Below, in pieces: positions 1 to 36,081 of a stretch of 36,081 nt of DNA. The translations under genes were made by a program, and so were the position numbers. A model generated the notes under the pieces. It worked only from the letters and a program-made list of their open reading frames with translations, was not told where the DNA came from and ran no database searches. Source of the stretch: Oscillospiraceae bacterium (GTDB taxonomy: Bacteria > Bacillota > Clostridia > Oscillospirales > Ruminococcaceae). Location: positions 1 to 36,081 of the forward strand of contig JAFQLH010000068.1 in assembly GCA_017396665.1 (NCBI GenBank), given 5' to 3'. Position 1 is the first letter of the stretch; each line of letters starts with the position of its first letter.

Positions 1-121
1 CAGTTTCCATGATCAGCGGTAATAACAAGTTCATAAAAATTGTCTTTTGCTTTTTCTAAAATCTTACCAACACAAAAATCACAAACCTCAAGTGCCCTAA
101 CACAAGCAGGAATATTACCTC
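1..121 (-). CDS. gpmI: Fragment of 2,3-bisphosphoglycerate-independent phosphoglycerate mutase, joined to rplB
   Basis: Read on the minus strand from base 121 downward, one frame gives about 39 residues that begin [12 protein letters not shown] and end ITADHGN. ITADHGN is the conserved metal-binding motif of the alkaline-phosphatase-superfamily mutase GpmI, which interconverts 3- and 2-phosphoglycerate in glycolysis; the preceding residues fit the helix that follows GHTG in that family. The fragment has no start: it begins abruptly where rplB sequence ends, in a frame shifted relative to rplB, and it leaves the window at base 1. Bases 1-120 are about 34% G+C by hand count, poorer than the neighbouring genes, and they use codons such as TTA and AGG. 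I infer that the piece comes from another locus or another organism and was joined here during assembly; a true rearrangement is possible but less likely. Confidence 0.6.
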
Positions 122-364
122 GAGTGTCATAACAGTTGCGTTCATACCAATCTTATTTCTCTTAAAATCAATTACACGGTACTTATTTCTGTTTCCGCCG
201 CCTCTGTGACGAACAGTGATTCTACCGTAGCTGTTTCTACCTGACTTCTTCTTGAGAGGTTCAAGCAGACTCTTTTCCGGAGCAACCTTAGACAAGCAGC
301 TGTAATCGGTAACTGTCATACCTCTTCTGCCGGCTGTCGTTGGCTTGTAGCTCTTTATTGCCAT
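56..364 (-). pseudogene. rplB: 50S ribosomal protein L2, N-terminal 81-82 residues only, then broken
   Basis: Residues 1 to about 82 are a textbook L2 N-terminus ([15 protein letters not shown], then [17 protein letters not shown], then ATVMTLE). L2 binds 23S rRNA near the peptidyl-transferase centre and is normally about 275 residues. After MTLE, where YDPNR is expected, the frame runs into 20 unrelated hydrophobic residues and a stop at base 56. The real L2 sequence therefore covers only about bases 122-364. The start is ATG at 362-364 with AAAGGAGTG upstream. It follows rplW in the usual S10 operon order. The break coincides exactly with the start of gpmI-like sequence, so this is a junction rather than a decayed gene. 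A living cell needs intact L2, so the join is most likely an assembly artefact at the contig end. Confidence 0.85.
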
Positions 365-418
365 GTGATTTTCACTCCTTTTGAAGTTTTGCGAGAACGT
401 TGCTTCCTTTCTTCTTTG

Positions 419-500
419 GGGAAGTCGTTCCCATACTTACGCCTTGTTTTCCAAGGCACTGTGCTTTCTTTAGCACGCTTTTACTTTCGCCCTACAAGGC
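419..500 (-). other. Three hairpins in the rplW-rplB spacer
   Basis: The 142-base spacer is long for an S10 operon and carries three perfect small inverted repeats: GGGAA/TTCCC at 419-432 (loop 4), GCCTTG/CAAGGC at 441-457 (loop 5) and GTGCT/AGCAC at 461-476 (loop 6). A second CAAGGC at 495-500 could compete for the GCCTTG arm. None is followed by a T-run on the minus strand, so they are not terminators. They may tune rplB translation or mRNA processing; that role is inference. Confidence 0.5.
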
Positions 501-506
501 TTTTTA

Positions 507-803
507 CTAGATGAGGTTATCGAAGAACTCGATTGTCTTCTCGCCTTCCTTGAGTGTTACGATTGCCTTCTTCCAGTCTGGAGTCTTGCCCTCGAATCTA
601 CCCATTCTCTTATTCTTGCCAAGGCAGTTCATTGTGTTTACCTTTTCAACCTTTACGTCGAAGAGTTCTTCGATTGCCTTAGCGATTTCAACCTTGTTAG
701 CGTCCTTAGCTACTGCGAAAGTATACTTACGAAGCTGAAGAGCTTCGATGGAAGCCTCTGTAATGATAGGCTTGATTACAATCTTCTGTGCAAGCTTTCC
801 CAT
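507..803 (-). CDS. rplW: 50S ribosomal protein L23
   Basis: A 98-residue protein of normal length for L23, which sits at the polypeptide exit tunnel and docks trigger factor and SRP. Diagnostic parts are VIKPIITEASIEAL near the N-terminus, FDVKVEKVNTMN in the middle and GRFEGKTPDWKKAIVTL near the C-terminus. The ATG at 801-803 overlaps the rplD stop as TAATG, with GAGGAGG about 9 bases upstream inside rplD, so the two genes are probably translationally coupled. It occupies the standard place between rplD and rplB. Identification is secure. Confidence 0.97.
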   Translation of the reverse strand: MGKLAQKIVIKPIITEASIEALQLRKYTFAVAKDANKVEIAKAIEELFDVKVEKVNTMNCLGKNKRMGRFEGKTPDWKKAIVTLKEGEKTIEFFDNLI

Positions 804-1426
804 TATGCGTATACCTCCTCAATCTTAGCAACTGCATCCTTTACAACGATGAACTTATCGTAGTTAAGAATGTCGTATACATTCAGTGTGTTTACAAGTG
901 CTGTCTTAACACCTGGAATGTTGTTTGCGCTCTTGATTACCTTAGCGTCAACCTCAGGCATTACGATGAGTGCCTTGCCGTCAACGTTGAGTGCCTTGAG
1001 CATTTCAACAATTGTCTTTGTCTTGTATTCTTCAAGCTTGATGCTGTCGAGTACAACCATGTTCTGGTCAATTACCTTTGTAGAAAGCGCAGACTTCATA
1101 GCGAGTCTTCTGAGCTTCTTGTTAAGAGAGTATCTGTAGCTTCTTGGCTTTGGACCGAGAGCAATACCGCCGTGTACCCACTGTGGTGACCTTGTGGAAC
1201 CCTGTCTTGCGTGACCTGTTCCCTTCTGTCTCCAAGGCTTTCTTCCGCCTCCGGAAACCTCTGTTCTTGTGAGTGTTGACTGTGTGCCCTGTCTCTGATT
1301 TGCGAGGTAATTTACTACCATAGCGTGCATAGCTGTCTTGTTTGGCTCAATACCAAAGATAGCATCGCTAAGCTCAGTGTCAGCAACCTTATTGCCGTTC
1401 ATATCAAATACTGAAATATTTGGCAT
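803..1426 (-). CDS. rplD: 50S ribosomal protein L4
   Basis: About 207 residues, the usual L4 length. The core GGGRKPWRQKGTGHARQGS followed by SPQWVHGGIALGPKPR is the conserved rRNA-binding extended loop that lines the exit tunnel. I choose ATG at 1424-1426 (MPNISVF) because GGAAGGAGGAAG lies just before it; a longer reading starts with GTG at 1442-1444, but its first codons are the Shine-Dalgarno itself. The gene lies 17 bases after rplC and overlaps the rplW start by one base. In E. coli L4 represses its own operon; nothing here shows whether that holds in this organism. Confidence 0.97.
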   Translation of the reverse strand: MPNISVFDMNGNKVADTELSDAIFGIEPNKTAMHAMVVNYLANQRQGTQSTLTRTEVSGGGRKPWRQKGTGHARQGSTRSPQWVHGGIALGPKPRSYRYSLNKKLRRLAMKSALSTKVIDQNMVVLDSIKLEEYKTKTIVEMLKALNVDGKALIVMPEVDAKVIKSANNIPGVKTALVNTLNVYDILNYDKFIVVKDAVAKIEEVYA

Positions 1427-1443
1427 ATTACTTCCTCCTTCCA

Positions 1444-2079
1444 CTAAGCCTTCTTAACGCAATCTGCGATTGTTACTACAGAGCCCTTAGGACCCGGAAT
1501 TGCGCCTCTGATTGCGATAAGATTATTTTCTGCGTCAACCTTTACAATCTTGAGGTTCTGTACTGTTACCTTTTCAGCACCGAGGTGACCAGGCATGCCC
1601 TTACCCTTGTAGATTCTTGATGGTGAAGAACAAGCGCCCATTGAACCTGCGTGTCTGTGAACAGGACCTGTACCGTGAGTATCCTTAAGACTGTGGTTGT
1701 TATGACGTTTGATTGTGCCGGCGAAGCCCTTACCCTTGCTTGTACCGCATACGTCTACGATGTCGCCTTCAGCAAAAGCGTCTGCCTTTACGATGTCGCC
1801 AACGTTGAGAGCTGATACGTCGTCAAGTCTGAACTCCTTGAGAGTTCTCTTCATAGCTACGTCTGCCTTCTTGAAGTGGCCCTGAAGAGGCTTTGTTACG
1901 TTCTTTGACTTGATATCACCAAAGCCAAGCTGAACTGCCTCGTATCCGTCATTTTCTGTTGTCTTCTTCTGTACGACAACGCATGGACCTGCTTCAACTA
2001 CTGTTACAGGAACAATCTTTCCTGCTTCATCGAAAATCTGTGTCATACCGATTTTCTTTCCGATGATTGCCTTTTGCAT
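1444..2079 (-). CDS. rplC: 50S ribosomal protein L3
   Basis: A 211-residue L3, an early 23S rRNA assembly protein whose central extension reaches the peptidyl-transferase centre. [18 protein letters not shown] at the N-terminus and the block around [27 protein letters not shown] and GKGMPGHLG are diagnostic. It starts with ATG at 2077-2079 behind TTAGGAGGAAAAG and ends with TAG. The 94-base spacer from rpsJ holds two small hairpins (2107-2121 and 2144-2165). Second gene of the S10 operon. Confidence 0.97.
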
Positions 2080-2106
2080 TTTCTTTTCCTCCTAATTAGG
2101 TTATTG

Positions 2107-2165
2107 GTTGGGGTTTCCAACGTGACCTGCCGTAAAACCGTTGAGAGATTAGCTTTTAAATCTCT
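2107..2165 (-). other. Two hairpins in the rpsJ-rplC spacer
   Basis: GTTGG/CCAAC at 2107-2121 (loop 5) and AGAGATT/AATCTCT at 2144-2165 (loop 8) are perfect inverted repeats between the rpsJ stop and the rplC ribosome-binding site. No T-run follows on the minus strand, so they are not terminators. They could be RNA processing or translational control structures; function unknown. Confidence 0.4.
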
Positions 2166-2173
2166 TTAGGAAA

Positions 2174-2488
2174 TTACTTGATTTCCATTACGATTTCAAC
2201 ACCTGCAGGAAGTTCGAGATTCTGGAGAGAGCTCATTGTTTCTTCTGTTGGTCTGAGAACGTCGATAAGTCTCTTGTGAGTTCTGAGTTCGAACTGTTCT
2301 CTGCTGTCCTTGTACTTGTGTACAGCACGAAGAATTGTTACAATCTCCTTGTCAGTTGGGAGTGGAATCGGACCACTTACCTTTGCACCAGAACGCTTTG
2401 CGCCTTCAACGATTTTAGCTGCTGCTGCATCTACTACAGCGTGCTCATAACCCTTGATTCTGATTCTGATTTTTTCATTGACTGCCAC
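2174..2488 (-). CDS. rpsJ: 30S ribosomal protein S10
   Basis: A 104-residue S10, full length. The pattern [24 protein letters not shown] and [13 protein letters not shown] is unmistakable. S10 belongs to the 30S head and also acts as NusE in antitermination complexes. The start is GTG at 2486-2488 (the family usually begins MA/VxxKIRIRLK), with TAAGGAGGCG upstream. It is the first gene of the S10 operon; a roughly 360-base leader with its own promoter precedes it on the minus strand. Confidence 0.97.
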
Positions 2489-2846
2489 TTAAATCGCCTC
2501 CTTAAAGCATAAATTCTTTGGGGGCAAGACCTGTTGTTCATAGCTCTTAAAGCCTTTGAAATCTTTTACACGCTCCCGTGTGTTTCACGTTTTCTCCGAA
2601 AAAAGAACCGAAAACATTCGATTTGTTTTCGGGAGTCGACATAATACACACATTATAAATGCCAGTGCACAAAAGCGGCATACGCCACCCTTCGCAAGAA
2701 TGCAGAGCCATCTACAAAGCTGTAAGTATTTCGGTCGCCCGGTTTAAAATCGGACATACTCCACGGAAATTCCCCGACTCAGAGGTCGGCCACCTCCCGC
2801 TTCATCGCATATCTTTGCCGCATTTCGCGGCAGTTGCAGTCACGCA
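2489..2846 (-). promoter_or_regulatory. S10 operon leader RNA, probable ribosomal-protein leader
   Basis: About 350 bases of transcribed non-coding sequence lie between the promoter at 2853-2881 and rpsJ. On the minus strand it contains TGCCGC/GCGGCA around a GAAAT loop near 2816-2832, then a stretch with GCGGGAGGTGGCC, CCGAC/GTCGG and TTCCGTGGAGTATGTCC (about 2740-2810), then an intrinsic terminator (2599-2632). The middle block resembles what I recall of leaders upstream of rpsJ in Clostridia (a published S10-Clostridia motif exists), but I cannot confirm the match without a covariance model. The only open frames here are short and lack ribosome-binding sites. The layout suggests regulated premature termination of the operon. 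Confidence 0.5.
2599..2632 (-). terminator. Intrinsic terminator inside the S10 leader (candidate attenuator)
   Basis: On the minus strand, CCGAAAAC (2625-2632) pairs with GTTTTCGG (2608-2615) around a 9-base loop and is followed by TTCTTTTTT. It lies about 110 bases upstream of rpsJ and downstream of the operon promoter. The flanking CTCCCGAAAA and TTTTTTCGGAG can pair with each other, so an alternative fold exists that could disrupt the terminator. Confidence 0.7.
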
Positions 2847-2852
2847 AGATAT

Positions 2853-2881
2853 ATTTTATCACTATTAAGCCCCGTTTTCAA
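2853..2881 (-). promoter_or_regulatory. Sigma-A promoter of the S10 operon
   Basis: Minus strand TTGAAA (2876-2881), 17-base spacer, TAAAAT (2853-2858). This is the best match between the rpsJ start and the next gene and would start transcription near 2846. Confidence 0.65.
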
Positions 2882-2960
2882 GGCTTTTGTGCAAATTTGA
2901 GGTGTAGAACTTTTCTAAACTTTGTATGCTCAATTTGTGCAGTTTGCACAGCGTTGTGGA

Positions 2961-2991
2961 TAGCGTAAATTCGCTATACTATATATAGTAT
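2961..2991. other. Palindromes in the spacer upstream of the S10 promoter
   Basis: TAGCG/CGCTA (2961-2976) runs directly into the perfect 16-base palindrome ATACTATATATAGTAT (2976-2991). The rest of 2882-3040 shows no gene. The palindrome could bind a dimeric regulator or form an AT-rich cruciform; there is no direct evidence for either. Confidence 0.35.
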
Positions 2992-3040
2992 CGGTGTGGC
3001 TGTTTCAAGCAACATAAAGCCGCAAAGCAGGGTGCATGGT

Positions 3041-3271
3041 TTACAAAACATATTTCTTTTGCCCGTCAGGGAGCTGAATATATGCCTTTTTACTGGCCCT
3101 GTCGTACTTCGCAACAGGCTTTTTGCATATTATTGCCCTGTCAAGCTCTGATTTTACAGCCGCCTTAACCCTCTTGTCCATTTCTGCGTCGTCGGGTGTG
3201 GCAACCGCCTGCACGTCCTGCTCCGATACGACCTTTACCATGCGGTTTCCTTTTTTAATTGTCCGTATCAT
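3041..3271 (-). CDS. Hypothetical protein, 76 residues, charged
   Basis: I do not recognise this family. The 76 residues are rich in Lys, Arg, Asp and Glu with no membrane segment, signal peptide or cysteine pair. The C-terminal part (KKAYIQLPDGQKKYVL) looks like a short beta hairpin, and the middle (AEMDKRVKAAVKSELDRAI) like an amphipathic helix. The start is ATG at 3269-3271 with GAGGAAAGGAC roughly 12 bases upstream; an internal ATG at residue 11 has no ribosome-binding site. It lies 104 bases downstream of the YaiI-family gene on the same strand and could share its transcript. Its codon use resembles its neighbours, which supports a real gene. No function is proposed. Confidence 0.6.
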   Translation of the reverse strand: MIRTIKKGNRMVKVVSEQDVQAVATPDDAEMDKRVKAAVKSELDRAIICKKPVAKYDRASKKAYIQLPDGQKKYVL

Positions 3272-3375
3272 ATCCCGTTTTGTCCTTTCCTCGAAAATTC
3301 ACGGAGATTGTATGCCTTTGTTCAGTCCTGCCGAGCAGCTAACTTGCCTTTACAGCAAACTTACCCGAGGCACAA

Positions 3376-3819
3376 TCACTCCGCCGTCTCGGCGGTCAAT
3401 ATCCTTCTCAGTGAGTCTATGAACATTTCGCCCTGCTCTGCGGTACGCTTCTTAGGACCTTTGAGGTGTGCACCTGCACGGCGTGCCTTTTTGGCGGCAG
3501 CTCGCATTTCGAGGAGTCCTGAGATATTTTCGTTTGTATACTGCCTGCCGTTCTGGTCAAGGACTATCGCTCTCTTTGAAAGGCACATTGCTGCAAGTCC
3601 GTAGTCCTGCGTAACTGCGACATCGCCCTTGCTCACGAGGTTGACAAGATAGAAATCGGCACTGTCTGCGCCCTTGTCAACGGTGATTGTCTTTGCGCCC
3701 TGCCTCTCAAAGCGGTGGGAGGTGTCGCAGATTATAAAGCAAGGAATATCAAACTCCTTCGCCAGTGCAATTGTTTCGTCAACAACGGGGCAACCGTCAG
3801 CGTCGATATAGATTTTCAT
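3376..3819 (-). CDS. YaiI/YqxD family protein (UPF0178, DUF188)
   Basis: A 147-residue protein of the length typical for the UPF0178 family. It opens MKIYIDADGCPV, with the acidic DADGCP motif of this PIN-like fold, followed by DTSHR, VDKGADSADFYLV and GDVAVTQDYGLAA, all strongly conserved in the family. The acidic residues resemble a PIN-type nuclease site, but no activity is established, so the molecular role stays open. The start is ATG at 3817-3819 with GAGGTGG upstream. A promoter at 3850-3878 lies just after the gpr stop, so it can be transcribed separately from gpr. Confidence 0.9.
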   Translation of the reverse strand: MKIYIDADGCPVVDETIALAKEFDIPCFIICDTSHRFERQGAKTITVDKGADSADFYLVNLVSKGDVAVTQDYGLAAMCLSKRAIVLDQNGRQYTNENISGLLEMRAAAKKARRAGAHLKGPKKRTAEQGEMFIDSLRRILTAETAE

Positions 3820-3849
3820 ACTGCCACCTCACTCATACATACTATTATA

Positions 3850-3878
3850 AATATAGCACAACTGCGTGGGCTTTGCAA
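3850..3878 (-). promoter_or_regulatory. Promoter of the YaiI/YqxD gene
   Basis: Minus strand TTGCAA (3873-3878), 17-base spacer, TATATT (3850-3855), placed between the gpr stop and the next ATG. Confidence 0.5.
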
Positions 3879-3880
3879 GA

Positions 3881-4729
3881 CTACACCAGCGAGACAATTT
3901 CATCGACTGAAAGAGACGGGTGGAAGGCTCTGTTTATTCCCATTGCGACAAGTGTTGACATACGTCTGACGAGGCTGTCTATATTTCTCGGTGTGACAAA
4001 CATACTATTATATATGGTATCACAGCTGCCACCGCAAAGGCTTTTTGCATCAATGACCGTTGGCACTCCCACGGCTACGACTCTGACGCCGAGCGTTTTT
4101 TGTGAAAGCTCCGCTCTTGCGTTTTCTACTCCGCTTCCCGGAGAAATGCCCGTATCGCAAAGCTGTATACTACCGCCGAGGCTTTCCCCCTCACAGCAGG
4201 CGAGTGCGTCTACTGCGACAATTACGTCGGGCTTTACTACATCTGCGACGGCTTTTACTGTTTCGAGTGCTTCAATTCCCGTCTTGCCCATAACCGAGGG
4301 CGCAATCACAGACAGGTTGCCGAGTGTTTTTGTGTCTATGTCCTTGGCAAGTCTGTGGATATGCCTTGTTGCCAAAAGCTTGTCTGAAACAAGCGGGCCG
4401 AGGCTGTCGGGGGTAATATCTCTGTTGCCGAGGCAGACGACAAGCGGATTTCTTGTTCCCTCACAAAGTGCCCCAAGCTCTCTTGCCAGGGTGTCAGACC
4501 TTTGTTTAAACTCCTGCGGAGTTGATTCGAGTGAGAACGCCTGCGAGGAAATTGTGACGTAGCTACCCCTTGGCTTTGAGAGAAGGTCGGAGGCTTGCTT
4601 TGTAAAAATCCTTGTTCTGAAGATTGAAAGCCCGTTTTCGTTTTCCTCCGTGTGAGAAATTCCGCCTTCGGAAATGAGGCTCCCATGCTGTGATATGCTC
4701 TCTCTTGCGAGGTCGGTTCGCAATGACAT
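3881..4729 (-). CDS. gpr: GPR spore germination endopeptidase
   Basis: A 282-residue member of peptidase family A25. GPR is made as a zymogen in the forespore and, on germination, cuts the small acid-soluble proteins that coat spore DNA, releasing amino acids. Visible hallmarks are RTDLARE at the N-terminus, GNRDITPDSLGP (residues 101-112), PDVIVAVDALA (168-177) and DTGISPGSG (192-200); two conserved Asp residues in such blocks serve the aspartic mechanism. It is shorter than the roughly 370-residue Bacillus enzyme, as is common in Clostridia. The start is ATG at 4727-4729 behind AAAGGAGGAGC. It is divergent from rpsT, an arrangement often seen in Firmicutes. Its presence implies that the organism makes endospores. 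A forespore sigma promoter would be expected, but I could not pick one out with confidence. Confidence 0.93.
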   Translation of the reverse strand: MSLRTDLARESISQHGSLISEGGISHTEENENGLSIFRTRIFTKQASDLLSKPRGSYVTISSQAFSLESTPQEFKQRSDTLARELGALCEGTRNPLVVCLGNRDITPDSLGPLVSDKLLATRHIHRLAKDIDTKTLGNLSVIAPSVMGKTGIEALETVKAVADVVKPDVIVAVDALACCEGESLGGSIQLCDTGISPGSGVENARAELSQKTLGVRVVAVGVPTVIDAKSLCGGSCDTIYNSMFVTPRNIDSLVRRMSTLVAMGINRAFHPSLSVDEIVSLV

Positions 4730-4828
4730 ATTGCTCCTCCTTTGTGAAAAAGCCCGATTTGAGCCGATTTTAGTAGAAGTTATACAATTGAGGGAGAAAA
4801 ATTTGTCGCAGATTTTCTCAAAAAGGAC

Positions 4829-4857
4829 TTGAAAAAAGCTTCGATATGTGGTATTAT
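4829..4857 (+). promoter_or_regulatory. Sigma-A promoter of rpsT
   Basis: TTGAAA (4829-4834), 17-base spacer, TATTAT (4852-4857), giving a leader of about 100 bases before rpsT. Confidence 0.7.
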
Positions 4858-4885
4858 ATTTCTTGATGCTTGTTTAATATGCACT

Positions 4886-4928
4886 ATTGCATCCCCTCTC
4901 AGTATGCAATTAGCTTATCCGAATAAGC
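4886..4928 (+). promoter_or_regulatory. Two-hairpin leader of rpsT
   Basis: ATTGCAT (4886-4892) pairs with ATGCAAT (4904-4910), followed at once by GCTTAT (4913-4918) with ATAAGC (4923-4928) around a CCGA tetraloop. Both stems are perfect and lie in the transcribed leader, ending 38 bases before the start codon. Autoregulation by S20 is known in E. coli; that this leader does the same is inference. Confidence 0.45.
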
Positions 4929-4966
4929 GTAAAATATTGATTGGAAAAATACAGGAGGTGTTTTGA

Positions 4967-5230
4967 ATGCCAAACATTAAGTCTGCAAAGAAGAGAACTC
5001 TCGTTATTGCTAAGAAGACTCTCAAGAACAAGATGATTAAGTCTGACCTCAAGACAGCTATCAAGAAGGCTGACCTTGCTATCGCTGACAACGCTGAAAA
5101 CAAGAACGAGGTTGTTAAGGTTGCTATCAAGAAGATTGACATGGCTTGCACAAAGGGTATCCTTCACAAGAATACTGCTGCAAGAAAGAAGTCAAACCTT
5201 GCAACAAGACTCAACAAGTCAAACGCATAA
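4967..5230 (+). CDS. rpsT: 30S ribosomal protein S20
   Basis: An 87-residue Lys-rich helical protein that binds 16S rRNA at the bottom of the 30S body. [13 protein letters not shown] at the start and [21 protein letters not shown] at the end are family signatures. The start is ATG at 4967 behind CAGGAGGTG. It is monocistronic: a near-consensus promoter (4829-4857) precedes it and a strong terminator (5250-5282) follows 20 bases after the stop. It is divergent from gpr. Confidence 0.97.
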
Positions 5231-5249
5231 TTTAATTTGTATCTGCTAG

Positions 5250-5282
5250 CCCTGACAGCCTAACCCACTGTCAGGGTTTTTT
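5250..5282 (+). terminator. rpsT terminator
   Basis: Perfect 9-bp stem CCCTGACAG/CTGTCAGGG around a 9-base loop, followed by six T. Confidence 0.95.
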
Positions 5283-5711
5283 GTGGTGTGCCGCCAGCCC
5301 ATGCGCTGGGCGGATGTGACCCCCCACAAGGGTTACTTATGACAAAGAGTTTGCTTAGCCCCCCTGTAGGGGGGCGGATAAATAGACTAGGTTGGACAAA
5401 GCGAAAATCGGAAAGAGTTATAAAAAAAGCCCTCTGAAAACAGGGGGCTTTTATTATTCCGCAGAGTTTGTGCGACCATTTTAAACCACACAGTTTTTGG
5501 CGGACTTTGTAAGGCTTTTATACCACATTGTTTATGGGTGTACCCGCAAAATTTCCTGAGGAAATTTTGCAATACGGCTAAGCCGTATTCCTTGTAAAAG
5601 GCAACGCCTTGTTTTCGGTAAAAGCCGAGCGAGGAAGCTCCGTATAGGAGTTCCGAAGCTCTTGAACTCTTGGTACTTCTCTTTCAAGAGAGAAGTACAT
5701 AAAGATTTAGA

Positions 5712-5781
5712 GAATTTCCTTCGGTAAATCCGAAGCCCGTCAATACACAGTGCGGTTAATAGCAAACTATTGGGACGGGCT
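5712..5781 (+). repeat. R1 composite hairpin element, copy 1
   Basis: A degenerate first hairpin (5712-5730) is followed by AGCCCGTC (5734-5741) pairing with GACGGGCT (5774-5781) around a 32-base loop that contains GGTTAATAGCAAACTA. The same architecture and loop motif recur at 28056, 30730, 30862 and 32316 with different but still complementary stems. Confidence 0.7.
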
Positions 5782-5857
5782 ACCGACCGTGCCGACAGAC
5801 TATCTTTCGTTTCTCAAAAAGTAGAGGGAGGCACAATCGCCCGTGGCGGCTCGCCAC
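5782..5857 (-). repeat. R3 composite hairpin element, copy a
   Basis: On the minus strand: hairpin GTGGCG-AGC-CGCCAC (5843-5857), then GTGCC (5830-5834) followed by TCC, pairing with GGCAC (5789-5793), then GGTCGG. It matches the plus-strand copies at 27572, 30587 and 32263 in layout and in the conserved TCC and GTCGGCAC blocks. Confidence 0.65.
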
Positions 5858-5883
5858 AAAAAAGCCCCCAGAAACGGGGGCTT
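5858..5883 (-). terminator. Terminator of the darA-holB-ricT operon
   Basis: On the minus strand AAGCCCCC pairs with GGGGGCTT around a 6-base loop and continues into TTTTT. It lies about 100 bases after the stop of the phospholipase-like gene, beyond the R2 repeat. Confidence 0.8.
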
Positions 5884-5902
5884 ATTTATGTGCGAAAGTC
5901 GG

Positions 5903-5976
5903 CAGAATTGCGACAGCAATTCTGAGCACCTGCCACACAAACTATGAGTTGTAGCTTAGTTTAGGGCAGGTGTGCC
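5903..5976 (+). repeat. R2 composite hairpin element, copy 1
   Basis: CAGAATTGC-GACA-GCAATTCTG (5903-5924) is followed by CACCTGCC (5927-5934) pairing with GGCAGGTG (5965-5972) around a 30-base loop, then TGCC. Two more copies lie at 27774 and 27927. Next to it, the palindrome CCTGATATCAGG contains the stop codon of the adjacent minus-strand gene. Confidence 0.8.
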
Positions 5977-5984
5977 CCCTGATA

Positions 5985-6605
5985 TCAGGAGGCTTTAATA
6001 TTTACATTTTCATTTATATATCCGAGAGTTGCCATGGCGGTGATGATGACGGTGTCCTCTGTGAGCACCCTTGGTCTGTCCTGCGACAGCTTGTCTTCAT
6101 AATCCTCGCAGACATAGTCACGAAAGCCCCTCATCATTTCCTTGTCGATATTGCGGTAATCAAGAGCCCCTGCACCCTTGAGCGTGTCAAGCACCTCAGA
6201 GTACCAATCCTTGCTTGTGATAAGCGTATTGAAGCGGTAAAGCTCCTGCCACTTCTTGTCCTTGAGGACCTCGTATCCGTCGCCCTCTTGTCCGAGCTTT
6301 GAAAGCATATCGGGCTGGATAAGCTCGTCCCAGAAAATATCCGTCAGAATATGCACCAAAACGCCCTTGGCGAAATCCTCGTCCCTGCCCTTTGTGTCCT
6401 CATAGACGCTGAGGGCTTTTTTCTTCCACTCATCGAGGTCGAGGCTTCTGTTGTGGGCCTCATAACGCACCTCCTGCGGTGCAAACCCCTCAAGGTTTAC
6501 GCTGTCGGGCGCAATCGAGCCGAGCAGATACTGAGCTGTATCGTTCACCTTCAAATCGTCGGCAATAAGCCTTGCAACATACAGATGCACAGGTGACGAC
6601 GGCAT
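5985..6605 (-). CDS. Zinc-dependent phospholipase C-like protein
   Basis: A 206-residue protein with the layout of the zinc-dependent phospholipase C family (PF00882-like). N-terminal MPSSPVHLYVA carries the expected His7; GSIAPD supplies Asp34; EAHNRS supplies His51; and VHILTDIFWDE supplies His85 and Asp89, all likely metal ligands in an all-helical fold. There is no signal peptide, so unlike secreted bacterial phospholipases C it probably acts in the cytoplasm, and the substrate is unknown. The ATG overlaps the ricT stop as TAATG, so it is coupled to ricT and is the last gene of the operon. Its stop sits in the palindrome CCTGATATCAGG. The family is likely; enzymatic activity is inferred only from metal ligands. 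Confidence 0.75.
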   Translation of the reverse strand: MPSSPVHLYVARLIADDLKVNDTAQYLLGSIAPDSVNLEGFAPQEVRYEAHNRSLDLDEWKKKALSVYEDTKGRDEDFAKGVLVHILTDIFWDELIQPDMLSKLGQEGDGYEVLKDKKWQELYRFNTLITSKDWYSEVLDTLKGAGALDYRNIDKEMMRGFRDYVCEDYEDKLSQDRPRVLTEDTVIITAMATLGYINENVNIKAS

Positions 6606-7468
6606 TATTCAAGCTCCTTGAGAGCACGGAGCTCGTCCTTGTTGACTCTGATAACCGAGTCCTTTATAACCTCTACGTCGCTTTTGTGAACTGTCACAAC
6701 TGCGTCGCTTTCAAGCTTTACTCTGAGCTTTCCTGTAAGCAGGTTTGTATCCTCAACAACGCCCTTTCCGTCGGCTGTTCTGACAATAGCGCCGACCTTC
6801 GGAGTTGTCTTGAGAAGCTCTGTGTAAGCGTCCTGCTCGTACTTTAAACAGCACATAAGTCTTCCGCAGGCGCCCGAAATCTTTGTCGGGTTGAGCGACA
6901 AGCCCTGCTCCTTCGCCATCTTTATAGACACCGGCTGGAACTCGCCTAAGAATCTTGAGCAGCAGTACGGCTGACCGCACACACCAAGACCGCCGAGCAT
7001 CTTAGCCTCATCTCTGACGCCGATTTGTCTAAGCTCGATTCTTGTTCTGAACACAGAAGCCAAATCCTTTACAAGCTCTCTGAAATCGACTCTGTTTTCT
7101 GCTGTGAAGTAAAACAGCAGCTTGTTATTATCAAAGGTGCACTCAACATCGACAAGGTTCATGCTAAGCCCGTGCTTTAAAATTTTCTCCTCGCAGATTT
7201 TAAATGCTTCCTTTTCCTTCTCCTTGTTCTTCTCAACAGTTTTAAGGTCCTGGGCTGTTGCGATTCTTATAATCGACTTGAGCGGAGCTACAACCTCGCT
7301 GTCCTCGATGCTCTTGACACCGAGTGCGACCTCTCCGCACTCAACACCTCTTGCAGTTTCAACTATAACATAGTCCCCTGCGTTGACCTTTTTTCCTGCC
7401 GGAGAAAAGTGATATATCTTTCCAACGCTCTTGAAGCGTACTCCGATAACCTCGGTCAAGCTGTTCAC
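6605..7468 (-). CDS. ricT: RicT (YaaT), PSP1-domain iron-sulfur regulatory protein
   Basis: A 287-residue PSP1-domain protein. In Bacillus, RicT with RicA and RicF forms a complex that carries iron-sulfur clusters and promotes RNase Y-dependent mRNA maturation, competence, sporulation and biofilm formation. The cysteine clusters are plain: GVCGQPYCCSRF (Cys164, 169, 170) and GACGRLMCCLKY (Cys201, 206, 207). The start is GTG at 7466-7468, 7 bases after the holB stop, with GAAAGGAA upstream. The order darA-holB-ricT matches the Bacillus yaaQ-holB-yaaT string. Partners RicA and RicF are not in the window. Confidence 0.93.
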   Translation of the reverse strand: MNSLTEVIGVRFKSVGKIYHFSPAGKKVNAGDYVIVETARGVECGEVALGVKSIEDSEVVAPLKSIIRIATAQDLKTVEKNKEKEKEAFKICEEKILKHGLSMNLVDVECTFDNNKLLFYFTAENRVDFRELVKDLASVFRTRIELRQIGVRDEAKMLGGLGVCGQPYCCSRFLGEFQPVSIKMAKEQGLSLNPTKISGACGRLMCCLKYEQDAYTELLKTTPKVGAIVRTADGKGVVEDTNLLTGKLRVKLESDAVVTVHKSDVEVIKDSVIRVNKDELRALKELE

Positions 7469-7475
7469 ATTCCTT

Positions 7476-8468
7476 TCAGATACAAAGCCTTATGTCCGCA
7501 CACACTGCGTTAAGGCATAATGTAAGATTAGAGTTGCCGTTTACTGCGGCAATATATTTTTCACAGATTTCGCAAAGTGCCGTCAGCTTTCTTTCGCTGA
7601 AAGCGGCACCCAGCCTTCTTGAGTTTTCCTCGCTGCAGCCTATGAGTCTTTCGCCAACGCCCATTCTTATCATAGCCGCATCTCTTAAAACCTGCATAAG
7701 AAGCCCTAAAACTGTAACACAAAGCTCCCTGTTTCCGTCACACTTCCACATAGCTCTGAGCATATCGTACTCGTTTTTCTGCTCAATCGCCTGTGCCATC
7801 AAAGTCGTGACCTCGACCGCCTTTTTAAGCGGCTTGCTTTCAAAGAACTCTATACATCTTCCGATGTTTCCGCCCATAGCCTTTACAGCGTCGCAGATTT
7901 CCTGCTCGCTCTTGTCGGTTGTCTCCTTTAGGTAAGCTATTGCCTGCTCACCTGTGACACTTTTCATAGACAGCGCTGTTACTCTTGACAACACAGTCGG
8001 CAGGAAATACTCCCTTGCCGATGCGGTAAGGATAATAACTGCGTGTGCGGGCGGTTCTTCAATGAGCTTTAATAGTGCATTCTGAGAGCCCTGCGGAGTT
8101 TTGTCCATATCCGCAATCAGATACACCTTCACTCTGCCCTCGCTCGGGGCAATATATGCGTCAGACACTACCCTTCTCAAATCCTCATCGAGCTTATAGC
8201 CTCCGCTTTTGAGGGAAGGGACAACCTTTATAAAGTCGGGGTGTCCGCCGCCTGTAAGCATTCTGCAGGCGTGACAGCCGTTGCAGGGGGGATTGTCCCC
8301 TGTACACAGAAGTCTTTGTGCGATATACGAGGCGAGCTTTTTCTTGCCCAGCCCCTTTTCGCCATAGATGACAATGCTCTGCGGAATTCTCCCGTCACTT
8401 GTCATCGACCTGACCGCCTGTAACGTGTCTTCGTTGCCTATGATTTCAAGGCTTTTATTTTGTAACAC
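7476..8468 (-). CDS. holB: DNA polymerase III delta-prime subunit
   Basis: A 330-residue clamp-loader subunit, AAA+ fold. Residues 36-45 (GEKGLGKKKL) form the modified P-loop typical of delta-prime; CTGDNPPCNGCHACRM gives the four zinc-finger cysteines (55, 62, 65, 68); NALLKLIEEPP and LPTVLSRV are the conserved delta-prime/tau blocks, with the SRC motif changed to SRV. It loads the beta clamp together with delta and tau. The start is probably GTG at 8466-8468, 2 bases after the darA stop, with only a weak AAGG upstream, consistent with coupling to darA translation. Confidence 0.93.
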   Translation of the reverse strand: MLQNKSLEIIGNEDTLQAVRSMTSDGRIPQSIVIYGEKGLGKKKLASYIAQRLLCTGDNPPCNGCHACRMLTGGGHPDFIKVVPSLKSGGYKLDEDLRRVVSDAYIAPSEGRVKVYLIADMDKTPQGSQNALLKLIEEPPAHAVIILTASAREYFLPTVLSRVTALSMKSVTGEQAIAYLKETTDKSEQEICDAVKAMGGNIGRCIEFFESKPLKKAVEVTTLMAQAIEQKNEYDMLRAMWKCDGNRELCVTVLGLLMQVLRDAAMIRMGVGERLIGCSEENSRRLGAAFSERKLTALCEICEKYIAAVNGNSNLTLCLNAVCADIRLCI

Positions 8469-8470
8469 CC

Positions 8471-8794
8471 TTATACTCTTTCAAAGCGTTCGAGGTTTGT
8501 GATAAAGATTGTAGCTCCGCCGACAGAAACCTCAACAGGACCGTTGTCATAGAGCGGAGTGCCGAGAGTCATTTCAGTCGGAACAATCTGCTTTCTCTGT
8601 CTTGAGTGCTTTCTTATAACCTCGATAATATCATCAACCCTGTCATCCTCGCAGGCAATCATAAAGGTTGTGCTTCCTGCTGAGAGAAAGCCGCCTGTTG
8701 AGGAGAGCTTTGTAGCACGGAAGCCCGCTTTTGTGATAGCTGAGGAAACAGCGTGGTTATCGTCCTTATTTACAACTGCAAACATAAGCTTCAT
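8471..8794 (-). CDS. darA: Cyclic-di-AMP-binding PII-like protein DarA (PstA)
   Basis: A 107-residue PII-like protein. DarA trimers bind cyclic di-AMP, a second messenger for potassium and envelope homeostasis; the downstream partner is unknown in most species. The sequence MKLMFAVVNKDD, AGFRATKLSSTGGFL, TTFMIACEDD and the C-terminal PVEVSVGGATIFI match the YaaQ family closely; TKLSSTGGFL lies at the nucleotide-binding surface. It is first in the operon darA-holB-ricT-PLC and has a 17-bp-spaced promoter at 8840-8868. ATG at 8792-8794 has AAGGAAAG upstream. No diadenylate cyclase gene is in the window. Confidence 0.95.
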   Translation of the reverse strand: MKLMFAVVNKDDNHAVSSAITKAGFRATKLSSTGGFLSAGSTTFMIACEDDRVDDIIEVIRKHSRQRKQIVPTEMTLGTPLYDNGPVEVSVGGATIFITNLERFERV

Positions 8795-8839
8795 AGTAAC
8801 ACTTTCCTTTCTTACATCTGAAAATATGGTTTCTCAACA

Positions 8840-8868
8840 ATTGTACCACATTTACATACAAAAATCAA
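8840..8868 (-). promoter_or_regulatory. Promoter of the darA operon
   Basis: Minus strand TTGATT (8863-8868), 17-base spacer, TACAAT (8840-8845), in the 87-base gap between the lexA stop and darA. Confidence 0.75.
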
Positions 8869-8881
8869 TCACCGCACAAAA

Positions 8882-9472
8882 TCAGTCGAAGTGGCGGATA
8901 AGCCCCACGACCTTGCCGAGAATCGAGACCTCGTTACATATAATCGGCGCCATTGTATCGTTTTCCGGCTGGAGTCTGAAGTGGCCTCTTTCCTTGTAGA
9001 ATCTTTTCACGGTTGCGTTTTCGCCGTCAACGAGAGCGACAACTATCTCGCCGTTTTCGGCATACTGTCTTTGCTCTGCGACAACTATATCACCGTCTAA
9101 AATTGCGGCATTTATCATACTGTCGCCTCTTACCTTAAGGGCAAAGAGAGGGTTCTGGAAACGCTTTTCAGACTTAAAGCTTATGTAGTCTGTTACCTCC
9201 TCGAAGGCGGTAATAGGCACACCTGCTGTAACAGTACCGACGAGCGGAACCGTCACTGCGCCTGACGCACGGGCAAGCTTTATCGCTCTGTTTCTTCCCT
9301 CGCTCTTTTCGAGGTAGCCGTTTTCGGTTAGTGAATTTATACAGCGGAAGGCGGTTGAGGTTGACTTAAAGCCGAGCTGGGCACATATTTCCCTGACTGT
9401 CGGGGCATAGCCCTCGTCGATTCTCGTTTTGATATACTCGTACACCTGTCTGTCCTTTTCGGAAATTGCCAT
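8882..9472 (-). CDS. lexA: LexA SOS repressor
   Basis: A 196-residue LexA. Residues 1-65 form the winged-helix DNA-binding domain (DRQVYEYIKTRIDEGYAPT, then STSTAFRCINSL as recognition helix). Residues 74-196 form the S24 protease domain, with self-cleavage site Ala83-Gly84 in VTAGVP, catalytic Ser118 in RGDSM and Lys156 in ATVKRF. Activated RecA triggers cleavage and derepresses DNA-repair genes. ATG at 9470-9472 lies 3 bases after the murC stop and uses GGAGGGA at the murC end, so the two genes form an operon and share the promoter near 10958. A candidate LexA box (10937-10950) sits at that promoter, which would give autoregulation through murC. Confidence 0.96.
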   Translation of the reverse strand: MAISEKDRQVYEYIKTRIDEGYAPTVREICAQLGFKSTSTAFRCINSLTENGYLEKSEGRNRAIKLARASGAVTVPLVGTVTAGVPITAFEEVTDYISFKSEKRFQNPLFALKVRGDSMINAAILDGDIVVAEQRQYAENGEIVVALVDGENATVKRFYKERGHFRLQPENDTMAPIICNEVSILGKVVGLIRHFD

Positions 9473-9475
9473 AAC

Positions 9476-10912
9476 TTATCCCTCCGTTTCGTGTAGTTTC
9501 TTTCCAAGCTTTTTCGCAAGCTTATATGCATCGCCGCAGCCGAGCGTAATAACGAGGTCGCCCTCACAAAGCTCGCCTGAGAGATACTCTATAATCTCGT
9601 CAAAGTTTTCTTCCTTTCTTTTTGCTGTCTGCATATCGACAAGCTCATCGGGTGCATCAAAGAAGATACAGCCTTCGATTTTCTCAGCGAGCTGTCTTGT
9701 ATAGATGCCGTTTGTGTTCTTCTCGCGGCTTCCCATAATGTCTGTTAAAACGACCTTATCTGCAATTTTGAGCACTCTTGCGAAGTCGTCCATCAGTATC
9801 TGCGTTCTTGAATAGGTGAACGGCTGGAACACCGCCCACACACGGTTGAAGTCGAGCGACTTTGCGGCGGTAAGGACAGCTTCAAGCTCTGTGGGGTGGT
9901 GTGCGTAGTCATCGACAATTGTAACACCCTTTTCGTAAGCCATTTTTTCAAAGCGTCTTCCCGCACCTGTAAACTTTGAGAGTGCGTCCTTCATAACATT
10001 TGCTGAGATACCCGACAGCGAGGCAGCCGCAATTGAAGCTACGGCATTGAGCACGTTATGCTTTCCGGGAACAAAAAGCTCAAACTCCCCGAAAAGCTCT
10101 CCGCTGTGGTACACGTTGAAGCTTGTTCTCAGTCCCTTTGCGGAGATAATCTCTGCATAATAGTCATTGGCTTTATCAAAGCCGAAGGTTATCTTCTTTT
10201 TATTGACGTCTGCGACAGAATCGAGAGTGTTCCTGTCGTCGCCGTTTATGATAAGGCAGTTGCTTGCAAGTGAAGCGAAGCTGCCGAAGGATTTCTTGAT
10301 ATTGTCGAGTGTGCCAAAGTAGTCGAGGTGGTCTGCATCGACATTAAGGATAACGACTACGTCGGGGTGGAGCTTTAAGTAGTGGTCTTCAAACTCGCAG
10401 GACTCACATATGAAGGTTTCGCTGCTTCCTGCTCTGCCGCTTCCGCCGCCGATTGCTTTGAGCTTTCCGCCGATAACGCAGGAGATGTCCTCCTCAGCTT
10501 CGACAAAAATCTGTGTGAGCATCGAGGTTGCAGTAGTTTTTCCGTGCGTTCCGCAGACGCACACGGCGTTTTCATACCACGAGGAAACAAGCCCCAGCAG
10601 GTCGCTTCTTTCCATAAGCGGAACACCGCTTTCCTTTGCGGCGATAAGCTCGGGGTTGTCTGACATAATAGCCGAGGTATAGACGATAAGCTCAGCTCCT
10701 TCTATATTCTCCGCCCTTTGTCCCATATATACCTTGCAACCCATTTTACGGACTGCGTCGAGAGTTTCGGTTTCGTTGTTGTCAGAGCCTGAAAGCTCAT
10801 ACCCCTTTGAGCAGAGTATCTGAGCCAGCGGATACATTCCCGAACCGCCTATTCCGATAAAATGGACTCTCTTTATTCCATCAAGCACGCTGTTGTTAAG
10901 GTTTTGAGTCAT
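9476..10912 (-). CDS. murC: UDP-N-acetylmuramate--L-alanine ligase
   Basis: A 478-residue Mur ligase of normal length. It adds L-Ala to UDP-MurNAc with ATP, the first peptide step of cytoplasmic peptidoglycan precursor synthesis. The N-terminal UDP-binding glycine loop GIGGSGM is at residues 20-26, the ATP loop GTHGKTT at 121-127, NVDADHLDYFG in the central domain, and DDYAHHPTE plus VFQPFTYSR in the C-terminal domain, all MurC signatures. ATG at 10910-10912 has GGGAGC upstream. It is transcribed with lexA, which starts 3 bases after its stop, an unusual pairing that could tie wall synthesis to the SOS response. It diverges from spoVG. Confidence 0.97.
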   Translation of the reverse strand: MTQNLNNSVLDGIKRVHFIGIGGSGMYPLAQILCSKGYELSGSDNNETETLDAVRKMGCKVYMGQRAENIEGAELIVYTSAIMSDNPELIAAKESGVPLMERSDLLGLVSSWYENAVCVCGTHGKTTATSMLTQIFVEAEEDISCVIGGKLKAIGGGSGRAGSSETFICESCEFEDHYLKLHPDVVVILNVDADHLDYFGTLDNIKKSFGSFASLASNCLIINGDDRNTLDSVADVNKKKITFGFDKANDYYAEIISAKGLRTSFNVYHSGELFGEFELFVPGKHNVLNAVASIAAASLSGISANVMKDALSKFTGAGRRFEKMAYEKGVTIVDDYAHHPTELEAVLTAAKSLDFNRVWAVFQPFTYSRTQILMDDFARVLKIADKVVLTDIMGSREKNTNGIYTRQLAEKIEGCIFFDAPDELVDMQTAKRKEENFDEIIEYLSGELCEGDLVITLGCGDAYKLAKKLGKKLHETEG

Positions 10913-10936
10913 AGTGTTTTGCTCCCTTTCATTATG

Positions 10937-10963
10937 CGAACATATATTCTTATGTATATTATA
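10937..10963 (-). promoter_or_regulatory. murC-lexA promoter region with candidate LexA box
   Basis: On the minus strand TATAAT (10958-10963) is a perfect -10 box, but the -35 position reads TTTCTT, so the promoter is only partly convincing. CGAAC-atat-ATTCT at 10937-10950 resembles the Gram-positive SOS box (CGAAC, four bases, GTTCG) with a perfect left half and a partial right half. It lies where transcription would begin, a good place for repression. Confidence 0.4.
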
Positions 10964-11086
10964 TTACATTCCCAGAAAAAAAGAAAGACCTTTTGAATAT
11001 TTTTTCTTCACAGGTCAAGAATATTTGTGTCAGAAAAATTTATTCAAGCCTGCCGCAGTTATCGCACGGCAGTAACGGAGGTCATT

Positions 11087-11365
11087 ATGGAAATCACAGA
11101 CATCAGAATCAGAAAAATTATTCCGCAGGGCAGACTCAGGGGAATTATCAGCATTACCCTCGACGACCTGTTTGCTGTGCATGATATCAAGGTCGTGCAG
11201 GGCGATGACAGGCTGTTTGTCGCAATGCCGTCAAGGAGAGATGACAACGGTGTTTACAGGGATATTGTGCACCCCATCACCCCTGCCGCAAGAAACGAGA
11301 TAGAGGGCGAAATCCTCTCCGCTTACAAGAGGGAGATAGAACGCCAGCAGGCTGAACAGAGCTGA
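11087..11365 (+). CDS. spoVG: Septation/regulatory RNA- and DNA-binding protein SpoVG
   Basis: A 92-residue SpoVG with the diagnostic start MEITDIRIRK, followed by GRLRGIISITLDDLFAVHDIKV, LFVAMPSRR and YRDIVHPITPAARNEIE. SpoVG is a small nucleic-acid-binding regulator that affects septation in sporulation, capsule and virulence genes in Firmicutes. I choose ATG at 11087 because ACGGAGGTC lies 4 bases upstream; a reading from 11027 adds 20 unrelated residues. It is divergent from murC. A sigma-H promoter is expected from Bacillus, but I could not identify one. The C-terminal tail ERQQAEQS is short and polar, as in the family. Confidence 0.95.
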   Translation: MEITDIRIRKIIPQGRLRGIISITLDDLFAVHDIKVVQGDDRLFVAMPSRRDDNGVYRDIVHPITPAARNEIEGEILSAYKREIERQQAEQS

Positions 11366-11515
11366 TACACCTGCCCTGAAATGCGGCACTATGCTTTGCG
11401 GTGTGCCTAAGAAGCCTTGCAAAGTCGGGTGTGAAGGGAGTCGGCAGAATCAACAAACTGAGAGGGCGTTTCTCAAATTTATATTGTACGATTGTTAGAA
11501 AAGCCAAAAAACGTA
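11366..11515. other. Spacer after spoVG, no gene
   Basis: No coding sequence is seen. ACACCTGCCCTGAA (11365-11378) and AGTCGGCAGAAT (about 11440) match the ends of the R2 repeat family, so this may be a decayed R2 copy. A weak TGAGA/TCTCA inverted repeat near 11460-11475 may end the spoVG transcript, but its T-tract is poor. Confidence 0.35.
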
Positions 11516-11544
11516 TTGACAAAGCCTTCCTGTGCGGTTATAAT
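11516..11544 (+). promoter_or_regulatory. Consensus sigma-A promoter of the riboswitch-ABC operon
   Basis: Perfect TTGACA (11516-11521), 17-base spacer, perfect TATAAT (11539-11544). Transcription should begin near 11551, immediately before the riboswitch. Confidence 0.9.
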
Positions 11545-11564
11545 AAAGCCAACAACTAAACAAT

Positions 11565-11660
11565 CCGATGAGGGAGTAGTGGCGCAGATGCGTGGCAAGT
11601 CAACATCCTGGCTGTAAAGTCTGGCTTGTCTTAAAAAACGAGACTCATATTGCATTATCA
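11565..11660 (+). promoter_or_regulatory. yybP-ykoY family (manganese) riboswitch
   Basis: The segment carries GGGAGTAG (11572-11579), GTCAACAT (11599-11606) and GAGACTCAT (11640-11648) in order. I recognise these as the conserved sequence blocks of the yybP-ykoY aptamer, which senses Mn2+. The outer helix can form from ATGAG (11568-11572) and CTCAT (11644-11648). It lies just downstream of a perfect promoter and upstream of an intrinsic terminator. ATTGCATT (11649-11656), at the 3' edge of the aptamer, is complementary to GATGCAAT (11720-11727) in the terminator, a plausible antiterminator. Known members switch transcription on with Mn2+. The identification rests on motif memory, not on a model search. 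Confidence 0.72.
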
Positions 11661-11708
11661 ATCTCAGGTGTGCTTTATGAATTATCGCTTTTCTCTTTCG
11701 TAAATCAA

Positions 11709-11739
11709 CCGAGCTTGCTGATGCAATGCTCGGTTTTTT
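11709..11739 (+). terminator. Riboswitch expression-platform terminator
   Basis: CCGAGC (11709-11714) pairs with GCTCGG (11728-11733) around a 13-base loop, followed by six T. The loop and stem base GATGCAAT can instead pair with ATTGCATT at the end of the aptamer. It lies 30 bases before the ABC gene start. Confidence 0.85.
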
Positions 11740-11768
11740 GTTGAAAAAAGAAAAGGGAGAGAAAAACT

Positions 11769-12467
11769 ATGTTCATTACTCTTAAGAACGCAACAAAAAA
11801 ATACGGTGAGGGGGAAACGCTTGTATACGCACTCGACCACACAGACCTCACAATCGAGAAGGGCGAAATATGTGTAATCCTCGGCCCGTCGGGTTCGGGC
11901 AAGTCCACACTTCTCAATATGCTCGGCGGTCTTGACAAGCTCGACGAGGGCGAAATCTCAATCGACGGCAGGGACATCTCAGGCTACAACGCAAGACAGC
12001 TCACCGGATACCGCAAGGAAGACGTCGGCTTTGTCTTCCAGTTCTACAACCTCATAGGCGACCTCACGGTAGAGGAAAACGTCGAGGTAGTTTCGGATAT
12101 TTCACAGAATCCGCTTGACACACAGGAGGTTCTTGACGCAATGGGGATGCTCAAATACCGCCACCGCTTCCCGAAGGAGCTTTCGGGCGGACAGCAGCAG
12201 AGAGTTGCAATTGCAAGAGCAGTTGTGAAAAATCCTAAGCTTCTTCTGTGCGACGAGCTGACCGGCGCACTTGACACAAAGTCGTCAAGGTCGGTTCTTG
12301 AGTTTATTGAAAAGATAAACAGCCTCTACAAGACAACAACCGTAATCATCACCCACAACGAAGCTATCGCACAGATGGCTGACAGAGTTGTGTACATAAA
12401 GGACGGAAAGGTTTCACGCATTACCGTCAACACGACAAAGACACCCGCCTCAGAGCTTTCTCTGTAA
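11769..12467 (+). CDS. ABC transporter ATPase, MacB/LolD type
   Basis: A 232-residue nucleotide-binding subunit. Walker [10 protein letters not shown] is at 39-47, the Q-loop Gln91 in VFQFYNL, the signature LSGGQQQR at 138-145, Walker B with catalytic Glu in LLLCDE (158-163), and the switch His196 in ITHNEA. The D-loop region reads ELTGALD where EPTGALD is usual. The MacB/LolD-type subfamily pairs with FtsX-like permeases that use ATP to move peptides, lipids or antibiotics out of the membrane or to work as mechanotransmitters. ATG at 11769 follows AAGGGAGAG. The permease gene starts 12 bases after the stop. Expression appears to be controlled by the upstream manganese-type riboswitch, which is an unexpected regulator for this exporter class. 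Confidence 0.95.
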
Positions 12468-12479
12468 GGAGGTGCAGTT

Positions 12480-14699
12480 ATGAAGCTAAACAAAAGATAC
12501 CTTCGCAGTATAAGGAGCAATCTCTCCTTCTACATTTCAGCAACTGCGCTGACAATCCTCACTCTCCTGCTCTTTTTCATTATGAACATCGCAGGCAAGG
12601 CGATAGACCGCTTCGGTGACGAGTTCTTTGAAAGAAACTGCCTTGAGGACGCAAACTTCACAACCTACCTCGACATCCCGTCTGACGAGATGGAAGTGCT
12701 CGAGGAAACATACTCGCTGACACTTGACAAGCAGTATTACACAAACCTCGAAACAGACGGCACTACCGCAAGAGTTTTCAAGGCGACCGACAAGCTCAAT
12801 CTCTACGAGATTACCGTCGGAAGTGACCTTTCTTCAGATGACGAGATAATTATCTCTGAGGGCTACGCAGCCGAGCAGGAGCTCTCTGTCGGTGACAGCG
12901 TTAAAATACGTGACAAGGAGTACACTGTCGCAGGCTTGTTCCAAAGACCTGACTACCTGTATATGCTCCAGAACGAGAGCGACGCATACAAGAACGCTAC
13001 TACCTTCTTCCTTGCCTACGTCACAGACGCAGAGTATGAAAGAATCGGCTCAGACAGCTGTACATACTTTGTAAAGTACACAAAAGACAACCACAAGGCT
13101 TTCCGCACAGAGATAAACGACACCTACTATATGAGAAGCTACCTCACCAAAGAGGAGAATATGCGAATTGATATGGTGCCTATGCAGGCGGATATGTTTA
13201 TTGTGATGTCGTATATCATTCTCGTTGTTATGCCTCTTATTGTTGTTGTGCTCGTGAGCGTTGTCATTAGCCGTAAGGTGAAATCCGAGCAGAGAATGAT
13301 TGGCACTCTTTCCGCTATGGGCTACACCAAGGGAAAAATCATGCTCCACTACGCAGGCTTTGCTGTGATACCAGGAGTTTTAGGCGGAATTATATCGGTT
13401 ATTCTTGCCGCAATTTTCTGCCAGCCGTTCGGTGAGCTTGGACTTGCTGACTACGAACCGCTGAGGATTGACTGTAAGCTTGAAGTTCTCCCTGTAATTC
13501 TGGGAATCATTATCCCTACGGTAATGTATGTGCTGTCGGCTGTCGGCGCTGTTGCAAGGCTTCTTAAAAAGAACACCGTTTTGCTCCTTTCGTCAAACAC
13601 CGAACAGGGCAGGCTCAAGAGGGTTATGGTGAAAAACAAGCTGTCCTTCAGGCTGAAGTTCGCTGTCCGCTCTCTTATCGGAAACCCGTCAAGAAGCTTC
13701 GTTATGCTTCTGGGCGTTGTTGTGGGCGGATTTGTCTCACTGCTTGGATACTGCATTCTTGACACTATGGAAAACTCAAAGGAAACTATCTCCCAGTCGC
13801 TCGGCGGATACGAGTACCAGTATGTTATGGGCTCGCTTATCGAGGACAACAGCTACGGCGGCGAGGGAGTTATAATGTCGGGCGTTGAAACTAAGGACGG
13901 CGACAGCCTTAATCTTATCGGCACAACCGACTCAAACCCTTATCTCAGTCTTATGACAACAGACGGAGAAAGAATCTCTCTCGACGACGGCGGATACTAT
14001 ATTACAAGCGTTGTCGCTATGCTCTATGACATCGAAAAGGGCGACAGCATGGTGCTTGTAAACCCCCTGACGCTTGACGAGTTTGAAATAACAGTTTCGG
14101 AAATTATCGACTACGATATGCAGAGTGCCGTGTTCACGAGCGAGGAAAACGCTTGCGGTATATTGGGTATCGGACAGGGGCTTTCAAACGTTATTATGAG
14201 TGATAAGGAGCTTTCAATCCCCGAAGGCGAGCTTCTCCGGACAATCAAGATGTCAGACTCCGAGGAGCAGTTTGACAATATGACAGGTCAGATGGGTGTT
14301 ATGATATACCTGCTCATCGGCATCGGCTGTGCAATCTGCGTGGCTGCTGTGTATATCGCCGTAAATATGCTGGTCACAGAAAACAGAAGCAATATCTCAA
14401 TGCTCAAGGTCTTAGGCTACGACGACAAGAAAATCAACAAAATCGTCCTGCGTGTAAATCACATACTCGTGCCGATAGGCTTTGTTATCTGTATCCCACT
14501 CGTGTACAAGTCAACCGACTGGTTTATGAAATTCCTCGCAGACTATGTGGGTATGTACCTGAGTGCATATATCTCCCCGCTTAGCTTCATCCTCACTCTC
14601 GGCCTTATCTGCCTTAGCTACTTTTTCTCGCTCTTCTTCCTCAGAAGAAAAATCGCTAAAGTCAATATGGTCGAAAGCCTTAAGGATAACAGAGAATAA
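12480..14699 (+). CDS. ABC transporter permease with two FtsX domains
   Basis: A 739-residue membrane protein. Likely membrane segments are near residues 16-38, 238-265, 288-318, 335-362, 405-428, 606-632, 660-680 and 693-723, giving the duplicated FtsX arrangement with two large extracytoplasmic regions (about 40-235 and 430-600). After the fourth helix comes the conserved cytoplasmic join around LKRVMVKNKLSFRLKFAVRS, which starts the second FtsX half. No periplasmic adaptor exists in Gram-positives, so it probably acts as a BceB/MacB-like exporter or detoxifier in the plasma membrane. ATG at 12480 follows AAGGAGGTGCAGTT. It forms one operon with the ATPase. The substrate cannot be read from the sequence; metal or envelope stress is suggested by the riboswitch. 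Confidence 0.9.
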   Translation: MKLNKRYLRSIRSNLSFYISATALTILTLLLFFIMNIAGKAIDRFGDEFFERNCLEDANFTTYLDIPSDEMEVLEETYSLTLDKQYYTNLETDGTTARVFKATDKLNLYEITVGSDLSSDDEIIISEGYAAEQELSVGDSVKIRDKEYTVAGLFQRPDYLYMLQNESDAYKNATTFFLAYVTDAEYERIGSDSCTYFVKYTKDNHKAFRTEINDTYYMRSYLTKEENMRIDMVPMQADMFIVMSYIILVVMPLIVVVLVSVVISRKVKSEQRMIGTLSAMGYTKGKIMLHYAGFAVIPGVLGGIISVILAAIFCQPFGELGLADYEPLRIDCKLEVLPVILGIIIPTVMYVLSAVGAVARLLKKNTVLLLSSNTEQGRLKRVMVKNKLSFRLKFAVRSLIGNPSRSFVMLLGVVVGGFVSLLGYCILDTMENSKETISQSLGGYEYQYVMGSLIEDNSYGGEGVIMSGVETKDGDSLNLIGTTDSNPYLSLMTTDGERISLDDGGYYITSVVAMLYDIEKGDSMVLVNPLTLDEFEITVSEIIDYDMQSAVFTSEENACGILGIGQGLSNVIMSDKELSIPEGELLRTIKMSDSEEQFDNMTGQMGVMIYLLIGIGCAICVAAVYIAVNMLVTENRSNISMLKVLGYDDKKINKIVLRVNHILVPIGFVICIPLVYKSTDWFMKFLADYVGMYLSAYISPLSFILTLGLICLSYFFSLFFLRRKIAKVNMVESLKDNRE

Positions 14700-14727
14700 C
14701 CCCACTCACAAGCTTTATACTTTTTAT

Positions 14728-14934
14728 CGGGGGAAACCTTTCTGAAGAAAGTTTATCCCCCGGACCCCCTTACAAAGACTTTTAATATGATTTCAGCCCC
14801 ATAGGGTGTACATCACGAAACAGAGAATTTAAAATCAGTTCTCTCTTGGTGCATACCCTATGGGGCTGAAATTTATAATAAAAGTTTTAGGAAAGGAGTT
14901 TGAGGAACAACCCTTTTTCAAAAGGGTTTTCCTC
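14728..14934. repeat. Convergent hairpin repeats around a long 18-bp palindrome
   Basis: Between two convergent genes lie three structures. A near-perfect 15-bp hairpin with CGGGGGA/TCCCCCG ends is at 14728-14762, followed by ACCCCCTTACAAAGACTTTTAA. A perfect 18-bp inverted repeat has arms at 14790-14807 and 14855-14872, enclosing AGAGAA/TTCTCT. A second 15-bp hairpin is at 14902-14934 with GAGGAA/TTCCTC ends, preceded in mirror orientation by an AAAGTTTTAGGAAAGGAG block. The two outer hairpins with their tails look like the same dispersed element facing inward. They probably terminate both convergent transcripts. Confidence 0.65.
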
Positions 14935-14963
14935 AATAGAAGCACAAAGTTTATGGGCGGGGG

Positions 14964-17066
14964 TTATTTTGTGTTAGCTGTTACGGTTGCAGAGTAGCCG
15001 CCGTAGTAGGCTTTACTGCCGAGGGTTCTGTATGCTCTTACTCTGAACTTGTAGGTTGTAGCGGACTTGAGTGAGGTAACAGAATACTTGAGTGTGTCAG
15101 GGCTTGTGACCTTTGCAACTCTTACCCACTGTCCGTTCTTGTACTGCTCTACGATATAACCGCTTGCGCCTGTTACCTTGTTCCAAGCAAGTCTTACCGA
15201 TGACTTTGATGTTGCATCGACCTTTGCTGTGACCTTTGCAGGATTTGTAGAGGTTGTGACAGTTGAGCTCCACGCTCCGTAGTAAGCCTTACCGCCGAGC
15301 ATTTTGTATGCCTGTACTCTGAACTTATAGGTTGTGCCTGACTTTAAAGAAGCAACAGAATACTTGAGTGTGTCAGGGCTTGTAACCTTAGCTACTCTTA
15401 CCCACTGTCCGTTCTTGTACTGCTGGATGATGTAGCCGCTAGCTCCTGTTACCTTGTTCCAGGCAAGTCTTACAGATGAGCCTGAAACAGCGTCTTCCTT
15501 GGCTGTGACCTTTGCAGGCTTTGTGCAGGCTGTTACAGTATCTGCAAAGTCGCTGTAGTAGAGCTTTCCGTCTACAGTTGCGTATGACCTTATTCTGAAC
15601 TTGTACTCAGTACCTGCCTTGAGGGAAGGAACTGAATACTTGAGTGTTGAGTTGCTTGTGAACTTCTTTATTCTTACCCATGTACCGTTCTTGTACTGCT
15701 CTAAGATATATCCGTCTGCATCGGCTACCTTGCTCCATACAAGTCTTATCGAGCTGCCTGAGTTTGCTTCCATTTTGAAGGTGGCAGGATTTACGATAAG
15801 CGAGTACTCCTTGAAATAATCGTGTGCATACTGATGGGCAGACGAGCCCTTTGTGCAGTATATTGTCAGATTATAGCTTGTCTCAAACAGGTCGTCCTTG
15901 ATAGCCGTTGTAGGTGAAAGGAAGGTCACTCCCTTAAGAGAGTCCATTCCTGTGAAGGCATACATTCCGACGCTTGTCACAGTTGAAGGAACAATAATCT
16001 TTTCAAGCGTCTCGCAGTTCATAAAAGCACAGGCATCTATAGTCCTGAGTCCCTCGGAGAGCCTTATTTCAGAAAGCTCATAGCAGTCAGAAAATGCCCT
16101 TTCTCCGATAGACTTAACACTGCCCGGAAGCTCGATTGTTTCAAGTGTTTCGCAAAACGCAAAGCACCTGTAACCGATAACCTCAACACCGTCTGCGATA
16201 GTTACCTTCTTGAGACTTTCGTTACCGTTGAAGGTTCCTCTGTTAAGTGTCTTGAGTGTTGAAGGAATGTTTACTGAGGTAAGCTTTCTGCAACAGTCGA
16301 AAGCGTACTCACCGAGCGAGGTTATTCCCTCGGACATTGTTACAGAGGTAAGCTCATCGCAGCCGCTGAACGCATTATCGCCTATTGTTCTTATGCTTGA
16401 AGGAAATTTAAGCGTCTTGAGTGAAAGGCAGTCGTAGAATGCGTATTCTTCAATTGTTTTCAAGCCGCTGCCGAACCCCACAGAGCTGAGCCTGTTGCAG
16501 TGATAAAACGCCATATCTCCTATGGTCACAACACTATTCGGAATGGTGATGCTTTCAAGCTTCTCACAGCCGTAAAACGCCCCACCGCCTATGCTTTTTA
16601 CACCCGACGGAATGTTTACGTCCGCAAGAATCCAGCAGCAGGAGAAAAGCTCCTCGCTGATTGCACCAAGGTTCTTCGGAAGCTTTGCAGAAGTAAGCAC
16701 CATACAGCTACTGAACGCTCCCTTTCCGATGGTTGTCACGCTGTCAGGGACAGATATGCTCTCAAGACTTGTGCAGAAATAGAACGCGTAGTCGCCGATT
16801 TCCTTTAAACCGCTCGGGAGCTTGACCGACTTCATTCCAACGCATTCGTAAAATGCATAGTTGCCGATTTTAGTTACCGCCTTTCCGCCTATCTTCGCAG
16901 GGACAGTAACATTCTCAGCACCGCCGTTGTAATCTGTGATAAGTACTGTGTTGTCGCTGAGCACCTCATAGGTAAAACCTCCGTACTCCGCTGCTGACGC
17001 TACCGTACATCCCAGCACGAAAAACACCGACAGCGCAAACAGTATTGATACCAGCTTCTTTTTCAT
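14964..17066 (-). CDS. Secreted BspA-type leucine-rich-repeat protein with three fibronectin type III domains
   Basis: A 700-residue secreted protein. A signal peptide (KKK, hydrophobic stretch, ASA-A near residue 26) is followed by about 15 BspA/LRR_5 repeats of roughly 23 residues (pattern IGxxAFxxCxxLxxVxIPxxVxxI) to about residue 415, then three fibronectin type III modules at about 425-515, 516-608 and 609-700, each with GYILEQYKNGxWVRI/V and TYKFRVRAY. No sortase motif or C-terminal membrane anchor is present, so retention at the cell surface is uncertain. Such proteins in gut bacteria serve adhesion or ligand binding. The last two FN3 modules are nearly identical, suggesting recent duplication. 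A consensus promoter lies at 17120-17147; ATG is preceded by GAGAGGAAG. The adjacent minus-strand surface gene has its own terminator. Confidence 0.9.
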   Translation of the reverse strand: MKKKLVSILFALSVFFVLGCTVASAAEYGGFTYEVLSDNTVLITDYNGGAENVTVPAKIGGKAVTKIGNYAFYECVGMKSVKLPSGLKEIGDYAFYFCTSLESISVPDSVTTIGKGAFSSCMVLTSAKLPKNLGAISEELFSCCWILADVNIPSGVKSIGGGAFYGCEKLESITIPNSVVTIGDMAFYHCNRLSSVGFGSGLKTIEEYAFYDCLSLKTLKFPSSIRTIGDNAFSGCDELTSVTMSEGITSLGEYAFDCCRKLTSVNIPSTLKTLNRGTFNGNESLKKVTIADGVEVIGYRCFAFCETLETIELPGSVKSIGERAFSDCYELSEIRLSEGLRTIDACAFMNCETLEKIIVPSTVTSVGMYAFTGMDSLKGVTFLSPTTAIKDDLFETSYNLTIYCTKGSSAHQYAHDYFKEYSLIVNPATFKMEANSGSSIRLVWSKVADADGYILEQYKNGTWVRIKKFTSNSTLKYSVPSLKAGTEYKFRIRSYATVDGKLYYSDFADTVTACTKPAKVTAKEDAVSGSSVRLAWNKVTGASGYIIQQYKNGQWVRVAKVTSPDTLKYSVASLKSGTTYKFRVQAYKMLGGKAYYGAWSSTVTTSTNPAKVTAKVDATSKSSVRLAWNKVTGASGYIVEQYKNGQWVRVAKVTSPDTLKYSVTSLKSATTYKFRVRAYRTLGSKAYYGGYSATVTANTK

Positions 17067-17119
17067 TGCCTTTTCTTCCTCTCATATTGGGTTAAAAAAT
17101 ATTACAAACTTCCTTTTCT

Positions 17120-17147
17120 ATTGTATCACAAATTGATAAATTGTCAA
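17120..17147 (-). promoter_or_regulatory. Promoter of the leucine-rich-repeat gene
   Basis: Minus strand perfect TTGACA (17142-17147), 16-base spacer, TACAAT (17120-17125). Confidence 0.8.
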
Positions 17148-17196
17148 GAAGCCGCTAACATTTTAATACACCCCCTGCCTGTTTTTCTGCGTATGC

Positions 17197-17228
17197 AACA
17201 AAAAACCGACCGCTTTTACACGGTCGGT
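17197..17228 (-). terminator. Terminator after the sortase-type surface protein gene
   Basis: On the minus strand ACCGACCG pairs with CGGTCGGT around an 8-base loop and is followed by TTTTT. It separates the two surface-protein genes. Confidence 0.9.
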
Positions 17229-17262
17229 ATTATTTTATGCCAAGAGATTTAAAGTGATTTCT

Positions 17263-18636
17263 TTACTTTCTCTTCTTTGTTGCTACCATAGCAACTGCTG
17301 CAAGAGCGATACCTGCAAATGCAAGTCCTGCTTCTGCGCCTGTCTGAACGTTGTCGTCAGTCGGCTCGTCAACAGGCTCATCTGTTGGTTCGTCTGTTGG
17401 CTCGTCTGTTGGTTCGTCTGTTGGTTCGTCTTCAGGCTCTTCCTCAGCAGGCTTTGCCTCGCACTCTGTGAGGATGTAGCTTTCAAATTCTTCAGCCCAG
17501 CTATACTCGGAAACAAGCTCTCCATCGCCGTTTACAGTAAAGCTGCCGGTTGCACTGAAAGCGTAGCCAACGTTTGGATAAAGGATTGCACGGAAGGAGT
17601 ACTGCTTGCCTTCTTCAAACACTTCGTTGCCTTCCATAACTCTGATGTCTTCAAGTTCCTCGTCATAAACGCCCCAGTCGAGTGAACCGATTGAGTAGTT
17701 TGCACCCTCAGGAAGCTTTACGCTTGCGAGATTTTCTTCAACAGTTTCGCCGATTGTTGGCTCAGCGTAGCCTTCAACGCCGATTTCTGTGATTAAAACA
17801 TACTCAGGAACCTCGTATACAAAGCCTACGAATGCCTCTCCGCTTGAATATACATTTGAATCCTCATAAACATAATCTGTTGAGCCGTTTACTGTAATTT
17901 CAGCGTTAGCGTCAAAAACATATCCGAACTTAGGTGTAACCATCACCTGGAAGCCGTAAATCTTGCCCGCTTCAAATACTGTGTCAGGCGAAAGCGAGTC
18001 TCCGACTGATGCGTAGCTTTCGTCAAGCTCAAAGCAGGTAGGGTTGTCAACGTCGCCTGTATCCATAAGCTCATAGTTTGCGCCCTCAGGAAGCTTCAGG
18101 TCGTCAAGAATCTCTCCCAATGTCTGTCCTGCAACAGGCAGGTCAAAGCCCTCTACATCAATTTCAGTAATAGTTGTCAGTGTCATTTCCTTTGCCTCTG
18201 TGTTCACGAGTGAAACGCAGGCACTGTCAGCGTCAACACGGCAATAAAAGTCTTCAACAAGAGTGTCCTCTCCGTTGATTGTCAAAACTGCGTCATCAGC
18301 AAACTCATATCCCTCATTCGGAATTACGTAAAAGTCTGCGGCATAGATTACGCCCTCTTCAAAGGTTTCGTCTTCGAAATCGTAATAATCGTCCTCATCC
18401 TCTACATAGATATACCAGTTTACATAGTCAATGCTGTAATTTGCTCCCTCAGGAACCTTGATTTGAGCTGTCTGCTGAGCCTCCGTCACACCTACATAAG
18501 GTATAACCTCGCCTATTACGTCAACTGCGTCAATGACAATGTTTTCGCCTTCAGCAAACGCTGTAATCGATAACATTGAAGCTGAAACAAAAAGAGCTGT
18601 CAGAGCAGCAGTGATTCGTGTCTTGTTGATTCTCAT
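17263..18636 (-). CDS. Cell-wall-anchored acidic surface protein with three repeat units
   Basis: A 457-residue, strongly acidic secreted protein. The signal peptide ends near AFAEG (residue 29). Three diverged repeats each carry a xPxxGxT(xE) lead and a (L/I)K(L/V)PEGANY block (KVPEGANYS, KLPEGANYE, KLPEGANYS), with intervening GYEFADDAVLTINGE, GYVFDANAEITVNGS and GYAFSATGSFTVNGD units. A spacer of EPTD repeats (about 404-427) leads to NVQTG (429-433), a hydrophobic helix and terminal KKRK. This is the layout of a sortase signal with NVQTG in place of LPXTG. The function is unknown; adhesion or matrix display is inferred. A promoter lies at 18705-18733; ATG follows AAAGGGAGTTG. Confidence 0.8.
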   Translation of the reverse strand: MRINKTRITAALTALFVSASMLSITAFAEGENIVIDAVDVIGEVIPYVGVTEAQQTAQIKVPEGANYSIDYVNWYIYVEDEDDYYDFEDETFEEGVIYAADFYVIPNEGYEFADDAVLTINGEDTLVEDFYCRVDADSACVSLVNTEAKEMTLTTITEIDVEGFDLPVAGQTLGEILDDLKLPEGANYELMDTGDVDNPTCFELDESYASVGDSLSPDTVFEAGKIYGFQVMVTPKFGYVFDANAEITVNGSTDYVYEDSNVYSSGEAFVGFVYEVPEYVLITEIGVEGYAEPTIGETVEENLASVKLPEGANYSIGSLDWGVYDEELEDIRVMEGNEVFEEGKQYSFRAILYPNVGYAFSATGSFTVNGDGELVSEYSWAEEFESYILTECEAKPAEEEPEDEPTDEPTDEPTDEPTDEPVDEPTDDNVQTGAEAGLAFAGIALAAVAMVATKKRK

Positions 18637-18704
18637 AATATCAACTCCCTTTCATATAAATTCTGTCTTGAAAAGACTGCTCCCCAAATATAAGGATTAC
18701 ATTA

Positions 18705-18733
18705 ATTATACATTATGAAAAACAAAAAATCAA
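18705..18733 (-). promoter_or_regulatory. Promoter of the surface-protein gene
   Basis: Minus strand TTGATT (18728-18733), 17-base spacer, perfect TATAAT (18705-18710). Confidence 0.75.
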
Positions 18734-18781
18734 TACTTCTCTTGAACTTTTTAAAATGTTTTTACTTGTATATTTTTTTCG

Positions 18782-18810
18782 TGAAACCTTTTGACACCCT
18801 GCGGTGTATT
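18782..18810 (+). promoter_or_regulatory. Putative ECF-sigma promoter of the lipoprotein gene
   Basis: TGAAACC (18782-18788), 10 bases, CTGCGGTGTATT (18799-18810). The same two blocks with the same spacing lie upstream of the ECF sigma gene at 22333-22361. An overlapping sigma-A reading (TTGACA at 18791, TATACA at 18813, 16-base spacer) is also possible, but it is not conserved in the other copy. Confidence 0.6.
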
Positions 18811-18867
18811 ACTATACAAAGGGGCAATACTCCGTTGCTCCGCATTCAGAAGGAGAAAAAGAATTAA

Positions 18868-19152
18868 ATGAAAAAACAGCTATTTTATTTACTCACAGCT
18901 TTTCTTCTGGCGAACTCACTTTCGGGTTGCTCAAACAATGATGGCAGCAGCAAGGCAGAAGGCAAGGAATACACAGGCTCACCGCTTCTCAGCGGCATAA
19001 CCTCAGACAACTACAAGCAGACCTGTCTTATTTACTCTGACACAGCGGACGCTAAGAAGGTCGGACTTGTAAACTACACAACAGGCGAGGTTATCATTCT
19101 CGACAAGGACGGCAAGGAAGCTCTCAGCTGCAGATATATGTCGCTTTTCTAA
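18868..19152 (+). CDS. Small lipoprotein, unknown function
   Basis: 94 residues. KK plus a hydrophobic stretch and the lipobox LSGC, with the lipidated Cys at position 21, mark an outward-facing lipoprotein. A Ser/Asn/Gly linker follows. The mature part contains CLIYSDTADAKKVGLVNYTTGEVIILDKDGKEALSC-like strands; two further cysteines (near 53 and 88) could form a disulfide. I do not recognise a family. ATG at 18868 has AGAAGGAG upstream. The promoter block at 18782-18810 is shared with the ECF sigma operon, so the gene may belong to that sigma factor's regulon. It is monocistronic, ending at a bidirectional terminator. Confidence 0.75.
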   Translation: MKKQLFYLLTAFLLANSLSGCSNNDGSSKAEGKEYTGSPLLSGITSDNYKQTCLIYSDTADAKKVGLVNYTTGEVIILDKDGKEALSCRYMSLF

Positions 19153-19177
19153 TCTGATATCTACTCTCCATACATAG

Positions 19178-19220
19178 AAAAACACCCACAGGGGAAGCTA
19201 TCCTCCCTTGTGGGTGTTTT
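19178..19220. terminator. Bidirectional terminator between the lipoprotein and aldo/keto reductase genes
   Basis: AAAACACCCACA-GGG pairs with CCCTTGTGGGTGTTTT with one bulge. A-run on the left and T-run on the right serve both convergent genes. Confidence 0.9.
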
Positions 19221-19235
19221 GTTTTGCTTATTGAA

Positions 19236-20357
19236 CTAGCCCTCAAGCTTTTCTGTTGCTTCCTTGAGAAGCTCAATGATAGGAAGGTGCTGAGGACATA
19301 CCGCCTCACACTGACCGCAGCCGATGCAGGAGGATGCCTTTCCGCTTCTTCCGATAAGTCCGCCGTAGAAGAACTTAGGTCTGTTGTCCTTAGGGAACTT
19401 TCTGAGTGTGTTTACAGCGCCGAAGATATCAGGGATGCTGATGCTCTGAGGACAGCCGTCCACACAGTAGCGGCAGGAGGTGCAGCCTATGAGCTTTACT
19501 GAAAGCATCTTGTCGCACACCGCCCTGAGTGTTTCCTTTTCCTTTTCTGAAAGCGGCTCAAACTCTGTGAAGGTCTTGAGGTTATCAGCAACCTGCTCCT
19601 CGTTTGACATACCGCTTAAGATTGTCATAATTCCGTCAAGTCCGCCGCAGAAACGCATAGCCCATGAAGCTACCGACCTGTCGGGGCTTGTTTCCTTGAA
19701 CATTGCCTCAAGCTCGTCGTCTACCATTGCGAGAGTTCCGCCCTTGACAGGCTCCATAACAATCATAGGAACCTTTCTCTCAGAGAGGATTTCGTACAGT
19801 CTGCCAGACTGAACGATGTCGTTGTCCCAGTCTGCATAGTTGAGCTGAATCTGTACAAACTCAACCTCAGGGTGCTTGTCAAGAACCTTTATGAGAAGCT
19901 CCGGTGTGCCGTGGAAGGAAAAGCCGAAGTGTTTGATTTTGCCCTGTGCCTTCTTTTCCATACACCAGTTGAAGCAGTCGAGGTTTTCGTACACGTCATA
20001 GTTGCTGCCGTCTTCGAGGCTGTGGAGAAGGTAGAAGTCGAAATACTGAAGTCCTGTTCTTTCGAGCTGTTCAGAGAACACCCTGTCCCTGTCCTCCTTT
20101 GTCTTGAGCGCCCAGGCAGGGAGCTTTGTTGCTACCATATAGTCCTCTCTCGGATAACGTCCTACGAGCAGCTCCTTTACTGCCTTTTCAGAGTTACCGC
20201 CGTGGTACACATACGCTGTATCGAAGTAGTTGAAGCCTGCCTTCATATAGCTGTCTATCATACCTGTGACACGCTCTATGTCTATCTTTCCGTCAATTTC
20301 GGGAAGGCGCATAAGACCGAAGCCGAGCTTGCTCATTTTTTCAAGATTGATTGCCAT
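19236..20357 (-). CDS. Aldo/keto reductase with two C-terminal [4Fe-4S] motifs
   Basis: A 373-residue protein. Residues 1 to about 285 are an aldo/keto reductase TIM barrel with the catalytic tetrad Asp46 and Tyr51 (FDTAYVYH), Lys78 (ATKLP) and His112 (YLLHS). The C-terminal 85 residues hold two ferredoxin-like clusters, CTSCRYCVDGCP (from about 292) and CIGCGQCEAVCP (from about 344). This fused layout is common in anaerobes; the enzyme likely reduces an unknown carbonyl or unsaturated substrate with electrons from NAD(P)H or ferredoxin. ATG at 20355-20357 follows GAGGAGGTATG; promoter at 20401-20430. It is a single-gene unit between two terminators. The family is certain; the substrate is not readable. 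Confidence 0.93.
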   Translation of the reverse strand: MAINLEKMSKLGFGLMRLPEIDGKIDIERVTGMIDSYMKAGFNYFDTAYVYHGGNSEKAVKELLVGRYPREDYMVATKLPAWALKTKEDRDRVFSEQLERTGLQYFDFYLLHSLEDGSNYDVYENLDCFNWCMEKKAQGKIKHFGFSFHGTPELLIKVLDKHPEVEFVQIQLNYADWDNDIVQSGRLYEILSERKVPMIVMEPVKGGTLAMVDDELEAMFKETSPDRSVASWAMRFCGGLDGIMTILSGMSNEEQVADNLKTFTEFEPLSEKEKETLRAVCDKMLSVKLIGCTSCRYCVDGCPQSISIPDIFGAVNTLRKFPKDNRPKFFYGGLIGRSGKASSCIGCGQCEAVCPQHLPIIELLKEATEKLEG

Positions 20358-20400
20358 TTGTCATACCTCCTCAGGTCACAAATAATCGTGGATTTTTAGA

Positions 20401-20430
20401 ATTATAACACTCTTTTCCCCTCTCTGTCAA
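20401..20430 (-). promoter_or_regulatory. Promoter of the aldo/keto reductase gene
   Basis: Minus strand perfect TTGACA (20425-20430), 18-base spacer, perfect TATAAT (20401-20406). Confidence 0.75.
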
Positions 20431-20493
20431 GGAGGTTTCACGCCTCTGCTCCAAATAAACCTCATAAAGCTGATACAAAAGTAAGCCTTGCAC

Positions 20494-20534
20494 AAAAAAT
20501 CTCCCCACACCGCTAGAAGGAGGCGATGTGGGGA
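20494..20534 (-). terminator. Terminator of the sigma/anti-sigma operon
   Basis: On the minus strand CCCCACATCGC pairs with GCGGTGTGGGG (one wobble) around a 9-base loop and is followed by AGATTTTTT. It lies about 40 bases after the anti-sigma stop. Confidence 0.88.
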
Positions 20535-20571
20535 ACAGCTATTTATCTCACTTTGAAAGTGAAACCGTGGA

Positions 20572-21810
20572 TTATTCAGCAGCTTCTTCGTCTGCTGTGT
20601 TACCGTCTGCGAAAGTGATTTCAGACATTGAAGCTTCGCTTCCGCTGATTGTGATAACGCTTGCGTCGTCGTTTGTGATTTCGATTGTGATATCCTCAAT
20701 GTTTTCGATGCTTACAGGTGCAAAGCTTACGTCAAGTGTGAAGCTTGGGAGAGCCTCGCCTATGTTGTATGCCTGGTTGAGAACTACAGGTCTTTCTCTG
20801 TCTGAGAGCTTGACCTCTTCGCCGTTTACATAGAGCTTTACGTTTGTGCTTGTAAGAGCTGTGTAGTCGTAGTCATCCTCGCCGTTGCAGATTGTGTAGT
20901 TGTAGCTGTCTTCGTTTGCGAATGTGAGAATGTCTCTTGCAATTTCTTCTCCGCCTGCCCAGTAAGCCATTTCGTCAGAAGCTGAAGCGTGGTCTGCAGG
21001 GATATCATATGTGAAGGATACGATTGTCTTGTAGTCAGAGAATGTTACCTGTGAAAGAACGCTGTCCTTGCCGTTGATTGTAACAGCCTTGTCGAAGCTT
21101 GCGTAGCCGACTGTTGTAACTGCCTCTACCTCAGGGTTGAAGGTTGCTGAGAGTGTGATATCGTAGTAAGAGCCCTCGCCTGTTGAAGATGTAGCTGTGA
21201 TGCCCTTAACCCAGAGGGTAAGGTCTGAGCCGTCTGAGAGAGCACCCTGCACCCATGCTGCGTAGTTCTTAACCTTGAATGTGAATACCTTTTCGCCGTT
21301 TTCGTCAGTGCTTACTGCAGCGTAGCATTCATCTGTTGCGTACTGTCCGACCTCAAAGCCGATTTGTGATTCGTCGATATCCGAGCCGAGTACAACAACG
21401 TTCATAGCGAGGCTTTCGATATCCTTTGCCTTGCCGGAATCAGTAAGTCTTGCTTCAACGAGTGTGTAGCTTTCTTCTGTGTCACCGACAAAAGCAACTG
21501 TGTTGAAAATAATATCGTCGCTTTCGATGACTGTGCCGAGCTGCTGGTATTCGCCGCTTTCGAGCTTTGATGCTGTTACCTCATCTCCGAAGAGGTTGTT
21601 GAAGAATCCGCCGACGTCGAGCTTGCCTGTTGCAGCGCCTGCTGCTACTGCACATGTTGCACAGGCTGCGGCTGCTGCGAAGCCGACTGCTACTCTCTTC
21701 ATTACAGGGCGGTGTGCCTTTGTTTCCTGAGCGTAAGCCTTAGCGTAGAGATTCTTTTTCCATTCTGTAGGTGTTTCAATCTTTGAAAATGTATTGTTAA
21801 GCTTTGACAT
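20572..21810 (-). CDS. Putative membrane anti-sigma factor with extracytoplasmic sensor region
   Basis: 412 residues. A cytoplasmic N-terminus of about 36 residues (helical, TPTEWKKNLYAKAYAQ) precedes one Ala-rich membrane segment (about 40-62), then a roughly 350-residue acidic beta-rich outside region without cysteines. The start overlaps the sigma gene by 14 bases, with CAGGAGGATATT as ribosome-binding site, so it is the second gene of the sigma operon and translationally coupled. The layout matches DUF4179-like anti-sigma proteins of Clostridia, which hold the ECF sigma factor at the membrane until a signal acts on the outer part. This role is inferred from position and topology; the N-terminal sigma-binding segment is shorter than in zinc-type anti-sigma factors and has no HxxxCxxC motif. 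Confidence 0.7.
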   Translation of the reverse strand: MSKLNNTFSKIETPTEWKKNLYAKAYAQETKAHRPVMKRVAVGFAAAAACATCAVAAGAATGKLDVGGFFNNLFGDEVTASKLESGEYQQLGTVIESDDIIFNTVAFVGDTEESYTLVEARLTDSGKAKDIESLAMNVVVLGSDIDESQIGFEVGQYATDECYAAVSTDENGEKVFTFKVKNYAAWVQGALSDGSDLTLWVKGITATSSTGEGSYYDITLSATFNPEVEAVTTVGYASFDKAVTINGKDSVLSQVTFSDYKTIVSFTYDIPADHASASDEMAYWAGGEEIARDILTFANEDSYNYTICNGEDDYDYTALTSTNVKLYVNGEEVKLSDRERPVVLNQAYNIGEALPSFTLDVSFAPVSIENIEDITIEITNDDASVITISGSEASMSEITFADGNTADEEAAE

Positions 21811-22309
21811 AATTAATATCCTCCTGATATTCGTCGGTAAGCTCTATCCTGAGAGCTTCTCTTGCTCGCCTGAGTCTTGTCTTGATTGTACCTTCCCTGG
21901 TATTCAGGATTTTAGCAAGCTCTGCGACCGAGTATCCGACATAGTAGTGTAAGTAGATTACCTCACGGTATTTTTCGGGTAGCGACATAACCAGCTCAAT
22001 CAGCTCCTTGTCGCTAGTGTCGTTGTAGTACAGCGGAACAAAATCGAGACACTCTGTTTTATGACGGCTCAGGAACCGAAAGCGATTTTTACACTCGTTC
22101 GAGGCTGTTGTTATCAGCCACGCCTTGAGGTGCTCAGGGTTTCCTTCCTCCAGCAAATCGGTGTTTTTGAACAGTTTCAGGAAAACGTTCTGGTAACAGT
22201 CCTCGGCGTCGTGCTTGTTTCCGAGGCGAAGCATGCACAGACCTGTAACCATGTCTGAATATTCCTCAACCGCTCTTTCAAATAGCTGTCTTATGCGTAT
22301 GTCCGTCAT
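21797..22309 (-). CDS. ECF-type RNA polymerase sigma factor
   Basis: A 170-residue sigma-70 family factor with regions 2 and 4 only. Region 2 lies at about 10-75 (MVTGLCMLRLGNKHDAEDCYQ, then NVFLKLF) and region 4 at about 110-155 (LPEKYREVIYLHYYVGYSVAEL followed by TREGTIKTRLRRAREAL, the helix-turn-helix that reads the -35 box). ATG at 22307-22309 has AAGGGAGCC upstream. Two promoters precede it: a sigma-A type at 22471-22499 and, closer, a TGAAACC/CTGCGGTGTATT pair that is likely its own target. It heads an operon with the membrane protein that overlaps its 3' end. The signal it responds to is unknown; cell-envelope stress is a reasonable guess. Confidence 0.92.
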   Translation of the reverse strand: MTDIRIRQLFERAVEEYSDMVTGLCMLRLGNKHDAEDCYQNVFLKLFKNTDLLEEGNPEHLKAWLITTASNECKNRFRFLSRHKTECLDFVPLYYNDTSDKELIELVMSLPEKYREVIYLHYYVGYSVAELAKILNTREGTIKTRLRRAREALRIELTDEYQEDINYVKA

Positions 22310-22332
22310 ATTATCGGCTCCCTTCTACTAAC

Positions 22333-22361
22333 AATACACCGCAGGGTCAAAAAAGGTTTCA
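22333..22361 (-). promoter_or_regulatory. Putative autoregulated ECF promoter of the sigma operon
   Basis: On the minus strand TGAAACC (22355-22361), 10 bases, CTGCGGTGTATT (22333-22344). TGAAAC is a typical ECF -35 box. The same pair at the same spacing is found upstream of the lipoprotein gene at 18782-18810; the bases between the blocks differ, which argues for selection on the blocks. Confidence 0.65.
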
Positions 22362-22470
22362 AACGTTTAAGATTTTTTTGAAAAAGTTTTGAGAGGCTTT
22401 TTTGTCCCGTGTCAGGAGGTTAGTTTATTGTGTTTATGTCAAAGCGTTGTCCGGCTTTTATAATAAGGAT

Positions 22471-22499
22471 AGTATAACAAATGCAAAAGCCCCTGTCAA
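22471..22499 (-). promoter_or_regulatory. Sigma-A promoter upstream of the sigma operon
   Basis: Minus strand perfect TTGACA (22494-22499), 17-base spacer, TATACT (22471-22476), about 160 bases before the sigma start codon. It would give basal expression. Confidence 0.65.
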
Positions 22500-22538
22500 T
22501 TGCGCCCTATATATGATAGTTAAGACCTCACACCCGCA

Positions 22539-22640
22539 GCACAGGCTGTGCTAAGTTTGAACGATTTTCTATTTTGTATAAATGATTTAGCAATAATGCA
22601 CATTAACCCACGTCATAAACGGCGTGGGTTTGCTCTTTTT
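22539..22640 (+). other. Hairpin pair in the sigma/GGDEF-EAL spacer
   Basis: AGCACA/TGTGCT with a GGC loop lies near 22539-22553. AACCCACG (22605-22612) pairs with CGTGGGTT (22623-22630) and is followed by TGCTCTTTTT, a plausible plus-strand terminator. No gene lies before it, so it may end a short non-coding transcript or isolate the downstream promoter. The rest of 22362-22688 holds only promoters and AT-rich sequence. Confidence 0.45.
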
Positions 22641-22688
22641 ATACAAAAAACAACCGCCATTTTTGGCTAGTTTTTTGGTTTTGTTTTG

Positions 22689-22717
22689 TTGCAATAACTA
22701 AATAGAGGTGCTATAAT
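22689..22717 (+). promoter_or_regulatory. Promoter of the GGDEF-EAL gene
   Basis: TTGCAA (22689-22694), 17-base spacer, perfect TATAAT (22712-22717). Confidence 0.7.
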
Positions 22718-22756
22718 TATATTGTATAGGTATCATTATTTGAAGAGGAGGTGCAA

Positions 22757-25700
22757 TTGCAGGTGGATAGACTTACAGACAACACAATAGAAAACCTGCT
22801 TGAATATGTTTCAAACGGTGTAGCGATGTTTGAGCGCTACGAGGACAGGTTCGTTCTCAGCTACTGCAACAGAACGCTTTGTACAATGCTTGGCTATTCT
22901 CCGAATACGTTCAGAAAAAAGGCTATGCAGGACGTTTTCACCTGCGTTTGCGACGAGGACAGGGACGCACTCTCAGAGCTTTTTGAGAGCTGTCTGAAAT
23001 CGGGCCTTCCCAAAGAAATGACAGCAGGCTTTGTAAAAAGTGACAGAGCTCACATGTGGCTGAAGGTGTGTGCAATGAGCCCCGATACCAACGGGGAGAA
23101 GATTGTTGTTACCTACACCGACGTTACGGACGAAATCAACAGCAAGGAGGAGCTTCGTTTCAGGGCTGACCACGACGAGCTTACCTCTATCTACAACGCA
23201 AATGCGTTTTACAGACACACAAAGGAAATGCTCTCGCAAAGCGACTGCGAGTTTGTTTTAGTGCGTCTTAACATAATCAAGTTCAAGGTTATAAACGACA
23301 TCTTCGGGGCAAAGGCGGCTGACGATATACTTGTGTCTATGGCAAGGCATATCGAAAACATTGTCACAAAAAGAGGCGGAACCTACGGAAGAATTACTTC
23401 TGACCACTTCGCTGTGTGCATAAACGCCGACAACTATTCGGAAACGCTTTTAGCGGACACTATGCGTGACCTCAAGGACAGTTTCCCGGGATACTATAAC
23501 ATCAACATAAAAGCAGGCGTTTACAGGATAACAAGCAAGGATATCTCTGTTGCGGTTATGTGCGACAGAGCAAAGCTTGCTATGCAGTCTATCAAGGAAG
23601 ACAATACAAAGCTCATCGCCTACTATACAGACGATATAAGAAAGAACCTTCTGAGAGAACAGCGTATCGAAAACGAAATGGAATGGGCACTCGAAACGGA
23701 GCAGTTCGAGGTGTGGTTCCAGCCGATTTACAGCCTGTCGTCAATGCAGCCGTACAGCGCAGAGGCACTCGTGCGTTGGCGTCACCCGACAAAGGGACTT
23801 ATCTCGCCGGGTATGTTTATCCCGATTTTTGAAAAGAACGGCTTTATCTCAAAGCTCGACTACTATATCTTTGACCACGTCTGCGCTTACATCAAGGAAA
23901 GAAAGCTCCAGGGACTGAGGCAGATTCCTATCTCTGTGAACGTGTCAAGAATGAGCCTCTACAACGAGGGGCTTGCTGAGGATATCATAAAGCTTGTTAC
24001 AAGCTACGGGCTGTCGCCTGAGCTTTTCAAAATTGAAATTACCGAAACTGCCTACAGCAACAACCCTACTACTATCACAAATACCGTAAACAAGCTTCGT
24101 GCATACGGCTTCACTATCCTTATGGACGACTTCGGAAGCGGTTATTCCTCACTCAATATCCTGAAGGACCTGCCGATTGACGTTCTTAAAATTGATATGA
24201 ACTTCATGGCGGACCTCAATTCAACCGACAAGGCGGCTAACATTCTTACCTCTATCGTCAGAATGGCGAAGTGGCTGGATATGCCTTGTATCGCAGAGGG
24301 CGTTGAAACAAAGTCGCAGGTTACCTTCTTAAAGAGCATCGGCTGTGACAACATCCAGGGCTTCTACTTCTCAAAGCCTCTGCCAAGAGAAGACTTTGAA
24401 GCGGTTGTTGCGGGAAATATCGACGAGATTGTCAGCGACAAGCGTTCAGACAGTGCCTCTGAGGACGTTGACGCTATGCTGTCAAGCAACGAAACTATCT
24501 CAATGCTTATGAACGGAATGTTCGGCGGCATGGGCTTCTATGAGTTTGAAAACGACAGGCTTGAGGTTATCAGAGTAAACGAGGGCTATTACAGTATGTT
24601 CGGCTATACCCTCTCGGAATTTGCAAAGGACGCTAAAAACGTTGTTGACAAAATTCACCCTGATGACAGGAAGGCTATGATTGATGCTTGCAAAAATGCG
24701 GTTTCAACAAAGAAAACTGTCCACAACACCTTCAGAAGAACCGACGCTCACGGCAAGGTTCTCTACGTCGATGCTGCTATAAGCTCGTTCGGCGGAACAA
24801 GCGAAAGACCTCTGCTTTGTATCGCTATCAACGATATTACCGCCCATAAGATGCTCGAAAAGAAGTCGGGCGAAAAGATGAGACTTCTGAATGTTCTTTC
24901 AAGACGTCTTCTCGAAAGAACAGACATCGACGCTACCGTTGACGAAATCCTCAGGATTGTCAGAAAGTATTTCAAGGCTGAAAGAGCCTCGATTTATGAG
25001 TTTGACGAGCAGGAGGGTATGTGCTATAACCTCTACGAGCAGTGCTCAAAGAATGGCACGCATCTTATCGAAAAGCACAAGGCTGTGCCTATCGAATTCC
25101 ATAAGCCGTGGATTGACTACATAAAGAGCAAGAGAGTCGTAAGCATTGCGGATATCCAGAACGAGCCTACACTTACAGGCAAGGACAAGGAGGCTATCTC
25201 AAAGCTTAATGTACATTCGGTTATCGCCGTTCCTATTCTTACAGAGCGTGTGATGACAGGCTTTATAAACATCGACAACCCGAAGGACAACTTCGACCAG
25301 ATTGACTTCCTGCAGTCGTTCAGCTACTACTACTCGCTTGAAATGATGAAGTACCGCATGCAGCAGAGTGCTGAGTCAAACAACAAGCGTATGGAAGCTA
25401 TCATGGAAAATATGGACGGCGGAGTAGGTCTGTTCACCTTCGGTGACGAGGATATCTATCTTGACTTCGCAACCGACAGGTTCAGGGAGATTATCGGTGC
25501 TCCTGCTGACTACACGGGCGGCTTCTTTGAGTTTATTAACGCTCTTGACAGGGACGAGTTCAAACGCCGGGCGAAAATGGCCATGACAGAAGGCGGAAAT
25601 ATCTCGATACAGTTCCGTGCTACAACACCTGCCAGAGACGGCAGAGAAAGATGGATTGCATTCTCAGGCTCGGCTATGTACAACCCTGAAACAAACGAGC

Positions 25701-26791
25701 CTATGGGCATTGCGGTTATAACAGACATTACCGACAGAGTTTACTCTGAGCAGAGCAAGTACAGTGCTGCGCTGGCTTCTGTTTACGACAGAATTTACAG
25801 AGTGGACATGCTCAGCAGCGAGATTTCGCTTATCTCGGAAAAGAATCACGATTCCGACGCTGTTCACCAGATGCTCGACGTGTTCTCAGATTCAAAACAG
25901 GACAGAAAGAGAAAGTGGCTCGCAAAGATATGTACAGACGCCCTTATAAAAGGCTATTCAACTGCAACCTACGGCTTCACAGATGAGGCAGGCCGTTACT
26001 GGTACACCTGCACTGCGGTCAAGTTTACCGAAACCGTGTTCCTGCTTTGCATTATGAACACGACAAGCCAGATGAACACAAGAGAGCTTGAACGTGAAAA
26101 CGAAAGACTTCTCATAAAGCAGAGATTCCAGGAGACCTCTAACATCTACGTGCGTCAGACGGGTATCGTGCTTCTTGAATATGATTTCAAGACAGGACTG
26201 ATTGAAAGCACCGAAAACTACTCAAGGTTCGCTCTGAGCAGGCTTAAGCCGGAAGCTATCAGAAACGGGCTTGCCGGCTTTGAGGAGGCTGTGCACCCTG
26301 ACGAAAGAGAGCTTCTGAGGGATATTCTCCTTGACAACGAAAACGACAGGGTTGCAGAAGCAAGGCTTCTTGAGGCAAACGGCGGATACGTTTGGTGTCA
26401 GATAAGAAAGACCCTAAGCTTTGACAGAAACGGAAAGCCCGTGTGCGCAAACTACACAATTCTTGACATTGACGAGCGTAAGAAGGCGGAGGCAAACATC
26501 AAGCGTGCTTCGGATATGCTCAGAAACGTTGTTGACTCGGCAAGCTCAGGTATCGCATTTATTGAGGTAACTGACGACGGCGAGGTTATCCCGATTTTCA
26601 GAAACGAAAACTACTACAACATTCTCGGCTACAACAAGGACGACTACGAGGGCAAGAGCCTTGCTATTTTCGACGTTGTTTCGCCTGAAACGGCAAAGAG
26701 CCTCAGAGACAAGATTCTCCGTGTTGCATACGAGGGCGTAAGCCTTGGCGAGGAAATCAAGGTAAGACGTGGCGACGGCACTGAAAAGTGA
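22757..26791 (+). CDS. Multidomain PAS/GAF sensor with degenerate GGDEF and intact EAL domain (cyclic-di-GMP phosphodiesterase), ended by in-frame TGA
   Basis: About 1,344 residues, cytoplasmic, no membrane segment. Order: PAS (about 15-130), GGDEF-like (138-300) with TSDHF where GGDEF is expected, EAL (about 315-560) with AEALVRW, SVNVS, EITETA, MDDFGSGYSSL, LKID and AEGVET all present, PAS (578-700), GAF (709-864), then several PAS modules. The cyclase site is dead by sequence while the phosphodiesterase residues are kept, so it likely degrades cyclic di-GMP in response to ligands sensed by PAS/GAF. The start is most likely TTG at 22757 or GTG at 22763 behind AGAGGAGG; GTG at 22751 overlaps that site. 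The TGA at 26789-26791 falls inside a PAS domain, and the same frame stays open and homologous to base 27571. Confidence 0.85.
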   Translation: MQVDRLTDNTIENLLEYVSNGVAMFERYEDRFVLSYCNRTLCTMLGYSPNTFRKKAMQDVFTCVCDEDRDALSELFESCLKSGLPKEMTAGFVKSDRAHMWLKVCAMSPDTNGEKIVVTYTDVTDEINSKEELRFRADHDELTSIYNANAFYRHTKEMLSQSDCEFVLVRLNIIKFKVINDIFGAKAADDILVSMARHIENIVTKRGGTYGRITSDHFAVCINADNYSETLLADTMRDLKDSFPGYYNINIKAGVYRITSKDISVAVMCDRAKLAMQSIKEDNTKLIAYYTDDIRKNLLREQRIENEMEWALETEQFEVWFQPIYSLSSMQPYSAEALVRWRHPTKGLISPGMFIPIFEKNGFISKLDYYIFDHVCAYIKERKLQGLRQIPISVNVSRMSLYNEGLAEDIIKLVTSYGLSPELFKIEITETAYSNNPTTITNTVNKLRAYGFTILMDDFGSGYSSLNILKDLPIDVLKIDMNFMADLNSTDKAANILTSIVRMAKWLDMPCIAEGVETKSQVTFLKSIGCDNIQGFYFSKPLPREDFEAVVAGNIDEIVSDKRSDSASEDVDAMLSSNETISMLMNGMFGGMGFYEFENDRLEVIRVNEGYYSMFGYTLSEFAKDAKNVVDKIHPDDRKAMIDACKNAVSTKKTVHNTFRRTDAHGKVLYVDAAISSFGGTSERPLLCIAINDITAHKMLEKKSGEKMRLLNVLSRRLLERTDIDATVDEILRIVRKYFKAERASIYEFDEQEGMCYNLYEQCSKNGTHLIEKHKAVPIEFHKPWIDYIKSKRVVSIADIQNEPTLTGKDKEAISKLNVHSVIAVPILTERVMTGFINIDNPKDNFDQIDFLQSFSYYYSLEMMKYRMQQSAESNNKRMEAIMENMDGGVGLFTFGDEDIYLDFATDRFREIIGAPADYTGGFFEFINALDRDEFKRRAKMAMTEGGNISIQFRATTPARDGRERWIAFSGSAMYNPETNEPMGIAVITDITDRVYSEQSKYSAALASVYDRIYRVDMLSSEISLISEKNHDSDAVHQMLDVFSDSKQDRKRKWLAKICTDALIKGYSTATYGFTDEAGRYWYTCTAVKFTETVFLLCIMNTTSQMNTRELERENERLLIKQRFQETSNIYVRQTGIVLLEYDFKTGLIESTENYSRFALSRLKPEAIRNGLAGFEEAVHPDERELLRDILLDNENDRVAEARLLEANGGYVWCQIRKTLSFDRNGKPVCANYTILDIDERKKAEANIKRASDMLRNVVDSASSGIAFIEVTDDGEVIPIFRNENYYNILGYNKDDYEGKSLAIFDVVSPETAKSLRDKILRVAYEGVSLGEEIKVRRGDGTEK

Positions 26792-27571
26792 CTTAGCTGT
26801 GAGTTTGCACCTTATGTTTCGTCGGATGACGGCGACAAGAGCAGACGTATTACCGCCGTTACGACAGACATCACAGAGCTTGTTGAACAGACAAGAAGGC
26901 TTGACGCTATTATCAACTCGCTCCCGGGCGGCGTTGCGAACTACAGAGTTTCAGGTGACAAGGTTACTTCTGAATTTTTCAGCAAGGCAATCCCTGAGCT
27001 GTGGGGCTACGGTGACGATATAGAGGGGTACAAAAAGCTTGTTTCAAGCGACGTAATGAAGCTTGTCTTCGAGAGAGATTTCCCGAGAGTTTATGCGGCT
27101 ATGAAATATCTTGTCACGACGGGCGAGGACATAAGGCTCAGCTTCCGTGTAAACTGCAAGGTAGGTTACCGCTGGGTAACTATGGCGGCAAGCAAGATTT
27201 CCGACCACGCCGACGGCTCGGTATCTATAAGCTGTCTTTACACAATTTCGTCAGACAGAGAGCTTATGTACAGACGTATGCTTGACGATGCTTCTATCGG
27301 AATTTACGTTTGTGACGCACAGACAAAGAACACTCTCTATATGAACAACACTCTCAGAAAACAGCTCGGTGTTGACAGCGAGACCGACGTTACTGAGGTC
27401 AACTGCTACAGTATTCTCAGCGACGGCGACGAGAGCTTCTCTGATTCATATCAGTACGACAGCTATCAGACAAGAATCATTGACGGCGAAGGCGGGTACT
27501 TCTTCATCCGTGGCAGACGCATCGGCTGGAACGGTATCCCTGCTATCATTGAATACATCTCCGACCGCTAA
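26792..27571 (+). pseudogene. Continuation of the PAS sensor gene after the in-frame stop
   Basis: In the same frame as the upstream gene, 259 sense codons follow the TGA. The first 30 residues (LSCEFAPYV, then RRITAVTTDITE) complete the PAS domain cut at the stop; then come a full PAS module (NSLPGGVANYRV, GYRWVTMAASKISD) and a final PAS-like module (DDASIGIYVCDAQTKNTLYMNN). No internal ATG or GTG has a ribosome-binding site, so it is unlikely to be made on its own. Restoring TGG at the stop gives EKWLSCEFAPY, which fits the Trp often found there in PAS domains, so a single G-to-A change is the simplest cause. The alternative is read-through; TGA followed by CTT is a somewhat leaky context. 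Confidence 0.75.
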
Positions 27572-27662
27572 CAAGCGAGACGCTTGACCCGTTTGCAGCT
27601 CCGATAGGTAACTACGGACATAAAGATAGTTTGTCGCTGCGGTCGGACAAAGCAAAAGTCGG
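27572..27662 (+). repeat. R3 composite hairpin element, copy b
   Basis: CAAGCG-AGA-CGCTTG (27572-27586), then GCAGC (27595-27599) followed by TCC, a 36-base loop, and GCTGC (27636-27640), then GGTCGGACAAAGC and AAAAGTCGG. Bases 27595-27662 match the reverse complement of 32706-32773 with about two differences in 68. Confidence 0.85.
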
Positions 27663-27680
27663 TAGAATAATATAATAATT

Positions 27681-27708
27681 AAGCCCCCTGTTTTCAGGGG
27701 GCTTTTTT
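27681..27708 (+). terminator. Terminator after the PAS sensor gene
   Basis: Perfect 10-bp stem AAGCCCCCTG/CAGGGGGCTT with a TTTT loop, followed by T-run. A close relative lies at 5428-5449, also just after an R3-like tail. Confidence 0.92.
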
Positions 27709-27773
27709 GCGGCGAGACGCTTGACCCGATGTGACCCCCCTCTAAAGCTTCTGATAACAAATCAAAACATTGT

Positions 27774-27846
27774 AGAATTGCGACAGCAATTCTGTGCACC
27801 TGCTATACAGATTTTGAGTTATGGCTTAGTTTAGGGCAGGTGTGCC
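27774..27846 (+). repeat. R2 composite hairpin element, copy 2
   Basis: AGAATTGC-GACA-GCAATTCT (27774-27793), then CACCTGCT (27797-27804) pairing with GGCAGGTG (27835-27842), the last pair a T-G wobble, around a loop that keeps GAGTTATGGCTTAGTTTA as in copy 1. A short-stem R1-like block (27847-27882) follows. Confidence 0.8.
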
Positions 27847-27926
27847 AGTCCAAACAAAGTAAAGTTAATAACAAACCTTCGGAGAAACCGCACGCAATCT
27901 GGGATTTCCGCCAAAGCGAAAGTCAG

Positions 27927-28000
27927 CAGAATTGCGACAGCGGTTCTGTGCACCTGCCACACAAATTTTGATTTCTATCACATTATAGGGCAGGTGTGCC
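27927..28000 (+). repeat. R2 composite hairpin element, copy 3
   Basis: CAGAATTGC-GACA-GCGGTTCTG (27927-27948): the right arm changed at two positions, but both remain T-G pairs. CACCTGCC (27951-27958) pairs with GGCAGGTG (27989-27996) around a diverged 30-base loop. Confidence 0.8.
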
Positions 28001-28055
28001 AGTCCAAACTAAATTACGACAATCGCAAACTTTCGGCGAGACCCCACAAAGTCGG

Positions 28056-28126
28056 GGATTTTTCGAAGAAAAATCCGAAGCCAGCCCAAATAAAGTAACG
28101 TTAATAACAAACCTTCGGGGCTGGCT
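28056..28126 (+). repeat. R1 composite hairpin element, copy 2
   Basis: GGATTTTTC-GAA-GAAAAATCC (28056-28076), then AGCCAGCCC (28079-28087) pairing with GGGCTGGCT (28118-28126) around a 30-base loop containing GTTAATAACAAAC. Compared with copies 4 and 5 (GGATTTACC-GAA-GGTAAATCC), the first stem changed on both arms together. Confidence 0.85.
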
Positions 28127-28159
28127 GATAATTTTCTGCGTTATTTTTTATTTTATTTA

Positions 28160-28168
28160 TGTTATAAT
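28160..28168 (+). promoter_or_regulatory. Extended -10 promoter of the YfhO gene
   Basis: TG-T-TATAAT (28160-28168) in a T-rich stretch. No good -35 box is visible, as is common for extended -10 promoters. Confidence 0.55.
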
Positions 28169-28214
28169 AAAGGTTGAGCAAAATTTCAACCACACTTATG
28201 CACGGAGGCGCACA

Positions 28215-30602
28215 ATGACAAGACCTATCACCTCACTTCAGAAGCCTAAGGAGAAATACCTTTTTGTATTCTTAGCTTCGTTTATAATGCTTGCGATAAT
28301 CTTTATACCTATCCTCATATACAACAAGGGCTACCTGCTGTACTACGGCGACTTCAACTCCCAGCAGCTCATGTTCTACGAACACGCCCACGACTTCATC
28401 AGAGAAAACGGCGTCGGCTGGGACTGGGGCACAGACCTTGGCTCTGACATACTGAGCACCTACTCGTTCTACCTTTTCGGAAGCCCGTTCTTCTGGCTTA
28501 CCATTCCGTTCCCTTCGTCAGCGGTTGTGTACCTTATCCCGTGGCTTCTCTGCCTCAAGACGGCTGTTGCGGCGGTGACAAGCTACGCATTTATAAGACG
28601 TTTTGTAAAGACTCCTAACGCTGCGGCTATCGGCGCACTTCTGTACGCATTTTCAGGCGCACAGATTTACAACGTATTTTTCAATCACTTCCACGACGTA
28701 ACCGCATTCTTCCCGCTGCTGCTCCTTGCCCTTGAAATGAGGGTGAACGACAACAGGAAGGGCGTTTTCGCACTCGCTGTCGCACTTATGGCGATTGTGA
28801 ACTACTACTTCTTTGCTTCTGTCGTCGTGTTCACGATACTCTATTTCTTCATAAGATGCACAGACAAGAGCTTCACTATAACAATAAGAAAATTTGTCTG
28901 CCTCGCAATCGAAGCTATAATAGGTGTTCTCATATCGGCGGTTGTTTTCCTTCCGTCAGCAATTTCTGTTTTTGCAAATCCAAGACTTTCAGAGACACTT
29001 TCGGGAATAGATATGGTCGTTTACTCAGACCAGAACAGACTGTACAGAATTATTCAGAGCCTGTTTATGCTCCCCGATATGCCTGCAAGGTCAAACCTCT
29101 TCAACTCCGACTCGGCAAGATGGGCGTCCATCGCCGCTTATCTGCCGATGTTCTCAATGGCTGGCGTTATCGCCTTCTTCAGAGGCAAGGAAAAGCACTG
29201 GGCAAAGAAGCTCTCGCTTATCTGCCTTATCGCCGCACTTGTGCCGATTCTCAACAGCGCCTTCCAGCTTTTCAACGGAAGCTACTACGCAAGATGGTTC
29301 TTTATGCCTGTGCTGATAATGGCACTTATGACTGCATACTCGATTGACGACAAGGAGATTTCTCTCAAGAAGGGCGTCGTGCCGACTGCGGTTGTGCTTT
29401 CGATATTCGCTCTCATCTTCCTGCTCCCCGAAACAGACTCGAAGACAGGCGATATCACAATAGGCAAGGTTGCAGAGTATCCCGACCTCGCTGTAATTCA
29501 GCTTGTCGGTACAATCGTACTGTTTGTAATGCTCGTGTTTGCGGTATACTTTATAAAGAACAAGGACACAAGACTCAGAAGACTTCTGCCTATGACAGTT
29601 GCGGCTGTGTTTGTTTCAAGTGCCGCAATGCTCTGGTACGGAATCGCTCAGGGACCTTATCAGGACTACTACATCGACCACGCTATCAAGGGCGAAATAA
29701 ACCTGCCGAAGCAGGAGGGCGAGTTTTACAGAATCGACACCAGCCCGAATGTTGACAACTGGTGTATGTTCTGGGGCTATTCTTCAATGAGATGCTTCCA
29801 GAGTACTGTTTCACCTTCTATTATGACCTTCTATCAGGACACTATGGGCATTACAAGAAACGTTGCTACAAGAGCCGAGACAACCTACTACAGCTTGAGG
29901 CAGATGCTTTCGGTCAAGTATTACCTAAAGCAGATTGAAGACGACGACAAGCCTGACGATTTTGTAATGGAGGGCTTTGAATACATCGACACACAGAACG
30001 ATTTCTACATCTACGAAAATCAGTATTATATCCCGATGGGCTTTGTTTACGACAAGTATGTAAACATTGACGACGTTTTAAAGCTCACAACAAGCCAGAA
30101 GACCTCTCTGGCAATGAGGGCAATTTTCCTTACAGACCGTCAGATTGAGGAGTACGGCGATATTATTGAGGACTTCGGTACAAGCTATTCTTCACCAAGA
30201 GCCGACGTTCTCGAATCTGCTGAGCAGAAGATGAAGACAGCCTGCTACTACTTCAAGGAGAGTCCCGACGGCTTTGAGGCAAAGGCAAAGCTTGAAAAGG
30301 AAAGCCTCATGTTCTTCTCTGTTCCTTACGACGAGGGCTTCACCGCCTACGTTAACGGAAAGAGGACAAAGATTGAAAATGTGTTTGACGGACTTTGTGC
30401 TATAAGAGTTCCTGCAGGCGAGAGCGAGATTGTTTTTGAGTATGAAACAGTAGGTCTCAAGTCGGGACTTATCATCACAATCGCAGGACTCATGATGTTC
30501 TTTATCTATATGGTTGTTGTACGCAATGAGTCAAAAAAGCCAAGCCCTCTCCCTTCTTCAAAGGGCGAAGAGGAGGACGATTCCAGCAAGCCACACGCTT
30601 GA
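28215..30602 (+). CDS. YfhO family polytopic membrane protein (GT-C fold)
   Basis: About 795 residues. YfhO-type proteins have a GT-C glycosyltransferase fold; in Bacillus, YfhO is linked to adding GlcNAc to lipoteichoic acid. Features: first membrane helix at about 17-38, then the YfhO signature YYGDFNSQQLMFYEHAHDF with GWDWGTDLGSD, about 11-12 helices up to residue 480, a large extracytoplasmic region (about 485-755) ending with YDEGFTAYVNGK and VPAGESEIVFEYE, and a last helix near 755-775. I choose ATG at 28215 behind CACGGAGGCG; an upstream reading would run through repeat sequence. The last residues (SSKPHA and stop) are encoded by repeat R3c, so the C-terminus seems to have been extended or replaced by the repeat. 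No CsbB-type partner is in the window. Confidence 0.88.
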   Translation: MTRPITSLQKPKEKYLFVFLASFIMLAIIFIPILIYNKGYLLYYGDFNSQQLMFYEHAHDFIRENGVGWDWGTDLGSDILSTYSFYLFGSPFFWLTIPFPSSAVVYLIPWLLCLKTAVAAVTSYAFIRRFVKTPNAAAIGALLYAFSGAQIYNVFFNHFHDVTAFFPLLLLALEMRVNDNRKGVFALAVALMAIVNYYFFASVVVFTILYFFIRCTDKSFTITIRKFVCLAIEAIIGVLISAVVFLPSAISVFANPRLSETLSGIDMVVYSDQNRLYRIIQSLFMLPDMPARSNLFNSDSARWASIAAYLPMFSMAGVIAFFRGKEKHWAKKLSLICLIAALVPILNSAFQLFNGSYYARWFFMPVLIMALMTAYSIDDKEISLKKGVVPTAVVLSIFALIFLLPETDSKTGDITIGKVAEYPDLAVIQLVGTIVLFVMLVFAVYFIKNKDTRLRRLLPMTVAAVFVSSAAMLWYGIAQGPYQDYYIDHAIKGEINLPKQEGEFYRIDTSPNVDNWCMFWGYSSMRCFQSTVSPSIMTFYQDTMGITRNVATRAETTYYSLRQMLSVKYYLKQIEDDDKPDDFVMEGFEYIDTQNDFYIYENQYYIPMGFVYDKYVNIDDVLKLTTSQKTSLAMRAIFLTDRQIEEYGDIIEDFGTSYSSPRADVLESAEQKMKTACYYFKESPDGFEAKAKLEKESLMFFSVPYDEGFTAYVNGKRTKIENVFDGLCAIRVPAGESEIVFEYETVGLKSGLIITIAGLMMFFIYMVVVRNESKKPSPLPSSKGEEEDDSSKPHA

Positions 30603-30675
30603 CCGTTTTGTGCCTCCGACTACTTTCTGCGGAAAGCAGGTTTGTCTGTCGGCACAGTCGGACAAAGCAAAAGTC
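30587..30675 (+). repeat. R3 composite hairpin element, copy c, overlapping the yfhO stop
   Basis: CAAGC-CACAC-GCTTG (30587-30601), then TGTGCC (30609-30614) with TCC, pairing with GGCACA (30651-30656), then GTCGGACAAAGC and AAAAGTC. The yfhO stop codon TGA (30600-30602) lies at the end of the first hairpin. Confidence 0.8.
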
Positions 30676-30729
30676 TGGGACTTCCGAAGAAAATCCCCTA
30701 AATCTTTACGTTCTTCTGTCTTGATACAG

Positions 30730-30798
30730 AGCCCGTTCGATAGGTTTGTGAGAACTCTTATTTATACTGAACGGGCTTAGGATTTCCTGCGGAAATCC
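30730..30798 (-). repeat. R1 composite hairpin element, copy 3
   Basis: On the minus strand GGATTTCC-GCA-GGAAATCC (30780-30798), TA, then AGCCCGTTC (30769-30777) pairing with GAACGGGCT (30730-30738) around a 30-base loop ending in ACAAACCTATC. The stem differs from all other copies yet is fully complementary. Confidence 0.75.
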
Positions 30799-30861
30799 GC
30801 AAAATAGTAGTGGAAATTCTACCAAGAAATCAAGAGCTTCGGAGAAACCGCACAAAGTTCG

Positions 30862-30931
30862 GGATTTACCGAAGGTAAATCCAAAGCCAGCCAAAACAAA
30901 CTTTAGGTTATAGCAAACTATGTGGCTGGCT
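30862..30931 (+). repeat. R1 composite hairpin element, copy 4
   Basis: GGATTTACC-GAA-GGTAAATCC (30862-30882), then AGCCAGCC (30885-30892) pairing with GGCTGGCT (30924-30931). It differs from copy 5 (32316-32385) at only three of 70 bases. The rest of the yfhO-pth gap (30932-31064) holds GGGT-GT-ACCC and the pth ribosome-binding site; no other gene. Confidence 0.88.
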
Positions 30932-31064
30932 AAGCATCGGGGTGTACCCTTTTGCATATCATTCAGATAATAACTATGGGTCACATCGGTCGGACGACAA
31001 GCTCCGATACGATGTTGGCCCGTGTTGTCGTTTCAAAAATAACACTTACAAAGGAGAAAAAACT

Positions 31065-31700
31065 ATGAGCATCTTTGACAAGCTCCGTGAGCTTTCAGAA
31101 AAAAACGGCGGCGGAAACGCTCCGCACGGCAAGGTCGAATACATCATCGCAGGGCTTGGAAACCCGGGCGTAACATACGAGGACACAAGGCACAACGCAG
31201 GCTTTATCTGTGTTGACAAGCTTTGCGAAACGCTCTGCGTGAAGTGCGACAGGGCAAAGTTCAGGTCGATGTATGCCGACGTTATGATTGAGGGGAAGCG
31301 TTGCCTTGTCCTCAAGCCTACAACATATATGAACAACAGCGGAGAGGCAATCTCGGAAGCTATGGACTTTTACAAAATCCCACCTCAGAGGCTCATTGTC
31401 ATATATGACGACATATCGCTTGAGCCTTCAAAAATGCGTATAAGACGCAAGGGCTCGCACGGCGGACACAACGGTATAAAAAGCATCGTGGAGCTTTGCG
31501 ACAGCCAGGACTTCCCACGAATCAAGATAGGTGTCGGAAAGAAGCCTCACCCCGATTACAACCTCGCTGACTGGGTGCTCTCCCGCTTTACAGATGACGA
31601 GCGAAAGCTCATTGACGAGTGTGCACAAAAGGCGGCAGAGGCGGTAAAGCTCATTGTCAGCGGAAAGACCGACGAAGCTATGAACAGGTTCAACAGCTAA
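31065..31700 (+). CDS. pth: Peptidyl-tRNA hydrolase
   Basis: 211 residues; Pth frees tRNA from peptidyl-tRNA dropped by ribosomes. After a polar N-terminal extension of about 22 residues, unusual for the family, come GLGNPG (Asn33), TRHNAGF with catalytic His43, KPTTYMNNSGEA, IVIYDDISLE with the conserved Asp, and GSHGGHNGIKSI. ATG at 31065 has AAAGGAGAAAA upstream; a longer reading from 30942 runs through spacer sequence. It is followed after 19 bases by the NUDIX gene and later by mfd, in line with the pth-mfd neighbourhood of many Firmicutes. Confidence 0.95.
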   Translation: MSIFDKLRELSEKNGGGNAPHGKVEYIIAGLGNPGVTYEDTRHNAGFICVDKLCETLCVKCDRAKFRSMYADVMIEGKRCLVLKPTTYMNNSGEAISEAMDFYKIPPQRLIVIYDDISLEPSKMRIRRKGSHGGHNGIKSIVELCDSQDFPRIKIGVGKKPHPDYNLADWVLSRFTDDERKLIDECAQKAAEAVKLIVSGKTDEAMNRFNS

Positions 31701-31719
31701 ATTTACGGAGGGAAAAGTT

Positions 31720-32256
31720 ATGAATCTTACTGAAAAGACAATAGGTACAGAAAAAATCTTCGAGGGAAAAATCCTCTCGGTCACAAGAGATACAGTAGAG
31801 CTCCCTAACGGCTCAACAGCCTTCAGAGAGGTCGTTCACCACTCAGGCGGTGTGTGCGTTGTTCCGCTTACCGATGAGGGCGAAATCATTATGGTAAAGC
31901 AGTTTCGGTACCCCTTCTCACAGGTGCTTTTAGAAGTGCCGGCAGGAAAGAGGGAAAAGGGCGAGGACCCGCTTGTTTGCGGTACAAGAGAGCTTAAAGA
32001 GGAGTGCGGTGCGGTCGCAGAGAAGATTATCCCTCTCGGAAAGCTCTACCCTACCGTTGCCTATGACACGGAAATCATCTATATGTTCCTCGCAACAGGG
32101 CTCTCTTTCGGTGAGCAGAAGCTCGACGAGGACGAGTTTTTGGATGTTGTAAGAATTCCGCTTGAGGACGCTGTGAAGATGGTTATGAACGATGAAATCC
32201 CCGACTCCAAAACCCAGCTCGCTATTCTCAAGACATATAATCTGCTCAAGGGCTAG
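31720..32256 (+). CDS. NUDIX hydrolase, ADP-ribose pyrophosphatase type
   Basis: 178 residues. The NUDIX box fits exactly: Gly76, Glu82, then REL-K-EE-C-GA at 90-98, supplying the Mg2+ ligands that position water for cleaving nucleoside-diphosphate-X bonds. The N-terminal strand part (GKILSVTRDTVELPNGS, FREVVHHSGGVCVVPL) and QFRYPFSQVLLEVPAGK match the ADP-ribose pyrophosphatase (NudF-like) branch. It probably recycles ADP-ribose or similar. ATG at 31720 has ACGGAGGG upstream, so it is likely cotranscribed with pth. It ends with TAG just before repeat R3d. Confidence 0.92.
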   Translation: MNLTEKTIGTEKIFEGKILSVTRDTVELPNGSTAFREVVHHSGGVCVVPLTDEGEIIMVKQFRYPFSQVLLEVPAGKREKGEDPLVCGTRELKEECGAVAEKIIPLGKLYPTVAYDTEIIYMFLATGLSFGEQKLDEDEFLDVVRIPLEDAVKMVMNDEIPDSKTQLAILKTYNLLKG

Positions 32257-32262
32257 AATCAG

Positions 32263-32405
32263 CAAGCCACACGCTTGACCGTTTTGTGCCTCGGATAAAG
32301 AAATTCAAACTTGGGGGATTTACCGAAGGTAAATCCGAAGCCAGCCGAAACAAACTTTAGGTTATAACAAACTATGTGGCTGGCTACGGCACAGTCGGAC
32401 AAAGC
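32263..32405 (+). repeat. R3 element, copy d, with an R1 element nested in its loop
   Basis: CAAGC-CACAC-GCTTG (32263-32277) and TGTGCC (32285-32290) pair outward with GGCACA (32388-32393), followed by GTCGGACAAAGC as in other R3 copies. In place of the usual loop of about 36 bases lies R1 copy 5 (32316-32385) flanked by short unrelated sequence. Confidence 0.8.
32316..32385 (+). repeat. R1 composite hairpin element, copy 5 (nested)
   Basis: GGATTTACC-GAA-GGTAAATCC (32316-32336), then AGCCAGCC (32339-32346) pairing with GGCTGGCT (32378-32385). It is 67/70 identical to copy 4. It sits inside the loop of R3 copy d. Confidence 0.88.
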
Positions 32406-32408
32406 TAT

Positions 32409-32696
32409 GATGGTCACAATTCTGCTGACTTTCGCTTTGGGCGGAAATCCCCGACTTTGTAAGGGCTCTACGAAAGTTTGTGATTGTCGCAATTCTGCTG
32501 ATTTTGTAGTTTGCTGGTTTTAGGGGACGCCCTCTATCGCAGGGCTTCCCCTCTTCTAAAACAGTCCACCGGACTGTTTTAGAATTCACCTCTTGCGGAG
32601 CTCCCTCCGGATGAGGTGTTTCGCCGTCTGCGGACGACGACCAAGGCTCCGCCTTTGGAAACCGCAAGCCTTTGAAAAGGCTTGACCGAAACTTTT
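32409..32696. repeat. Tandem hairpin array before mfd
   Basis: Bases 32409-32515, read on the minus strand, contain two copies of CAGCAGAATTG and the AAAGTCGGGGATTTCCG block seen in spacer B. Then follow back-to-back hairpins: AGGGG/CCCCT with GCCCT/AGGGC (32522-32552); a perfect 14-bp stem with a 3-base loop (32554-32584); CACCTC/GAGGTG with CGGAG/CTCCG (32587-32618); CGTC/GACG (32625-32636); and AAGCCTT/AAGGCTT (32666-32683). No T-run follows any, so they are not intrinsic terminators. No gene is seen. Confidence 0.75.
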
Positions 32697-32698
32697 AA

Positions 32699-32811
32699 TA
32701 TTCTGCCGACTTTTGCTTTGTACGACCGCAGCGACAAACTATCTTTATGTCCGCAGTTACCTATCGGAGCTGCTATCCGGTCAAGCGTGTGGCTTGCCAG
32801 CGTCTCGCTGG
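32699..32811 (-). repeat. R3 composite hairpin element, copy e
   Basis: On the minus strand CCAGCG-AGA-CGCTGG (32797-32811), a CAAGC/GCTTG hairpin, then GCAGC-TCC (stem 32769-32773) pairing with GCTGC (32728-32732), then GGTCGTACAAAGC and AAAAGTCGG. It is an almost exact inverted copy of R3b. The mfd ribosome-binding site begins about six bases after its end. Confidence 0.85.
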
Positions 32812-32826
32812 AGATGGGAGGATTAG

Positions 32827-35800
32827 ATGAATAATATATTTTACCGTATGTGCGACTGTCTTCCGTTTTACAGGGAGCTGAAAACTGCGGTCCTAAAGGG
32901 CTACACACCTTGTTCTGTAACAGGCGTGTACAACATCCATAAAGCGCAGAGCATCTTAGGTCTATCAAGACTGGGAAGCGTCTGCCTCATATGTGACGAC
33001 GAGCCTGCCGCAAGACGCTTTGTGTCTGACATAAACGAGCTCGCCGGCTTTGAAGAAGCCTGCCTGTACCCAGCAAAGGACTTCTGCTTCTCCTACATGG
33101 AGGGCATCTCCAAGGAATACGAGCAGGAGAGAATTGCGGCACTTTCCAAAATTCTCTTCAAGAAATGCAAGATACTCGTGCTCAGTATGGAAGCCGCCCT
33201 GCAGGCGTGTATTCCGGCGTGGGCACTGCAAAAATACAGCTTTGAAATCAAAAGCGGCGACACCCTTTCAACAGAAGACCTCTGCACAAGGCTCATCGCC
33301 TCAGGCTATTCAAGAGCCGAGCAGACCGAGGGCGCTGCACAGTTTTCTGTCCGTGGCGGAATTATCGACATCTTCCCCGTCAACAGCTCACAGCCTTACA
33401 GAATCGAGCTTTGGGGCGACGAGGTAGACAGCATCTCCCTCTTTGACGTTTCAAGCCAGAGAAGAACAGAGCCTGCAGAAAGCCTGCTTATCTCCCCCGC
33501 AAAAGAAATTATCTTTTCTTCGGACACCGCCTTTGTAGAAGCACTCGAATCAGTCGCTTCAAGGTCAAAGGGCAAGAAGGCGGACAAAATCAGAGAATAC
33601 CTCTATGCAGATATAGACCTTGTAAAAAGCGGCGTCACTATATCTCATACCGATAAATACTACTCGCTTGCTTATCCGCAGACGCAGTGCGTGACAGACT
33701 ACTTCGAAAACGGCATAATCGCCTTCTCGGAGCTTTCAAACTGCCGTGAAAGAGCCAAGGGCTTTTTAACCCAGCTCTCCGAGGACCTCAAGCTGCTCTA
33801 CGAGGACGGGCTTATGTGCAAGGAGCTTGAGGGCTTCTACTTCGAGGAAGCAGACCTTACTGCAAGGGTGTCAAAGGAAAGGCTTATCTACCTCGACACG
33901 TTTATGCGTGGACACAGCGACATCAAGCTCAAAAAGCTGATAAACGCTTCCTGCTTCCAGACATCAAGCTGGGGCGGTGACATAAAACACCTCACAGACG
34001 AGCTTTTGTCACTCACAAAGCAGGGCTACTGCTGTGTTGTACTCGGCGGAAGTGAGAAAACCGCATCTATCATAGTTTCTGACCTGTGCGAGCAGGGACT
34101 TTCAGCCCAGCTTCTTGCAGACGACAGCGAGATTCTTTCCTCAAAGGTCTATGTAAAACCGGGCAGTGTGTCGGGTGGCTTTGAGTATGCAGATTCAAAG
34201 CTTGCACTTCTTACGCAGGTTAAAACTCTCCGTGCAAAGAAAAAGCAGAAGCGTCACAAGAAGGGCGACGAGATTAAGGCACTTTCTGATATCTCGGCAG
34301 GCGACTATGTTGTACACTCGATGTACGGAATAGGAAAGTTTACGGGCATCACAAAGCTACAGACAAACGGAGTCACAAAGGACTATATCACAGTAAAATA
34401 TCACGGCACGGACGTGCTGTATGTCCCTGTTACACAGCTCGACCTTCTTTCAAGGTATATCGGTGCGGGCGAGGAGGACAACGTTAAGCTCAACAAGCTA
34501 AACACCGCCGACTGGAACAGGACAAAGCAGAAAGCGAAAAAGGCTGTCGAGGATATGGCGCAGGAGCTTATCGAGCTTTATGCCAAAAGACAGATGTCAA
34601 AGGGCTTCGCCTTCTCGGGTGACAATGACTGGCAGAGGGACTTCGAGGAGCGTTTTGACTACAACGAAACCGACGACCAGCTCAGAAGTGCAGAGGAAAT
34701 CAAGGAGGATATGCAAAAGAGCGTTCCTATGGACAGACTCCTCTGCGGTGACGTTGGCTTCGGAAAAACCGAGGTCGCCCTGAGAGCCGCCTTCAAGTGT
34801 GTGCTTGATTCAAAGCAGTGTGCGATACTTGTTCCGACAACCGTTTTAGCGTGGCAGCACTACCAGTCAGCTATCAGACGCTTTGAGCACTTCCCTGTTA
34901 CAATCGAGCTTTTGTCACGTTTTAGAACCCCGAAGCAGCAGCAGGCTATAATCAAGAAGCTCAAAAGCGGCGAGGTCGATATTGTCATCGGCACTCACAG
35001 ACTTGTTCAGAAGGACATTGAGTTTAAGGACTTAGGACTTGCGATTATCGACGAGGAGCAACGCTTTGGCGTAAGACACAAGGAGCGCTTCAAGGAGATG
35101 TTTTCGGGCATAGATATGCTCACTCTCTCCGCAACACCGATTCCTAGAACGCTCAATATGGCTATGAGCGGAATAAGGGATATGTCGGTTATCGAGGAGC
35201 CGCCGCAGGACAGATACCCTGTTCAGACGTATGTTATAGAGCATGGCGACGCTGTTATAGCGCAGGCTATCTCAAAGGAGCTCAGGCGTGGCGGTCAGGT
35301 TTACTACATTCACAACCGAATCGACAACATTTTCACCTGTGCCGACAGACTGCAGAAGCTTCTCCCCGAAGCAAGAATCGCTGTTGCACACGGACGGCTT
35401 GACGAAAAGGAGCTTTCTGAAATATGGCGTCAGCTTATCGACTGTGAAATAGACGTGCTCATCTGCACGACAATTATCGAAACGGGTGTCGATGTCGCAA
35501 ACGTAAACACCCTTATCATTGAAGACGCAGACAGGCTAGGTCTCTCTCAGCTCTACCAGCTGCGAGGAAGAGTCGGAAGGTCAAACAGACGTGCGTTTGC
35601 ATACTTCACCTTCAGGAGGGGCAAGTCGCTCTCGGAGGTTGCTGAAAAGAGACTTAATGCTATAAGAGAGTTCACGCAGTTCGGCTCGGGCTTTCGCATT
35701 GCCCTGCGTGACCTTGAAATAAGAGGCGCAGGCTCGGTGCTCTCCGCAAGACAGCACGGGCACATTGAGGCGGTTGGATACGAGATGTATATGCGGCTTC

Positions 35801-36081
35801 TAAACGAGGCTATCGCACAGGCAAGGGGCGAGGAGCTTCCGCCGACAAGCGAGGATTGTCTTGTTGACGTTTCTATAAACGCATTCATCCCCGACGGATA
35901 CATTGAAAGCTCCGCCCAGAGAATTGACGCATACAAGAGAATTGCGGCAATCACAAGCGAGGAGGACAGCCGTGACGTAATCGACGAGCTTATCGACCGC
36001 TACGGTGACCCGCCGAAGTCGGTTATGGGGCTTGTGTCTGTTGCGCTTATAAGAAATGTTGCTTCAAGGCTCGGCATCAGC
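32827..36081 (+). CDS. mfd: Transcription-repair coupling factor, partial (window end)
   Basis: 1,085 codons without a stop, running off the window; full-length Mfd is about 1,150-1,180 residues, so the last part of the C-terminal domain is missing. Mfd removes RNA polymerase stalled at DNA lesions and recruits UvrA. Domains: UvrB-homology region (about 1-350, with GAAQFSVRGGIIDIFPV), the RNA-polymerase-interacting domain (about 490-560, GDYVVHSMYGIGKFTGI), and a RecG-like helicase with Walker A GDVGFGKTEVA (about 640), DEEQRFG (about 741), LSATPIPRTLNMA and QLRGRVGRS (about 911). ATG at 32827 has GGGAGGATT upstream, directly after the R3e repeat hairpin. Gene order pth-NUDIX-mfd fits Firmicutes. 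Confidence 0.97.
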   Translation, partial: MNNIFYRMCDCLPFYRELKTAVLKGYTPCSVTGVYNIHKAQSILGLSRLGSVCLICDDEPAARRFVSDINELAGFEEACLYPAKDFCFSYMEGISKEYEQERIAALSKILFKKCKILVLSMEAALQACIPAWALQKYSFEIKSGDTLSTEDLCTRLIASGYSRAEQTEGAAQFSVRGGIIDIFPVNSSQPYRIELWGDEVDSISLFDVSSQRRTEPAESLLISPAKEIIFSSDTAFVEALESVASRSKGKKADKIREYLYADIDLVKSGVTISHTDKYYSLAYPQTQCVTDYFENGIIAFSELSNCRERAKGFLTQLSEDLKLLYEDGLMCKELEGFYFEEADLTARVSKERLIYLDTFMRGHSDIKLKKLINASCFQTSSWGGDIKHLTDELLSLTKQGYCCVVLGGSEKTASIIVSDLCEQGLSAQLLADDSEILSSKVYVKPGSVSGGFEYADSKLALLTQVKTLRAKKKQKRHKKGDEIKALSDISAGDYVVHSMYGIGKFTGITKLQTNGVTKDYITVKYHGTDVLYVPVTQLDLLSRYIGAGEEDNVKLNKLNTADWNRTKQKAKKAVEDMAQELIELYAKRQMSKGFAFSGDNDWQRDFEERFDYNETDDQLRSAEEIKEDMQKSVPMDRLLCGDVGFGKTEVALRAAFKCVLDSKQCAILVPTTVLAWQHYQSAIRRFEHFPVTIELLSRFRTPKQQQAIIKKLKSGEVDIVIGTHRLVQKDIEFKDLGLAIIDEEQRFGVRHKERFKEMFSGIDMLTLSATPIPRTLNMAMSGIRDMSVIEEPPQDRYPVQTYVIEHGDAVIAQAISKELRRGGQVYYIHNRIDNIFTCADRLQKLLPEARIAVAHGRLDEKELSEIWRQLIDCEIDVLICTTIIETGVDVANVNTLIIEDADRLGLSQLYQLRGRVGRSNRRAFAYFTFRRGKSLSEVAEKRLNAIREFTQFGSGFRIALRDLEIRGAGSVLSARQHGHIEAVGYEMYMRLLNEAIAQARGEELPPTSEDCLVDVSINAFIPDGYIESSAQRIDAYKRIAAITSEEDSRDVIDELIDRYGDPPKSVMGLVSVALIRNVASRLGIS

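Follow-up and report, generated by a model that had tools for sequence, protein, structure and literature searches.

The window, a stretch of 36,081 nucleotides from an uncultured relative of Ruminococcus that lives in the gut, contains members of a family of intergenic repeats of about 70 bases, here called R1. Each unit consists of a first hairpin, which is mostly perfect and has a stem of 8-10 bp and a loop of 3-4 nt, and a second hairpin with an outer stem of 8-9 bp closing a large loop. The preliminary description had reported five copies with exactly paired first hairpins, a gap of about 2 bases between the hairpins and a large loop of 30-32 bases. All five lie where it had placed them and follow the plan it described; however, the count was too low, as the window has three more copies built to this plan, all using CACCTGC/GCAGGTG as outer stem, and one loop fragment. 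Pairing of the first hairpin is exact in four of the five copies, whereas 3 of 9 positions mispair in copy 1. The gap is mostly 2 nt but measures 3 nt in 2 of the 19 R1 copies matched by geometry, and the large loop spans 29-32 nt. The copies are as follows (bit scores are from the R1 covariance model):

5711..5781, plus strand: copy 1; imperfect first hairpin AGAATTTCC-TTC-GGTAAATCC, whose loop TTC is GAA in inverse form; outer stem AGCCCGTC/GACGGGCT, loop 32 nt; 59.0 bits
5903..5974, plus strand: same-plan copy; CAGAATTGC-GACA-GCAATTCTG, AG, CACCTGCC/GGCAGGTG; 34.9 bits, geometry scan
27774..27846, plus strand: same-plan copy; AGAATTGC-GACA-GCAATTCT, GTG, CACCTGC/GCAGGTG, loop 32 nt; geometry scan and BLAST to 5890-5982, absent from the covariance-model matches
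27851..27882, plus strand: loop fragment without a right arm; 22.7 bits, E 0.0043
27927..27998, plus strand: same-plan copy; CAGAATTGC-GACA-GCGGTTCTG, TG, CACCTGCC/GGCAGGTG; 32.1 bits, absent from the geometry matches because its first hairpin has two T-G pairs
28056..28126, plus strand: copy 2; GGATTTTTC-GAA-GAAAAATCC, GA, AGCCAGCCC/GGGCTGGCT, loop 30 nt; 71.9 bits, geometry scan
30730..30798, minus strand: copy 3; GGATTTCC-GCA-GGAAATCC, TA, AGCCCGTTC/GAACGGGCT, loop 30 nt; 52.3 bits, geometry scan
30862..30931, plus strand: copy 4; GGATTTACC-GAA-GGTAAATCC, AA, AGCCAGCC/GGCTGGCT; 70.9 bits, geometry scan
32316..32385, plus strand: copy 5, like copy 4; 71.1 bits, geometry scan; by eye enclosed by another module, GTGCC ... 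GGCAC

The geometry scan used the plan alone, namely a first hairpin with a stem of at least 7 bp and a loop of 3-5 nt, a gap of 0-4 nt and a second hairpin with a stem of at least 7 bp and a loop of 26-34 nt. Twenty matches were obtained in 238,910 bases of copy-bearing stretches, 19 of which are R1, and five shuffled controls gave 1, 0, 0, 0 and 0 matches. The density of R1 in these bases is not a genome average, since the stretches were picked for holding copies. Among relatives (80 loci, 857,030 bases), the scan returned three matches, all unrelated to R1.

Covariation was analysed, and bit scores were obtained, with 27 R1 matches from 15 sources, a set that includes locus L063 and leaves out L054, and hence the doubtful match G000:C61:36182 (E 0.009). 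Paired states make up 95.3% of the cells, double changes occur at 14 of the 18 pairs, and 92 cells are changed on both sides, compared with 10 changed on one side only. The covariation score is 0.521, versus 0.148 for shuffled and at most 0.081 for slid alignments, which bears out statistically the earlier claim of paired changes accompanied by partly conserved loop bases. Matches of the CACCTGC class are only in part independent of the model's training data, because the training rows L006 and L008 have a similar first hairpin. At least eight outer stems are used (AGCCAGCC, AGCCCGTC, AGCCCGTTC, AGCCTGCC, AGCCTGCG, AGTCCGCC, GCCCACCC and CACCTGCC), and one first hairpin can precede several of them: the hairpin CAGAATT(G/A)C stands before a AGCCAGCC stem at L041:177 and before a CACCTGC stem at L041:53 and at window position 5903, and GGATTT first hairpins precede AGCCAGCC, AGCCCGTC and AGCCCGTTC stems. 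Thus, first and second hairpins are shuffled independently. A mini-hairpin within the large loop (GTTATAAC, CGACAGTCG, TGATTGTCA and others) was seen by eye, is inconsistent in register and is not claimed.

R1 copies are located between genes, in mosaics with other hairpin modules. Raw reading frames of at least 70 aa overlap about 10 of 28 matches; codon-scored gene calls overlap 1 of 29, and the start of that frame was set too early. By eye, copy 2 lies between a terminator-like hairpin of the upstream gene and the TATAAT of the next gene, so it may not be transcribed. The stretches show too little GC skew for replication-strand bias to be judged. The sequence ACGGCACAGTCGGACAAAGC follows 3 of 24 copies, and two copies at L041, 264 bp apart, have an identical stretch of 99 bp in common. 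The neighbouring modules in the window are:

5299..5373, plus strand: module G; hairpin CCAGCCCATGCGCTGG, then GTGACCCCCC ... GCCCCCCTGTAGGGGGGC
5783..5842, minus strand: module E, immediately next to copy 1 and pointing the other way
27571..27660, plus strand: module F; hairpin CAAGCGAGACGCTTG, then GCAGC/GCTGC
30584..30675, plus strand: module E; hairpin CAAGC-CACAC-GCTTG, followed by GTGCC/GGCAC around 36 nt and after that by AGTCGGACAAAGC
32693..32802, minus strand: module F, an inverted copy of 27566-27675 (89%)

That modules E, F and G have the R1 plan in common is not claimed for all of them, the plan being the minimum-energy fold in only about 5 of 12 sequences. The gene order is pth-NUDIX in the window and NUDIX-pth at seven of eight relatives' loci, the eighth ending before pth; hairpin mosaics lie at two of the three new joints.

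The further copies in relatives that the preliminary description had in view exist in one genome. The covariance model found 22 matches in the window's own genome (G000) and three in one of nine other genomes of the genus (G004, 96% complete), and none in the remaining eight of these ten genomes or in the 196 others of a family sample (n=197). R1 is therefore narrowly distributed and nearly private to its lineage. The model gave no match at E 1 in the surroundings of YfhO-gene relatives (80 loci), which sample the neighbourhood of one gene. An exact loop-and-stem pattern of the AGCCAGCC class had no match in the collections genome_contigs and viral_contigs, from which the source genome of the window and genomes very close to it may be missing, and the mosaic stretches matched neither plasmids nor phages. 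Contamination of the bin is unlikely for contigs C50, C61, C42, C5 and C27, because the genus-typical repeat R2 is present there too. Among the titles and abstract openings retrieved from the open-licence literature, none reports such repeats in Ruminococcus or its relatives.

Sites common to both carriers could be compared directly. At one syntenic site, 87 nt of G004 that include an R1 copy correspond to 4 nt in G000, and the flanks are 86 and 99% identical; the difference could reflect a loss in G000, and no target site duplication is present at this single occupied/empty pair. At L049, G000 is longer by about 390 bp, all of which appears by eye to be mosaic, and G004 has a plain terminator-like hairpin. 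One copy is common to both genomes (L050/L052), and its whole second hairpin is identical, which could reflect selection on this hairpin. The small loops of this sole orthologous pair differ as GTA/TTC, which is not an inversion.

The preliminary description had concluded that paired changes indicate selection on structure, either as RNA or as single-stranded DNA for a transposase. For R1 this does not follow from the paired changes, because G-U pairs are rare, some small loops are inverted and the arms show symmetric insertions and deletions. Five of the 27 rows, made up of two fragments and three chimeras, were excluded from the G-U count, as were duplicates and the outermost two pairs. Of the 326 inner cells left, three are G-U and none is A-C; seven tRNAs, an unmatched control, show 15 of 151 (Fisher test, P 6e-6, with 325 R1 cells entered). 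However, few G-U pairs are also expected of terminator-like RNA hairpins that are kept very stable. Among 24 copies, the small loop is GAA in nine and its inverse TTC in two, GCA in three and its inverse TGC in one, GACA in five and one of four others once each; at 3 of 24, the inverse forms are few, which weighs against a DNA-based reading. Arm pairs occur as GGATTTACC/GGTAAATCC and as GGATTTCC/GGAAATCC, and a mixed form, GGATTTCC-GAA-GGTAAATCC, is found at L042:7859. Inverted spacers and symmetric arm changes are described as marks of template switching between arms in PMC8604942 and PMC8794818. The large loop was reversed in none of the 20 geometry matches (16 scored forward, four not classed), and this constant direction suggests that something may read it.

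R1 is probably a lineage-specific, non-coding interspersed DNA module comparable to bacterial interspersed mosaic elements (BIMEs) or the pneumococcal BOX; on the grounds of the G-U count, the loops and the symmetric changes in the arms, we read it as such a module more than as a classical structured RNA. Units would spread and recombine as DNA, chiefly into regions already built of hairpins. The arms may stay exact because the strand folds during replication and template switching copies one arm from the other, and the large loop, fixed in direction relative to the first hairpin, would be the part recognised by a putative factor. A copy downstream of a gene may act secondarily within the transcript's 3' end.

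That R1 is instead a structured RNA (an element at the 3' end or between cistrons, or a small RNA), with selection on both hairpins and a loop that binds protein or RNA, is possible but rather unlikely. Strong covariation together with conserved loop bases would suit such an RNA, as would the identity of the second hairpin at one site in two species. The few wobbles, three T-G versus no A-C, favour folding of this strand, and 14 of the 15 copies flanked by two same-strand genes point with those genes, a count that rests on approximate gene calls and on several copies per region. However, the copies at window position 30730, L045 and L053 are not aligned with the nearest gene, and copy 2 may escape transcription. 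The rarity of G-U relative to tRNAs, the excess of cells changed on both sides, the inverted small loops and the lack of matches in most genomes of the genus and of the family sample also argue against an RNA. A further reading, in which the large hairpin is a new kind of single-stranded DNA site whose loop is read while its stem is free to vary, is doubtful; here, a putative recombinase of the lineage would both spread the modules and reshuffle neighbouring genes such as pth and NUDIX. It is quite improbable that R1 is palindromic debris with neither function nor mover, copied along with its surroundings and maintained as a palindrome by template switching alone: the longer flanks common to some copies are in keeping with this, but the loop bases are partly conserved in one direction while stems, first hairpins and flanks vary, and the plan recurs at many unrelated intergenic sites. 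Mobilisation as a REP or REPIN by a Y1 transposase (RAYT or IS200-like) acting on single-stranded DNA is very unlikely, since the REP-like size of the first hairpin, the modular, intergenic, mosaic arrangement and a transposase fragment in G000 are set against the lack of a Y1 match in the carrier G004, the missing REP motifs and the long loop.

As a DNA module, R1 would be a compact natural case in which selection on RNA structure and template switching in DNA can be separated as causes of covariation. Its stems change at many bases with few G-U steps, and thus tools that equate covariation with functional RNA could err. Should the directed loop serve as a recognition site, a new hairpin-moving agent awaits discovery in relatives of Ruminococcus.

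The preliminary description had linked R1 to no named family. Rfam families show paired helix changes such as those of R1, but none matched it: at the gathering cut-off, the window contains only an S10-Clostridia leader, elsewhere than R1, and seven further loci searched at E 0.5 gave a single tRNA, plus five matches that fall short of their own cut-offs. REP, BIME and REPIN elements resemble R1 as short, small-loop, intergenic hairpins in several copies and composite mosaics, and PMC3733652 describes alternative complementary stem residues in REP families. In contrast to REPs, GTAG or CGTC occurs within 8 nt of the 5' foot in 0 of 24 R1 copies (TCGG is at the foot in seven, and shifted by 1-2 bases in four more), and the second hairpin is large-looped: REP loops of 2-20 nt for GTAG and 4-5 for CGTC are given in PMC3733652, compared with 29-32 nt here. 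The option of single-stranded DNA for a transposase, raised in the preliminary description, may still apply, but a REP-type (Y1) enzyme is not the obvious agent. This type is represented in G000 by one IS200/IS605 fragment at a contig end and had no match in the nine other genomes of the genus, which are drafts and include G004; Y1 transposases, the family covered by the search for a mover, do not account for R1. Unlike those of MITEs, the ends of the 24 copies are, by eye, not inverted repeats of each other, and no target duplication accompanies the one site compared. BOX elements of Streptococcus pneumoniae and S. suis are likewise intergenic, multi-module, predicted to fold and found in Gram-positive hosts (PMC3049150), and in the R1 mosaics, by reading, several distinct hairpin modules are recombined in differing orders; however, each R1-type module is one hairpin whose stem varies, target duplication is again absent at the single site, and the likeness is one of description. 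Hairpins shaped by template switching have homogenised arms and inverted short spacers, including GAA/TTC in a yeast case (PMC8604942), and multi-base compensatory changes (PMC8794818), but these are mutational events at single sites, whereas R1 is a family spread over many sites whose loop keeps its direction. R1 appears to be a new repeat of the REP/BOX kind with a narrow distribution.

R1, a repeat of about 70 nt, is a real, narrowly distributed double-hairpin element that is apparently undescribed. When the five copies of the window were excised, folded and aligned, each showed a short hairpin separated by two bases from an 8-9 bp stem around 29-32 nt, which bears out the two-hairpin plan proposed in the preliminary description; the exact partners claimed for the first stem were found in four copies, and the first hairpin of the copy at 5711-5781 is imperfect. 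The outer stems of the hits include the class CACCTGC/GCAGGTG and the stems AGCCTGCC, AGCCTGCG, AGTCCGCC and GCCCACCC, and first and second hairpins are swapped between classes. In most of 24 copies printed with their flanks, the sequence outside the 3' end differs right up to the stem, so that the unit, judged from sequence, probably ends there; a longer 3' flank is common to three of the 24. TCGG is located at the 5' foot of the first hairpin in seven of these copies and is shifted in four more.

A BLAST search with copy 5 yielded 13 matches in the window's own genome (G000, a 1.83-Mb draft in 82 contigs, 86.8% complete, of which the window is the entire contig C50) and one match in one of 40 relatives. 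Further copies in related genomes had been expected from a covariance model, which held in part: among ten genus genomes, a model built from 12 copies matched 22 places in G000 (the weakest, with an E-value of 0.009, being doubtful), three in a second genome, G004, and none in the eight others. In a family sample searched with stricter filters, matches occurred in one of 197 genomes, namely G000; G004 is absent among the genomes listed. Among named organisms, the host's YfhO protein is most similar to that of Ruminococcus sp. Phil15 and RGIG8564 (76% identity), which places the host near Ruminococcus. A scan for geometry only found 20 places in 238,910 bases (the window and 14 fetched stretches picked because they hold R1 copies), 19 of which are R1 and one an unrelated AT-rich match; five shuffles gave 1, 0, 0, 0 and 0 places, and 80 loci of relatives (857,030 bases) gave three, all unrelated to R1.

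The main rival explanation is that R1 is a structured RNA. The paired stem changes were confirmed: in the 12-copy alignment, 95.2% of 209 cells are paired, both partners changed in 12 of 18 pairs, and the covariation score is 0.439 versus 0.159 after shuffling (0/500 as high) and at most 0.094 after sliding. An alignment of 27 hits (26 distinct), which was fitted to the structure and is thus biased toward it, and whose copies are related to each other, has 95.3% of 422 cells paired, double changes in 14 pairs (92 double-changed versus 10 one-side-changed cells), and a score of 0.521 versus 0.148 shuffled and at most 0.081 slid. According to Abraham and Hazkani-Covo (PMC8604942), template switching results in homogenised arms and inverted spacers, and Monttinen and Loytynoja (PMC8794818) found that it can account for multibase compensatory changes. 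Covariation by itself therefore does not prove that R1 is an RNA, and the selection on structure deduced in the preliminary description has template switching as an alternative, although the paired changes and, in part, the conserved loop bases stand. The inner stem cells, counted without five rows and two edge pairs, comprise 318 Watson-Crick pairs, 3 T-G, 0 A-C and 5 other mismatches (326 in total); seven tRNAs from the same stretches, an unmatched control, have 15 G-U in 151 pairs. The first-hairpin loop reads GAA in nine of 24 copies and inversely TTC in two, GCA in three and inversely TGC in one; in the orthologous pair L050/L052 of the fetched stretches, it is GTA versus TTC, with no inversion. 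Symmetric one-base indels separate the arms GGATTTACC/GGTAAATCC from GGATTTCC/GGAAATCC, and the copy at L042:7859 is mixed, with one arm of each form. Bases of the large loop are partly conserved (many copies have CAAAC toward the 3' side, for example), and of the large loops in the 20 geometry matches 16 scored as forward, 4 were not classed and none was reversed, which counts against a purely mutational origin.

R1 copies are intergenic; of 29 entries, only one overlaps a reading frame, and that frame had been given too early a start. Raw reading frames overlap the copies more often. Between same-strand genes, 14 of 15 copies point with the genes (approximate gene calls, several copies per region); the copies in L045 and L053 do not follow the nearest called gene, and at least the L049 site is probably convergent. 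The copies are embedded in mosaics with the hairpin modules E, F and G; in about five of 12 folded sequences of these modules, a short hairpin precedes a larger one. Between L048 and L049, the tip of one hairpin differs by eye and the stem foot (GAAGCCA ... TGGCGATT) is retained on both sides. The spacer next to the AGCCTGCG copy (L047, 16780-17100) contains repeated pieces of a tRNA-Leu 3' end.

Three sites were compared between the two carriers. At G000:C42/G004:C55, with flanks 86 and 99% identical, G004 has 87 nt (a short CAAGC hairpin end, the first hairpin and the AGCCAGCC hairpin) versus only AGCC in G000; no target duplication is visible at this one site, and the difference may be either a gain in G004 or a loss in G000. 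At G000:C5/G004:C30, both species have a AGCCTGCC copy with an identical second hairpin and two substitutions, both within the small loop; the 5' flanks differ, and the 3' flanks stay similar over about 23 nt before they diverge. The flanking genes are about 90% identical, which makes the conservation of the hairpin no more than moderate evidence. At G000:C61/G004:C55 near 39.8 kb, the G000 sequence is longer by about 390 bp, and G004 has a plain terminator-like hairpin there.

The window contains further features:
2735-2813, minus strand: S10-Clostridia ribosomal protein leader RF03136, 41.5 bits
14714-14940: second repeat, unrelated to R1, about 215 bp, three hairpins
15001-15815 and 17354-17449: tandem repeats within open reading frames (three copies spaced 276 nt apart, plus an array of a 12-nt repeat)
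28239-36081: gene order YfhO - mosaic - pth - NUDIX - mosaic - mfd
32520-32704: third repeat, by eye a string of perfect hairpins, within the mosaic between NUDIX and mfd

The second repeat has at least 63 BLAST matches in G000 and at least 80 in G004 (both strands, pieces counted), and matches, partial among those listed, in at least six more of the 10 genus genomes. The third has many copies in G001, G002, G003, G005, G008 and G009, and no second G000 copy among the matches listed. In eight loci of relatives, NUDIX always adjoins YfhO, and pth follows NUDIX in all seven that reach it; R1 mosaics lie at two of the three new joints of the window's YfhO-mfd order. The 36 nt downstream of YfhO and of NUDIX are 97% alike.

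A REP-type (Y1) transposase had been suggested as a mover; the only match to the family in the ten genus genomes is a fragment at a contig end (C67 of G000), and G004, which is 96% complete and carries three R1 copies, has none. The fragment is a piece of an IS200/IS605-type transposase and falls below the NCBIfam cut-off, probably because it is truncated at the contig end. R1 is not classed as a REP/RAYT system, since neither the hairpin-foot tag nor the transposase, both tested, agreed with it, and not as a known Rfam family either. The best explanation for R1 is a DNA module of the BIME/BOX kind, in which the arms would be kept exact by template switching and the large loop, which keeps one direction, would be recognised by a putative reader.
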